Assembly (NCBI GenBank): GCA_947384955.1
Contig: CANDJC010000016.1
Span: forward strand, 1 to 51,494
Origin: an uncultured Eubacterium sp.
Lineage (GTDB): Bacteria > Bacillota > Clostridia > Lachnospirales > Lachnospiraceae
Direction: 5' to 3'
DNA: 51,494 nt
The notes below the pieces were generated by a model, which did no database searches, was not told the DNA's origin, and saw only the letters and a list, made by a program, of their open reading frames with translations. Positions 1 through 51,494 of this stretch are shown piece by piece. Made by a program: the position numbers and the translations under genes. How positions within the stretch are numbered: position 1 is the stretch's first letter; the number at the start of each line of letters is the position of its first letter.

Positions 1-20
1 AGAAGGAGGCGGAAAATATT

Positions 21-260
21 ATGACAATTACAGCTATGTTTGAGGCCAGAGGCGAAAAAAGAGGTAAAATTATAGGTGAAAAAATCGGTGAAAAAAGAGG
101 CGAAAAAAGAGGCGAAAAAAGAGGCAAAGCCAGCGGCATTATTGATACCGGAAGGCGTCATAACTTCAGCGACGACATAATTATTGAGGATATTGCAGCG
201 CAGACCGGATGCAGTATTCAGGAAGCCGAAGAAATACTGTATGATTATGACCATATGTAA
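21..260 (+). pseudogene. C-terminal remnant of an Rpn-type PD-(D/E)XK nuclease/transposase
   Basis: The 79-residue reading frame has a Lys/Arg/Gly-rich stretch of GEKRG repeats (about residues 10-36) and then a helical tail ending in EEILYDYDHM. Such charged repeats followed by a short helical tail are typical of the C-terminus of Rpn-family recombination-promoting nucleases; the catalytic N-terminal domain is absent. The frame stays open upstream to the window edge (K-E-A-E-N-I before the Met), as expected for a piece of a longer protein. A good AGGAGG site 10 bases before the ATG could still allow translation as a small protein, so a functional microprotein cannot be excluded. Confidence 0.6.
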
Positions 261-279
261 ACATCTCTGACATCCTGAG

Positions 280-331
280 GCCCGCTGTCTGCGGTTTACT
301 GAAACAGCGGGCTCAGGCTATGTCTGCCTGA
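280..331 (+). terminator. Tandem hairpins after Rpn remnant 1
   Basis: GCCCGCTGT (280-288) pairs with ACAGCGGGC (304-312), and a second small hairpin CAGGC/GCCTG follows at 315-331. A T-rich stretch lies about 15 bases later. Both hairpins recur after remnant copy 2 (1267 onward). A role as terminator is inferred; the T-run is not directly adjacent. Confidence 0.5.
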
Positions 332-417
332 TATCATTCCAAAATCTTTTTCTTGTTTGTTTCTATGAACAGGCAAGGCAGCAGTCCGCTGCATAATTCA
401 AGAAAGGAAGTGTTATT

Positions 418-984
418 ATGCCGCCAGCATTCCAGCCGCAGCCGAAAATCATCACTTTGGAGCAGTATGAAACTTTTCCAGAAGAAAAAAGAGTTGAAGT
501 CTTTGATGGCATTGCCTATGATATGGCCAGCCCTTCTCAGCTCCACCAGTCAATACTTTTAGAACTGTGTACCCTGCTCAACTCCTATGTAAAAGGCAAA
601 GAAGGGGATTGCAAAGTATTCCCCGCTCCATTTGACGTAAAAATTTCAGACCATCCTTTAACAATCGTACAGCCCGATATCATGATTGTATGCGATAAAG
701 ACAAACTGGACGCGAACCGTTGTAACGGCGCTCCTGATTTCATCATTGAAATTGTTTCCCCAGGAAATCCTTCAGATGATTATATCCGGAAAGCATATTA
801 TTATCAAAATGCAGGGGTCCGTGAATATTGGATTGTTGATCCCCGTCGTAAAACAGTAACTGTTAACTATTTTGAGAGAGACATGCTCAATATCCAATAT
901 TCGTTTGATTCCACAATAAAAGTCAATATCTATGAAGATCTGCTTATTAATTTCGCTGATATTGCTGATCTGCTGAACATTTAG
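418..984 (+). CDS. Uma2 family (DUF820) PD-(D/E)XK endonuclease-like protein
   Basis: The 188-residue protein has the full Uma2/DUF820 pattern: VQPDIMIVCD near residue 82-91 supplies the metal-binding Asp, PDFIIEIVSPGN near residue 103-114 the E-I-V strand, then a conserved Lys/Tyr helix and GVREYWIVDP near residue 133-142. Length is normal for the family, which belongs to the PD-(D/E)XK nuclease fold; its biological role is mostly unknown. AAGGAAG lies 9 bases before the ATG. It stands alone between two copies of a repeat carrying Rpn remnants, a context that suggests mobile or selfish DNA. Family assignment is firm, function is not. Confidence 0.88.
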   Translation: MPPAFQPQPKIITLEQYETFPEEKRVEVFDGIAYDMASPSQLHQSILLELCTLLNSYVKGKEGDCKVFPAPFDVKISDHPLTIVQPDIMIVCDKDKLDANRCNGAPDFIIEIVSPGNPSDDYIRKAYYYQNAGVREYWIVDPRRKTVTVNYFERDMLNIQYSFDSTIKVNIYEDLLINFADIADLLNI

Positions 985-1036
985 GAAAACTGCTGACACC
1001 GACCATAATCCTATGCAGATTATTCTAAAAGTATTC

Positions 1037-1341
1037 AGAAGGAGGCGGAAAATATTATGACAATTACAGCTATGTTTGAGGCCAGAGGCGATAAAAGAGG
1101 TAAAATTATAGGCAAAGCCAGCGGCATTATTGATACCGGAAGGCGTCATAACTTCAGCGACGACATAATTATTGAGGATATTGCAGCGCAGACCGGATGC
1201 AGTATTCAGGAAGCCGAAGAAATACTGTATGATTATGACCATATGTAAACATCTCTGACATCCTGAGGCCCGCGTCTGCGGTTTACCGAAGCAGCGGGCC
1301 CCAGGCCATGTCTGCCTGACATCATTCCAAAATCTTTTTCA
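1037..1341 (+). repeat. Direct repeat copy 2 (Rpn-tail segment)
   Basis: Second copy of the segment at 1-351, same orientation, shorter by one 48-base block of the GEKRG-type repeats. Downstream hairpins GGCCCGC/GCGGGCC (1267-1273 with 1294-1300) and CAGGC/GCCTG are retained with several point changes, so the duplication is not very recent. Confidence 0.9.
1057..1248 (+). pseudogene. Second C-terminal remnant of an Rpn-type nuclease
   Basis: The 63-residue frame is near-identical to the remnant at 21-260 but lacks 16 residues of the charged repeat. Upstream the frame is open only to a stop at 1006-1008 (S-Y-A-D-Y-S-K-S-I-Q-K-E-A-E-N-I precedes the Met), which again fits a 5'-truncated gene rather than a complete one. 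The AGGAGG site before the ATG is conserved. Both copies end in the same YDYDHM tail. Confidence 0.6.
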
Positions 1342-1359
1342 TAATCTGATACAAAACTT

Positions 1360-2559
1360 TCAGGGCTTGCGCCATACAAATCTATCAACAATCCCGGTAT
1401 AGCTTTGAATGATTTTCACGACCTTGCTGCTCACATTTTCATCCCTGTAATCCGGCACAGGAATCCCGTAACCGCCGCTGCGGTTCATCTCAAGACTTAA
1501 TTCCGCTGCCTGCAGCAAGCCTCTGGTATCAATGCCGCTTAATATAAAGCACCCTTTTTCCAGCGCTTCCGGGCGTTCTGTGCTGGTGCGGATGCAGACA
1601 GCCGGAAACGGCTTTCCGATAGAAGTAAAAAAGCTGGATTCTTCCGGGAGCGTGCCGGAATCTGAAATCACAAGAAACGCATTCATCTGCAGACAGTTGT
1701 AATCATGAAATCCCATCGGTTCATGGGCAATGACATGGGAATCCAGCTGAAAGCCAGACTGCTCCAGCCGCCTGCGTGAACGCGGATGGCACGAATATAA
1801 TACCGGCATATCATACTTTCGTGCCAGTGCATTGACTGCTTCAAAAAGCGACTGAAAATTTGCATCCGTATCCATATTTTCTTCTCTGTGTGCCGACAGC
1901 AGGATATAGCTTCCCGGCCTGATATCTGCCCCGGTTTCCCGGCTGACCCTTTCATGAATATCGGAACTTTGAATCGCCTCCAGGTTTTTATGCAAAACCT
2001 CCGCCATAGGAGAACCCGTCACAAATGTCCGTTCCTTCGGCATCCCGCATTCAATCAGGTAACGGCGTGCATGCTCCGAATAAGCCATATTTACATCCGA
2101 AATAATATCCACAATCCGCCGGTTCGTTTCTTCCGGCAGACATTCATCCTTGCAGCGGTTTCCGGCTTCCATATGAAAGACCGGGATATGCAGCCGCTTT
2201 GCACTAATCGCGGACAGGCAGGAGTTGGTATCTCCCAGCACAAGCAGCGCATCCGGCTTCAGCCTCTGCATCCATTCATACGAACGGCTGATAATATTTC
2301 CAATCGTATTTCCCAGACTGTCTCCCGCAGCATCCAGATATATCTGCGGCGCATCCAGCTTCAGGTCTTTAAAAAACACACCGTTTAAGCTGTAATCATA
2401 ATTCTGCCCGGTATGACAGAGAATTGTGTCAAAATATAAACGGCATTTACGGATGACTTCTGACAGCCTTATAATTTCCGGCCGGGTTCCTGCGATAATC
2501 ATCAGTTTTAGTCTGTCATTATTCTGCCAGTCTGCATTTTCTGTATCTGTATTCATCAT
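1360..2559 (-). CDS. fnlC: UDP-HexNAc 2-epimerase of UDP-L-FucNAc synthesis (FnlC/CapG type)
   Basis: This 399-residue protein is a non-hydrolysing UDP-N-acetylhexosamine 2-epimerase: IIAGTRPEI near residue 21-29, HTGQNYD, LGDTNS, HMEAGNRC near residue 130, SAHREEN near residue 222 and SDSGTLPEESS near residue 300. It follows FnlA and FnlB in one minus-strand unit, 24 bases after fnlB. From that context it is assigned to the last step, UDP-L-PneNAc to UDP-L-FucNAc, rather than to UDP-ManNAc formation. GGGAG lies 3-6 bases before two adjacent ATGs; either may start. Cytoplasmic. If the neighbours were ignored a WecB-type UDP-GlcNAc 2-epimerase would be the alternative. Confidence 0.9.
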   Translation of the reverse strand: MMNTDTENADWQNNDRLKLMIIAGTRPEIIRLSEVIRKCRLYFDTILCHTGQNYDYSLNGVFFKDLKLDAPQIYLDAAGDSLGNTIGNIISRSYEWMQRLKPDALLVLGDTNSCLSAISAKRLHIPVFHMEAGNRCKDECLPEETNRRIVDIISDVNMAYSEHARRYLIECGMPKERTFVTGSPMAEVLHKNLEAIQSSDIHERVSRETGADIRPGSYILLSAHREENMDTDANFQSLFEAVNALARKYDMPVLYSCHPRSRRRLEQSGFQLDSHVIAHEPMGFHDYNCLQMNAFLVISDSGTLPEESSFFTSIGKPFPAVCIRTSTERPEALEKGCFILSGIDTRGLLQAAELSLEMNRSGGYGIPVPDYRDENVSSKVVKIIQSYTGIVDRFVWRKP

Positions 2560-2583
2560 TTTCTCCCGCTCCCTCTCTCATTT

Positions 2584-3822
2584 TCAAAGCTGCCCAGACT
2601 GCTCCACCGCCTCATAAAAGGTATCTGGATGCTGCGGGTCAAACGCTTCATTTGCCCACATCACTGTCACCAGATTTTCCGTGCTGCTCAGATTGATAAT
2701 ATTGTGCGTATATCCAGGCAGCATCTGCACCGCACGCATCTGTTCTCCCGTTACTTCAAATTCAATCATCGGATACGGTTCTCCCGTTTCCGCGTCCGTA
2801 CCGATTTTCCTTTCCTGAATCAGCCCGTGACCGTTTACAACAATAAAAATCTCACACTTGGAATTATGCCAGTGCTGTCCCCGGACGCTTCCCGGCCTGG
2901 CGACATTAATGCTCACCTGTCCGCAGTCCGCTGTTTTAAAAAGCTCGGTAAATATCCCCCGGTTATCCACATTCATAGCCAGTTCATAGGCAATGGAACC
3001 TTTCGGAACATAAGAAAGATAGGTGCTGTAAAGCTTCTTTTCAAAAGAACCTTCCGGTATGTGCGGAAGCACAAGCGTCTGCGGCATCTTTTTAAACTGT
3101 TCCAGCAAATCCGAAATCTCCCCCAGACTGACATGAAACGTTCCCGGCACATAACAAAACTTCCCGTTACAGTCCGGCACCGGAGCAGCCCCGTCGTATT
3201 CACAGCGGCGTTCTTTTCCTTCCAGCGCATCCAGCATGCCGCTTACCAGGTCGTCAATATATAATAATTCCAGTACCGTATTCCGGTCATTCACTGTGTA
3301 TTCCAGGTTATTCGCAGCCGCATGGCAAAACGTAGCCACTGCTGAATTATACCCCGGCCTGCACCATTTTCCAAACAGGTTCGGAAAACGGTATACAAGC
3401 ACTCTTACATGATTTTCCTCTTCATACTGAAAAAACAGCTCTTCCCCCGCCTTCTTGCTCCTTCCGTATGCGGAACCCGCGTAACGCCCCGTCAGCGATG
3501 CCTGAACGGAAGAACTAAGCATAACCGGGCATCTATTGTTCGCCGCCTTTAGCTTTTCAAGCAGAATCCCCGCAGACCCGCAATTGCCTTTCATAAAATC
3601 ATCCGGGTCCCCGGGCCTGTTCACACCTGCAAAATGAAATACAAAATCCGCAGCTTTGCAGTATGTATCCAGCAGCTTTGCATCATCCGAAACATCAAAT
3701 TCAAAAATCTTATCGATATGGATGCCGGGCCTTGTCCTGTCCTTTCCTTCTTTAATATTTTTCAGATTTTCCACAAGGCTGTGCCCTACAAATCCCGCAG
3801 AACCAGTCACTAATATATTCAC
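2584..3822 (-). CDS. fnlB: Bifunctional reductase/cupin epimerase of UDP-L-FucNAc synthesis (FnlB/CapF)
   Basis: The 412-residue protein has an N-terminal short-chain dehydrogenase fold (GSAGFVGHSL near residue 7-16, YGRSK near residue 119-123) and a C-terminal cupin (near residues 300-400) with RGQHWHNSKCEIF and GYTHNIINL, the metal-binding part. This two-domain build is that of CapF, which epimerises and reduces the keto sugar made by CapE/FnlA. Its start overlaps the fnlA stop by four bases (ATGA), so the two are translationally coupled. It is slightly longer than S. aureus CapF (about 370 residues). Confidence 0.93.
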   Translation of the reverse strand: MNILVTGSAGFVGHSLVENLKNIKEGKDRTRPGIHIDKIFEFDVSDDAKLLDTYCKAADFVFHFAGVNRPGDPDDFMKGNCGSAGILLEKLKAANNRCPVMLSSSVQASLTGRYAGSAYGRSKKAGEELFFQYEEENHVRVLVYRFPNLFGKWCRPGYNSAVATFCHAAANNLEYTVNDRNTVLELLYIDDLVSGMLDALEGKERRCEYDGAAPVPDCNGKFCYVPGTFHVSLGEISDLLEQFKKMPQTLVLPHIPEGSFEKKLYSTYLSYVPKGSIAYELAMNVDNRGIFTELFKTADCGQVSINVARPGSVRGQHWHNSKCEIFIVVNGHGLIQERKIGTDAETGEPYPMIEFEVTGEQMRAVQMLPGYTHNIINLSSTENLVTVMWANEAFDPQHPDTFYEAVEQSGQL

Positions 3823-4868
3823 CGCATTCCCTCCCCGCAGCCGGAAAGCTGTTCCCTGACATAATCTGTTTCCAGCAGCTTTTTCACCGTTCCTTCCACA
3901 TCCAGCAGCCTTGTATTATGGCTCGTATAAGCCTCGCCGGATTCCGTCTGCCGCCCGTCCGTAAAATATTTATCATAATTTAAGTCCCGGTTATCCGCAG
4001 ATACACGGTAATAATTTCCCATATCCTCCGACCGTGCGCGCTCTTCCTTAGTCATCAGCGTTTCATACAGCTTCTCGCCATGCCTGGTTCCGATAACCCG
4101 GATGCCTGTATCTCCAAAAAGCCGGCAGACAGCCGAAGCCAGTACGCCGATTTCCGATGCATCTGCTTTCTGGATAAACAAATCGCCCGGCCTGGCATGC
4201 TCAAATGCAAACCTGACCAGCTCCACAGCCTCGTCCAAATTCATCAGAAACCGCGTCATCTTCGGGTCTGTCACCGTAATCGGATTTCCCGCTTTAATCT
4301 GTTCGATAAACAGAGGAATCACAGACCCCCTGGAACACATTACATTTCCATATCTCGTACAGCAGATGACCGTTTCGCCCCGCTCCGCAGCCACTCTGGC
4401 ATTTGCCTGCACAACATGCTCCATCATTGCCTTGCTGGTCCCCATTGCGTTAATCGGATAGGCTGCTTTATCTGTACTCAGGCATACAACACGCTTTACG
4501 CCTGTATCGACGGCCGCATGCAGAATGTTGTCGGTTCCTTCCACATTCGTCCGTACTGCTTCCATCGGAAAAAACTCGCAGCTTGGCACCTGTTTCAGCG
4601 CGGCTGCATGAAAAATATAATCAACGCCAGCCATTGCATCATATACCGACTGCAGATTTCTGACGTCTCCGATGTAGAATTTTACTTTGGAAGCATGTTC
4701 CGGATACCCGGCCTGCAGCTCGTGGCGCATTTCATCCTGCTTTTTTTCATCCCTGGAAAAAATGCGGATTTCACCGATGTCGGTTTTTAGGAAATGTTTG
4801 AGAACTGTGTGCCCGAAGGAGCCTGTTCCTCCGGTAATCAGAAGGGTTGAATCTTTAAATGAATTCAT
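3819..4868 (-). CDS. fnlA: UDP-GlcNAc 4,6-dehydratase/5-epimerase (FnlA/CapE)
   Basis: The 349-residue Rossmann enzyme starts with LITGGTGSFGHTV (residues 9-21). Instead of the usual YxxxK it has M-G-T-S-K near residue 142-146; Met for Tyr is the hallmark of the CapE/PseB/WbjB dehydratases. CTRYGNVMCSRGSVIPLF and the RFLMNLDEAV segment also fit CapE/FnlA. It opens the UDP-GlcNAc to UDP-L-FucNAc pathway and is first gene of a three-gene unit separated from the rest of the polysaccharide locus by a strong terminator (4956-4981). The ribosome site is AAAGGA, 11 bases before the ATG. Confidence 0.93.
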   Translation of the reverse strand: MNSFKDSTLLITGGTGSFGHTVLKHFLKTDIGEIRIFSRDEKKQDEMRHELQAGYPEHASKVKFYIGDVRNLQSVYDAMAGVDYIFHAAALKQVPSCEFFPMEAVRTNVEGTDNILHAAVDTGVKRVVCLSTDKAAYPINAMGTSKAMMEHVVQANARVAAERGETVICCTRYGNVMCSRGSVIPLFIEQIKAGNPITVTDPKMTRFLMNLDEAVELVRFAFEHARPGDLFIQKADASEIGVLASAVCRLFGDTGIRVIGTRHGEKLYETLMTKEERARSEDMGNYYRVSADNRDLNYDKYFTDGRQTESGEAYTSHNTRLLDVEGTVKKLLETDYVREQLSGCGEGMR

Positions 4869-4955
4869 ATTGTTTGATGTCCTTTCTTACATGATTGCAG
4901 ACAAAAGCTGCTTACATTTATCTGGCTAAAGCCTGGAATTTTTAAAGCATAATAA

Positions 4956-4981
4956 AAAACAGAGGAATAATCCTCTGTTTT
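4956..4981 (-). terminator. Intrinsic terminator between the main locus and fnlABC
   Basis: A perfect 8-bp stem ACAGAGGA/TCCTCTGT with an ATAA loop, flanked by A-run and T-run on either side (4956-4981). On the minus strand it is followed by six T. It would stop transcripts from the radical SAM gene, making fnlABC a separate unit unless LoaP-modified polymerase reads through. The symmetric tracts would allow action on both strands. Confidence 0.85.
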
Positions 4982-5075
4982 ATAATTTCTGTATGAATAT
5001 AAACGCATTTCCTTATATGGCCTTTTGCCTACGAAGAATAAAAACGCTTTCGTTATTGCTCATATACCAATTTCC

Positions 5076-5222
5076 TTATAGAGTTCCGTTATCCTTGCTG
5101 CTGACTGTTCTTTTCATATCGCGGGATAAAATAATCGGTATATATTTTTCCATTAATTTCTGTGTTATTTCTTCACTTTTCTTTATCAATTCCGCCTGCT
5201 TAATTCCCCATTCGTCTGTTTT
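5076..5222 (-). pseudogene. Possible protein-coding remnant
   Basis: A stop-to-stop frame of about 48 residues on the minus strand, without ATG, has a lysine/glutamate-rich helix-like composition (contains IKKSEEITQKLMEKY). It looks more like real protein than the shadow frames around it and could be the tail of a decayed gene between the radical SAM gene and fnlA. I do not recognise the family. Confidence 0.22.
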
Positions 5223-5344
5223 TCATCAGCGCTGACAGCATCAGAGCTTTCGCGACAAGCCTGATAAGAGTTAAAAATCAGCGGGTTTCTTTATATCGTT
5301 AAAGAAGCAGGAGAACAATTTGCCAGATTTTTATCAGATATCAC

Positions 5345-6289
5345 TCAGCACCGCTTTAAGACAGAGCGGATATACACTTCTCTTTCTCCGGCATCAACCA
5401 CATCACACTCCCTACAGAATGGATACCTGTTCCTGCCCCCCCCCGCCATGGCTTTTCTCAGTTTATGAAATTTCTCATTATTCCATATTTCTAACAGCGG
5501 CTCTTTTGTAACATCACCAAAATGCGACTTTTCAAAACAGTCATTACAGCACATGCCGGCCTGCCCGTCTGGAAAGATAAGAAAATCCAAAAACGGATAA
5601 ATACAGGGTGTATTTACTCTGTTATTTTTGACCGGCTTATTCGGTGCATTTCCTGCCCTTGTTGCTAAAATTTCTTTTCTGTATCTCCTGTTTATGGTAA
5701 TGCTCATGCCGGAAAACCGTCTTTTATTTCTTTTTACATGTTTGTAAACTGATTTATGCTGTTTTGAAAGTGCATACTTCTCACTGTAATCATTGATAAC
5801 AATCTCATCCACAAGTCCAGGCATTGCATCCATTTTCTCAGGCGTGAGAAGCGTTCCGTTGCTGATAAGCGAAGTCCTGATTCCCGGCAGATTTTCTTTT
5901 GCGTATTCTGCAAAATGAAGAATGCGCTTATCAATAAACGGCTCGTTATTAATGCTCAGATACAGTTTTCCTTTCCACTGCATTTCCTTCAGCTGCTGAA
6001 TGATTCCGTAAAACATCTCATCCGGCATTTTCTTAAACGGACGGCTTTCATCCTTCGTATTCGCCGGACAGAACTCGCATGTCCCGTTGCAGCGGTTAAC
6101 GGTTTCAATCATGCAGTTTGCAAAAACCGGCGTGTCTTTCTGCCTCATAAAATAAGCAATATATTTTCTGATTAAACGGTCATAGCTTTTCGCTGTAAAT
6201 ACCAGCATCCATTTTGAAGTGATTCCTGAAAAATGTTTTCTAAAAAACCAGATAACCGGACCTCCGAAGCTTCTAATCCTGACTGACAT
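5345..6289 (-). CDS. Radical SAM/SPASM protein in polysaccharide locus (G9 tract)
   Basis: The 314-residue protein has CNGTCEFC near residue 67-74 (CxxxCxxC), the site for the radical SAM 4Fe-4S cluster. A cysteine-rich C-terminal part follows (CIYPFLDF, GMCCNDCF, YPFCRECD), a SPASM-type domain for an auxiliary cluster. I chose the ATG at 6289 (AAGGAG six bases before it) over one 18 bases upstream; it overlaps the preceding methyltransferase by 17 bases. Substrate unknown; the context suggests modification of a sugar or lipid-linked glycan. Nine G at 5436-5444 encode Gly-Gly-Gly near residue 281, just before the last cysteines, so slippage would remove the end of the SPASM domain. Confidence 0.85.
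   Translation of the reverse strand: MSVRIRSFGGPVIWFFRKHFSGITSKWMLVFTAKSYDRLIRKYIAYFMRQKDTPVFANCMIETVNRCNGTCEFCPANTKDESRPFKKMPDEMFYGIIQQLKEMQWKGKLYLSINNEPFIDKRILHFAEYAKENLPGIRTSLISNGTLLTPEKMDAMPGLVDEIVINDYSEKYALSKQHKSVYKHVKRNKRRFSGMSITINRRYRKEILATRAGNAPNKPVKNNRVNTPCIYPFLDFLIFPDGQAGMCCNDCFEKSHFGDVTKEPLLEIWNNEKFHKLRKAMAGGGRNRYPFCRECDVVDAGEREVYIRSVLKRC
5436..5444 (-). repeat. G9 tract 1 (in radical SAM gene)
   Basis: Nine consecutive C on the plus strand, G on the coding strand, inside the radical SAM gene. The present length keeps the frame open. Candidate slipped-strand phase-variation site. Confidence 0.85.
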
Positions 6290-6980
6290 CCTGTTCTCCT
6301 TTACCATTATTTTTTACGATGACAACCATCTGTGTAAGAGGCAGCTTTCTGTTTATAAAACAGTTCATGACTGTTCCCTGCATTTCAAATATATCCTCTG
6401 CTTCCTCATACCGAATCGGCGTTTCATCATGAAACCGCCACACGCCCAGAATCTCCATGCATTTCCTGACGATTCTGTACTTCTTCGTCGGAGTCGGAAA
6501 CGTAATCATAACCGTTCCCTGCGGCCTGCAGCAGTCAAAATGGCGGCTGATCACCGTTTCTACATCTTTTCCCTGAAAATGCTCAATCAGGCCGACACTG
6601 AACACAAAATCATACTTATGAAGCATCTGCCTGTCCGCCTCCTGTTTCAGCAAGTCCAGCTTTATTCCGGAATGAGAACGGCTGTTCATTTTCATCTGAT
6701 TAAAAAGTCTTACAGCCAGACTGTTGCTGTCAGCAATATCATAGACATCTACGTTTCTCATTCTGCAGATCTGTTCTGCAAAACAGCTCCTGCCCCCTCC
6801 GAGTTCCAGTATCTTTAATCCTTTTCCTGCTTCTTTCCCGGAATAGCGGTCGATTGCGCCTATAATTTTTTCCAGGGTAAACTGCTGGGTGTAAGCAGAA
6901 AAACGGCTTTTTTTCTTTTTATAATAGGCCGTCCAGTCTGTCCGGCCGGCATGCTTTTTATCTGCGGCTCCCTTTCTCAT
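6273..6980 (-). CDS. Class I SAM-dependent methyltransferase
   Basis: The 235-residue protein has the Rossmann methyltransferase motif I LKILELGGGRSCFAE near residue 55-69, an acidic end of strand 2 (VDVYDIADSN), and VFSVGLIEHFQG near residue 127-138, a MetW/UbiE-like pattern. Target unknown; placed between the GT2-GtrA gene (four-base ATGA overlap) and the radical SAM gene it probably modifies the same glycan. AAAGGAG lies six bases before the ATG. No homopolymer tract. Confidence 0.82.
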   Translation of the reverse strand: MRKGAADKKHAGRTDWTAYYKKKKSRFSAYTQQFTLEKIIGAIDRYSGKEAGKGLKILELGGGRSCFAEQICRMRNVDVYDIADSNSLAVRLFNQMKMNSRSHSGIKLDLLKQEADRQMLHKYDFVFSVGLIEHFQGKDVETVISRHFDCCRPQGTVMITFPTPTKKYRIVRKCMEILGVWRFHDETPIRYEEAEDIFEMQGTVMNCFINRKLPLTQMVVIVKNNGKGEQDVSQD

Positions 6981-8026
6981 ATCTGCTCCTTTCCCCTTCT
7001 GAAAATCACTGCATGCTGTATGTAGTAATTAAAGAAAAACAGGCAGCCTTCCACCGCTGCCTTAATCACAATCAGCCTGTCTGGCCGGTATTGCGATAAC
7101 GTATTTACTAAAACCGCAGAAACCGTGCCGGAACCGGCCAGCAGAACCAGGTATTCCAGCAGCTGGCGCGGAATGCTTCCTCCCGATTTAAATACGGCAT
7201 TCCTGTTTACACTGAAATTGACACAGGCCGAGCCTGTCCTTCCCAGGGCTGTTGCCAGCCAGACATCTGCCCCCGCGTCTGCGGACAGACTGAAAATGCT
7301 GAAGTCAATCAGCACAGAAAGCAGCGAGCTCAGCAGAAAAGACAGAATCACTTTATAAATCATAACGGAATCCCGGAAAGGGTCAAAATGCGTTTTATGT
7401 TCTGTTTTCGAATCATATACTGTTACAATCGGGACTTCAACAAATTCAAACTCCCCGTTTGCTTCTATCAGAACATTTGTTTCGTAATCAAATCTTTCAC
7501 CTGTCACGGACAGAGATTTTTTCATCAGGCTTCTTGGAATTCCGCGAAGCCCCGTCTGGGTATCAGACAGCTTTATCCCGCATAAATATCTGAAAATCTT
7601 TCTGGTAGCCTCATTCCCAAAACGGCTTCTCCATGGAACCTGCTCTCCCTGAAATTCCCTGCATCCTAAAATAAGGCTGTCTGGATGTTCCTGCAGCGCC
7701 TTCATGCATTTGCTGATATCCTCCGGCCTGTGCTGGCCGTCCGAATCCGCTGTTATGACCCCGGCTGCACTTGGATATTGTTCCAGGACATAGTTAAATG
7801 CGTCTTTCAAAGCACGTCCTTTTCCTAAGTTGACAGCGTGTCTTAATACAGTAAACCCATATGATGATTCAATCCTGTCAAAAATATTTCTGTATTCATG
7901 TCCGCTGCCATCATCAAAAATAATTGTTTCAGTTATGCCAGTGTTATATAAATTTTCACATAAAACGATTAAATTTTTATCCGGTTCGTATGACGGTATA
8001 ATAACCGGAATACAGATGTTATTCAT
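6977..8026 (-). CDS. GT2 polyprenyl-phosphate glycosyltransferase fused to GtrA domain
   Basis: The 349-residue protein has an N-terminal GT-A domain (IPVIIPSYEPD; ADSDGQH near residue 107-113 as the DxD region; QTGLRGIP) like dolichyl/undecaprenyl-phosphate sugar synthases such as GtrB/DPM1. A C-terminal region of about 120 residues follows with four membrane segments typical of GtrA/DPMS flippase domains (SVLIDFSIFSLS, then FSVNRNAVF). It is predicted to load a sugar onto undecaprenyl phosphate and present it outside. I use the ATG at 8026 with AAGGA seven bases upstream; the longer frame needs a TTG. Next to two GT-C-like proteins it suggests a Gtr-type side-chain module. Confidence 0.88.
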   Translation of the reverse strand: MNNICIPVIIPSYEPDKNLIVLCENLYNTGITETIIFDDGSGHEYRNIFDRIESSYGFTVLRHAVNLGKGRALKDAFNYVLEQYPSAAGVITADSDGQHRPEDISKCMKALQEHPDSLILGCREFQGEQVPWRSRFGNEATRKIFRYLCGIKLSDTQTGLRGIPRSLMKKSLSVTGERFDYETNVLIEANGEFEFVEVPIVTVYDSKTEHKTHFDPFRDSVMIYKVILSFLLSSLLSVLIDFSIFSLSADAGADVWLATALGRTGSACVNFSVNRNAVFKSGGSIPRQLLEYLVLLAGSGTVSAVLVNTLSQYRPDRLIVIKAAVEGCLFFFNYYIQHAVIFRRGKEQI

Positions 8027-8185
8027 AAACAATTCCTTCCCTATTTCAAAAGTATTCAACAATTCTTTTTCCAAAATCAGCTGATTTTCCTGCTGCTATT
8101 CCTTCTGAATTCAGAATGTATATACAGATATAAAAAACGCCAGCTCTAAAAAACAGGCTGGAGAATTCTAGCAAACAGAATCTGC

Positions 8186-10129
8186 TCATTCGATGACTTT
8201 TTCCAGACATCCATTATCTTTATTTACACGGAATAAAGAATTATCCTGTATTGCCTCTGGTTCTTTGAATAATTTTCCATAGGTATCCTTGAAGTAATCG
8301 TTTACCCGATACAGTGCCACATAATCGTAACTGCTTAAAAGTTCCTCCTTCCATTCCTTACAGCTTTTCTGGACCGTCCAGATATCGCCGTCATAAAAAG
8401 GCTCTTCTCCCATACTCCATGATCCAAATCCCTCATTTACTGTATTTGGACGTATGTTATATCTTAATATATATTGGTCAAATCCATTATTCGCCTGGGA
8501 AATAATATATACAGCAGAAACATTTTTACAAGTGTGTTTTATTTTATCTGTTATTTCTACATAATTTTGTCTCAATTCAAGTGCATCCTGATAATTTATC
8601 CTCAGTGTTTCTTTCACCAATTCCTTACCAGGCATTGCAAGCAAAATTACAACAATAAATACTGATTGTAATATTTTTCCCTGACAATTCTGACAAAAAA
8701 TAATTTTCCATAACAGTACAAACACTGTTATAGCAGATGCAAGAAAGACAATATTCTCATATCTTCCAAAAGATGCAAGCCTCATAGCTTCATATTGTGA
8801 GAAATTGAACATATAAGTAATGCACATTCCAATGACAAATGCTGCTATCTGAAATATAAATAAAATCATATATAATTTGGCCTGGCTTCTTTTTATCATG
8901 CCTTCTTTTACAACACATTTTAATGAAATATATATAAATAAAATTTCTATCACCATAAGTGACATATAGTTTAGAGAAATACCTGTATGTCCAAAAGAAA
9001 CATATGGTTCAAACAAGGCCTGAATGTAATTTTTCATTACATCTAACCGATAGGAATTATCCTTACCAAGGATAACATTTAACAGAACCATATAATTTAT
9101 TCTAATCTTTGCTGATACATTCTCTAAACCAGAACATTTTATTTCATAATTCCACAATAATTTTGGAACAGCCACAAAAAGCATTGTTATAAAAACATAT
9201 AAAAACTCTTGTATGATTCCTTTTTTACTATTACTGATACCCCCCCCCTTACATATCAGACGATCCAAGATATACAATACTGCCAAAATCACGGCAAATA
9301 ACATTCCGGCATCTTTAACCAAAACCAACGCTGCTGTAATAAACCAGATATAGACTGAATATAAAATATTTTTTTTACGTTCCATCCCCCAGACAACAAC
9401 AGCAGAAAATCCACTTCCTGCAAGAACAGCCAGAAACGGGTCGATATACGCTTTAGAATAAACTTCATTATAAAATATAGGCGGCACCAGCAAAATAATC
9501 CCAGCCAGGGATAATGCTTTCATTACCTGTTCCCATTTTATGTTTGAAAACAAAGGTAAAAGTACAGCTACAAACAATATCTGCCATGCAAAATAGCATC
9601 TCCATTCCATAAAACCAGCTTCTGGATGAATAAGAAGAAAAACCTTCTGCATCAGATATTGAAACAACGACATAATTGGAGGATACGTTTTAAACATAGA
9701 ATATGAAAGCGGATTTGTTCCAAAATCATCCAGTTCAGTCATCACTTTTACAATATCAATCCAATGTGAAAACTCATCCCAGCTGTGGGCCAGCAAACCA
9801 CGCAGAACCAGACTTGATCCAGTAAAAAAAATTAAGAAAAAGCAGAGTCCAGGTGTAACAATGTTACAAATAATCTGTTTCATATATTCCTTGCCTTTGT
9901 CTTTATGTTTCACCACCAATATGAAGCATCCTGCATACATTAACGCAGATAAAACAAGCACTGCATAAAATCCATATGTCAGATTCCCAAATATGCCAAA
10001 TAAAAATAATACCAGCGAATATCCAATGCATGTAATTGGCAAAATCTCCTCATATTTTTTATCAAATCTAGCTGCGCAAAATAAACTTCCTGATGAAATT
10101 ATTAACAAAAACACTATATTAACTAACAT
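8186..10129 (-). CDS. Large GT-C-like integral membrane protein 1 (G9 tract)
   Basis: About 647 residues with roughly twelve hydrophobic segments and a soluble C-terminal tail. Near residue 118 of the first outer loop lies HSWDEFSHW, an acidic motif placed as in GT-C glycosyltransferases that use polyprenyl-phosphate sugars. Its neighbour at 10168-12021 has the same size, a WDE motif at the same place and a similar ending (NSLFRVN versus NSLWKVN), so the two are paralogs. The ATG at 10129 aligns with the paralog's start; one 30 bases earlier is possible. A G9 run at 9240-9248 encodes Gly-Gly-Gly near residue 293. The GT-C role is inferred from layout and neighbours. Confidence 0.75.
   Translation of the reverse strand: MLVNIVFLLIISSGSLFCAARFDKKYEEILPITCIGYSLVLFLFGIFGNLTYGFYAVLVLSALMYAGCFILVVKHKDKGKEYMKQIICNIVTPGLCFFLIFFTGSSLVLRGLLAHSWDEFSHWIDIVKVMTELDDFGTNPLSYSMFKTYPPIMSLFQYLMQKVFLLIHPEAGFMEWRCYFAWQILFVAVLLPLFSNIKWEQVMKALSLAGIILLVPPIFYNEVYSKAYIDPFLAVLAGSGFSAVVVWGMERKKNILYSVYIWFITAALVLVKDAGMLFAVILAVLYILDRLICKGGGISNSKKGIIQEFLYVFITMLFVAVPKLLWNYEIKCSGLENVSAKIRINYMVLLNVILGKDNSYRLDVMKNYIQALFEPYVSFGHTGISLNYMSLMVIEILFIYISLKCVVKEGMIKRSQAKLYMILFIFQIAAFVIGMCITYMFNFSQYEAMRLASFGRYENIVFLASAITVFVLLWKIIFCQNCQGKILQSVFIVVILLAMPGKELVKETLRINYQDALELRQNYVEITDKIKHTCKNVSAVYIISQANNGFDQYILRYNIRPNTVNEGFGSWSMGEEPFYDGDIWTVQKSCKEWKEELLSSYDYVALYRVNDYFKDTYGKLFKEPEAIQDNSLFRVNKDNGCLEKVIE
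9240..9248 (-). repeat. G9 tract 2 (in GT-C-like gene 1)
   Basis: Nine G on the coding strand within K-G-G-G-I; frame open at this length. Confidence 0.85.
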
Positions 10130-10167
10130 ATATCTCACTTCTTTCTTCAAAAATACCATTCAAACTC

Positions 10168-12021
10168 TTATTCTGCCAGCCGCAGCAGCACGTCTTCTCC
10201 ATCTCCATTCACTTTCCAGAGAGAATTCTCTTTCACATCTTCCGAAAACATATCCCCAAACTGTTCAGCAAATCGTTCACTAATTCCCTGAATCCATACA
10301 TAGCTACATTGTTCCTCGTTCAAAAAATTCCGAAACTGATTTCTGGCATCTTGAATATCCTGTGGTATATCTGAATCTGTTGATACATTTGTAATATCAT
10401 AATAATTTTTAACATGATATTTTTTACCCAGAGATTCAAAATAAATTCTATGATGACATAATGAATACAGGCCAAGGTCCCACCCTTCACATATGACATA
10501 TATATTAACATTTTCTTTAAGTCCGATTAACTTCATTTTCTCATTCAGTGCCAATGATGATTCTATACCTGTTTCTACAGCTGGCTTACATACATTATCA
10601 AGCCCTTTTGCCGAATGAAATGGAAATACTGCAAACACAGATATGAATATCAGCTGTGTCAGCAGTCTATTCAAACGCCTTCCTTCCCATATTGCTTTGA
10701 AGTTTTCCGAAAACATAAAAAAAATAAAAACCACCATAGCACATAACATTGTACAAGTATATCTCGGAAAGGACGATGTACTTTCCTTACCCCCATATAT
10801 CAAGTATAAACCAGCCATAAAAAAGAAAGTGCATACATTTAATGTCATATACGAAACAAAATACCTTCTTCTTTTTTCTCTGCCAGACATCGCTCCTACA
10901 ATAAATAATATTACTGTCAGTATGAAATACACCATGATAAAACTGCATGTATTAATCAAATCTGGATAATCTGTCTGAATTACATTCGTTAAAAAAATTT
11001 CTTTCACAAATGATTTTAGAGCCGTTCCATCACGCAATAAAGAGCTGTGAAAACCAACTATATTTTTCACATTTTCACGAAAACAAAGTATCTGCCATAT
11101 ACCCCAGACAAAAACATTACTTAAAAGCAGCATGCCTCCTTTTATGAGCCACTGCCCGTTTTTTCTTTTTTCATAAATCATTGCTCCTAGAATAACAATC
11201 ACGGTAAGAACTATCCCAGAACTTTTTAAAAGAACCAGTGTAATCAGTGCTGCAGCTAATCTGAAAAAAGAAAATAGCTCTGTAAATACCCCCCCCCGCG
11301 TCATCAGATATAATAAATATCCCAATGTCAGCCCTATGATAGGATCTACAAACAGGCTGGCATAAAAATTTGCAAAATCAAAAGAACTGTTATAACACAA
11401 CGCTGGAATCAAAAAAATGATAATTACCGCAATCGGAATTTTATAATATTCTTTCCACTTCAATTCTGAAAACCCAGCTGCCAGCAGAGAAGATGCATAA
11501 ACCCCGTAAGAGAAAAAAAGTGTGGATTCTCTAAAATTAAAAGAACATTTTTCAAAAAAATATGCCCACAGTGATATTCCAGGAATATAAGATCTCATAC
11601 CAGTAAACATCAGGGAATCACTTGACAGCTGAAATTTTCCTGTATAAAACAATATTTTAGGATATGCGCCCCATAAACGCAGTTCATCCCATAATGAAAC
11701 AATATTATCTTTTGTAATGATATATATCAGGATAAGTGATAATAACCAAATGAGAACGCATGGACGAAACAGAACTTTTGCAAGGGAATTTCGCCTGTTT
11801 TTTGTTTTCAGCCAAAATATGATTGAAATCACTGCTCCAAAGAAAAATGTGATTATTATATAAAAACCAGCCAGCAGCATGTCTATGCAATAAAATAAAT
11901 ATAAAACAGTTATAATTAAACCTATTACTACAGGAAGCATTTCCACAAAATTCTTATTAAACTTTACCGCTCCCCATAATGTTATTGACATTACTACTAT
12001 AATCGGAATAAAAACCGTCAT
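10168..12021 (-). CDS. Large GT-C-like integral membrane protein 2 (G9 tract)
   Basis: The 617-residue multi-pass membrane protein starts with a hydrophobic segment and has SLWDELRLWGAYP near residue 108-120, matching the WDE loop of the protein at 8186-10129. A cytosolic or external domain of about 130 residues closes the protein. Predicted GT-C type glycosyltransferase or a related oligosaccharide-modifying enzyme; no closer family recognised. A G9 run at 11289-11297 encodes part of T-R-G-G-V near residue 241, so slippage would leave only the first third. The gene is AT-rich compared with the flanks. It follows the nucleotidyltransferase fusion by about 50 bases. Confidence 0.75.
   Translation of the reverse strand: MTVFIPIIVVMSITLWGAVKFNKNFVEMLPVVIGLIITVLYLFYCIDMLLAGFYIIITFFFGAVISIIFWLKTKNRRNSLAKVLFRPCVLIWLLSLILIYIITKDNIVSLWDELRLWGAYPKILFYTGKFQLSSDSLMFTGMRSYIPGISLWAYFFEKCSFNFRESTLFFSYGVYASSLLAAGFSELKWKEYYKIPIAVIIIFLIPALCYNSSFDFANFYASLFVDPIIGLTLGYLLYLMTRGGVFTELFSFFRLAAALITLVLLKSSGIVLTVIVILGAMIYEKRKNGQWLIKGGMLLLSNVFVWGIWQILCFRENVKNIVGFHSSLLRDGTALKSFVKEIFLTNVIQTDYPDLINTCSFIMVYFILTVILFIVGAMSGREKRRRYFVSYMTLNVCTFFFMAGLYLIYGGKESTSSFPRYTCTMLCAMVVFIFFMFSENFKAIWEGRRLNRLLTQLIFISVFAVFPFHSAKGLDNVCKPAVETGIESSLALNEKMKLIGLKENVNIYVICEGWDLGLYSLCHHRIYFESLGKKYHVKNYYDITNVSTDSDIPQDIQDARNQFRNFLNEEQCSYVWIQGISERFAEQFGDMFSEDVKENSLWKVNGDGEDVLLRLAE
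11289..11297 (-). repeat. G9 tract 3 (in GT-C-like gene 2)
   Basis: Nine G on the coding strand within R-G-G-V; frame open at this length. Confidence 0.85.
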
Positions 12022-12071
12022 ATATAATTACCTCTTGCTAATTCAAAGATACTCCAAAACTTCCCAGAATT

Positions 12072-13883
12072 TCAATCTATCTTACATATTCTGCGAGCAG
12101 CATCCAAAAAAATATTATTTTCCTTTTCATTCCTGACTGCAATCCTGACATAATTTTTTCCGCCAAGCTTTTCCGATAAATCCTTAATCAATATATTTTC
12201 ATCCTCCAAAAGTTTTTCCGTAAACTCTTTCGATGACATTTTCCCTGTCAGTTCAGCCATGATATAATTTGCCTGTGATGGAACAACCCTCATACCATTT
12301 ATATCTGACAGTTCTTTCATGAACCTTTCCCTTTCTGTCTTCAGCTTAACCAGGGAAAGCTGATAATCTGTTTTGTACTTCTCCTCAATTTGCATATAAA
12401 ACTCTGCAAAAGAATTAATATTCCATATAGATACAGATTTTTTCACCTGTGCAACAGCACCATCATTTCCAGATGCTAAAACTCCCAGCCTCAATCCCGG
12501 CACACCGTATGACTTAGATATGCTTTTTACGACAAAAAGATGCGGATTCTGTTCCAATAAATCCTGCCTGATTAATGTCTGTCCCTCATTTGCAAAATCT
12601 GCAAAAGATTCGTCAATTACAAGCTTTATTCCTCTGTCTTTACTCCATCCAATCAGCTTCTGTAAACCTTTATATGAAATATAGTTTCCTGACGGATTAT
12701 CTGGATTGATGATAATCAGGCTTTCAATATCCTTCCCGCAAAAAAATTTCTCCAGATCACTTTCATCATATCTGTAATCCTTGCCAGACGGAACATAAAT
12801 AACAGCATCATTATTGCCATAACGATTTAAATATTCCTCAAAAGCGGGTCTGACAAACCCCGCTTTTCGGATTATACTTTCCATCAATACCTTTATCAAT
12901 TCTGCCGCTCCGTTTCCAACAGCAATATTTTGTTCCATTACTCCAAAATTCCTGGATGCAAGCAGTGAATTTACCCGCATTCCAGACGGATACTGCGTCA
13001 GAAGCCTGTCAAAGCTGGCCTTCATCTCATCCTTCATTTTTATGGACGGAAAATATGGATTAACCAAATAGCAAAAATCCAAAAGTTTGGGATAACGCCA
13101 ATATCCTCCATATCTGCCAGCTGTCAGACATAATTTCCCTGCTGCATCTTCCGCAAACATGGAAGACGCGATATCCAGATCCTGAATATCGTCTATTTCA
13201 TACCATTTCTGTCCGTGAAGTCTTTTTGCCTTTATTGCCGGCTGATCCAGTACAGCAATAACACGCAGAACTTGTTCATAATACTCATTATTTCCAAGCG
13301 CTTTTATATAGGCCTTTAGAAACGGTACATAATAGTTCTGTGAAAAATTCTGACTGAATTTGTATATATTTACCGTTTTATAATAGTTTCCGCTCTCGCT
13401 ATACTGAAACCTGCTTCCTGGAACAAATTCCAGTATGTTGTCATCATCGTCCAATTTCATGCATGTACCATCCATCCAGCTTTCGTACCTGTCAGCCAGT
13501 GCCAGCGTGTCCCGCGGATCAATGATAAGCTCTTTCAAAACAGAATCCTCAAATATCAGGTCAGACTCAAACAAAAGTGTATCTTCTCTGCATAGCCAGT
13601 CTCCTGCCAGAGAAAGTGAATATATATTATTTGTCCTGTCATATGTATCATTCCATATGAAAACAAGCGGTGTATGAATATTCAATTGTTTAACATGATT
13701 TATCAGTTTCCTTCCCTCATATCCGACCACAATAATGATTCTGGACAGACTGCACACTTCAATCTGTCTGAGCATTCTGTCAATCAAAGGAATTCCATTT
13801 ATTTTAACCATGCATTTTGTATTATTTTGCGTAAGATGCTTCAACCTTTTTCCCATCCCCGCTGCCAGTATAACAGCCTGCAT
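12072..13883 (-). CDS. Bifunctional LicC-like nucleotidyltransferase / CobD-HisC-like PLP enzyme
   Basis: About 603 residues. Residues 1-235 are a sugar/choline-phosphate nucleotidyltransferase domain (LAAGMGKRL at 6-14, then a KCMVKINGIPLI lysine region, as in LicC). Residues 250-603 are a fold-type I PLP enzyme close to HisC/CobD: NPDNPSGNY near 393, VIDESFADF with the PLP Asp near 424, and SISKSYG with the predicted Schiff-base Lys near 457. CobD-like enzymes decarboxylate threonine phosphate, and Campylobacter relatives decarboxylate serine phosphate to phosphoethanolamine. The fusion could make and then CTP-activate such an alcohol phosphate for the nearby LicD. Start chosen at 13883 (AGGAG eight bases upstream). 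A transaminase role is the alternative. Confidence 0.85.
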   Translation of the reverse strand: MQAVILAAGMGKRLKHLTQNNTKCMVKINGIPLIDRMLRQIEVCSLSRIIIVVGYEGRKLINHVKQLNIHTPLVFIWNDTYDRTNNIYSLSLAGDWLCREDTLLFESDLIFEDSVLKELIIDPRDTLALADRYESWMDGTCMKLDDDDNILEFVPGSRFQYSESGNYYKTVNIYKFSQNFSQNYYVPFLKAYIKALGNNEYYEQVLRVIAVLDQPAIKAKRLHGQKWYEIDDIQDLDIASSMFAEDAAGKLCLTAGRYGGYWRYPKLLDFCYLVNPYFPSIKMKDEMKASFDRLLTQYPSGMRVNSLLASRNFGVMEQNIAVGNGAAELIKVLMESIIRKAGFVRPAFEEYLNRYGNNDAVIYVPSGKDYRYDESDLEKFFCGKDIESLIIINPDNPSGNYISYKGLQKLIGWSKDRGIKLVIDESFADFANEGQTLIRQDLLEQNPHLFVVKSISKSYGVPGLRLGVLASGNDGAVAQVKKSVSIWNINSFAEFYMQIEEKYKTDYQLSLVKLKTERERFMKELSDINGMRVVPSQANYIMAELTGKMSSKEFTEKLLEDENILIKDLSEKLGGKNYVRIAVRNEKENNIFLDAARRICKID

Positions 13884-13909
13884 ATGTTCTTCTCCTACCT
13901 CTTCCACTA

Positions 13910-14635
13910 CTATAAAATATAACAGTTAAAAAGAAATTCTCCATTGATATATTCCGGGTTTTCTACTCCTGTATAAATAACTTTTTTTCCATAGTCTGAT
14001 GCAATCTTTTCAATCCAAGTCTTATCGAAAAAAAGTTTAGATAGCCCGTCATATTTTGTACTGTAGTCTTCTATCGCCCGTTCTCGCAAATCCATTAATT
14101 CCTGTTCATATTCAGCATTATGTATTTCCCCTAAATAAGTCAGTTTTCTGCTCTTTGTAATCATTTTTCGGAGTACGGATTCTGCATATTCAAGAGAGTC
14201 AAAATACTGAAATACACTTTCAGACATCACAATGTCATATTTCGGATTTACAGATATATCATCCGCTTCGCAGCATAAAAAATCATCTGAACCCGTTATT
14301 TCTTTGGCACTACGAATCATGGCAGCTGAGTAATCAATCCCACCCACTTTGCATTTACCCCCCCCCAGACGATTTTGAAACAAATACAGATTTACACCGC
14401 TTCCACATCCAATTTCAAAAATACTCCCGATATTCATACCTATCAGTTCTCGAACTTTATCAAAAAATGCAAGCCATTCATTATAAAATGCCCTGTAATA
14501 CACTTCTTCATTTTCTACTGCAACATCAAATCCATTTGCTTTTTTTAATACACAAAACTGTTCAAATTCGGTTTTACCCTTGTCACCCGTAACAGACTGT
14601 TTTCGATTCCATATTTCCTTCCACCTTTTTGCCAT
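13910..14635 (-). CDS. Class I SAM methyltransferase (G9 tract)
   Basis: The 241-residue protein has IFEIGCGSGVNLYLFQNRL near residue 68-86, GGIDYSAAMI and VMSESVFQYF, the standard motifs of small-molecule methyltransferases. It sits between licD and the nucleotidyltransferase-PLP fusion, so methylation of the amino-alcohol phosphate or of the sugar carrying it is plausible but unproven. The G9 run at 14358-14366 (L-G-G-G-K, near residue 90) lies directly behind the SAM-binding motif, so a slip would kill the enzyme. GGAGG lies 8 bases before the ATG. Confidence 0.82.
   Translation of the reverse strand: MAKRWKEIWNRKQSVTGDKGKTEFEQFCVLKKANGFDVAVENEEVYYRAFYNEWLAFFDKVRELIGMNIGSIFEIGCGSGVNLYLFQNRLGGGKCKVGGIDYSAAMIRSAKEITGSDDFLCCEADDISVNPKYDIVMSESVFQYFDSLEYAESVLRKMITKSRKLTYLGEIHNAEYEQELMDLRERAIEDYSTKYDGLSKLFFDKTWIEKIASDYGKKVIYTGVENPEYINGEFLFNCYIL
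14358..14366 (-). repeat. G9 tract 4 (in methyltransferase gene)
   Basis: Nine G on the coding strand within L-G-G-G-K; frame open at this length. Confidence 0.85.
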
Positions 14636-14705
14636 TATAGTCCTCCATGAAAATCAATTTTAAAACATTATCTCCTATATAACCCTTTTTATCGCCTATT
14701 ATTGT

Positions 14706-15524
14706 TCATCTTATTTTAGAATTTTTCCAAAAGACCTTACACTGATGATGTGTAACCCGCTCTTCCACAGGCGGAAGCTTCATATAATCGCCATAAAAGT
14801 TTGTTAAAACTTCATCATACCCTTTCGGTATTTTAAATTGAAATCCTTCGAAATCAGCCATCAAATATTCCTCAAAACAGCTTTTATGAGCTCTGTCTCC
14901 AAGTTCAAAAAAGAAGCATTCCGTCGAACCTGCGTACACAGAATTCTGGTAGTTATATTTCTGGTGATATTTTTTTGCTGTATTTAATAATCCCTTTTTT
15001 CCGCGAAATACATATTTCACAATTCCATATGCAATCCAGCTCTTTATATTAAACTGCTTCTTATCCGAATTAAAAATAAAATGAAGCTTATAAATAAACT
15101 TTAATTTTTTACACCATTTTACAAAAGCAGCTTCGTTATCAGGCTGTCCGTCTAAAGGAAATACATCAATATCTACGCCAGGGACATAGGATTTATATTC
15201 GATTCCTTTTTCAATTTTTATAGTTCTTTTGTCAACTATTTTTACCATTGGATGATGGGATGATGCTGAATATGGAGATACCAGATGCAGATTTTTATTT
15301 TGGCAGCATTTATTAAAAGATGCGGTCAATTTTTCATAATCATCTCTCGGAACATAAATGTCAATATCATCATCCCAGGGAATAAAACCTTTGTGCCTGA
15401 CAGCGCCCAGTAGTGTGCCATATGCCAAAAAATATGTAAGTTTCCTTGAATCGCAAAAATCTGCTACTTCCTTTAAAATTTGAAGCTGTATTTTTTTATG
15501 TTCGTTAAATCCTATTTCAACCAT
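14706..15524 (-). CDS. licD: LicD family phosphotransferase
   Basis: The 272-residue protein has the LicD signature GTLLGAVRHKGFIPWDDDID near residue 37-56 with the metal-binding Asp triad, and IDVFPLDG near residue 94-101. LicD proteins transfer phosphocholine or similar groups from CDP-activated donors to glycans. The neighbouring fusion protein may provide the donor. A terminator-like or promoter signal was not seen; the gap to the methyltransferase is 70 bases, consistent with one transcript. No membrane segment; acts at the inner face of the membrane. Confidence 0.92.
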   Translation of the reverse strand: MVEIGFNEHKKIQLQILKEVADFCDSRKLTYFLAYGTLLGAVRHKGFIPWDDDIDIYVPRDDYEKLTASFNKCCQNKNLHLVSPYSASSHHPMVKIVDKRTIKIEKGIEYKSYVPGVDIDVFPLDGQPDNEAAFVKWCKKLKFIYKLHFIFNSDKKQFNIKSWIAYGIVKYVFRGKKGLLNTAKKYHQKYNYQNSVYAGSTECFFFELGDRAHKSCFEEYLMADFEGFQFKIPKGYDEVLTNFYGDYMKLPPVEERVTHHQCKVFWKNSKIR

Positions 15525-15564
15525 GCAGACCCTTTCTATTTTAAAAGGCTAAATTTAAAAATTA

Positions 15565-16914
15565 TTATAATCTCCAATATTTTAACCCTGAAATTTCAAG
15601 CTGCTCTATACTATAAATACCCTTCACATCAATTAATACCTTTTCATTATCTAAAATATCTGTTCTGTACAATTTTTTTATTTCTTTCAAATCCATATCC
15701 ATAAATTCTTTATGTGCAACCGCCATAATGATACAGTCCGCATCCCTAATATCTTTTAAATCAGTTAGTTCAACATGATATACCAGCCTGGCATCTTCTT
15801 TTGAAGCCCATGGGTCAGCAATCATCGGATTAATTCCAAATTCATTTAGCCTTTTTGCTATATCGTATACCTTACTATTTCTAATATCAGGACAGTTCTC
15901 CTTAAATGTCAGCCCAAATATGACCACTCTGCTCTTCTTTGGTGTCTGCCCTGCCTCTATCATTTTTTTTATCGCGGCATTTGCCACATAAATTCCCATC
16001 GAATCATTCACAATCCTGCCGTTTAAAATTATCTGGCTATGATATCCAAGTTTTTCTGCTTCATATGTAAAATAATACGGGTCTACTCCGATACAATGCC
16101 CGCCAACGAGTCCTGGCCTGAAACCAAGTGCATTCCATTTTGTGTTCATTCCATCGATTACTTCATTTGTATCTATTTCCATACGGTCAAATACCATAGC
16201 CAATTCATTCATAAACGCGATATTCAAATCCCTCTGTGAATTTTCAACCACTTTGATTGCCTCCGCTGTCTTTATATTACTGACAGGATATGTTCCAGCC
16301 TCAATAACCAGATTATAAACATTTCGAATGACATTAAGACTTTTCTTATCCGTTGCAGATACCACCTTACATATTTTTGATAATGTATGAATTTTATCGC
16401 CTGGATTAATACGTTCCGGGCTGTATCCTACCTTAAAATCATCACCACATGTCAGCCCGGATTCGTGTTCTAAAATAGGTATGCATATATCTTCTGTCAC
16501 ACCTGGATAAACTGTCGATTCATATACTATAATAGTTTCAGGTTCTAGATTTCTGCCAACAATAGCACTCGCCTGCTCAACCGGATAAAGGTCTGGTGTA
16601 TGATCTGTATTTACTGGAGTAGGCACTGCCACAATAATAAAACGAGCTTTTTTCAGCTCGTCCTCATTTGCTGTATATTTTATTTTCAAAGACTTAATTG
16701 TCTCTGTTCCAATTTCGTTCGTAGGATCAATCCCAGATTTGTACATCCTGATTTTTTCCTTATTAATATCAAAACCTATAACATTCAGACCTTTGTTTGC
16801 GAAAGCTGCTGCTATAGGCATTCCAACGTACCCAAGTCCGACTACTGCCAGAATAGCCTCTCTATTTTCCAGCTGTTCATACAATTCAGCGTTCTTATTC
16901 ACTTTAGTTTTCAT
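15565..16914 (-). CDS. UDP-HexNAc 6-dehydrogenase (TviB/WbpO type)
   Basis: The 449-residue enzyme has VVGLGYVGMPIAAAF (NAD site, near residue 24-38), VAVPTPVN, YESTVYPG, GYSPERINPGDK and GGHCIGVDPYY near residue 265-275 with the catalytic cysteine. These fit the UDP-GlcNAc/UDP-GalNAc dehydrogenases TviB and WbpO better than UDP-Glc dehydrogenase. It would supply a UDP-N-acetylhexosaminuronic acid for the repeat unit, giving an acidic polymer. A strong AAGGAGG site precedes the ATG. Exact sugar (GlcNAcA or GalNAcA) cannot be told. Confidence 0.9.
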   Translation of the reverse strand: MKTKVNKNAELYEQLENREAILAVVGLGYVGMPIAAAFANKGLNVIGFDINKEKIRMYKSGIDPTNEIGTETIKSLKIKYTANEDELKKARFIIVAVPTPVNTDHTPDLYPVEQASAIVGRNLEPETIIVYESTVYPGVTEDICIPILEHESGLTCGDDFKVGYSPERINPGDKIHTLSKICKVVSATDKKSLNVIRNVYNLVIEAGTYPVSNIKTAEAIKVVENSQRDLNIAFMNELAMVFDRMEIDTNEVIDGMNTKWNALGFRPGLVGGHCIGVDPYYFTYEAEKLGYHSQIILNGRIVNDSMGIYVANAAIKKMIEAGQTPKKSRVVIFGLTFKENCPDIRNSKVYDIAKRLNEFGINPMIADPWASKEDARLVYHVELTDLKDIRDADCIIMAVAHKEFMDMDLKEIKKLYRTDILDNEKVLIDVKGIYSIEQLEISGLKYWRL

Positions 16915-16932
16915 ATTAAGCTGCCTCCTTTT

Positions 16933-17643
16933 TTATAATGAACAAAGAAATTTGTTTTTATATGATGCAATTACACAGCAATATGTTGCTCCTTCATATA
17001 TTGTATCAGTGTACTTAATATGATTACTATCTAAAATCTGTTTTATTTGTAAACATGTATTTCTTTCCCCTGTCCGATTAACATCATCAATAATTATCAC
17101 AAATTCCCTTTCAAGAATATCAGGAAGCAATTCCAAAATATCCGTTCGTGACTTACATTTTCCTCCAAACGGAGCATCTACAGAAATAATTTGAAACTTA
17201 TATCCATGTAGTGATTCTGATAAATTTTCATAAGCATAATGTTCATCATTTCCAGATCCCTTTTTAACTAATTTTTGTTTCTTAACAACGCTGCATGAAG
17301 GTAACGGATGAGATTTTTCATAAAATTCTATCCAGTCATTATCATGCTCTGCTATAAAATGTACTGCATCCGCATTATCTGTATTCTCAAAATATTTCGA
17401 TATAAGTGTTGTAGAAGCACCCAGTCCAAGTTCCAAAACACTCACAGGCTTTAAATCATTTAGTATTCGGGTCATTATATATAAATAGTTGTAACCTACA
17501 GCCCATCGCCCTGGTGATATACCTGGCATATTTTCCAGCCATGGGACCCCTTTCAGTGTATCATGCCACACATTCGCCCAGATTAGTTCATCGTTTTGAT
17601 TCTTTAACGCCCTAAAAAAATTTTTAATTCCTTTAAAAGTCAT
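16933..17643 (-). CDS. SAM methyltransferase-like Rossmann protein
   Basis: The 236-residue protein has VSVLELGLGASTTLISKYF near residue 62-80 (motif I) and IISVDAPFGG and FVIIIDDVNRTGE later in the fold. It resembles class I methyltransferase-like proteins found in capsule loci, but the second half is atypical and the acceptor cannot be told. It lies four bases after the flippase gene and 18 bases before the dehydrogenase. AAGGAG lies 8 bases before the ATG. Confidence 0.6.
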   Translation of the reverse strand: MTFKGIKNFFRALKNQNDELIWANVWHDTLKGVPWLENMPGISPGRWAVGYNYLYIMTRILNDLKPVSVLELGLGASTTLISKYFENTDNADAVHFIAEHDNDWIEFYEKSHPLPSCSVVKKQKLVKKGSGNDEHYAYENLSESLHGYKFQIISVDAPFGGKCKSRTDILELLPDILEREFVIIIDDVNRTGERNTCLQIKQILDSNHIKYTDTIYEGATYCCVIASYKNKFLCSL

Positions 17644-17647
17644 TATT

Positions 17648-19177
17648 TTATCTCCTTCGGATTTTTACCCGTGCAGTAAACCAGTGTTTTGTCTGTTTAT
17701 ATATTTCTGATTTAAAATAAACCAAAAAATATAAAAAAGGCGAAACGGTGCAGCAAATAAATGCTCGAATTATAAATACCGTTAGAATATCTCCTTTAAA
17801 CAAATTACAAATACTCATTACAACAACAACATTCGCAGCTGTTACCAAAGCATAAAGAAAATGGCTTTTAAGATATACATCCATTCCCTGTACAAAATAA
17901 TACTTGAACGCTACAATTGTAGAACCTATAAAGCCAAACAAAAACAATGAAATTGCCGTAGCCAGAATGATTCCAAAAACTTTCCATTTAAGAACAAATA
18001 AATAGTTAAGTACGATATTTGATATTGCTTCTAATATAATCCTGTATCGGTTCTCCCACCAAAGGCCTGCTCCATCTGCATACACCGCTCTTATCTGACC
18101 CATACATAAAATATAAAAATACACAGAAAATAGAACTGCTGCCTCAGATGAAAACATATTCTCTTTTCCAAGCCATAATTCCATAAATGGCTGATACAAA
18201 CAAATTAGACATACAGTACACCATCCGCTTAAAAGCATGAAAATAAAATCAAGTTTTTTCATGTCTTCATAGTTCTTTTGTATTGTTTCTGAAGCAATAC
18301 TGTTCCCAACACCCGCCAGCAGAGAAGCTGAGAATGTAGTCATAAACCCTGATACACTGGTCAGAATATGATAATAATTATTATAGATTCCTGTAACATT
18401 CAGCCCAATAAACATTGACAAAAAAATATTATCAAATGAATTTCTTGTCACTCCGCAAATTCTTGCCATTGCCAGTCCCATTGTTTTTTTCTTAATAGAT
18501 GCCATGGTATGTGCAGACACTTTTCCATAGCATTTATACTGAGGATACATTATATCAACAAACAAGCCAATTAATAAATTGTTAGCCACTGTATTTAATA
18601 ACAAAGTTATGAGATACATGTAAAAATTCTTATAATAAATCAGTGAAACAACTTGCAAAATACTAGTACCGATAGTTGTTATTAAGCTGACAATACTCAC
18701 AATATCCAGACGCTGAAATGCATTTAACAAAGAAACTTTATAAGCTAAAAACCAATAAGACAGAACGGTATTCATCAAATACATAAGATAAACGATATAA
18801 ATGTTTACATCTGATGGATAAGTTCCCTTAATAAATCCTTTCAAAAATGGCACAACAATTAACCCGGCACATAGTACGATACAGCCTACTATATGATAAA
18901 TCTTTTTATATAAGTTCAGCAAAGCACAAATCTGTTCATTATCGTCATTGGCTATCGGCCCATACATACTAAAAACAAGTGCACTTCCAAACCCCAGTTC
19001 TGCAAGACTTAATACTTGCAGTATAGAATTGAACATTCCTTTTAAACCATTATACTCGGCGCCTAATGTTTTAATAAATACGGTCTGTGTAATAAAAGGC
19101 AGCAAAATCGTAACCGATTTTGAAAAAACTCCAACTATAACATTTCTTTTTGCATTACCTGATCGTTTCAATTTCAT
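17648..19177 (-). CDS. wzx: Wzx-type polysaccharide flippase
   Basis: The 509-residue protein begins with a basic segment and then about twelve to fourteen membrane segments (VFSKSVTILLPFITQTVFI near residue 17-35 is the first), with the conserved LAELGFGSALVFSMYGP region of the MOP/PST flippase superfamily. It would flip the undecaprenyl-pyrophosphate-linked repeat unit across the membrane. Its start overlaps the upstream GT2 stop by four bases. It has no G tract. Confidence 0.9.
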   Translation of the reverse strand: MKLKRSGNAKRNVIVGVFSKSVTILLPFITQTVFIKTLGAEYNGLKGMFNSILQVLSLAELGFGSALVFSMYGPIANDDNEQICALLNLYKKIYHIVGCIVLCAGLIVVPFLKGFIKGTYPSDVNIYIVYLMYLMNTVLSYWFLAYKVSLLNAFQRLDIVSIVSLITTIGTSILQVVSLIYYKNFYMYLITLLLNTVANNLLIGLFVDIMYPQYKCYGKVSAHTMASIKKKTMGLAMARICGVTRNSFDNIFLSMFIGLNVTGIYNNYYHILTSVSGFMTTFSASLLAGVGNSIASETIQKNYEDMKKLDFIFMLLSGWCTVCLICLYQPFMELWLGKENMFSSEAAVLFSVYFYILCMGQIRAVYADGAGLWWENRYRIILEAISNIVLNYLFVLKWKVFGIILATAISLFLFGFIGSTIVAFKYYFVQGMDVYLKSHFLYALVTAANVVVVMSICNLFKGDILTVFIIRAFICCTVSPFLYFLVYFKSEIYKQTKHWFTARVKIRRR

Positions 19178-20169
19178 CGGACTGGCCCATTCATTTTTCT
19201 ATACAGCGCTATACATAAATTAATACTTCTGTACATTCCCATTAAAATTAAAATCTTTAAAAATTTCTTCTTTAAAGTTTCTGGTTTCACCTTCTTTACC
19301 AGCATCTTTAGTCCCGCATCTGAAACAATATTTTTCATTTCCTGGCTGCTGTTTCCAATCAAAACCTGAACTAGCAGAGCATTATACAGGTAACAGCAAA
19401 AACTCTCAAAATCATTTTCATCCGGCATTATCCCCCATTTTCTATGCAGTGTACATACTTCTTTATAGATTCTTGATATTGTCTTATAATAATCTGTTTT
19501 TATTTTTTTGTTCTGACTTACTAATCCCTGGCGATAATGATAATAAGCTGATTGAAACAGCTGTATACTTTCAATCTTATCAAAATATCTATAATTAAAT
19601 ACGATATCCTGAGACCTGTACAAGTCTGGAAATAAGATTCTATTCTTTTTAATAATTTGGGATTTGTACATTTTTGTCACAGGTCCTCTTATTAACCCTT
19701 GTGAAAATAAATTAAGATATTGTTCGCGTATATTCTTAGTACCGCATAAAAATCTTTCATTTATCACATCATATTCACTGGAAATTAATCTGCCCCTATC
19801 ATAAAAATCTGAAGTGCTCCCAGAAATCAGCAAATCAGCCCCGCTGTCTGTCATTCGCTTTTCATAATCCTCCAGCATTTCTGATTCTATCCAGTCATCT
19901 GGGTCAATAAACATCATATAATTGCCAGTTGCCTTAGACATTCCTTTATTACGGGCTATTCCCGATCCACGATTTTCCTGCACTTCTACAAGAAATCTTG
20001 GGTCCCTTTTTTCCCACTCTCTTGCAAGCTTTTCAGTATCATCAGTTGCTCCATCAATGACAATAATTGCTTCCCAGTTTTGATATGTCTGATTTGATAT
20101 GCTTTTTAAACATTTATCAATATATTGTTCAACGTTATATGCTGGTATGATGATACTAATTTTTTTCAT
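19174..20169 (-). CDS. Family 2 glycosyltransferase
   Basis: About 331 residues with a GT-A domain at the N-terminus: KISIIIPAYNVEQYIDKCL, VIDGATDDT, FIDPDDW near residue 89-95 (DxD). The C-terminal third is a helical extension common in capsule GT2 enzymes. I use the ATG at 20169; an earlier GTG is three codons upstream and closer to the AAGGAG site, so the true start is uncertain by three residues. It transfers a sugar in repeat-unit assembly; donor and acceptor unknown. Confidence 0.88.
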   Translation of the reverse strand: MKKISIIIPAYNVEQYIDKCLKSISNQTYQNWEAIIVIDGATDDTEKLAREWEKRDPRFLVEVQENRGSGIARNKGMSKATGNYMMFIDPDDWIESEMLEDYEKRMTDSGADLLISGSTSDFYDRGRLISSEYDVINERFLCGTKNIREQYLNLFSQGLIRGPVTKMYKSQIIKKNRILFPDLYRSQDIVFNYRYFDKIESIQLFQSAYYHYRQGLVSQNKKIKTDYYKTISRIYKEVCTLHRKWGIMPDENDFESFCCYLYNALLVQVLIGNSSQEMKNIVSDAGLKMLVKKVKPETLKKKFLKILILMGMYRSINLCIALYRKMNGPVR

Positions 20170-20218
20170 AGATAACACAATCTCCTTCTTAGATCAAATT
20201 TTTACTCTCTGCAAGTTC

Positions 20219-21505
20219 CTACAAATATTGAGATTTTCCACTAGAATTTATATCCTGATAAATTTCTATCAGACATTCAATATTCTTTTTTACATTTGAC
20301 ATCTTGTCCATCCGTTCTTTTGCGCACTGGGATAATTTTTGTGACAGCAAATCATTCTCAAATATCTGTTGAATATAATATGCCAGCATATACGGTTCAT
20401 TTGCCGGATACAAATATCCCTCTTTACCATGTTCCAAAAGAGACGAAACTCCTCCAACATCTGATGCAACAGAAGGAACCCCCAGTTTCATAGCTTCGCA
20501 GAGTGAATTCGGTGAATTTTCAATAACAGAAGGTAAAATATACACATGAGAATTTAAATATCTTTCTATCATCTCGCTTGCGGAAAGTTCTCCTAAAAAT
20601 ACTACATGTTTTTGCAATTCCCATTTCTTTATCATTTTTCTTATATAATTCGCATAAGAACCTGTGCGCAGCACTTTATTCAGCCGTTTAAATGTAAACA
20701 AATCGTAACCTGCTACATATAGTTTTATATTTGGAAAGCTTTCCCGTAGCTGACATAACGCTTCTAATGCCAAATGCAGCCCCTTAATCGGATATGACCC
20801 TTGCGACATAAAAATAGAATATTTTTCGCATGTTTCCTTTTTCCAATTCCTTTTTTCTTCTCTAAATTCTTTTCTCAGATTCTCTGGGCAATAATAATAT
20901 TTTAAGGACGGATTTATCTTCTTTGTTGCTGCTTTATCAAACTCTGTCCTTCCCATTACATTTTTAACACCCTTTAATGCCAGAATTTCATATTTCCCCC
21001 GCCGGTCAAATTTTTTCTTTTGCAGGGCGATGTTATCGAGCCGGATTATATCGCGAATGGTTACGCCATAATAAACCTTTGCAGGCAAAAAAGCCCGGTA
21101 CACCCCCCCCCAGAAAAAAATCAGTCCCTGAATATGAATAACTGTTTTCTGAGGATTATGAAAGCTTCTAACCATTGCCAAAGCATGCGGATATTCTGTC
21201 CCAAATATATGTACAATATCTGGGCGAAACTCATCCAATATAATACGGAATTTTTTTTCTAATGATTGATCATATCTATATACTTTACGCTTTTCTGTTT
21301 GAAATCCATAAAACACAGCCTTTTTATACGCAGCTTTTGTAATTTTTTTTCTATCATTCAAAGGTGCACAATATGCAAGAGATACATCCTCTTCCATCAG
21401 CTGCTCAAATGTATCAACAAGCCACCCTCCACTGTTTCCTTCTCTTTGATGTATAACTTTTTGAATCTGTGGAATAATTACATTGCAAAGCCATAATATT
21501 CTCAT
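20219..21505 (-). CDS. Family 4 glycosyltransferase (G9 tract)
   Basis: The 428-residue GT-B enzyme has an N-terminal acceptor domain and a C-terminal GT4 domain with MSQGSYPIKGLHLALEAL (near residue 233-250), LYVAGYD and the EX7E motif ENSPNSLCE followed by AMKLGVPSVASDVGG. A G9 run at 21103-21111 encodes part of W-G-G-V near residue 132 in the N-terminal domain, so a frame slip would abolish the donor-binding half. A phase-variable transferase here would change or end the repeat unit. It follows the other GT-B gene by six bases. Confidence 0.9.
   Translation of the reverse strand: MRILWLCNVIIPQIQKVIHQREGNSGGWLVDTFEQLMEEDVSLAYCAPLNDRKKITKAAYKKAVFYGFQTEKRKVYRYDQSLEKKFRIILDEFRPDIVHIFGTEYPHALAMVRSFHNPQKTVIHIQGLIFFWGGVYRAFLPAKVYYGVTIRDIIRLDNIALQKKKFDRRGKYEILALKGVKNVMGRTEFDKAATKKINPSLKYYYCPENLRKEFREEKRNWKKETCEKYSIFMSQGSYPIKGLHLALEALCQLRESFPNIKLYVAGYDLFTFKRLNKVLRTGSYANYIRKMIKKWELQKHVVFLGELSASEMIERYLNSHVYILPSVIENSPNSLCEAMKLGVPSVASDVGGVSSLLEHGKEGYLYPANEPYMLAYYIQQIFENDLLSQKLSQCAKERMDKMSNVKKNIECLIEIYQDINSSGKSQYL
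21103..21111 (-). repeat. G9 tract 5 (in GT4 gene)
   Basis: Nine G on the coding strand within W-G-G-V; frame open at this length. Confidence 0.85.
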
Positions 21506-21511
21506 TCATAT

Positions 21512-22816
21512 TCACTCCTTAATTATTTTTAACTTATTCTGTTTTTTTGCAGTTTCTTGAAATATTTTATTCGCAATATATTGGGGAGTATAGTTCCAAA
21601 ATTCCTTTTCTATTTCATCATAGCTAACTATATGATTCCGATTATCTATTATAAACTTACAAATAGTCTCAGCATTACTCATTACTTTTTGCGGGGACAT
21701 CTTGATACACAATCCTAATTGATATTTTTGAAAAAATTCTAAATTGTAATCTTCTTCTTGATAATAAAAAAAGATGACTGGCTTTCCTGTTGAAATACAG
21801 TCAAATGTTTTTCCCGAAATCTGATCACCAGCGAAATTACTAATAGCAATTAAAACATCTGCACTATTAACCGCTTCATATGCCTTATCCGAACTTACAG
21901 TACCATGATTAATAACTGCCCCATTACTTTTTCCCGAATAAGTATTCAGAATATCATCACAATCCCCTCGCTGATAAAAATCTATGTGCATATCTATCAT
22001 TTGTGCCAGTTCTATTAAAATATCAAGGCAGTCTTCTGGAGGACGGAATCCTCTCAAGAGAGAACCTGCATATACCAGCTTTACATTACCGCACTTATTG
22101 TTATTATTAGGAGGCTGTACATTTTTCCGTTGGTTTTTTATTAATGGTAATCCGATTATTTTAATAGATTTTTTATTTTGTAAATACGATTTTTCTTTTG
22201 AGTAGACAGATTCTGTCATGAAATAACGCCAAAAATGCTTTGAACAATTATTTAGCATTCTTACTCTTGCCCTATTTCGATTTCCGAGCAAAATTTTCGG
22301 ATAATTAATATCTTCACCTGTAACAAAATTATCAACCTGATACGCAATAAATTTGACTTTTCTATATTTTTTAATAAGAGGTAATGCCGCAGCAAAAGCT
22401 TCAAAAGGCTTTCCAATTAAAACCACATACTCATATTCTGCATTAAGACTTACATCAATTGCTTTTTTCAAATCATTCACTAATGGATCATGAAGGCCTG
22501 TTTTAGATAAAATCCGTTGAGAAATAGAAAAGATTCGTATGAATAGTATTGTAAATCCATACACACTGGACATAACCTGGCTTCTAGCCTGTAAACGTTT
22601 TTCTCTCAATGAATATATTAAATATGATAAAGGCTTAACATATTTTATCTTTATATCCTTATAGTCAGACGTATCATTATACCTTTGTTTTAACGATATG
22701 ATACTTATTTTATAGTCTTCTGAAAGACAATCAATTAAATTTTTTATGACAATACCATTCATTGTCAAATTGGGACAGCTTGCATCTGTAACAAATAGAA
22801 CTTTCTTCGTTTTCAT
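21512..22816 (-). CDS. GT-B glycosyltransferase (GT4-like)
   Basis: The 434-residue protein begins with VLFVTDASCPNLTMNGIVIKN-like features of GT-B enzymes (residues 5-24) and has a donor-side domain with KLVYAGSLLRGF near residue 248-259 and VNSADVLIAISNF. The standard EX7E motif is not obvious, but FDCISTGKPVIFF occupies its usual region. The gene is very AT-rich. It overlaps the wzy stop by four bases, so the two are coupled. Sugar specificity unknown. Confidence 0.8.
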   Translation of the reverse strand: MKTKKVLFVTDASCPNLTMNGIVIKNLIDCLSEDYKISIISLKQRYNDTSDYKDIKIKYVKPLSYLIYSLREKRLQARSQVMSSVYGFTILFIRIFSISQRILSKTGLHDPLVNDLKKAIDVSLNAEYEYVVLIGKPFEAFAAALPLIKKYRKVKFIAYQVDNFVTGEDINYPKILLGNRNRARVRMLNNCSKHFWRYFMTESVYSKEKSYLQNKKSIKIIGLPLIKNQRKNVQPPNNNNKCGNVKLVYAGSLLRGFRPPEDCLDILIELAQMIDMHIDFYQRGDCDDILNTYSGKSNGAVINHGTVSSDKAYEAVNSADVLIAISNFAGDQISGKTFDCISTGKPVIFFYYQEEDYNLEFFQKYQLGLCIKMSPQKVMSNAETICKFIIDNRNHIVSYDEIEKEFWNYTPQYIANKIFQETAKKQNKLKIIKE

Positions 22817-24105
22817 GTACTTTCCTTAAAATGTTTGAAATAAACCATTGTCTTTTTTTCTGTTATTTTTCTTTGCAGTCCATACCATATGAACAAATTT
22901 ATTATTGGACTATATATAAAAAATTCTGTCATCAAAATAATGCAGAACAGCAAAATTAATACGCAAAATTCTAGATTGCTATTTGCAGCCTTTCTAGCCA
23001 TATTAAACACAGCATATAGCCATATACCTCCAGCTACAATTCCAAACATTGAAAACTGTGCAAGTAAAGTATTAGTATCTGTTTCATTAGCTATTCCATA
23101 AATACGCATTGCTGTATCAGAAAATAACGCTGCTTTATCGGTAACCCCATTTCCAGCAATTGGCTTCTGCATCCATAAATATAAGTTAATTCCAATAGAT
23201 GATATTCTAGCATATGAACTAACATAAGCATCACTTGACTTACTGAATTTTCCAAATATATCCTCCACAATTGATCTGTAAAACTGAAAATCACCTATTA
23301 ATACTATAAACAATACAATAATTAACACAAAAACACCAATCAGCAATTTTTGTATTTTTTTATAATTTGTCAGATACTTCCATTTTGAAAGAGCATAAAT
23401 TAATGCAAAAACAAGTCCTATGTATCCTGTTGTAGACTTTGTAGTCAAAACAGTAATAGTCAAAACAGCTATTGCATATTTGCTCCATCTGCTGTCTTTA
23501 TTAAAAAAATATATCTCAATAATCAGAGCTATAATAAGATATGCTTGATACACCCCAGGCTCTCTAAAAATACCCCAGTTTCTTCCTGCTCCTATCGGAT
23601 CCATGCAATGCATATATAACACATAATGATAAAATGATGTTCCCCCTACACTTTTACTAACCTCAAAACCATAGTGATTCAATTCTGGTATCAAATAAAA
23701 TATTATGAATCCAATACATGATACTGTTCCTATTACTCGAAATATTCTAGAATAAGCTATACAAAAATCATGAAATGATATCGTTTGTGTTATTACCATA
23801 GCAGATATAGCAAAAGAAAATGCAACTATATATCCACCTCTGAAATCACGATTTATAATTGCTGAAACCACTAAGGCTATCAGCAGTAATATCGTCAATC
23901 TTATTATTCTCTTCTGAAGTAAAAAACTTCCTTTCTTCACAAGAAAATATAACGGAATGGATATACAAAATAAACTGTAAAAAATGTAACCAAAGCTCAT
24001 GAATCTTTTGTCATTATTTGTTCCAAATAACATTGTATCACTTGAAAAATATATAATAAAAAAAATAAGGACATATACAGCCTTATTTCGTGATAATTTC
24101 AGCAC
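22813..24105 (-). CDS. wzy: Wzy-like O-antigen/capsule polymerase
   Basis: About 430 residues with ten or more membrane segments and a large outer loop near residues 140-180 that contains GAGRNWGIFREPGVYQ, resembling Wzy polymerases and O-antigen ligases. It would join repeat units outside the membrane. The frame starts with GTG at 24105 with only a weak ribosome site (GGTAG), which may mean low expression; polymerases are often poorly translated. It is among the most AT-rich genes of the window. Confidence 0.85.
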   Translation of the reverse strand: MLKLSRNKAVYVLIFFIIYFSSDTMLFGTNNDKRFMSFGYIFYSLFCISIPLYFLVKKGSFLLQKRIIRLTILLLIALVVSAIINRDFRGGYIVAFSFAISAMVITQTISFHDFCIAYSRIFRVIGTVSCIGFIIFYLIPELNHYGFEVSKSVGGTSFYHYVLYMHCMDPIGAGRNWGIFREPGVYQAYLIIALIIEIYFFNKDSRWSKYAIAVLTITVLTTKSTTGYIGLVFALIYALSKWKYLTNYKKIQKLLIGVFVLIIVLFIVLIGDFQFYRSIVEDIFGKFSKSSDAYVSSYARISSIGINLYLWMQKPIAGNGVTDKAALFSDTAMRIYGIANETDTNTLLAQFSMFGIVAGGIWLYAVFNMARKAANSNLEFCVLILLFCIILMTEFFIYSPIINLFIWYGLQRKITEKKTMVYFKHFKEST

Positions 24106-24209
24106 AATTATCTACCAACCCTTTTACTAAAATTTTTTCTAGAGTTATTAATTATTGATTCCTATTGTATCAAAAAAGCCATACTTCAATCATAGGTATC
24201 TTTTTATCA

Positions 24210-25022
24210 CTATAAATCATCCTCTTCACTATCATTCACTGCATTTATTTTTGAAATTAAAATTCTCCTATAATATTTCGCATCATAAAAGCAAATTAAA
24301 AACAGATAAAATAGATTGGATATATTCCTTTTTTTGTATAGCATTTTTATGTTCCGTAAATTCCCCTTATGCATTTCTTTCAAATTAGCTGACAATCCGC
24401 TCTCACCATATGGAACTTTATTATTTCCAGCAATTTCATAAGATACAGGTATATAAAACAGAAAATATTTTAAAGCAATTCTATTCCACATATCTCCATC
24501 TTCCGCATAACGCATTCTCTCATTAAAAAGCCCAACTTCTTTGAAAACACTGCGTTTTATCATTACTGTAGACGTATGCGGCCAAGTCTTTAAAAGAATA
24601 TGTTTTAAACCCAGCACATATAAATTGTCATCTGCTTTTTTCCCCCAGTGCATGAATTCTTTATTTCTATTACACCCAATAAAACAAATTTGTCGATGCT
24701 TTTGTATCTGTTCCCATTGTTTTTCTATTTTTTCAGGAAGCCATATATCATCTGAATCAATAAATGCAATCCATCTATATCTGGAAGCCCTGATGCCAGC
24801 ATTCCTAGCCGTAGATACGCCTCCATTTTTCTTTTTAATAACTTTGATTCTCTGATCTTTAGAAGCAAGTCTGGTAACGATATCTGCAGACTTATCTTTT
24901 GATCCATCATCAACTATGATTACTTCCCCAATCAAATCTTCCCTTGTCTGCTTTAGAACAGAATCAACACAGTTCTCTATTGTTTTTTCACTGTTATATA
25001 CAGGAATCACTACACTAATCAT
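24210..25022 (-). CDS. Family 2 glycosyltransferase
   Basis: About 270 residues: ISVVIPVYNSEKTIENCVDS at the N-terminus, VIIVDDGSKDKS, then RWIAFIDSDDIWLPEKIEK with the DxD motif near residue 90, and a helical tail. Typical single-domain GT-A transferase of a capsule locus. The ATG at 25022 is used; the longer frame would need a GTG four codons earlier. It precedes wzy by about 100 bases. Confidence 0.88.
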   Translation of the reverse strand: MISVVIPVYNSEKTIENCVDSVLKQTREDLIGEVIIVDDGSKDKSADIVTRLASKDQRIKVIKKKNGGVSTARNAGIRASRYRWIAFIDSDDIWLPEKIEKQWEQIQKHRQICFIGCNRNKEFMHWGKKADDNLYVLGLKHILLKTWPHTSTVMIKRSVFKEVGLFNERMRYAEDGDMWNRIALKYFLFYIPVSYEIAGNNKVPYGESGLSANLKEMHKGNLRNIKMLYKKRNISNLFYLFLICFYDAKYYRRILISKINAVNDSEEDDL

Positions 25023-25105
25023 ATCTGCTTCCACTCTTATCTATTCTCCTAATATCTCCCCATCATCCGAATACTTCTTAAATACTGTCTTCCTCACTAT
25101 ATATT

Positions 25106-25693
25106 TCATTTATTTTTCACGGAGGAAACTTTCTCCCATCTTCCTGTGTTAGAATTATATTTCTTAATTATTTTAGCAGGTACACCTGCTATTACACAGT
25201 GATCTGGGAATATTCCCCGCACTACAGCATTAGCACCTACAATACACTGATTCCCCAAAACAGTCCCTGCTTGAATTGCTGCACCATAACCAATAAAACA
25301 GTTTTCTCCAATTCTTGTTGTAGAAACTATCTGAGGCTGTTTTAATATATGTGTTCCTAATTTTCTATAATCATGATCTATATTTGTAACATAAACATTG
25401 CCTGCGATTGATGTCCCTTTTCCAATCACCAGATTTTCTTTTGATGCTGTAATGTGAAAATTTTGTCCAACAGAAGTATCTGCTTCAATAATTATTCTTC
25501 CACCTTCCATTGTTTCCATTCTAATCCCTGGATAAATTCGCACTTTATTCCCAATATATATTTTTTTCCTTCCTCTTAAATAAAGCGGGGAACCAATATA
25601 CGAAAAACTTCCAAAATGTCCAAAAGACAGTTTATACAAAATTCCTCTTGCTGCCCAAAAAAGTTTTATGATTTCCATAAAAGTGTTCCTCAT
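25106..25693 (-). CDS. Left-handed beta-helix acyltransferase (O-acetyltransferase)
   Basis: The 195-residue protein carries hexapeptide repeats (IIIEADTSVGQNFHI, IGENCFIGYGAAIQ, LGNQCIVGANAVV) followed by VIAGVPAKIIKKY, as in the CysE/LacA/NodL/WbbJ family, with the catalytic-type His in NIDHDYR near residue 113. It probably O-acetylates a sugar of the repeat unit with acetyl-CoA. Seven bases separate it from the GT4 gene, so they are co-transcribed. Confidence 0.88.
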   Translation of the reverse strand: MRNTFMEIIKLFWAARGILYKLSFGHFGSFSYIGSPLYLRGRKKIYIGNKVRIYPGIRMETMEGGRIIIEADTSVGQNFHITASKENLVIGKGTSIAGNVYVTNIDHDYRKLGTHILKQPQIVSTTRIGENCFIGYGAAIQAGTVLGNQCIVGANAVVRGIFPDHCVIAGVPAKIIKKYNSNTGRWEKVSSVKNK

Positions 25694-25700
25694 TACTACA

Positions 25701-26915
25701 TTAAACCATTCCTACTGCTTCATTAAAAACATTAACATATTTTTCAGCATTCAATTCACTGGAAAAATAGTCTCTTCCACACTGCCTGGCATTTTTCTCC
25801 ATCATCTGCAGACGGCTCTTATCCCTTGACAATTCAAGAATCTTATCAGAAGCTTTTCTATAATCATTCAAAGGTACGCAGACCCCAATTCTTTTTTGAT
25901 TAACAAATTTATAAAACTCGGATTTTCTTTCACACATACATACAAACGATTTTCCACAGGCCATCAGCAGCGCACTTTTACTCGGATAGCTTGTCCATAT
26001 TACCCTTCTGGATAATGGAATGAACTCTATATCACAGGCACTGTATACATCACTTATAATTCCAGATTCCTGCCATGGAAAAAAAATAATATTTGTCAGA
26101 TTTTCTTTTCTTGCTTCCCTTTTAAATTCCTCTTCAAAACCACCCGTACCTATCATATGAAATTCGATATGCTCATAGTCTTTCAGCCGCTTTGCAACTT
26201 CTATTACTGCACGGTAATTAAATGTATATCCAAAGTTTCCTGCATACTGGACAATAAATTTACTTTTCTGAATCTGATATTTTTGTACAAATCGATTACT
26301 CTCCCTGTCCACCCAGCCTACCGAATTTGAATCATACCAGATGGGTATTGTGATTAATTTCGATGGTTCAATTCCTTTCCGAATACATGTGTTTTTCATA
26401 TCGTCTGAGATAACCACTATCCTGTTACTCGTTTTATAGACAAAATCCTGCATCACAGAAAGAATCGTAAACACTATTTTATTTGTAAACGCACCAAACA
26501 AATAAGGTCCATCTGGAAATACATCAAACGAATTAAATATCACTGGTTTTTTTAAATGCTTATGCAATAAAAAAGCAGAAAAAAATACAGTAGGGGTTGA
26601 CTGCAAAATTACTGCATCAATCTCACTTATATGTTTCTTCCACTCTTTACTGGCTTTATACGCATAAGACATTCCATCAAAATACCTCTTGCAAAAATTC
26701 CTTTTTTCTACTTTGCTTCTTTGAATAACAGAATATGTGAATCCCTTTCTGCTTTTTATTGAATCCGGAATATCTGGAAACATGCCCTTTGAATGACTGG
26801 TTACCAGATATACATCTATGCCATTATCTAAAAACGTCTGAATTGTAGTAAGTGTCAAATGATTGGTTCCATTTGGCGTGTCAAAACCCTCAAATATAAA
26901 AAACAAAACTTTCAT
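25701..26915 (-). CDS. Family 4 glycosyltransferase (WbuB-like)
   Basis: The 404-residue GT-B enzyme has VLFFIFEGFDTPNGTNHL at its start, KFIVQYAGNFGYTFNY near residue 214-229, IEFHMIGTGGFEE and a donor-side YPSKSALLMACGKSFVC segment near residue 309. This is similar to WbuB/FucNAc-type transferases found with fnl genes, so transfer of FucNAc is a reasonable guess. It is the first glycosyltransferase after the LoaP gene (27 bases), with an AGGGG ribosome site. Confidence 0.82.
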   Translation of the reverse strand: MKVLFFIFEGFDTPNGTNHLTLTTIQTFLDNGIDVYLVTSHSKGMFPDIPDSIKSRKGFTYSVIQRSKVEKRNFCKRYFDGMSYAYKASKEWKKHISEIDAVILQSTPTVFFSAFLLHKHLKKPVIFNSFDVFPDGPYLFGAFTNKIVFTILSVMQDFVYKTSNRIVVISDDMKNTCIRKGIEPSKLITIPIWYDSNSVGWVDRESNRFVQKYQIQKSKFIVQYAGNFGYTFNYRAVIEVAKRLKDYEHIEFHMIGTGGFEEEFKREARKENLTNIIFFPWQESGIISDVYSACDIEFIPLSRRVIWTSYPSKSALLMACGKSFVCMCERKSEFYKFVNQKRIGVCVPLNDYRKASDKILELSRDKSRLQMMEKNARQCGRDYFSSELNAEKYVNVFNEAVGMV

Positions 26916-26942
26916 TTAATTATATACCCCTGCCCTTCTGAT

Positions 26943-27488
26943 TCATTTCTTCTCCAGCAGTTCAATCCCAAGGTAAATCACCGTCCTGCGGTTCATAAAT
27001 TCCACTTCAACCTCTGCCATCCTCTTATGCAGATTTATCTTCTTAATCATCCCGTCCATATCCTTCAGCGGCCCGGACACCACCCGCACTCCGCTTCCCT
27101 CCTCCACGCTCACCTGCGAAAGCGAAACCTCATGCCACTCTCCCTCCGCTCCGTCAGTCCTGCTGCCGTTCTGGCCCATCAGCCTTTCCAGCCATTCAGC
27201 ATCCCGGTCTTTCAGCTGCGCAAAATATTCATCCTCTTTCCCCAGCAGTTTTGTCAGCAGCGGTATTTTCTGCAGCTCCATATACAGTTTTCTGATATCA
27301 TCCGTCGTAATAAAAACATAGCCAGGAAGCAGCTTTTCATGAATATCTTTCCAGATACCGTGAAATTTTTTCCGCATATGTCTTGTCGGATGAAAGCACT
27401 CTCCATACAGCTCTTTCGAAAGAATGCTTGAAATATGCGTTTCTGTCTTTGTTTCCGTCCCTGGCGCTACCTGCAATACATAGTACAT
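26943..27488 (-). CDS. loaP: LoaP-type NusG paralog (transcription antiterminator)
   Basis: About 181 residues. The N-terminal NGN domain reads MYYVLQVAPGTETKTE and then KLLPGYVFI near residue 80-88; the C-terminal KOW domain has SGVRVVSGPLKDMDGMIKKI near residue 132-151 and ends EVEFMNRRTVIYLGIELL. This is the build of specialised NusG paralogs of the LoaP/RfaH type, which bind polymerase and allow it to pass terminators in long polysaccharide or antibiotic operons. The ATG at 27488 is preceded by AGGAG with correct spacing; a 16-codon longer frame lacks a site. Its leader holds strong RNA structure (27556-27730). Confidence 0.87.
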   Translation of the reverse strand: MYYVLQVAPGTETKTETHISSILSKELYGECFHPTRHMRKKFHGIWKDIHEKLLPGYVFITTDDIRKLYMELQKIPLLTKLLGKEDEYFAQLKDRDAEWLERLMGQNGSRTDGAEGEWHEVSLSQVSVEEGSGVRVVSGPLKDMDGMIKKINLHKRMAEVEVEFMNRRTVIYLGIELLEKK

Positions 27489-27862
27489 GTCATTTCTCCT
27501 GTCAGCAAACGGCGTACAAAACGTGACTGTAAGCATTATTTAAAAGGCAAAATAATACACACCCTCCAGAAGCTGGTCAGGGTGTGTATCAATCCCATTC
27601 GTTTCTGCATTTCAAACCAGATATTTCTTCCGGTTTTGGGCATGCTTCGCCACCCATGCCTGGCGGCACGGTTCCTTTCATACTGTGTCATGCCCAAAAA
27701 GCCCAGGTGCCCATGCTGCAAGGACTTTTTCAGACAGTCTTGTCCGTTTACTGATTCCTGTTTTTCTTTCTATCTTAATTCTTAGCTAGAAACCTGATGC
27801 TGATAATCCTGGCTTCCCCGGTATTTATTTCAAGACATATCCTGTCAAATCCCGGCGGTTCC
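27489..27862 (-). promoter_or_regulatory. Structured leader between the wzz-like gene and loaP
   Basis: The 374-base gap holds several RNA structures read on the minus strand. Hairpin A pairs 27722-27730 with 27696-27704 (AAAAAGTCC/GGGCTTTTT). A longer stem B pairs 27689-27699 with 27634-27644 (TTTTGGGCATG/CATGCCCAAAA) and encloses a GCCGCC/GGTGGC hairpin whose G-U pair only works on this strand. A and B share the T-run and exclude each other. Then comes a two-tier hairpin (27556-27588). A TTGACA sequence (plus 27843-27848) may be a -35 box, but no good -10 follows. Attenuator-like control by LoaP is inferred. Confidence 0.55.
27556..27588 (-). terminator. Two-tier hairpin, terminator or LoaP dumbbell candidate
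   Basis: On the minus strand a 10-bp stem TACACACCCT/AGGGTGTGTA encloses, after a two-base bulge, a 4-bp CCAG/CTGG hairpin with a three-base loop; a T-rich tract (TTATTTTG) follows. It can act as an intrinsic terminator. LoaP proteins are known to recognise dumbbell-shaped leader RNAs, and this one lies about 70 bases before the loaP start. Confidence 0.65.
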
Positions 27863-29296
27863 TTATCTGCCATCCAGCAGCACAGCTCCGATAACATCAA
27901 TATCATTCTCAAGATAAAATTCCATGGCATGATTTACCATTGGATAAGTCGTTTCTCCAATGCTGCATACCAAAAGCACCGTCCCGGCCTCTTCCAGCAT
28001 ATCCCACTGAGAAATGTCACTGTCGGGCACTCTTCCCATTACCGTATGAATGCCCCAGTCCTGCAGCTGCTTTAAAATATGCTCCAATACAGCCTGCTCC
28101 TTCGTTCCGGCTGCAAACTCAGCAGCCAGACAGAGTTTTTGAATCCCCTGCTTTTTACAGGCCAGCCGGACGCGTCCCAGAGTCTGCGCAAGACGCTTTT
28201 GGGATTCATCCCGTGCCGGACCGGATTTTGCAGCTGCCTTTTTCACAGACATGCTTCCGTAAAGCGGTATACGGTAATACGCCTGAAACTCGCTTTCGCT
28301 TCTGACAGCATTACGCAGCAGGTACAGACATACAAATATGCCTCCGTATGCAAAAATACCCGCACACAATCCAAAGATTATGTATTTTAAAACAGAACCC
28401 GTCCCGGAAGCCGCAGCTATTTCCAGTGTTTCCTCTTCCTTCTCTATGCCGGCTTCTTCTGCATAAGCCAGTTTTTGTATTTCACTCATGCTGTCTGTCA
28501 GTGTCTTCAAATTGCTTCTTCCCGCTTTCAGAAGCTCTCTTTTTTCACGCTGCTGTGACAAAAGGGTGCTGTCAGCTCTCGTTCTGCTTATTTCATTCAG
28601 CAGTGCCAGTTCATGGCTGCCGCATTTCTTTTTCACAGACGAAGCATATTTTCCCAATGCCTTTTTCACTGCTGCCGCCAGCTGCTGTGCCATTTTCTTA
28701 TCTTTTCCGGTCACTTCCACATAAAAAATCTTTTCCGTCTCACTGTCTATAGAAGCATCCATAATAATTTTGCTCTGGCCTTCTGCTGCCTGCCACACAG
28801 AAAACAGTTCCGACAGACAGGACGGCTTTATATTTCGAAATGCCTGTTCTGACTCCTGAACCGCCTCTGCCGCCTGGCCGTATGACAAAAAAGCAGTATA
28901 GCTTTCTACAGCCTTTGGCAGTGTGTGAATATCTGTTTCATGAATACAGTATTGCAAAAGCACGCTCTCTCTGTTGTATGCATCTGTCTGCATTAGGATA
29001 GAATTTTCCAGATAGTCAGCAATTGCATCATTTTCTTTCTTTAACTGCACCGCTTCTGCTACGCTCCACCGTTCTTCTTCGGTCAGTTCGGCTTCTTCTA
29101 TCATGGATTCTTTTGCCGATGGTTCCTCTGGTACTTCAGCATTTCTGCTTTTCCAGTATCCGTATCCTCCCAGAAGAATCATTCCCGCAAGTGCACATAC
29201 CGCCGCCTGCTTCCATTTCCTGCAAAAGCTGCGCAGCAGGTCAGCCAGGTCTATTTCTATCTCTTCTGTCTTCTTATAATTGTCTGTCTGGTTCAT
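27863..29296 (-). CDS. Wzz/chain-length protein fused to a degenerate BY-kinase-like domain
   Basis: The 477-residue protein has membrane segments near residues 31-47 and 302-327 with a long external coiled region between them, the layout of Wzz/CapA polysaccharide co-polymerases. After the second segment residues 369-477 look like the CpsD/BY-kinase fold (RLAQTLGRVRLAC, LCLAAEF, then AGTVLLVCSIGETTYPM and IDVIGAVLLDG) but the Walker A Gly-Lys-Ser/Thr loop and the tyrosine cluster are missing. It probably controls chain length without kinase activity. ACAGGAG lies nine bases before the ATG. It follows the XRE gene by 41 bases. Confidence 0.82.
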   Translation of the reverse strand: MNQTDNYKKTEEIEIDLADLLRSFCRKWKQAAVCALAGMILLGGYGYWKSRNAEVPEEPSAKESMIEEAELTEEERWSVAEAVQLKKENDAIADYLENSILMQTDAYNRESVLLQYCIHETDIHTLPKAVESYTAFLSYGQAAEAVQESEQAFRNIKPSCLSELFSVWQAAEGQSKIIMDASIDSETEKIFYVEVTGKDKKMAQQLAAAVKKALGKYASSVKKKCGSHELALLNEISRTRADSTLLSQQREKRELLKAGRSNLKTLTDSMSEIQKLAYAEEAGIEKEEETLEIAAASGTGSVLKYIIFGLCAGIFAYGGIFVCLYLLRNAVRSESEFQAYYRIPLYGSMSVKKAAAKSGPARDESQKRLAQTLGRVRLACKKQGIQKLCLAAEFAAGTKEQAVLEHILKQLQDWGIHTVMGRVPDSDISQWDMLEEAGTVLLVCSIGETTYPMVNHAMEFYLENDIDVIGAVLLDGR

Positions 29297-29337
29297 TCTA
29301 AATAATCTCCTGTATTTCTTTTATTCGGAAAGAAAAA

Positions 29338-29670
29338 TTACGCTTTTCCCATAATCTCTGCTACAGATTTCATGATGCTGACATACATATCGTAGCTTTC
29401 CTTTTTTTCAGCAGTTTTGTTCCACACCGTTTCCAGTGTATGGTCAGAAAGTCTGGGAACTCCCGACAGCAGCTCTCCCGCATCGGATTCCAGAATCATG
29501 CATATGTTAGCAAATGTCTCCAGGCTCATGCGGCGTGTGCCACGTTCGATATGTCCCATAAATGAAATACAGATTCCGCACTCCTTTGCAAGCTCGTCCT
29601 GCGACATGCCTTTTTCTTTTCTTGCTTTGCGAATCCTCATTCCGATACTGGCATAGTCTAGTTCCTGCAT
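29338..29670 (-). CDS. XRE-family helix-turn-helix regulator
   Basis: The 110-residue protein has a Cro/CI type helix-turn-helix at residues 9-65 (IGMRIRKARKEKGMSQDELA, then ISFMGHIERGTRRMSLETF) and a helical tail of about 45 residues. It is the first gene of the polysaccharide transcript. GGAGG lies 6 bases before the ATG. A dyad (29750-29778) just downstream of a predicted promoter is a likely operator, so autoregulation of the whole operon is plausible. Confidence 0.88.
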   Translation of the reverse strand: MQELDYASIGMRIRKARKEKGMSQDELAKECGICISFMGHIERGTRRMSLETFANICMILESDAGELLSGVPRLSDHTLETVWNKTAEKKESYDMYVSIMKSVAEIMGKA

Positions 29671-29749
29671 ACGGCCCTCCTGTTTGCTGAATGTAAATGC
29701 GTGTGTATCTGTCTGTTTCTTTATTTCCCAATTGCGTATGACTACCGAT

Positions 29750-29778
29750 AGATAACAATTTCTAATAAAATGTTATCT
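29750..29778. promoter_or_regulatory. Candidate operator dyad
   Basis: AGATAACA (29750-29757) and TGTTATCT (29771-29778) form a perfect 8-bp inverted repeat with a 13-base A/T spacer, immediately downstream of the predicted -10 box. A related half (AATTGTTATG) occurs near 30064-30073. Binding by the adjacent XRE protein is inferred. Confidence 0.5.
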
Positions 29779-29784
29779 GTTAGT

Positions 29785-29813
29785 ATTCTATATCAATTTT
29801 CTTCAATTTACAA
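29785..29813 (-). promoter_or_regulatory. Predicted sigma-A promoter of the polysaccharide operon
   Basis: Minus-strand TTGTAA (-35, plus 29808-29813) and TAGAAT (-10, plus 29785-29790) are separated by 17 bases. The predicted transcript starts in or next to the TGTTATC dyad and runs into the XRE gene. Confidence 0.5.
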
Positions 29814-30111
29814 CTCTTAAGAAAAAATTGGCATTTTTTCTATATTCTGAGATTATATTTCTATGAATTATGCAGATTTTTTGTATATAATGTACAATAT
29901 TTGAACAAAAACAATTTTACTTATAGTTTGAATACAATGATTTTAAATAAACAGCTGTATCAATGAAAAACTTTGGAACCCTCTAAAGAAATTCTTCTCA
30001 TCCCGCTTAAATAAAGGGATTGCGAAGATTTTAGGATTGAAATTGCACATAACATTATATTAGAAATTGTTATGCGCTGGCATCAATATAACATCCATTA
30101 TCTGTAAATCT

Positions 30112-30138
30112 AAAAAATGCAGGATTTTAACGCCCTGC
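30112..30138 (-). terminator. Intrinsic terminator of the HicB-like gene
   Basis: On the minus strand GCAGG (from plus 30134-30138) pairs with CCTGC (from 30119-30123) and is followed by ATTTTTTA. It lies about 25 bases after the stop codon of the HicB-like gene. Confidence 0.7.
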
Positions 30139-30162
30139 CAATTTTGTATATCTATTTACTTT

Positions 30163-30507
30163 TTAAAGTGCCAGCTTGTATAAAGCCAGCTGATTAAGGC
30201 TCACGCCCTCTTTTTCCGCTTCTATTACCAGTCTTTGATGTAACGACTTTGGAAGCCTTACAACAAATTTTCCGCTGTATTTATCGGCTGTTCCCGGAAC
30301 TGGTATAGGCAGATTATTTTCCTGCTTTACCTCAAAATACCCCTCCATTGCTTCATTAAGGCTCTGGTATAGTCCCTCCAGCGTATCGCTCGTACTCTGG
30401 CAGCCGTCAAGCTCTAAAATCCTTCCATAGAAATAATGTCCGCTTTCGTCGTTCATTTCCTGTACAAGTCTTGTATATGGCAGTTTCATATAATCTTTAA
30501 TTTCCAC
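30163..30507 (-). CDS. HicB-like antitoxin protein (no HicA partner seen)
   Basis: The 114-residue protein has an N-terminal HicB fold (YFYGRILELDGCQSTSDTLE near residue 26-45, then EAMEGYFE) and a C-terminal ribbon-helix-helix or HicB-type DNA-binding segment (SGKFVVRLPKSLHQRLVIEAEKEG region, near residue 78-100). Such proteins usually neutralise and autoregulate the HicA RNase, but no small HicA frame flanks it on either side. It may be an orphan regulator or an antitoxin whose partner was lost. Confidence 0.82.
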   Translation of the reverse strand: MEIKDYMKLPYTRLVQEMNDESGHYFYGRILELDGCQSTSDTLEGLYQSLNEAMEGYFEVKQENNLPIPVPGTADKYSGKFVVRLPKSLHQRLVIEAEKEGVSLNQLALYKLAL

Positions 30508-30659
30508 GCTTTTCTTCTTTCATTTATTATAGTATCATATATAGTATCACTCATCAACCGAGTTATTATAAATAATTCCATTTCAGAAATCTGCAAATCA
30601 GCAGTTGTTTTTTTCCTATACGGATGTTACTATAAAAGCAGAAGATAACATAAAGATAC

Positions 30660-30887
30660 ATGGAAGGCCAGATTTCGGAAGGAGTGAAGGATATTATGGG
30701 CGGAAAAGTTCTGGATTACGAGGCAAAGAAAATTAAAATGGAAGGACTGGAAGAGGGCATCTCTCAGGGCATTACACAGGGCATGCAGCTGACGCTCATT
30801 AACCTGGTGCGTGAAGGACTGCTTTCAGCAGAAGAAGCTGCAAAGAGACTGAATAAAAGCATGGCCGAGATAAAGCTTCTTATATAG
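30660..30887 (+). pseudogene. C-terminal remnant of an Rpn-type nuclease (third locus)
   Basis: The 75-residue frame (YEAKKIKMEGLEEGISQGIT, then a helical LSAEEAAKRLNKSMAEIK tail) matches the C-terminal region of Rpn-family nuclease/transposase proteins; the catalytic domain is missing and an in-frame stop lies just upstream of the Met. Directly after it, bases 30903-30941 resemble the end of the two remnants at 226-264 and 1214-1252 (YDYDHM tail and stop), with changes. It lies on the opposite side of the polysaccharide locus from those copies. Confidence 0.55.
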
Positions 30888-30971
30888 ATATAGAATCGAT
30901 ATAGAAAAAATACTTTATGATTATGACCATATATAAACATGTAAGAAAATCAAAGAACAGGAGAATCGCTA

Positions 30972-32033
30972 ATGCTGGATATGTCTTTTTACAAAAACAA
31001 AAAAATACTAATCACCGGGCACACCGGATTCAAAGGTTCCTGGATGTGCCAGGTACTTCTTATGGCAGGAGCGGACATTACCGGATATGCCTTAAAGCCC
31101 CCGACAAATCCCGCCCTTTTTGAAATCTGCCAGCTGGAAAACCAAATAAATTCTGTGACAGGCGATATCCGCGACCTTGCACATTTAAAAGAAATATTCG
31201 AAGCCGCCAGGCCGGAAATTGTCATACACATGGCAGCCCAGCCGCTGGTACGCGAATCCTACCAAAATCCGGTCTATACTTACGATACAAATGTAATGGG
31301 AACTGTCAATGTGCTGGAATGCGTGCGGACTTCTCCTTTTGTAAAATCTTTCCTAAACGTTACAACAGACAAGGTATACAAAAACAGGGAATGGGAGTGG
31401 GGATACCGTGAAAACGAAGAATTAAACGGCTTTGACCCTTATTCCAACTCCAAATCCTGTTCGGAGCTTGTCACGGACAGTTACCGCAGTTCATTTTTTA
31501 CAGAATCAGATACCGCCATTTCCACAGCCCGGGCGGGAAATGTAATCGGCGGCGGCGACTTCGCCAAAGACCGGATTATCCCTGACTGCATCCGCGCCGC
31601 ACAGTCCGGAGAGGATATCATCGTAAGAAACCCGTACTCTACAAGACCTTACGAGCATGTACTCGAACCCGTAACCGCCTATCTGATGATTGCACAGGCA
31701 CAGTACGAAGACAAAAAAACTGCCGGAAGCTACAATGTCGGCCCGGATGAAACAGACTGCCTGACAACCGGAGAACTGGTAACGCTCTTTTGCAAAAACT
31801 GGACAGAAAAAACAAACCAGCCGATAAAATGGATAAACAAATACGACGGCGGCCCTCATGAAGCCGGATTCTTAAAACTGGACTGCTCAAAACTAAAAAG
31901 AACCCTGAAATGGTCTCCAAGATGGAATGCACAAACCGCAGTAGAAAAAACGATAGAGTGGTTTCTTGCTTATTCAAACCATGAAAATATGACAGAACGC
32001 ATGAAAAAACAAATTTCAGAATTCTGCAGCTGA
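30972..32033 (+). CDS. rfbG: CDP-glucose 4,6-dehydratase
   Basis: The 353-residue SDR enzyme has KKILITGHTGFKGSWM at its start, HMAAQPLVRESY near residue 87-98, TTDKVYKN, YSNSKSCSEL near residue 158 (YxxxK-type region) and GNVIGGGDFAKDRIIPD, the RfbG pattern. It converts CDP-glucose to CDP-4-keto-6-deoxyglucose for 3,6-dideoxy or related sugars. No CDP-glucose synthase (RfbF) or RfbH-type partner is in the window, and it runs opposite to the main locus. AGGAG lies eight bases before the ATG. Confidence 0.9.
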   Translation: MLDMSFYKNKKILITGHTGFKGSWMCQVLLMAGADITGYALKPPTNPALFEICQLENQINSVTGDIRDLAHLKEIFEAARPEIVIHMAAQPLVRESYQNPVYTYDTNVMGTVNVLECVRTSPFVKSFLNVTTDKVYKNREWEWGYRENEELNGFDPYSNSKSCSELVTDSYRSSFFTESDTAISTARAGNVIGGGDFAKDRIIPDCIRAAQSGEDIIVRNPYSTRPYEHVLEPVTAYLMIAQAQYEDKKTAGSYNVGPDETDCLTTGELVTLFCKNWTEKTNQPIKWINKYDGGPHEAGFLKLDCSKLKRTLKWSPRWNAQTAVEKTIEWFLAYSNHENMTERMKKQISEFCS

Positions 32034-32065
32034 CAAACCCCGCACAATGTCTGCAGTTTTTCACA

Positions 32066-32150
32066 TTCATGTAAAACCCGGCATTACCAGCCGGGTGACG
32101 GGAAGATGCACTGGCTTATGGCGGCATCGGAGAGGGATTCTTAACATTCA
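32066..32150 (+). repeat. Dispersed palindromic repeat, copy A (degenerate)
   Basis: Shares ATTCATGTAAAACC and the core GGGTGACGGGAAGATGCAC with the large palindrome at 40985-41225, and ends with GGGATTCTTAACATTC as the right arm does. It lies between rfbG and yigZ, whose genes converge. Confidence 0.75.
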
Positions 32151-32807
32151 TCATTCAAACACCCGTATCTCACCCGCTATTTCTGCAAATTCAGCCTTCT
32201 CCCCCCATATCAGCTCAGCCGTCCCGCATGTCCCTTCCGTCACCGCCTTTGCAAACTCCTCCTTTTGTTCCAGCGGAATCACCGCACGAATCACAACTCT
32301 CTCCGTATATTCCGTATCCCGCACCGGAATTTTTCTCTGAGCCGTCAGATACTGAATTTTCCCAAGCCCATTATAATCCGTCTGAATATTCAGCATCTGC
32401 CCCTGCTTCTTTTCAATCACAACCGCCCCTGCCAGCCCCGCCTGCACTGATTTCTGGTATGCGCGCACAAGTCCGCCCGTTCCAAGCAGCGTGCCCCCGA
32501 AATACCGCGTTACAACAACTGCCGTATTGTGAATATCCTCCTTCAGCAGTACATCGAGCATCGGCCTTCCCGCGGTCCCGGACGGTTCTCCGTCGTCCGA
32601 GCAGCGGGTCAGTTCATGATTTCGTCCGATTGTAAACGCAGAGCAGTTATGCGAAGCATCCCAGTATTTCTTTTTAACGGCGCTGATAAATGCGGCAGCC
32701 TCTTCTTCACTTTCGACAGGCTGGACCGATGCGATAAAGCGGGATTTTTTTTCTATCACTTCACCGCTGCCGCCCTCATAAGCTGTTTTATAACTTAAAG
32801 ATGACAT
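32151..32807 (-). CDS. yigZ: YigZ/IMPACT family protein (UPF0029)
   Basis: About 218 residues: KKSRFIASVQPVESEEEA near the N-terminus, RCSDDGEPSGTAGRPML near residue 64-80 and VVVTRYFGGTLLGTGGLVRA near residue 92-111 are the family signature. The family is linked to translation control in eukaryotes (IMPACT), with an unclear role in bacteria. The ATG at 32807 has GGGAGG six bases upstream and starts 16 bases after the PBP1 stop, so the two are probably co-transcribed. Confidence 0.92.
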   Translation of the reverse strand: MSSLSYKTAYEGGSGEVIEKKSRFIASVQPVESEEEAAAFISAVKKKYWDASHNCSAFTIGRNHELTRCSDDGEPSGTAGRPMLDVLLKEDIHNTAVVVTRYFGGTLLGTGGLVRAYQKSVQAGLAGAVVIEKKQGQMLNIQTDYNGLGKIQYLTAQRKIPVRDTEYTERVVIRAVIPLEQKEEFAKAVTEGTCGTAELIWGEKAEFAEIAGEIRVFE

Positions 32808-32823
32808 AAATCCTCCCTGGCAT

Positions 32824-35643
32824 TTATTCAAAGTCCATAATTACTTCTGTAGGAACGCCTTCTCCGTTTCCAGCCGGAGGCGTATCCGGCTGCTGTCCCG
32901 GCTCTCCGCCTTCGCCTGACGGATGCTCCCCGGATTCTCCGCCCGAAGCACCCGGCTGTTCTCCGCCTTCGCCTCCCGGAGCGCCCGGCTGTTCTCCGCC
33001 TTCGCCTCCCGGAGTACCCGGCTGTTCTCCGCCTTCGCCTGGCTGCGTATCCGGCTGTTCTCCTTCGGTATCTGTCACCGTGTCCCCGCCGGACGGTTCA
33101 TTGCCGGACGGTGTCTGCGGCTGAGTCTGCGTATGGCTGGTATGAACATTGCAGATATTGCTCAGGCTGCCCGTGTACAGATACGGCCCGTCTTCGGAAT
33201 CCGGTGAGCCTCCGATGATGCGCACAGACGAAGCAAGCACGCTGCCCGGACAGTACGGCCCCGCCAGACGCCCGGATGATGCACACAGACGTATGGATGC
33301 ATGGTGCACACACTCTTCCTCCGGTACTGTGCCTTCTGCGAAATATTCTGTAATGGTCATGTCTCCGCGCGGGTCTCTTGTACATATGCCGGATTTTACA
33401 GGCATGCCGGATTTTTTGCAGACCTCGGCGGTAATAATCCCGGAAGGCATTTTAAATTCTTTATTCTTAAGTCCTTCATGAATCCGGCTCATAACCGCGC
33501 GCCAGATTAATTTCGGATAAGAAGTCATGCTGCCATCCTGCGGTGTATTGTCGTCATAGCCTCCCCATACTACAAGGGTATAATAAGGAGAAAAGCCGGC
33601 AAATAAAGCGTCTTTGTTTTTAGTTGTCGTACCGGTTTTGCCTGCAAGCGTCATTCCTTCAAAAGCAGCCAGCTTTCCGGTGCCGACGGTCAGCACATCC
33701 TGCATCGCATTTGTCAGAAGCCAGGCTGTTGTTTTCTTTAATGCTCTGTGCTTCTCAGGCGTATTGTCTATGAGCACATTTCCGTCATGGTCAATGATTT
33801 TTGTGTAAAGACGCGGCTTGATGTAAGCGCCTTTATTTGCAATCGCTGCATAAGCGGCGGTCAGCTCCAGATTCGTCACGCCCTTTGTAATACCGCCTAA
33901 CGCCAGCGCCTCTGTACGGTCCTGGTCGCATAAAGTCGTAAACCCAAAGTTTTCCGTCAGATAATCGTACCCGGTATCGACTCCGATATCCGAAAGCGTC
34001 TTTACGGTGACAACATTAATCGACTGCTGAATCGCTTCCCGAATCGTTGCAAATCCCGTATATTTATCATTGTAATTTTTAAGAGGCGTTCCGTTTGTAT
34101 ACGAATAAGGCGCATTATCCTCAACCGAAGCAAGCGTCATCTGCCCGGTATCAATCGCGGGCGCAAACGCTGCTAATACTTTAAAGGTAGAGCCTGGCTG
34201 GCGCACGCTGTCCGTTGCCCGGTTTAACGTACGGTTTGCCGTCTTTTCCCCGCGTCCGCCGACCATTGCCTTTACCTCGCCGGTCTTTTGGTCAATGACG
34301 GTAAGCGCCGCCTGGGGCTGCACGGTAAATGTGACGTTCTGCCCGTTTTCCGGCACGACATCTCCTTCTTCCAGAATATCCGCCTTGTACTTTTCTACCG
34401 CAGCCATCGCTTCTTCCTGAGAGTTAAAATTAATCGTGTATTCTTTATTCGCTGACTGGTAATAGGCTAACATCGTCTGTTCGTCATAATATTTAAATTC
34501 GCCGTCTGGTTTTTGGATTGTAAGCGTCATGGAAAAGGAGGTCTTCGGACTGGACGGATAATTGGCCATATTATTTACTTCCGCGTCGCATATAGCCTGA
34601 ATATCCGGGTCCTGTGTGGAATAAATGGTAAGCCCGGAATTATACAGCCGCTTATAAGCCTCCGTCTGGGAACAGCCCAGCACATTCATTAAATCTTCAA
34701 TGACCTGCTCTGTAAGCGCGTCGTCAAAATAAGAATGAACACTGGACTTGTCCTGCTGTTTTGCATTGACTTTCTGAATCCGTCCGTATACGTTATCGTC
34801 CATCGCTTCATCGTACTGCTGCTGCGTGATAAGGCCCTGGTCCTGCATGTCGTCCAGTACCTTTTTTCTCCGCTTGGCGTTCGCTTCCGGATGCGTAATC
34901 GGATTATATCCGGATGGATTTTTTGTAATCCCGGCAATGACCGAAGCTTCCGACAGTGTCAGCTCTGATACATCTTTGCCGAAATACCGTCTGGAAGCCG
35001 ACTGTACCCCCAGCGTATTCTGCCCGAGGTTTACCGTATTCAGATAATTTTCCAGTATCCAGTCTTTGGATTCTGCCTTTTCTAACTGCAGGGCCAGATA
35101 CTGTTCCTGTATTTTCCGCTTGAAGCGGTCCGCCTGGGATTTTTCAGCAGTCCATGTCGTAAATACATTATTTTTTAAAAGCTGCTGTGTAATCGTGCTG
35201 GCTCCTTCGCGAAAACGAAACCCTGCGGCAATCCCCCGGATGCCCGCACGGATGATTCCTTTGATATCGATGCCGTTATGTTCCCGAAACCTCGCGTCTT
35301 CTATCGCAATAAACGCATTCTGCAGATGAACCGGAATCTCATCCAGTGTCACATACACACGGTTCGAGCCGGATGCTACAAGCGTTGCCGTCGTATTTCC
35401 TTTGGAATCCAGAATGGTAGAAAGATATCCCGTCGGCGAGGCATCGATTTCTTCGATACCCGGAGAAGCTGCCAGAATCCCCTGGTATGCCCCGTAACCC
35501 GCACTTGCAATGCACACCGCAAGTCCGATAATGGCAGCAAAACCCAGTTCGAAAAAGATTGTGAGCAGTTTTCTGCCTATTTTGCCCCGTCTGGCCAAAG
35601 CCGCTTTCCGCTTTTTCCTCGTTCCTTCCTTTCCGAAATTCAT
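32824..35643 (-). CDS. ponA: Bifunctional penicillin-binding protein 1 (PBP1A type)
   Basis: About 939 residues: basic cytoplasmic start, one membrane segment near residues 25-50, a GT51 transglycosylase domain (IEDARFREHNGIDIKG, EGASTITQQLLKN), and a transpeptidase domain with PGSTFKV (active Ser), QSINVV and AGKTGTT. It makes and cross-links peptidoglycan. The C-terminus adds a disordered Gly/Glu/Pro/Gln tail coded by 33-bp repeats. The ATG at 35643 (AGGAGG seven bases upstream) is preferred over a start 30 codons earlier. Confidence 0.95.
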   Translation of the reverse strand: MNFGKEGTRKKRKAALARRGKIGRKLLTIFFELGFAAIIGLAVCIASAGYGAYQGILAASPGIEEIDASPTGYLSTILDSKGNTTATLVASGSNRVYVTLDEIPVHLQNAFIAIEDARFREHNGIDIKGIIRAGIRGIAAGFRFREGASTITQQLLKNNVFTTWTAEKSQADRFKRKIQEQYLALQLEKAESKDWILENYLNTVNLGQNTLGVQSASRRYFGKDVSELTLSEASVIAGITKNPSGYNPITHPEANAKRRKKVLDDMQDQGLITQQQYDEAMDDNVYGRIQKVNAKQQDKSSVHSYFDDALTEQVIEDLMNVLGCSQTEAYKRLYNSGLTIYSTQDPDIQAICDAEVNNMANYPSSPKTSFSMTLTIQKPDGEFKYYDEQTMLAYYQSANKEYTINFNSQEEAMAAVEKYKADILEEGDVVPENGQNVTFTVQPQAALTVIDQKTGEVKAMVGGRGEKTANRTLNRATDSVRQPGSTFKVLAAFAPAIDTGQMTLASVEDNAPYSYTNGTPLKNYNDKYTGFATIREAIQQSINVVTVKTLSDIGVDTGYDYLTENFGFTTLCDQDRTEALALGGITKGVTNLELTAAYAAIANKGAYIKPRLYTKIIDHDGNVLIDNTPEKHRALKKTTAWLLTNAMQDVLTVGTGKLAAFEGMTLAGKTGTTTKNKDALFAGFSPYYTLVVWGGYDDNTPQDGSMTSYPKLIWRAVMSRIHEGLKNKEFKMPSGIITAEVCKKSGMPVKSGICTRDPRGDMTITEYFAEGTVPEEECVHHASIRLCASSGRLAGPYCPGSVLASSVRIIGGSPDSEDGPYLYTGSLSNICNVHTSHTQTQPQTPSGNEPSGGDTVTDTEGEQPDTQPGEGGEQPGTPGGEGGEQPGAPGGEGGEQPGASGGESGEHPSGEGGEPGQQPDTPPAGNGEGVPTEVIMDFE
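32920..33074. repeat. 33-bp tandem repeats in PBP1 tail
   Basis: Units of 33 bases begin at 32953, 32986, 33019 and 33052 and encode 11-residue Gly-Glu-Gln-Pro-rich blocks; less exact units flank them. The period is a multiple of three, so copy-number change would lengthen or shorten the tail without frameshift. Confidence 0.8.
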
Positions 35644-35722
35644 GCAAAACCTCCTGTGTAAAAGCATTTTTATTCTGTGCCTATTATAACAAATAATCCC
35701 GGATTTGTAAAACAGAAAGAGA

Positions 35723-35747
35723 CTGCCAGACATGAAATGCCTGACAG
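35723..35747 (-). terminator. Intrinsic terminator after the sulfotransferase gene
   Basis: On the minus strand CTGTCAGGC pairs with GTCTGGCAG (nine pairs including two G-U) around a seven-base loop, followed by TCTCTTTCTGTTTT. It closes the acyltransferase-to-sulfotransferase operon. Confidence 0.72.
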
Positions 35748-35754
35748 CCTTTGA

Positions 35755-36879
35755 TTAACTATTTTTATGCCCTATCGCAAGAAACAGTTTTTTCTTTAAG
35801 CCCTGCTCATTCAGATTCTTTTTAACCGCTTTCTTCTTCCCCTCCAGTTCTTCAATCCTGTTTAAAAGCATGCGGTTTTCTTCCACCAGCTGCATGCAGC
35901 AGGCCCCTACAAAACGAATCAGGTCATCCTGCATATAGGGATTTTCTTTCTCCCATTTCGGAATATCCTTCCATCCGGCCTCAAACAGCGGCTCGCCGTT
36001 AAAATACAGTTCTGACACCTGCTCGTTTTCTTCCCGGTGCTGCTGCAGAAATGTTTCCGCTTCTTCTTTGGAAAACATTTCGCACGGATATTCTTTTCCC
36101 GACAAGTCCGCATAAGAGAGCAGCGCCCGTCTGAAAAAGCTGTGATAAACCGGCGTCATTTCCGGCATTCCGTTCAGCACGCGCTGGATTTCATGCGTAT
36201 TCCCGGAAAGCCTTGTGTTGCGTTCGGACTGCTCGATGCGGTATTCATCGGTCAGCTGAAGCCCGACTGCGTCCAGAAAGTCCGCATACACAGAGCCGTT
36301 TTTAAAACGCTTTGGTTCAAAACGCCTTACGATAATATTTTTCTCGCCCCAGAATGCAGCTATCTTTTTCAGATGTGTCGCATAATTCATCTTGTTAATA
36401 TATACCAGGTCTTTGACATATTCGTCCCACGGCTTGTCTGCTCCGTTTCCGATGCCGCTTTTTACCATCTGGTTCCAACCCGAAATCAGATACGTATCCT
36501 GTCTTCTTAAATATACAATCACCTTCACTTTAAATCCGGCCTCTTTTGCTTCTGCCTTTAAGGCCCTCCACATATTGATGCGCTGTTCATAAACAGACGA
36601 CCAGATTCCTTCATCGGAAAGTATGATATTCTGATATTTGTCAAACAGCTCCCGGATGCGGTCCATGCCTTCCCGAAACCTGCCGCTGTTTTTGTCTGAT
36701 GCTTCTGCAATCAGAAAATGAGCATTCCTTCTTTCCGATACGTCTTTATATGAATATGGAAACAGCGGGTAGCAATACCCCTTTTGATTCAGCACTTCCT
36801 GATTATCGATACAGAAGCTCTGAATAGCCGTTGTTCCCGTTTTTGTCGTGCCAATATGCACATAAAGCGTTTTTTTCAT
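35755..36879 (-). CDS. PAPS-dependent sulfotransferase
   Basis: About 374 residues. The N-terminus TLYVHIGTTKTGTTAIQ carries the P-loop-like 5'-phosphosulfate binding motif (TKTGTT), and VIVYLRRQDTYLISGWNQM near residue 117-135 carries the Arg/Ser of the 3'-phosphate site. A C-terminal coiled segment (ENRMLLNRIEELEGKKK) follows. The APS kinase gene 38 bases upstream would provide PAPS. The likely acceptor is a cell-surface glycan or lipid. The ATG at 36879 was chosen; the frame could extend to a TTG six codons earlier. Confidence 0.85.
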   Translation of the reverse strand: MKKTLYVHIGTTKTGTTAIQSFCIDNQEVLNQKGYCYPLFPYSYKDVSERRNAHFLIAEASDKNSGRFREGMDRIRELFDKYQNIILSDEGIWSSVYEQRINMWRALKAEAKEAGFKVKVIVYLRRQDTYLISGWNQMVKSGIGNGADKPWDEYVKDLVYINKMNYATHLKKIAAFWGEKNIIVRRFEPKRFKNGSVYADFLDAVGLQLTDEYRIEQSERNTRLSGNTHEIQRVLNGMPEMTPVYHSFFRRALLSYADLSGKEYPCEMFSKEEAETFLQQHREENEQVSELYFNGEPLFEAGWKDIPKWEKENPYMQDDLIRFVGACCMQLVEENRMLLNRIEELEGKKKAVKKNLNEQGLKKKLFLAIGHKNS

Positions 36880-36917
36880 CCCCAGTATCCCTCTCAAAAT
36901 ATATTTTTACATATGTT

Positions 36918-37517
36918 TTAATATCCAAGCGCCGCCGCCAGTTCTGCCACACATGCTTCGACACTTTTCCCGCTGGTGTCTGTCACGGCCTGCGGATGCA
37001 GCGGCGCTTCGTAAACACTTGTGATTCCCGTGAATTCTGCAATTTCACCTTTTCTTGCCGCCTGATACAGCCCTTTGACATCCCGTCTCTCGCATTCTTC
37101 TAACGGCGTGCTTACGTAAACCTCCAAAAAGCAGTCTCCGATAATCCGGCGCGCTTCTTCCCTGTCTTTTCGAAACGGCGATATAAAAGAGGTCAGCACA
37201 ATCAGTCCCGCATCGTTCATCAGCTTAGCGGTTTCGGCAATCCGGCGGATATTTTCAACACGGTCTTTTTCGGAAAATCCAAGGTCCCGGTTCAGTCCCA
37301 GGCGCACATTATCGCCGTCCAGCAGCATCGTATGCTTTCCCTTCGCTGCCAGATACTTTTCCAGCGCATTTGCAAGCGTTGACTTTCCTGACCCGGAGAG
37401 TCCGGTAAACCATATGACAGCTGCCTTCTGCCCCATCTGCTCTTCCCTGTATCCGCGGGTAATGTCCATTTGATGCCATGTCAGGTTTCGTTCTTTACTG
37501 ACTGTCTGATTCTCCAC
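36918..37517 (-). CDS. cysC: Adenylylsulfate (APS) kinase
   Basis: About 199 residues, the usual CysC size: WHQMDITRGYREEQMG at the start, WFTGLSGSGKSTLANAL with the Walker A loop near residue 35, LLDGDNVRLGLNRDLGFS, ISPFRKDREEAR and FLEVYVSTPLEECERRDVKG. It phosphorylates APS to PAPS. A GTG at 37517 with GAGGAGG eight bases upstream is preferred to the longer TTG/ATG starts that overlap the kinase gene before it. No ATP sulfurylase gene is in the window. Its pairing with a sulfotransferase points to sulfation rather than sulfur assimilation. Confidence 0.93.
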   Translation of the reverse strand: MENQTVSKERNLTWHQMDITRGYREEQMGQKAAVIWFTGLSGSGKSTLANALEKYLAAKGKHTMLLDGDNVRLGLNRDLGFSEKDRVENIRRIAETAKLMNDAGLIVLTSFISPFRKDREEARRIIGDCFLEVYVSTPLEECERRDVKGLYQAARKGEIAEFTGITSVYEAPLHPQAVTDTSGKSVEACVAELAAALGY

Positions 37518-37554
37518 TGTATCTTCCTCCTCTTTTCCAGCCCGGGTATTTTCT

Positions 37555-38940
37555 TTATCCCGCGGCAGTCTCATCCGGCTCTGTGCCGCTCTCATTTTCA
37601 ACAGGCAGCAGCAGCGTAAATTTACTGCCCTGCGAAAGCCTGCTTTCTGCCAGCACCGTACCGCCGTGTTTTTGTGCGATTTTCATTGTCAGCGGGAGCC
37701 CCAGGCCGAATCCCTGTGAATTCCTGGATTTATCTGTTTTATAAAAACGCTTGAAAATATGCGGCATGTCTTCTTCGGATATTCCGGGCCCGTGGTCTTT
37801 TACGGATACATATACCATACCGTCCCGCTCTCCCGTCTCCACTTCTACAACGCAGGACTCTTCGCTGTATTTTACCGCATTGGTTACCAGATTCTGTATC
37901 GCAATCATCACAAGGCCGATATCTCCCAAAGTACGCGCCGCAGACAGATGCATCTGCAGCTTGAGCGTGTCGCCGGATTCTAACTGCAGGTCTTCGCACA
38001 CGGACTGTACCAGCTCCGGCAGGTCTATCTCTTCTTTTTGAATTTCCGCACGGCCATAATCAAGCCTGGACAGTTCTAAAAGCCTTGATATCATCGCGCT
38101 CACTTTTAAGGCCTGACGCTCAATCACCTCAAACGCTTCCTGATATTCCTCCCTGCTGACATTTTTTCCATGGGCATACTGGCACTGTGCCGTCATAACC
38201 GCAACCGGTGTGCGCAGCTCATGAGCCACATCCGAAGTAAACTGCTCCTGCTGGCGGAATGTGTCTTCTAAGCGGTCTAACATCCGGTTATTCGCCTGGG
38301 CAAGCACCGACAGCTCGTAAAATCTGCCATGGTATTCCATCCGGCTGGACATGTTCCGGTTCTGTCCGACTGACTCTGCCGTGCGGCACATCTCCCTGAG
38401 CGAGCTGGAAATACGCCTTGACAGCAGTATTCCTCCCGCAATGGCCGTGCAGAATACAGCCAGAATACTCAGATAGGCAAGATATTCCAGTGTCTGGTAA
38501 CGGCTGTACGTATCGGATTTGCGCACAATTGCCCTCAGATACACTCTTGTACTTTTTCCAACATATTTACGCATGTCCCGGATATAGAAACGCTCCCCGT
38601 TTTCTGAAATCTGCTGCATTCTTTTCGGGTGCAGTTTAATATCGTCCGGGCATCCTTTAGGGTATTCCCCCAGGACCAGTTTTCCTTTTTCGTCCAGTAT
38701 CAGAAAATGAATGTCTCCGTTTTTCCTGACAAATTCTTCGTCATACACAATCTGCCCGCTGTCATTTACGGAGACGCCTTTCAGATTCTGATACACTTCC
38801 CGTTCCAGATTTCTCCTGATGTCGTATTCCACAGCCTCATTCGCCAGTATATGCACAAATACAAACATTGCCGCAGCCATCACTGCAAATACAGCCGTCA
38901 GAAGCTTTAGGATATGGTGCCCGATTGTTACCTGTTTTAT
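37555..38940 (-). CDS. Sensor histidine kinase, probable ATA start
   Basis: Two membrane segments, one at the very N-terminus and one near residue 160-180, flank an external sensor domain. HAMP-like region, FTSDVAHELRTPVAVM (phospho-His), then NLVTNAVKYS, DHGPGISEEDMP and GFGLGLPLT (ATP-binding) follow. The first ordinary start, GTG at 38883, has no ribosome site and would cut the first membrane helix in half. The frame stays open to an ATA at 38940 that overlaps the regulator stop as ATAA, with AAGG eight bases before it; this gives about 461 residues. The start is inferred; the protein from 38883 on is certain. Confidence 0.82.
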   Translation of the reverse strand: MKQVTIGHHILKLLTAVFAVMAAAMFVFVHILANEAVEYDIRRNLEREVYQNLKGVSVNDSGQIVYDEEFVRKNGDIHFLILDEKGKLVLGEYPKGCPDDIKLHPKRMQQISENGERFYIRDMRKYVGKSTRVYLRAIVRKSDTYSRYQTLEYLAYLSILAVFCTAIAGGILLSRRISSSLREMCRTAESVGQNRNMSSRMEYHGRFYELSVLAQANNRMLDRLEDTFRQQEQFTSDVAHELRTPVAVMTAQCQYAHGKNVSREEYQEAFEVIERQALKVSAMISRLLELSRLDYGRAEIQKEEIDLPELVQSVCEDLQLESGDTLKLQMHLSAARTLGDIGLVMIAIQNLVTNAVKYSEESCVVEVETGERDGMVYVSVKDHGPGISEEDMPHIFKRFYKTDKSRNSQGFGLGLPLTMKIAQKHGGTVLAESRLSQGSKFTLLLPVENESGTEPDETAAG

Positions 38941-39611
38941 TCCTGCGGCCTTAATACATACCCCACCCCTCTGATTGTCTGTATCAGTTTTGTTTCATAC
39001 GGGTCATCGATTTTTTTGCGCAGATAGCGGATATACACATCAATTACATTCGAATAGCTGTCATGGTCCATGTCCCAGATATTTGCCTCTATCTGCTCCC
39101 TGGACACTACAATATTCTGGTTGCGGATTAAATAAAGCAGCACAGAAAACTCTTTCGGCGAAAGGCTGATGCTGTCATTTCCGCGCTTTACCGTATGTTC
39201 GTTACAGTCCACTGTCAGTTCTCCGCAGCGGTAAATGTTTTCACGCACGCCGGCCTTTTTACGTGTCATGGCCCGTACCCTCGCAGACAGCTCCTGAAAC
39301 GCAAACGGCTTTATCATATAATCATCCGCTCCGATATCCAGTCCCTCTACGATATCTTCAATATGGCTGCGTGCAGAAAGAAACAGCACCGGAGTCTGGA
39401 CTCCCTGCGTACGCGCCTTTTTTAAAACCTCAAAGCCATTCATTTTAGGCAGCATAATATCTAACACTGCCCCGTCATACTCCTCCATCGTCAGGTAATC
39501 ATAAGCGCTTTCTCCGTCATAGCACGAATCTACTAAATATCCTTCTGACTCCAGCTCTTTTTTAATAATGCGGTTCATATCCTTTTCATCTTCTACGACC
39601 AGTATCTTCAT
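38937..39611 (-). CDS. OmpR/PhoB family response regulator
   Basis: The 224-residue regulator has a receiver domain (VVEDEKDMN at residue 5-13, phospho-Asp in GAVLDIMLPKMNG near residue 51, KPFAFQELSARVRA) and a winged-helix DNA-binding domain (LSPKEFSVLLYLIRNQN, then VDVYIRYLRKKID and IRGVGYVL). It lies between the acyltransferase gene and its partner kinase in one operon, so it may control surface modification. Targets unknown. Confidence 0.95.
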   Translation of the reverse strand: MKILVVEDEKDMNRIIKKELESEGYLVDSCYDGESAYDYLTMEEYDGAVLDIMLPKMNGFEVLKKARTQGVQTPVLFLSARSHIEDIVEGLDIGADDYMIKPFAFQELSARVRAMTRKKAGVRENIYRCGELTVDCNEHTVKRGNDSISLSPKEFSVLLYLIRNQNIVVSREQIEANIWDMDHDSYSNVIDVYIRYLRKKIDDPYETKLIQTIRGVGYVLRPQE

Positions 39612-39631
39612 TTCACTGCTCCTTAGTCCTT

Positions 39632-40726
39632 TTATTCATCTTCCAGCAGCATCCTGCGGCACACTGCAAAAAATCCCGGCGCTATTTTGCGAAAAGCGGC
39701 TGCTGTCAGATAGATAACAGCTGTCGTACACAGTGTCGCAAGTACATATTTCGGATAAAGCATAGCATAAGTCTGCCCCGGATATATCCGTACAAGCGCA
39801 TGGCTCCAGTAATTGTGTGCCAGATAAATCGGAAAACTGATTTTTCCAAGAAAGTATACCAGCGGTTTATTAAAAAATGATGAAAAAAGGCTCTTGCCGC
39901 TGAAGGTCACGACAACCCCGGCTGCAAAAAGCAGCAGCATAACGAAATCCATCTGGGAGCCTTTATGCTCATAAGACCACGCAATTACCCCCAGATAACA
40001 AAACAGCTCCAGCATTGTCAAAAGCGTCCTGGCCAGCTTTGACAGCCTCAGTTTTATGATGTTCTGGCAGATACCCCAGCAGATTACGCCCATGCACAGT
40101 TCCCCGACTGCCCGCAGCCAGCCCTTATAACAGAACCCGAGCCAGTCCGTAGGCCCCCGCAGGTCCCCGACGTTTTTTGAAAGATATCCTAACGAGGCAA
40201 TCGCCAGTATCGGCGCCCATACATTGAGAAAGACATCTCTGTTTTTGAAAAATAAAGGCACTAACACCAGCATCGCTAACAGCATGGCCGATATATACCA
40301 CGCTGCGGGATTTGCCTTAAATCCTTCCAGGCCGGACTCCCTTAAAAAGAACATGTCCCATACGCCTGTCATCAGGTCTTTGACCAGAGAGGCGGGCGTT
40401 ACATTTTTCTTTGCAATATGCTGTACTACAAACCCGATTCCCCATGCAATGAAAATCTCCGGGCACAGCCCCCTGATTTTGTGCAGCATAAAAATGCGGC
40501 TGTCTCTGCCTGTCTGGATATCGTCTTCCCGATAGCGGGAAATCGACGCCGCCATTAAATAGCCGGATACGAGAAAAAAGAATTCTACCGCAATGGCTGC
40601 GCCGACAAACGGGGTCGTTTTGATTTTGGTCAGATTCGAAGAATGGAACTGTACGACCATAATCGAAAAGATGAATTTCCAAAAGTCAATTGCGCCGTTA
40701 CGGGTCTTTACTTGTCTGTCTGCCAT
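39632..40726 (-). CDS. Acyltransferase family 3 (OafA/NeuD-like membrane acyltransferase)
   Basis: The 364-residue protein has about ten membrane segments. The N-terminus NGAIDFWKFIFSIMVVQFHSS carries the conserved His of the first helix, followed by FFLVSGYLMA near residue 50-59, and KISFPIYLAHNYW near residue 301-313, all typical of acyltransferase 3 proteins that O-acylate surface polysaccharides or peptidoglycan. AGGAG lies ten bases before the ATG. It is first in the operon with the two-component system, APS kinase and sulfotransferase. Confidence 0.9.
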   Translation of the reverse strand: MADRQVKTRNGAIDFWKFIFSIMVVQFHSSNLTKIKTTPFVGAAIAVEFFFLVSGYLMAASISRYREDDIQTGRDSRIFMLHKIRGLCPEIFIAWGIGFVVQHIAKKNVTPASLVKDLMTGVWDMFFLRESGLEGFKANPAAWYISAMLLAMLVLVPLFFKNRDVFLNVWAPILAIASLGYLSKNVGDLRGPTDWLGFCYKGWLRAVGELCMGVICWGICQNIIKLRLSKLARTLLTMLELFCYLGVIAWSYEHKGSQMDFVMLLLFAAGVVVTFSGKSLFSSFFNKPLVYFLGKISFPIYLAHNYWSHALVRIYPGQTYAMLYPKYVLATLCTTAVIYLTAAAFRKIAPGFFAVCRRMLLEDE

Positions 40727-40862
40727 GGTCTGTATTCTCCTTATTACTTTAGTATGGAGGCATTATAGCAAAAAAATATGCAGTCCGCAATGATTACTTA
40801 CGAACTGCTTTTGAATTCGCTATTCCTACATGATTATGACGGTTCAGACACAGAGGGATACT

Positions 40863-40881
40863 GGCTCCGCGGACGCCGGGA
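40863..40881 (+). repeat. Partial repeat copy E
   Basis: GGCTCCGCGGACGCCGGGA matches the outer flank shared by copy D and the right arm of the main element (reverse of 41222-41237), then diverges. Confidence 0.6.
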
Positions 40882-40984
40882 GATGGGATTTGCGCGGTCT
40901 TCCTGCGGCAGTTTACTGCCCGTTTGTTTGTCTAAAAATTCAGCACAGCACTTGCGCTTCTTCATGTAAAACCTGTGAAAACCA

Positions 40985-41225
40985 GCCGGGTGACGGGAAG
41001 ATGCACCGGCTTCCTGTGACATTGGAGGAATGTTTAGAATCCCTTAGCTTTCTGCCGCGATAACCAGGCGGCGAAGCCGAAGCGGCACCGGTAGCTGCTG
41101 GCAGAAGGCCGGGGCGAATAGGTGCCGCGTCCCGTCCGGGGCCAATGCGTAAATGCAGAATGCTTAGGGATTCTTAACATTCCGGAGCCGCCACAGGAAG
41201 CCGGTGCATCTTCCCGTCACCCGGC
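40985..41225. mobile_element. MITE-like palindromic element
   Basis: Two 64-base arms in inverted orientation (40985-41048 and 41162-41225) match at roughly 55 of 64 positions and surround a 113-base GC-rich centre that itself can fold (TTCTGCC near 41049 with GGCAGAA near 41100). No reading frame of note. The arm core GGGTGACGGGAAGATGCAC occurs again at 32091-32111 and 51455-51474. Structure and dispersal fit a non-autonomous transposable element or a repeated structured RNA. No clear target-site duplication was seen. Confidence 0.75.
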
Positions 41226-41279
41226 GTCCGCGAAGCCATCATCCCCCTATCTTCCGCCCCTTCTTAACCATTCTGTTTC

Positions 41280-41843
41280 TTAGAGATGCACAAATTCAGT
41301 TCTTTTATTCACGATTTCCAGAAAATCCTGTTTCACCGTTTCATATTTAGAAGCGTCTCTTAAAACAGCCGACGGATGATAGACTGCCGTCAGAGCACAG
41401 TCTTTCCTGTATGTCCAGGTGCCGTGCTGTCTGGTAATCCTAAAATCCGGCGAAATAATACGCTGTGCGGCGACACGTCCGAGGCAGACAATGATTTTGG
41501 GCTTTAATAAAAACGTTTCATATTTTAAATACGGAAAACACGCTTCTTTTTCATCTTCCTTTGGGTCGCGGTTGCCGGGAGGATGACATTTTAAAATATT
41601 GGTAATATAAATCTCTTCCCTGCTCAGTCCGCAGTCCCGCAGAAGGTTATCTAAAATCTCCCCGGAACGCCCGACAAACGGTATTCCCTTTTCATCTTCC
41701 TGCCCGCCCGGTGCTTCGGCTATCAACATGATGTCTGCCTCATGATTTCCGCGCCCCATAACCGGAAGATGCCTGGTCCGGCTGAGGGGACAGGCGGTGC
41801 AGGCTGAAATGTGCTGTTCAATGTCTTTCCATGTATACTGCAT
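41280..41843 (-). CDS. Family 4 (Fe-S) uracil-DNA glycosylase
   Basis: The 187-residue protein has ACTACPLSRTRHLPVMGRGN with two cysteines of the Fe-S cluster near residue 15-18, IAEAPGGQEDEKGIPFVGRSG near residue 42-62 (active-site GE/APG motif), ITNILKCHPPGNRDP and a final AVYHPSAVLRD. This is the family-4 UDG pattern. It removes uracil from DNA. The start is the ATG at 41843. No operon partner. Confidence 0.93.
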   Translation of the reverse strand: MQYTWKDIEQHISACTACPLSRTRHLPVMGRGNHEADIMLIAEAPGGQEDEKGIPFVGRSGEILDNLLRDCGLSREEIYITNILKCHPPGNRDPKEDEKEACFPYLKYETFLLKPKIIVCLGRVAAQRIISPDFRITRQHGTWTYRKDCALTAVYHPSAVLRDASKYETVKQDFLEIVNKRTEFVHL

Positions 41844-41907
41844 AAAATTCTCCTTGTTAAATGAAGCTGTAACTCTTGTGCCTGATTCCTTTCAGGCTGC
41901 TGTCTTT

Positions 41908-43626
41908 TCATAATACGAATACCGCTCTGCAGCTTTTCGCACAGCATGCAATGCCGCATTGTATGATTTGATTCATTCCGTCTAAACGCAGCTGCTGCAC
42001 ATATCCTGCCGTATTTATCTGTTTCAGCGCTTTTTGGCATCCCGCATCCAGATTTCCGTTTTCTGCATATTTCACCTCTATTACAATCCCAGTCTTTTCT
42101 GCAAATATTTCTATCAGAATATCCGCATACCCTCTGCCGCTTTCTCTGTTTGAGACAGTTTTCCAGTCCTCTTTATACCGAAGCAGTCCCAGCAGAAAAC
42201 CATGGTAAAAGCTTTCTTTCCATTCACTGCGAACGGCTGTATCTCTTACACTTATCGTCTCATTCAGGTACTGCTCAAAGATTTCCTGCACCTTCTGCCC
42301 GTCAGCATTTCGGAATGCCTCACAAAAGAGGCTCAGACGCTCGCTGTTTTCTCTGGCCTTATTCTGCATCCAGACCCGTATCTGCTTCATAAAAATATTG
42401 TGAATTTCCCTGTTCGGAATGGCTAAACGGCGCATATTCCCCTCAGCTTCTCCGCGCTGCGTCAGATATCCGGCAGTAAAAAGGATGCTCCATATATTTT
42501 CAATATCGTCATACAGCTCCTGATAAGTCAGCTCTTCACTGACAACTTTTAAAACAGTTTCCCCGGCTATCAGACGTTCAATTTCATCCCTTGTGGCAGG
42601 CGATGCCTTTTCAAGAAGCTTCTTTATGATGTCGTTGCTGCTTGTATTTGACCAGTAATCCTGCGGCGGAAGGGAGCGTTTTACCAAAAGCCTGCTTACA
42701 TAGCTGACAGCATCCCACGGGCAATATACCTGTGCATCTCCAAAATGATATCCGTCATACCACTCTTTTATCATGCTGTATTTATCATCTAATTGATAAT
42801 AAGAGAGCATTTTTTTTACTTCATCATCGGTAAATCCAAAACTGGCAGCACATTCAGAATCTGATATGGAAAAAACTTTCAGGTTATTCAGCCCTGTAAA
42901 AATACTTTCCTTCGATACCCGCAGACATCCGGTCAAAACTGCAAAATACAGGCTGTCATTCGTTTTCAGTGCCTGTTCAAACATACTGCGCACCAGCATC
43001 AGCATCTGGTCATAATATCCATAATCTGCTGCTTTTGCCAGAGGCACATCGTACTCATCGATTAAAATAATTGTCCTGGTGTTATAATGCTTTGCAAGCA
43101 GCACGGATAAAAGCTTCAGGCTTCCCATCAAAGCTGCCTGTGAAATGGCATAAACGCCCTGGCCGCCAGTATCGACAGTAATCAGCTGCCTGTACAGCTC
43201 CTTTTCTTCTTTTGTGATTTTATCACTGTCTAAAAGGTCATAAAACCGCAGCGCTTCATTGCCAACAGCCGCACACATTAAAGAACGCGCAGTCTGGTAA
43301 TCCGTCCCGCTTACATCCTTTAGGCTGATGGACACAACCGGATATGCGGCCATATATTTTTCACACAGCGCTGTGTCTTTCGAAATCGAAAGCCCGTCAA
43401 AAACAGATTTTTTACTCCCGATTTCAAAAAAACACTTGAGCATCCCCATATTCAGCGATTTTCCAAAGCGGCGGGGACGCGTAAACAGATTTACCTTTCC
43501 CCGGCGGCAGAGCAGTTCTCTGATAAAATCAGTTTTATCAACATAATAATAATTCTCGGTACAGATTTCTTCAAAATTCTCAATGCCGACGGGAAGCATT
43601 TTCATTTCTAAATCACACATCCGCAT
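41908..43626 (-). CDS. AAA-ATPase-like / PD-(D/E)XK nuclease protein 1
   Basis: The 572-residue protein has YYVDKTDFIRELL near residue 27-39, FTRPRRFGKSLNMGML (Walker A variant) near residue 49, ILIDEYDVPL (Walker B) near residue 186, and a C-terminal nuclease domain with GRGYADILIEI and TGIVIEVKYAENG (D...ExK) near residue 510-535. This is the PF09820/PF08011 build common in Clostridia and Bacteroidetes, of unknown role, often many copies per genome. AAGGAG lies five bases before the ATG. A distant paralog is divergently placed at 43817. Confidence 0.9.
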   Translation of the reverse strand: MRMCDLEMKMLPVGIENFEEICTENYYYVDKTDFIRELLCRRGKVNLFTRPRRFGKSLNMGMLKCFFEIGSKKSVFDGLSISKDTALCEKYMAAYPVVSISLKDVSGTDYQTARSLMCAAVGNEALRFYDLLDSDKITKEEKELYRQLITVDTGGQGVYAISQAALMGSLKLLSVLLAKHYNTRTIILIDEYDVPLAKAADYGYYDQMLMLVRSMFEQALKTNDSLYFAVLTGCLRVSKESIFTGLNNLKVFSISDSECAASFGFTDDEVKKMLSYYQLDDKYSMIKEWYDGYHFGDAQVYCPWDAVSYVSRLLVKRSLPPQDYWSNTSSNDIIKKLLEKASPATRDEIERLIAGETVLKVVSEELTYQELYDDIENIWSILFTAGYLTQRGEAEGNMRRLAIPNREIHNIFMKQIRVWMQNKARENSERLSLFCEAFRNADGQKVQEIFEQYLNETISVRDTAVRSEWKESFYHGFLLGLLRYKEDWKTVSNRESGRGYADILIEIFAEKTGIVIEVKYAENGNLDAGCQKALKQINTAGYVQQLRLDGMNQIIQCGIACCAKSCRAVFVL

Positions 43627-43816
43627 GATGCTCCTTTTTATGAGATATTCTTTTCTGAAGCAGTGTCTTTATCGTAACACATTTTGAACTGTTTTGCATT
43701 CCGTTTTTACTTCAATTTTCTCTTTCGTAAAAATCATTTTACACTGTCTCCCTATCCATGCTATACTATTGTTAAAACAGGCGCCGCACAGCCCCGTATT
43801 TGAAAAGGAGATGCCC
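43627..43816. other. Divergent intergenic region between the two AAA-ATPase genes
   Basis: 190 bases. TTGTTAAAACAGG near 43769 and CTATACTAT near 43761 suggest a plus-strand promoter region. No operator recognised. Confidence 0.35.
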
Positions 43817-45400
43817 ATGGGATTTTATCTGAATCCAGGAAACGACGGTTTCCAGCGAGCCGTCCAGTCTGAAATTTACGTAGATAAAACAGGACTGATT
43901 TCATACACAAATAAATGCTTAAATACCGAACAGCAGCATCTGTGTGTCAGCCGGCCGAGACGCTTCGGGAAATCCATGACACTGAACATGCTTGCTGCCT
44001 ATTACAGCTTAGGCTGCGATTCGAAAGAACTGTTTTCAGGATTTCTGATTGCAAAAGATGCTTCCTTTGACAGACACCGGAACCGATATGATGTTATTTA
44101 TCTGAATATGCAGCAGTTTCTTATTGAAACAGACGGACAAAAAGTAACTGAATATCTGGAACAGGAAGTTTTAAATGAGCTTTTAGAAGAATACAGAGAA
44201 TTCTTTCCAAAAACAGATATCCGTCTTGCCGCCGCTCTGCGCAGAATTTATCTGAAAACAAATAAAAAATTTATCTTCCTGATTGACGAATGGGACTGTG
44301 TGATGCGTGAAAAACAAAGCGACGAAGCCATGCAAAAGCAGTATCTTGATTTTTTAAGAAATCTTTTGAAAGACCAGCCTTATACAGCGCTTTCCTATAT
44401 GACAGGCATACTTCCCGTAAAAAAATACGGAGAGCATTCCGCGCTGAATATGTTCTGGGAATATTCTATGACAGACCAGAATTTCCTGGAGGAATACACG
44501 GGTTTTACAGAAGACGAGGTAAAAAAACTGTGCCAGAAATTTGACATGGATGTGACAGAAACCGGCAGCTGGTATGACGGATACGCATTTACAAAATTCC
44601 GCCACATCTATAATCCCCAGTCCATTGTCCGTGCCATGCTAAGCCGCCGTTTTTCAAATTACTGGACTTCTACAGAAGTCTATGATGCACTGAAAATCTA
44701 TCTGGACATGGATTTTGACGGCCTGCGTGCAGATATCACGCAAATGCTCGGAGGCGGACGCATTCCCGTCAATACACGCAGCTTCCGTAATGATATGAAA
44801 GACTTCCGCGTAAAAGACGACGTGCTGACTCTGTTAGTCCACCTTGGATATCTCGCCTATGACGCATCCGCAAAAGAAGTCTATATTCCAAACAGGGAAA
44901 TCCTGGAAGAATTTGAAAATGCCATAAGTACAGGCGGCTGGTCAGAAATTATGCATCTGTTAAAGGCTTCTGACAAACTGCTCCAGGACACCCTGCACGG
45001 CGATACCGCAAGCGTTGCCAGAGGACTTGACGCAGCGCATACCCAGGCCGCATCCATACTGGCTTACAACGACGAAAATTCGCTCAGCTGCGCAATCGGA
45101 CTTGCATATTACAGTGCAAGAAAAGATTACCGCATGTTCCGGGAACTGCCAGCCGGACACGGTTTTGCGGACATTGTGTTTCTGCCGCTCCCGCATACAG
45201 GAAAACCGGCACTTGTTGTCGAACTGAAATACCATAAGTCCGCCCATACAGCAATTGACCAGATAAAAAACAGAAACTATCCGCAGTCCCTGGAGGGCTA
45301 TTGCGGAGAAATACTGCTTGTAGGAATCAGCTATGACAAACACCGGATTGATAAACCGCACAGCTGCATAATAGAACAATGGCATAAACAGCTAAAATAA
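43817..45400 (+). CDS. AAA-ATPase-like / PD-(D/E)XK nuclease protein 2
   Basis: About 527 residues with the same domain order as the protein at 41908: QSEIYVDKTGLISYTN near residue 17-32, VSRPRRFGKSMTLNML near residue 43-58, FIFLIDEWDC (Walker B) and a nuclease domain with GHGFADIVFLPL and ALVVELKYHKS near residue 453-485. The ATG at 43817 has AAAAGGAG six bases upstream, so the longer frame from 43694 is not used. The two proteins differ clearly in sequence and are not a recent duplication. Confidence 0.9.
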   Translation: MGFYLNPGNDGFQRAVQSEIYVDKTGLISYTNKCLNTEQQHLCVSRPRRFGKSMTLNMLAAYYSLGCDSKELFSGFLIAKDASFDRHRNRYDVIYLNMQQFLIETDGQKVTEYLEQEVLNELLEEYREFFPKTDIRLAAALRRIYLKTNKKFIFLIDEWDCVMREKQSDEAMQKQYLDFLRNLLKDQPYTALSYMTGILPVKKYGEHSALNMFWEYSMTDQNFLEEYTGFTEDEVKKLCQKFDMDVTETGSWYDGYAFTKFRHIYNPQSIVRAMLSRRFSNYWTSTEVYDALKIYLDMDFDGLRADITQMLGGGRIPVNTRSFRNDMKDFRVKDDVLTLLVHLGYLAYDASAKEVYIPNREILEEFENAISTGGWSEIMHLLKASDKLLQDTLHGDTASVARGLDAAHTQAASILAYNDENSLSCAIGLAYYSARKDYRMFRELPAGHGFADIVFLPLPHTGKPALVVELKYHKSAHTAIDQIKNRNYPQSLEGYCGEILLVGISYDKHRIDKPHSCIIEQWHKQLK

Positions 45401-45417
45401 ATTCAAAAACGTCAAAC

Positions 45418-45457
45418 GCAGTATTTTAGCGGATATGTGCATCTGCTAAAATACTGC
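45418..45457. terminator. Bidirectional hairpin between convergent genes
   Basis: GCAGTATTTTAGC (45418-45430) and GCTAAAATACTGC (45445-45457) form a perfect 13-bp stem with a 14-base loop between the convergent ends of the ATPase and AraC genes. No long T-run follows on either strand, but position and symmetry suggest a shared terminator. Confidence 0.65.
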
Positions 45458-45490
45458 ATATTCGGCTGGCTAATTGTGGTGAATGAAAAG

Positions 45491-46342
45491 CTACGCCCGC
45501 GAATACTGGCTCGGATTCTGCCCAAACTCCCTTTTAAATGCCTTCAAAAAATTCGAATAATCCCGAAACCCGCACCACAGGCACGCATCCATCACCGGAC
45601 TGCCTCTGCGCAGCATATCCCTGGCGATAATGAGCCTTTTTTTCATAATATACTGATAAAGTGTCAGCCCCGTAAACTGTTTAAACTGTCTTCCAAGATA
45701 ATACTTGCTTGTATAAAATATGGAAGAAAGCAAGTCGAGGGATAATTCTTCTGTAATATGGTCATTAATATATGTAATAATCTGATTGATTTTCCCGCTC
45801 TCCGTCACATCCTGCTTCACGGAATCCGGCGCATCATAATATGCCCTGGAAACATGGACTAAGAACTCAGTCAGATATGCGGTGGCCAGCGCCGAGCTGC
45901 CTGTCTGGCTGCTGTATTTCGCTCTGGACATCTGGCTGCAGAGCTGTTTTAACAGGGCTATGCTCTGGCTGTCAGGGCGCACCAGCCTGCGGTCATTTCT
46001 GGCAGCATCCATAAAGCATGCGGTAAAATCTTCATCAAAAAAATACTGCAGATATTCAAAAAAGTCATTTGCAAGCCAGATAACAATCCGCTCATAAGGC
46101 TTGCCGGGACGGACATCCGAGCAGTGAAGGTCTGAGCTGCTGGTCAGAAGAATGTCTCCCGGCCGCAGCTTATAATTTCTGCCCTCGATAACATAATTTA
46201 CATTCCCGGACAGAAAAAAGAAAATTTCATAAAAGGGATGCTGGTGCGACTCCACTTTCGGGGGCGTTTCATTATAAAAATGGTGAAATTCGCAGAAGCG
46301 TTCTGTCATAATCTGGCTTGGGTTAAATTCTTCTTTGTACAT
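45491..46342 (-). CDS. AraC family transcriptional regulator
   Basis: About 283 residues: an N-terminal cupin (ESHQHPFYEIFFFLSGNVNY near residue 31-50, LRPGDILLTSSSDLHC) for effector sensing and a C-terminal AraC double helix-turn-helix (LDLLSSIFYTSKYYLGRQFK, then ACLWCGFRDYSNFLKAFKRE). It is divergent from the TRAP/mannonate operon and is the likely activator responding to a uronate or related sugar. The ATG at 46342 was used; a TTG three codons earlier is possible, and the ribosome site is weak. Confidence 0.92.
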   Translation of the reverse strand: MYKEEFNPSQIMTERFCEFHHFYNETPPKVESHQHPFYEIFFFLSGNVNYVIEGRNYKLRPGDILLTSSSDLHCSDVRPGKPYERIVIWLANDFFEYLQYFFDEDFTACFMDAARNDRRLVRPDSQSIALLKQLCSQMSRAKYSSQTGSSALATAYLTEFLVHVSRAYYDAPDSVKQDVTESGKINQIITYINDHITEELSLDLLSSIFYTSKYYLGRQFKQFTGLTLYQYIMKKRLIIARDMLRRGSPVMDACLWCGFRDYSNFLKAFKREFGQNPSQYSRA

Positions 46343-46468
46343 AATACACAAAACTCTCTTTCTAACGTTAAATAAACTGCACGAAAATATGATTTTTTAT
46401 TACTAGTATATAGCAATTTTCACCATATTTCAAGCAGTAACTGCCACGTATTTCCATTCAATTCCTGG

Positions 46469-46474
46469 TATACT
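46469..46474 (+). promoter_or_regulatory. Possible -10 box of the uronate operon
   Basis: TATACT lies 50 bases before dctP in the 181-base divergent region. No good -35 box sits 17 bases upstream, as expected for a promoter needing an AraC-type activator. Confidence 0.35.
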
Positions 46475-46523
46475 AAATTTAGCAGAACGGTTTTGCAAAA
46501 AAACGCAAAAGGAGGAAACAATT

Positions 46524-47555
46524 ATGAAACTACATTGCAGGATGCTGGCAGGACTTCTTAGTATCGGAATACTGGCAGCATCGCTTTCTGGCTGCGGTGC
46601 GGGCGGAAATGACCACCGCCGGATTATCCGTATCGGACACAACCAGGCCACAGACCACCCGACTAATATTGCACTTATGGCTTTTGAGGAGTATATTGAA
46701 AGCAGACTTGGGGACAAATACAATGTAGAAGTATACCCCAGCGAACTGTTAGGCTCCCAGACTGACATGGTCCAGCTGACACAGACCGGCGCTATTGATT
46801 TTTGCGTAGCCAGCAACTCCATTCTGGAAACATTTTCAGAAAATTACACTCTGTTTAATCTGCCATACTTATTTGCTTCTGCCGAAGCATACCACATGTC
46901 CATGGACGATACACAAATCGCAGACCCGATTTTCGAATCTACGAAGCAGGCCGGATTTGAAGCGGTCACATGGATTGATGCCGGCACGCGCAATTTTTAT
47001 ACTGTATCTACGCCGATTGAGTCTCCGGCGGATTTAAAGGGCCTGAAAATCAGAGTCCAGCAGTCGCCGACCAATGTCGAGATGATGCGCCTGTTAGGAG
47101 GCTCCGCAACACCGATGGGATTTGGCGAAGTATATACGGCTCTGCAGTCAAAAGTCATTGACGGAGCCGAAAATAACGAAATGGCGCTGACCTCAAACGG
47201 GCACGGCGATGTGTGCAAATATTATTCCTATGACATGCATCAGATGATTCCTGATATTTTAATCGGCAACTGTGCATTTTTAGACGAGCTGCCGGAGGAA
47301 GAGCGCGCTATTTTCGAAGAAGGCTTTCAGCTTGTAAACAGCGTCGAACGGGAAGAATGGGTCAAAGCGGTAGAAGCCGCAAAAAATAAAGCGGAAAATG
47401 AGCAGGGCGTTTCTTTCCTGTATCCGGATACAAAACCGTTCCAGGAAATCTGCGAATCCATGCACGCTTCCATGCTCGAGCAGTACCCTGACCTGAAACC
47501 GATTTATGAAAAAATTCAGGAATACAATACACAGTATCCGTCAGAAGCAGAATAG
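46524..47555 (+). CDS. dctP: TRAP transporter substrate-binding lipoprotein (DctP)
   Basis: The 343-residue protein has a lipoprotein signal (hydrophobic segment, then LSGC at residues 21-24) and the DctP fold: IRIGHNQATDHPTN, EVYPSELLGSQTDMVQLTQTG near residue 72-92, LKGLKIRVQQSPTN with the conserved Arg near residue 175, and GFGEVYTALQSKVIDGAENN. It binds the substrate outside the membrane for the DctQM permease. Genes downstream suggest a hexuronate or aldonate. AAAGGAGG lies 8 bases before the ATG. Confidence 0.94.
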   Translation: MKLHCRMLAGLLSIGILAASLSGCGAGGNDHRRIIRIGHNQATDHPTNIALMAFEEYIESRLGDKYNVEVYPSELLGSQTDMVQLTQTGAIDFCVASNSILETFSENYTLFNLPYLFASAEAYHMSMDDTQIADPIFESTKQAGFEAVTWIDAGTRNFYTVSTPIESPADLKGLKIRVQQSPTNVEMMRLLGGSATPMGFGEVYTALQSKVIDGAENNEMALTSNGHGDVCKYYSYDMHQMIPDILIGNCAFLDELPEEERAIFEEGFQLVNSVEREEWVKAVEAAKNKAENEQGVSFLYPDTKPFQEICESMHASMLEQYPDLKPIYEKIQEYNTQYPSEAE

Positions 47556-47568
47556 GAGGGATTGATAA

Positions 47569-48054
47569 ATGAAAGCATTTCGAAATGGAATTACGCGTGT
47601 TTTAAATGTTCTGGCTGGAATCAGCTTTCTTGCAATGGTAATCCTGACCTGCTGGCAGGTACTGACGCGTTATGTACTGCAGAATCCGTCTACCTGGTCG
47701 GAAGAGCTGGTCAGCTACCTGTTTGCCTGGATGAGCCTGCTTGGTGCTTCTCTGGTTACCTGTGAACGGGGGCATATGAATATACCGATTATTGTAGAGC
47801 AGTTTTCCATGCCTGTGCAGAAAGGCTTAAACTGTCTGGGCGAAATCATCGCGTTTTTATTTTCTGCGACCATCCTTGTATTCGGCGGCGTGCAGATTAC
47901 ATCGCTGGCAATGGGACAGATGACTTCTTCACTCGGCGTGCCGATTGGAATTTTTTATATCGTGCTGCCGCTGTGCGGAATTTTAAATATGATTTATACA
48001 GTTTTAAATATTGTGGATATTATACAGGGCCAGACAGAAAAGGAGGCGGTGTAA
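47569..48054 (+). CDS. dctQ: TRAP transporter small permease (DctQ)
   Basis: The 161-residue membrane protein has four hydrophobic segments and the DctQ pattern STWSEELVSYLFAWMSLLGA near residue 42-61. It pairs with DctM. The ribosome site AGGAGG lies in the 13-base gap after dctP, and the gene stops directly before the dctM ATG. Confidence 0.93.
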   Translation: MKAFRNGITRVLNVLAGISFLAMVILTCWQVLTRYVLQNPSTWSEELVSYLFAWMSLLGASLVTCERGHMNIPIIVEQFSMPVQKGLNCLGEIIAFLFSATILVFGGVQITSLAMGQMTSSLGVPIGIFYIVLPLCGILNMIYTVLNIVDIIQGQTEKEAV

Positions 48055-49356
48055 ATGGCAATTCAGTCACTTGTTATTATTCTTGTTGTATTATTAATCC
48101 TGCTTGCACTCGGAGTTCCGATTGCATATTCCATCGGAATCTCTGCCCTGGTGGCTATTCTGCAGACAGTACCTCTTGATATTTCTGTTGTTACAGCCGC
48201 TCAGAGAACATTCGTAGGCATGAGCAAGTTCAGCCTGACTGCCATTCCGTTTTTCATTCTGGCCGGCAATCTGATGAACCAGGGCGGAATCGCAAAGCGT
48301 CTGGTAGATTTTGTTATGGCAATCCTCGGCAAGCTGCCGGGAGCCCTGCTTGTAACAAACGCCGGCGCAAACGCCCTGTTCGGAGCCATTTCCGGTTCTG
48401 CTTCCGCCGCAGCTGCCGCAGTAGGCAGCATGGTCAAAGAAGGCGAAGAAGAGCTTGGCTACGACCCTGCTTTATGTGCTGCAACCAATGGGGCATCTGC
48501 TCCGTCTGGTTTATTAATACCTCCATCAAACGCGCTGATTACATATTCGCTGGCTTCCGGCGGCACATCGGTTGCTGCCCTGTTCCTTGGCGGATATGTG
48601 CCGGGATTTCTGTGGGCTTTATGCTGTATTATCGTCGGCGTCATCCTTGCAAAACGCAAAGGATATAAAGGCGCTGAAGGAAAATATGACTGGAAAAACC
48701 TCGCATCCACAACTATAAGCGCTCTGCCGGCGCTCTCCCTGATTGTTATCGTAATCGGAGGAATCGTAGCAGGCGTATTTACAGCTACAGAAGGCTCGGC
48801 AATTGCAGTCGTTTACGCACTCATCCTCGGTGTTTTATACCGTAACATTACCCTGAAATCCTTTTGGGAAATCGTGGTAAGCAGTGCGAAGATGAGCGGC
48901 ATGGTAGTATTCTTAATCGGTGTATCGAACATTTTAGGATGGGTTATGGCGTTTATGCAGATTCCTCAGGCTGTTTCCGCAGCGCTGTTAGGTCTGACAG
49001 ATAACTATATTTTAATACTGCTTATCATGAATGTCATTCTTTTAATTGCGGGGACTTTCATGGATGTAACTCCAGCCATCCTTATTTTTACACCGCTGTT
49101 TTTACCGATTGTACAGACATTCGGCATGCATCCGGTACATTTCGGCCTGATTTTAGTTTACAACCTGTGTATTGGAAATATTACCCCTCCGGTAGGGAAC
49201 ACGCTGTTTGTAGCTATCAAGGTCGGCGATACTTCACTGGCTAAGACAATACCGTATATGCTATGGTATTATGCAGCAATTTTATTAGGACTTCTATTAA
49301 TCACTTATGTTCCGTTCTTAAGCACCGGCTTGCCGATGGCTGCGGGACTCATTTAA
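48055..49356 (+). CDS. dctM: TRAP transporter large permease (DctM)
   Basis: The 433-residue protein has about twelve membrane segments and typical DctM motifs: LALGVPIAYSIGISAL, FFILAGNLMNQGGIAKRLVDF near residue 67-87, NALFGAISGSASAAAAAVG, and NITPPVGNTLFVA near residue 377. It drives sodium- or proton-coupled uptake of the DctP-bound substrate. Its ATG follows the dctQ stop with no gap (TAAATG), with GGAGG 8 bases upstream. Confidence 0.95.
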   Translation: MAIQSLVIILVVLLILLALGVPIAYSIGISALVAILQTVPLDISVVTAAQRTFVGMSKFSLTAIPFFILAGNLMNQGGIAKRLVDFVMAILGKLPGALLVTNAGANALFGAISGSASAAAAAVGSMVKEGEEELGYDPALCAATNGASAPSGLLIPPSNALITYSLASGGTSVAALFLGGYVPGFLWALCCIIVGVILAKRKGYKGAEGKYDWKNLASTTISALPALSLIVIVIGGIVAGVFTATEGSAIAVVYALILGVLYRNITLKSFWEIVVSSAKMSGMVVFLIGVSNILGWVMAFMQIPQAVSAALLGLTDNYILILLIMNVILLIAGTFMDVTPAILIFTPLFLPIVQTFGMHPVHFGLILVYNLCIGNITPPVGNTLFVAIKVGDTSLAKTIPYMLWYYAAILLGLLLITYVPFLSTGLPMAAGLI

Positions 49357-49377
49357 TAACGAAAGGAGAAACATATT

Positions 49378-50457
49378 ATGCAAATGACATTTCGCTGGTA
49401 TGGCGAAGGAAACGACAGCATCACGCCTGAAATGATTAAACAGATTCCAGGCGTAACCGGACTGGTATGGGCGCTGCATGACAAACAGGCCGGAGAAGTC
49501 TGGGAAGTAGAAGAAATCGAGAAAGCAAGGCAGCAGATTGAGGGCGCAGGCTTTAACATGGATGTCGTAGAAAGCGTCAACGTCCATGACGATATCAAAA
49601 TCGGCCTTCCGACCAGAGACAAGTACATTGAAAACTACAAAACCACACTGCGCAATCTTGCAAAATTCGGTGTCAAGGTCGTTACTTACAATTTTATGCC
49701 GATTTTTGACTGGACAAGAACAGACCTGTTCCATCCGTTAGAAGACGGCTCGACAGCTCTGTTTTATGAAAAAGACCGTATTCATGACGATTATAAGGAA
49801 ATGGCAGACTATATTTTAAATAACTTAAACGGCATGACATTTCCTGGCTGGGAACCGGAGCGAATGGCAAAATTAGACGAGCTTTTTGAAGCATACCGTC
49901 CGGTAACGAAGGAAAAACTATGGGAGAACCTGAAATATTTCCTGGAAGCAATTATGCCGGTCTGCCACGAAACAGATATTAAAATGGCAATTCATCAGGA
50001 CGACCCGCCATGGGATATTTTCGGCATCCCGCGTCTGCTCTGCGACAAAGAAGCAATCGGCCGCTTTTTGAATATGGTAGACGACGAATACAACTGCCTG
50101 TGCCTGTGCTCCGGCTCGCTTGGTGCAAATAAGGAAAATAATGTGGCTGATATTGTCCGCACTTACTGCGACCGTATCGCATTTGCCCATATCCGCAACG
50201 TGCGCCATTATCCAAACGGAGATTTCACAGAGGCTTCCCACCGCGACTGCGACGGCGATACAGGCATTCTGGATATTGTAAAAGCATACCATGACTGCGG
50301 CTATACCGGTTATGTACGCCCGGACCACGGACGCCATATCTGGGGCGAGAAATGCAGACCTGGCTACGGCCTTTATGACCGCGCTCTTGGAATCATGTAT
50401 CTGTGGGGCTGCTGGGATATGCTGGAAAAGACCGAAGGGAAGGTTTCAAAATCATAA
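49378..50457 (+). CDS. uxuA: D-mannonate dehydratase
   Basis: The 359-residue TIM-barrel enzyme has MTFRWYGEGNDSITPEMIKQ at its start, VVTYNFMPIFDWTRTDL near residue 101-117, MAIHQDDPPW near residue 202 (metal-binding His), LCLCSGSLGA (Cys) and RPDHGRHIWGE near residue 313, as in UxuA. It converts D-mannonate to 2-keto-3-deoxygluconate in glucuronate breakdown. It follows the transporter by 21 bases in the same operon. Confidence 0.95.
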   Translation: MQMTFRWYGEGNDSITPEMIKQIPGVTGLVWALHDKQAGEVWEVEEIEKARQQIEGAGFNMDVVESVNVHDDIKIGLPTRDKYIENYKTTLRNLAKFGVKVVTYNFMPIFDWTRTDLFHPLEDGSTALFYEKDRIHDDYKEMADYILNNLNGMTFPGWEPERMAKLDELFEAYRPVTKEKLWENLKYFLEAIMPVCHETDIKMAIHQDDPPWDIFGIPRLLCDKEAIGRFLNMVDDEYNCLCLCSGSLGANKENNVADIVRTYCDRIAFAHIRNVRHYPNGDFTEASHRDCDGDTGILDIVKAYHDCGYTGYVRPDHGRHIWGEKCRPGYGLYDRALGIMYLWGCWDMLEKTEGKVSKS

Positions 50458-50475
50458 TTTTGAGAGGAGAACAAA

Positions 50476-51318
50476 ATGAATTTACCTTTAAACATTGATT
50501 TTTCAGGAAAAGTAGTAGTTGTCACCGGAGCCGGCGGCGTTTTATGCGGCGATATGGCAAAAGCGTTTGCTCAGGCCGGTGCAAAAGTAGCTGCCCTGGA
50601 TTTAAATGAAGAAGCAGTCAAAAAACTGGCTGACGAATGCAAAGCTCAGGGATATATCTGCGAAGGCTATAAAGCAAACGTGCTCGAGCCGGAAGCGCTT
50701 GCACAGGTCCATGAGGCTGTATTAAAAGACCTCGGCCCGTGCGACATTCTCGTAAACGGCGCCGGCGGCAATAATCCAAGAGCAACCACCGACAACGAGT
50801 ACCATCATGAAGCAAAGGAAGGCCAGAAGACCTTTTTTGACCTGGATGCGGCCGGCGTGGATTTTGTATTCAAGCTGAATTTCCAGGGAACCCTGCTTCC
50901 GACACAGCAGTTCGCAAAAGATATGGCTGAGAAAAAATCCGGCTGTATTTTAAATATTTCTTCGATGAATGCTTATATTCCGCTTACTAAAATACCGGCT
51001 TATTCGGGTGCAAAGGCTGCTATTTCCAACTTTACTCAGTGGCTGGCTACTCACTTCGCCGGAACCGGAATCCGCTGCAATGCTATCGCTCCTGGATTTT
51101 TAGTGTCTAACCAGAACCGGGCGCTGCTGTTTAACGAAGACGGAACACCGACTGCGCGTTCTAAGAAAATCTTAAACGGAACGCCGACCGGACGTTTTGT
51201 GGACAGCGAAGAGCTGCTTGGTGGCGTATTCTTCCTGTGCGATGATAAAGCTGCCAGTGCGATTACGGGAGTGGTGCTGCCGATAGATGCTGGGTTTGCT
51301 GCTTATTCAGGTGTTTAA
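50476..51318 (+). CDS. SDR oxidoreductase, probable D-mannonate (fructuronate) reductase
   Basis: The 280-residue short-chain dehydrogenase has VVVTGAGGVLCGDMAKAF near residue 14-31 (NAD(P) loop), LVNGAGGNNP, ISSMNAYIPLTKIPAYSGAK with the Ser/YxxxK catalytic residues near residue 158-177, and GVVLPIDAGF at the end. SDR enzymes next to uxuA commonly act as D-mannonate oxidoreductase in place of UxuB. AGAGGAG lies eight bases before the ATG. Enzyme class is sure, substrate inferred from context. Confidence 0.88.
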   Translation: MNLPLNIDFSGKVVVVTGAGGVLCGDMAKAFAQAGAKVAALDLNEEAVKKLADECKAQGYICEGYKANVLEPEALAQVHEAVLKDLGPCDILVNGAGGNNPRATTDNEYHHEAKEGQKTFFDLDAAGVDFVFKLNFQGTLLPTQQFAKDMAEKKSGCILNISSMNAYIPLTKIPAYSGAKAAISNFTQWLATHFAGTGIRCNAIAPGFLVSNQNRALLFNEDGTPTARSKKILNGTPTGRFVDSEELLGGVFFLCDDKAASAITGVVLPIDAGFAAYSGV

Positions 51319-51393
51319 AAAAATTCATAGCATGTGCGCTGTCTGCGCGGAGTAAGCTGGACAGTGTGCATATGATGTATGGGGTTTTTAGAT

Positions 51394-51434
51394 AAAGCCG
51401 GCGGGCTGTGCGGAAGGTACAGGCCGTCGGCTTT
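51394..51434 (+). terminator. Hairpin after the mannonate operon
   Basis: AAAGCCGGCGGGCTGT pairs with ACAGGCCGTCGGCTTT around a nine-base loop (one or two mismatches/wobbles). Another imperfect hairpin (CATGTGC...GTGCATATG) lies at about 51330-51375. No long T-run follows; a terminator role is likely but not certain. Confidence 0.55.
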
Positions 51435-51440
51435 GTGATT

Positions 51441-51494
51441 GGCTGCGCGGACGCCGGGTGACGGGAAGATGCACCGGATTCCTGGGACGGCTCC
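51441..51494 (+). repeat. Dispersed palindromic repeat, copy D (cut by window end)
   Basis: GGCTGCGCGGACGCCGGGTG and the core that follows match the outer flank and right arm of the element at 40985-41225 read in reverse, including the ACGGCTCC end. The copy continues beyond the window. Confidence 0.75.

Follow-up and report, generated by a model that had tools for sequence, protein, structure and literature searches.

Bacteroides fragilis has invertible capsule promoters, which belong to its Mpi system. There, as proposed for the genome studied here, several polysaccharide operons per genome are each preceded by a promoter bounded by inverted repeats (cited in PMC11892184). An antiterminator gene also lies near the operon start in both cases, UpxY in B. 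fragilis and LoaP in our window, by which we mean the whole 51,494-bp stretch of DNA that was analysed. The two differ in that the repeat arms found here have locus-specific cores, the operons start with an HTH gene and a Wzz-like gene, G tracts lie within the operons, and LoaP was found at one locus only; the resemblance that we claim is functional and not one of sequence. Gardnerella is not a proteobacterium and belongs to a phylum other than that of this genome. Its homopolymer phase variation is SSR-mediated, like the tract switching considered below, whereas flipping promoters are not part of what its summary describes (PMC11287997).

Invertons in Clostridia are already known: orientation shifts were seen in culture for those of gut communities, and inverton group 139, 32 of whose 33 members come from Clostridia, is linked to a tyrosine recombinase (PMC11892184). 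The likeness to our candidate elements lies in the presence of invertible elements in Clostridia, and a set of such operons within one Clostridia genome is absent from the passages of that paper that describe them. The poly-G phasome of Campylobacter comprises 5–81 phase-variable genes per strain at a cut-off of at least 7, with surface-structure genes among them, and in the passages describing it the tracts resemble ours in having G on the coding strand, lying mostly in ORFs, having a modal length of 9 G and affecting genes for surface structures (PMC13317227). Our case differs in its host, a Clostridia genus, in its 116 runs of at least nine G, some of them outside genes, in its full-length mutS and mutL, in its TA signature and invertible-looking promoters, and in that slippage is here predicted from sequence. 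No G-tract set in Lachnospiraceae is described among the literature matches listed, which come mostly from open, non-preprint literature.

Five G tracts in a polysaccharide operon

An earlier note on this DNA had reported runs of exactly nine G at five positions, in five genes of one AT-rich operon, and all coordinates match (Table 1); the plus strand reads C9 at each of them, which is G9 on the coding (minus) strand. The window has no further such run, as had been stated, since none of its remaining G or C runs reaches 7 and a single one reaches 6. The claimed excess over chance is borne out by dinucleotide shuffles (0.30 such runs expected in the window, five or more in 0 of 100 shuffles) and by Markov models of order 2–4 trained without the runs (0.015–0.028 expected), and the base composition agrees as well, with 37.1% G+C at 1360–27536 and 46.1% in the rest of the window. 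Each tract has an ORF of its own that continues through G9 in an open frame, again as claimed, with tract starts in codon phases 2, 2, 1, 2 and 1 (ORFs of 320, 657, 617, 241 and 428 aa, in that order). In computed G7, G8 or G10 versions of the five genes the frame stops 3–42 codons past the tract start; in the radical SAM gene a frameshift at the tract alters the last tenth only.

Table 1 Features of the polysaccharide operon and of the element upstream of it
Feature	Position	Strand	Remarks
Polysaccharide genes	3819–26915	−	GT2, GT4, Wzx-like (Polysacc_synt), weak Wzy_C match, UDP-sugar dehydrogenase, LicD, nucleotidyltransferase-aminotransferase, acetyltransferase
Polysacc_synt_2 gene	3819–4868	−	set off by a 476-bp gap
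Radical SAM/SPASM protein, 320 aa	5345–6307	−	tract gene; Pfam PF04055, PF13186
G9 tract in radical SAM/SPASM gene	5436–5444	−	from codon 288, then CAG
657-aa protein, 13 TM-like segments	8186–10159	−	tract gene; no Pfam or NCBIfam family
G9 tract in 657-aa membrane protein gene	9240–9248	−	then TAT
617-aa protein, 10 TM-like segments	10168–12021	−	tract gene; no known family
G9 tract in 617-aa membrane protein gene	11289–11297	−	then TAT
SAM-dependent methyltransferase, 241 aa	13910–14635	−	tract gene; Pfam
G9 tract in methyltransferase gene	14358–14366	−	then TAA
GT4-type glycosyltransferase, 428 aa	20219–21505	−	tract gene; 36–38% identical homologs in two sister species
G9 tract in glycosyltransferase gene	21103–21111	−	then TGT
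LoaP transcription antiterminator	26943–27536	−	above NCBIfam cut-off
Wzz-like protein, 477 aa	27863–29296	−	paralogs at nine other loci, 31–39% identical
HTH protein (Cro/CI type)	29338–29670	−	first operon gene; paralogs at nine other inverton loci, 49–61% identical
Candidate invertible promoter element (inverton), 322 bp	29752–30073		upstream of operon
Left arm, 25-nt dyad	29752–29776		core CTAAT
Promoter-like site TTGTAA-N17-TAGAAT	29785–29813	−	within element, faces operon (read as ON)
Right arm	30049–30073		core CTAAT in inverted orientation

The 657-aa protein is a distant paralog (23%) of its 617-aa neighbour, and both are perhaps membrane glycosyltransferases; the former has no relative in viral contigs and no sequence relative among solved structures at E up to 1. 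The Wzz label is based on weak matches in three scanned paralogs (E 0.005–0.065, below the cut-off), the window copy giving none. The gap at 4952–5226 holds a second, weaker inverted repeat of 17 nt (88%), with its halves 241 nt apart.

G tracts across the genome and its relatives

The tracts had been taken for a coordinated set in a capsule locus, but they are not confined to one such locus: the 5.06-Mb genome has 116 runs of at least nine G, compared with 0.2–13 expected, and 12 sister species have 3 to 97 each. There is also no sign of coordination by slippage, and the operon is what the five tracts share. Nine 20-kb control stretches contained no G run of 8 or more. Among 54 sampled runs, 39 lie inside ORFs, 38 of these being G runs on the sense strand, and a Pfam family was found in 30 of 45 scanned tract ORFs, 24 of which are transferases or sugar-type enzymes. 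Both states occur, with 16 ON and 7 OFF among 23 classified tracts of the window genome and 13 ON and 21 OFF among 34 in other sets; in one OFF case, a G11 run splits an Acyl_transf_3 gene exactly at the tract, into two frames. Tract lengths (8–14) and ON/OFF states vary in other genomes, and two copies of an intergenic repeat in the window genome differ in having G8 and G12. Nine stretches with intergenic tracts gave nothing above Rfam thresholds.

That these are slippage-type contingency loci is well supported by their anatomy, because of the excess over chance, the sense-strand bias, the presence of ON and OFF copies, the association with glycan genes, the length variation in related genomes and a length mode equal to that of Campylobacter. 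The earlier description of the tracts as slipped-strand contingency sites thus stands as far as anatomy goes, switching itself being a prediction. We count against slippage that the two orthologous tract pairs found between genomes have equal lengths in both. In addition, 22 of 23 TA-followed runs sampled in the window genome are exactly 9 long, so that the length is nearly fixed and varies less than might be expected if the tracts slipped fast. Slippage should also be slower with full-length mismatch-repair genes, which the window genome has in mutS1 and mutL, though full length does not by itself prove function. Mismatch-repair loss was considered as the cause of the many tracts and rejected on account of these genes and of one genome (G009) that yielded neither a full mutS1 nor a full mutL and has only 3 tracts.

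A second regularity concerns the sequence next to the tracts. TA follows directly after 82 of 161 runs (51%), compared with 6.0% of 2610 short G runs on the same strand within 800 bp, and T is enriched upstream at −3 and −5. The exact motif G9TAW occurs 139 times against 13 mirror controls (summed over 13 genomes of the genus), and of the 37 G9TA runs that the genome has, 33 were examined, of which 24 are in frame. The possibility that G9TAW forms a fixed-length class separate from slippage is weakened by the lengths of 8–14 seen for TA-followed runs across other genomes. The nearest stop in another frame comes at a median of 2 nt after TA tracts (n = 13) and of 18 nt after short G runs (n = 2316), but selection for early stops was rejected as the main reason for TA: TGA follows none of the 161 runs, and the triplet is TAT or TAC in 52 of the 82 TA cases. 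We also considered that a TA step, because it stacks weakly, might raise slippage. Outside the family the signature is weak, with 6 G8TA sites and 4 mirror controls in 20 further genomes, most of which carry labels of other families; among them are Pseudobutyrivibrio, Butyrivibrio and Oribacterium, which we take to be Lachnospiraceae. TA beside the tracts is a new and simple clue to how they arise or persist.

Inverted-repeat elements upstream of the operons

The earlier note had missed an element upstream of the window operon that looks invertible and contains a promoter-like site. Its arms match at 26 of 28 nt across a 266-nt spacer, and the genome has eleven complete elements of this kind and one broken at contig ends. 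A search with the arm pattern gave 22 matches (21 distinct arms), compared with 0 for a control pattern. The arms are dyads of 25 nt. Their 5-nt core is identical between paired arms in 10 of 10 cases, whereas comparisons between loci gave identity in 16 of 180; since the cores differ between loci, some being shared, recombination from one locus to another should be limited. Contig C107 stops and contig C71 starts precisely at an arm, and the two arms have identical cores, so we take them as one element.

A conserved promoter-like site lies 61 bp from one end in all eleven complete elements, and the operons beside ten elements start with the HTH and Wzz-like gene pair; for one complete element (C38:4414–4735) the examined stretch has no HTH gene. 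On three contigs (C8, C15 and C34) all ORFs of at least 110 aa, from the HTH gene through the tract genes, are on the same strand. In another genome, which we take for a sister species, the same element, including the conserved promoter-like site, precedes an HTH homolog, and that stretch gave no Wzz-like match. Across the ten readable loci, the conserved site points toward the operon at the window locus only and away from it at the nine others. A promoter scan of 29600–30200 found 7 promoter-like sites, compared with 3.4 ± 1.7 in shuffles, and the best-scoring one (30083–30054, minus strand), located at the right arm and in part beyond the element, would read toward the operon whichever way the element sits. 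Weaker sites in the opposite direction are present in some other elements, and because of these competing sites the ON/OFF reading rests on conservation of the site and not on its score. A simple motif scan of the examined stretches, which are part of the genome, found no recombinase.

Two proposed layers of switching and the alternatives

We consider it probable that the locus undergoes phase variation in two layers, promoter inversion acting per locus and G-tract slippage per gene. In the first layer, a recombinase, presumably of the tyrosine type, would invert the element of about 320 bp before each of at least eleven HTH and Wzz-like operons; the promoter-like site, if it acts as a promoter, would face the operon in one orientation (ON), as at the window locus alone of the ten readable ones. 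In the second layer, gain or loss of one G within an active operon would shift the frame and truncate one transferase or modifying enzyme, which may alter the structure of the polymer. The five G9 tracts would then be slipped-strand switches from a genome-wide set of about 100, placed behind a flippable promoter. Tracts are thus predicted to slip and elements to flip in living cells, and all eleven operons are expected to make polysaccharides, judging from a Pfam check mainly in the window. The 326-bp gap between the Wzz-like gene and LoaP, and the presence of LoaP in the window only, with none in the examined stretches of ten other loci, count against this explanation.

The G9 runs could instead be stable and non-switching, coding for a few glycines in a row that the protein needs. 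All five window runs and most of the G9TA runs examined in the genome are in frame, and a length of nine preserves the frame, but the GT4 homologs in two sister species have neither the tract nor glycines at that site, and in a paralog of another tract gene the site reads GGGGAGGGG. ON tracts in all three codon phases, OFF copies, intergenic runs and the TA after the run, a feature at the DNA level, also make this very unlikely. It is hardly credible that the runs or elements are sequencing or assembly artefacts: some runs do sit at contig ends (C10, C19 and C35), where poly-G artefacts happen, but frames are preserved at internal runs, a G run followed by TA recurs across many separate genomes and records, and the element arms pair by matched cores and flank paralogous genes. 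The TA excess, the T at −3 and −5 and the G9TAW counts would also fit a site whose sequence is recognised by some factor, such as a nuclease or recombinase, with slippage secondary or absent. Such a site has no known partner protein, TA-followed runs vary in length as slippage would yield, and two tracts of C. jejuni that have TAT as their context vary in length, so we regard it as rather improbable.

As for the 322-bp inverted repeats, they might be non-invertible regulatory dyads, such as operators of the HTH protein, with a fixed promoter driving the operon. Each arm is itself palindrome-like, as repressor operators are, every readable operon begins with an HTH gene, and the site at the right arm reads toward the window operon in both orientations. 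Operators, however, do not need the locus-specific core that both arms have in common in every pair, whereas strand exchange does; the conserved site faces the operon at one locus and away at nine, and two contigs break off at arms whose cores are identical. We find fixed dyads unlikely and retain invertible promoters.

A more specific form of the two-layer reading is only tentative. In it, at least eleven operons would form a one-at-a-time switch: a single recombinase would flip promoters barcoded by their locus-specific 5-nt cores, which would keep most loci apart, and one operon would mainly be ON. The G tracts would be a second layer, independent of the first, and would vary the enzymes of that operon; their conserved 3′ TA (with T at −5 and −3) may be a signature dedicated to hypermutation. 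The locus-specific crossover cores do suggest a way for a single recombinase to act on many promoters and yet leave the chromosome in order. One Clostridia genome combines some 100 G tracts with roughly a dozen promoters that are candidates for flipping, and two stacked switches, if real, would allow a very wide range of surface sugars, with a bearing on phages, IgA and strain persistence. Among the named relatives of the genus, gut Lachnospiraceae and other Clostridia predominate. Records of two named strains, D16-56 and 1XD21-70, also have G tracts, and the G-tract layer should therefore be testable in culture.

G tracts in the window operon and in related genomes

The earlier note had placed five coding-strand runs of nine G (G9 tracts) in the window; all five are present where it put them, and the window is otherwise free of G or C runs of seven or longer. 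Shuffled sequences gave an expectation of 0.30 such runs and reached five in 0 of 100 cases, so that the chance origin doubted by the note is indeed unlikely. The tracts lie in frame, one per gene, in five different genes of one gene run. Two of these genes encode membrane proteins, of 657 and 617 aa, that matched no known family; the other products are a radical SAM/SPASM protein, a methyltransferase and a GT4 glycosyltransferase. With G7, G8 or G10 in place of G9, the computed frame of these genes runs into a stop 3 to 42 codons downstream of the tract start. The glycines encoded by the GT4 tract are not present in GT4 homologs, and in a paralog of another tract gene the G run is interrupted by a single A. 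Intergenic gaps within the gene run are at most 111 bp, and three nucleotide-sugar genes are set off from it by a 476-bp gap. This gap also holds, before the nucleotide-sugar genes, a 17-nt inverted repeat (88%) with arms 241 nt apart. An antiterminator gene, LoaP, is found close to the operon start, 326 bp from the preceding Wzz-like gene. LicD lies near a nucleotidyltransferase-aminotransferase fusion, which suggests that the polymer may bear phosphocholine- or phosphonate-like groups.

Coordinates of features in the window
Feature	Position	Strand
G9 tracts	5436-5444, 9240-9248, 11289-11297, 14358-14366, 21103-21111	-
Gene run with tracts	5345-27536	-
17-nt inverted repeat, arms	4952-4968, 5210-5226	
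Nucleotidyltransferase-aminotransferase fusion	12072-13907	
LicD	14706-15524	
Wzz-like gene	27863-29296	
HTH gene	29338-29670	
Candidate invertible promoter (element)	29752-30073	
Element arms	29752-29779, 30046-30073	
Conserved promoter-like site	29785-29813	-
Best-scoring promoter-like site (right arm)	30083-30054	-
Penicillin-binding protein gene	32824-35733	
33-bp tandem repeat	32935-33063	
AAA-ATPase_like / PDDEXK_9 proteins	41908-45400	
GGACGCCGGG repeat	40871-40880	+
GGACGCCGGG repeat	41220-41229	-
GGACGCCGGG repeat	51449-51458	+

The window genome (5.06-Mb assembly, 271 contigs) contains 116 runs of at least nine G, while Markov models predict 0.2 to 13. Such runs number 3 to 97 in 12 other species of the genus, 0 to 14 in 24 genomes from other genera of the family, and 0 to 19 in 24 genomes of the order, except for one genome of another family (G053), whose 95 runs in 3.5 Mb are the most outside the genus among the genomes counted; TA comes next in 5 of 15 sampled there. 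We counted G/C runs by length in 41 stretches (500,711 bp: 31 selected for their tracts, nine control contig starts, and the window itself) and obtained 242 at length 5, 18, 4 and 3 at lengths 6, 7 and 8, 40 at length 9 and 14 longer, the counts from length 9 up being inflated because 31 stretches were picked around tracts; the control contig starts have no run of eight or more. In Campylobacter, 53% of tracts have 9 G (PhasomeIt). Of the 54 runs of at least nine in the 41 stretches, 39 are inside ORFs, with G on the coding strand in 38. Pfam scans of 45 tract ORFs (E up to 1e-3 in one scan and 1e-5 in the others; a few short or second-half ORFs omitted, both halves of one split gene counted) assigned a family to 30. 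Transferases (methyl-, glycosyl-, acyl- or acetyl-) together with radical SAM, ATP-grasp, FrhB, dehydratase, capsule or asparagine-synthase types account for 24 of these; the remaining six are an alpha/beta hydrolase, a DUF6625 protein, an antiterminator, an AraC regulator and two solute-binding proteins. Two long G runs, of 18 and 19 nt, occur at G000:C4:33578-33595 and C10:82-100, the latter, near a contig start, perhaps a sequencing artefact.

Bases following the tracts and frame state

Within long ORFs of the window genome, TA comes next in 20 of 28 runs of exactly nine G, after 5-7% of runs of 3 to 5 G, and after none of eight longer sense runs (10-12 G). Seven other genomes, 80 named loci and the window genome together gave 161 runs of at least eight G; TA follows 82 of them (TAT 38, TAA 24, TAC 14, TAG 6) and TGA none, compared with TA after 6.0% of 2610 matched short control runs (within 800 bp, same strand). 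Positions -3 and -5 are likewise enriched in T. As summed counts, exact G9TAW occurs 139 times versus 13 mirror controls in 13 genomes of the genus, and in 198 genomes of the family outside the genus, of which 61 have at least one site, exact G9TA occurs 146 times versus 28; 20 further genomes give a weak signal (6 versus 4). TA next to G tracts is a new signature. A table of variable tracts in C. jejuni (PMC7173850) includes three G tracts whose next two bases are readable, and in two of them these are TA.

By strict open-frame criteria, 16 of the 23 classified tracts of the window genome are ON (frame open through the tract) and 7 OFF (frame broken at it), versus 1/3 ON by chance (p = 4e-4). 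Against this background, five tracts that are all ON, as in the window, are nothing out of the ordinary for this genome. G9TA sites of this genome are ON in 24 cases, OFF in 3 and undecided in 6 (33 collected of the 37 that exist), and the other genomes pooled with the 80 named loci give 13 ON and 21 OFF. An acyltransferase gene is divided between two frames by G11. L202 and L213, from the genomes to which the strain records D16-56 and 1XD21-70 belong, are orthologous stretches (80%); both carry G10 at the equivalent position, after which they differ by a 2-bp indel. Two copies of one intergenic repeat in the window genome (L031:4802 and L038:3486; 81% over 302 bp) have G8 and G12 at the equivalent place. 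Both mutS1 and mutL are full length in the window genome.

Invertible-looking promoter elements

The inverted-repeat search of 26900-31000 returned 13 pairs, the strongest of which (26/28 nt matching, 266 nt apart) bounds the candidate invertible promoter. Its arm is matched 22 times in the window genome (21 distinct arms), versus 0 for the reversed pattern. We read ten complete elements, 310-333 bp long, on the window contig C16 and on C34, C8, C15, C38, C60, C78, C133, C26 and C23; an eleventh lies at C38:4414-4735, and a twelfth is broken, the end of C107 and the start of C71 sitting exactly at arms that share one core, with HTH and Wzz-like genes continuing on C71 after the arm. Each arm is, with few changes, a 25-nt dyad, ATAACA-TTT-nnnnn-AAA-TGTTAT, whose 5-nt core is equal in both arms at 10/10 loci and identical across loci in 16/180 comparisons, so some loci have a common core. 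Dyads with at most four mismatches are otherwise scarce: 500 kb of the window genome contain 6, including 4 element arms, and 1.82 Mb of other genomes contain 10, two of which belong to one element. One end of the spacer is conserved among the elements, and 61 bp from it lies a promoter-like site, TTGCAA/TTGTAA, 17 nt, TAGAAT/TAAAAT. A promoter scan of 29600-30200 gave seven consensus-like sites, and the best-scoring one, different from the conserved site, would read toward the operon in either orientation. No recombinase was found in the examined stretches, which cover part of the window genome.

On one side of the element, each of the ten readable operons opens with an HTH gene and a Wzz-like gene that have paralogs at the other loci (49-85% and 31-53% identical, respectively). 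Pfam scans covered some of the copies and gave weak Wzz matches, under the cut-off. The conserved site points toward these genes in the window only, and away in the other nine. ORFs of at least 110 aa from the HTH gene to the tract genes are all on one strand on C15 (3 tracts), C34 (3) and C8 (2), so the tracts there sit inside element-fronted operons, as in the window (5); tracts also occur on C38, C23 and C71, with the stretch between element and tracts partly read. In a genome taken as sister species G006 (L222), an element of this family precedes an HTH homolog, with its conserved site facing away; the examined stretch gave no Wzz-like match. Of the eleven element loci searched, LoaP was found at the window's only; like the negative recombinase search and the best-scoring promoter-like site, this weighs against full uniformity of the loci. 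We also noted two adjacent, diverging AAA-ATPase_like / PDDEXK_9 proteins in the window, and a related 529-aa protein that adjoins the C78 element.

Two layers of putative switching

As read from sequence, this anatomy is in keeping with two-layer phase variation, in which promoter inversion would choose the locus and slippage the gene. The earlier note's multi-gene phase-variable locus corresponds to the putative slippage layer of one locus, and the promoter-element layer had been missed. If orientations were independent and even, at most one ON of ten would have a probability of 0.011 (an arithmetic value for an assembly that gives the consensus only), which suggests biased orientation or one-at-a-time expression. 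A one-at-a-time switch among at least 11 operons, with one recombinase and core-barcoded promoters plus an independent TA-marked G-tract layer, is conceivable but less likely than not, in part on account of the best-scoring site, which would point at the operon in both orientations.

Campylobacter has 5-81 phase-variable genes per strain (PhasomeIt), Clostridia-like strains carry a median of 3 invertons per genome, with orientation shifts seen in culture (PMC11892184), and a review regards as an open question whether multi-locus systems are confined to pathogens (PMC11868660). G tracts combined with invertible-looking promoters were not described among the matches listed in a limited literature search. 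The named relatives found with the Polysacc_synt_2 protein are mostly from Lachnospiraceae and other Clostridia, and we infer membership of Lachnospiraceae or a neighbouring family, and a gut habitat.

The window genome also has a dispersed, mostly intergenic repeat with the core GGACGCCGGG, with 30 copies in the examined stretches besides those in the window, some near contig ends; a run of at least eight G lies within 60 bp upstream of 11 of the 33 copies, and nine stretches gave no Rfam match. Finally, the penicillin-binding protein gene has the 33-bp tandem repeat (3.9 copies) close to its 3' end.
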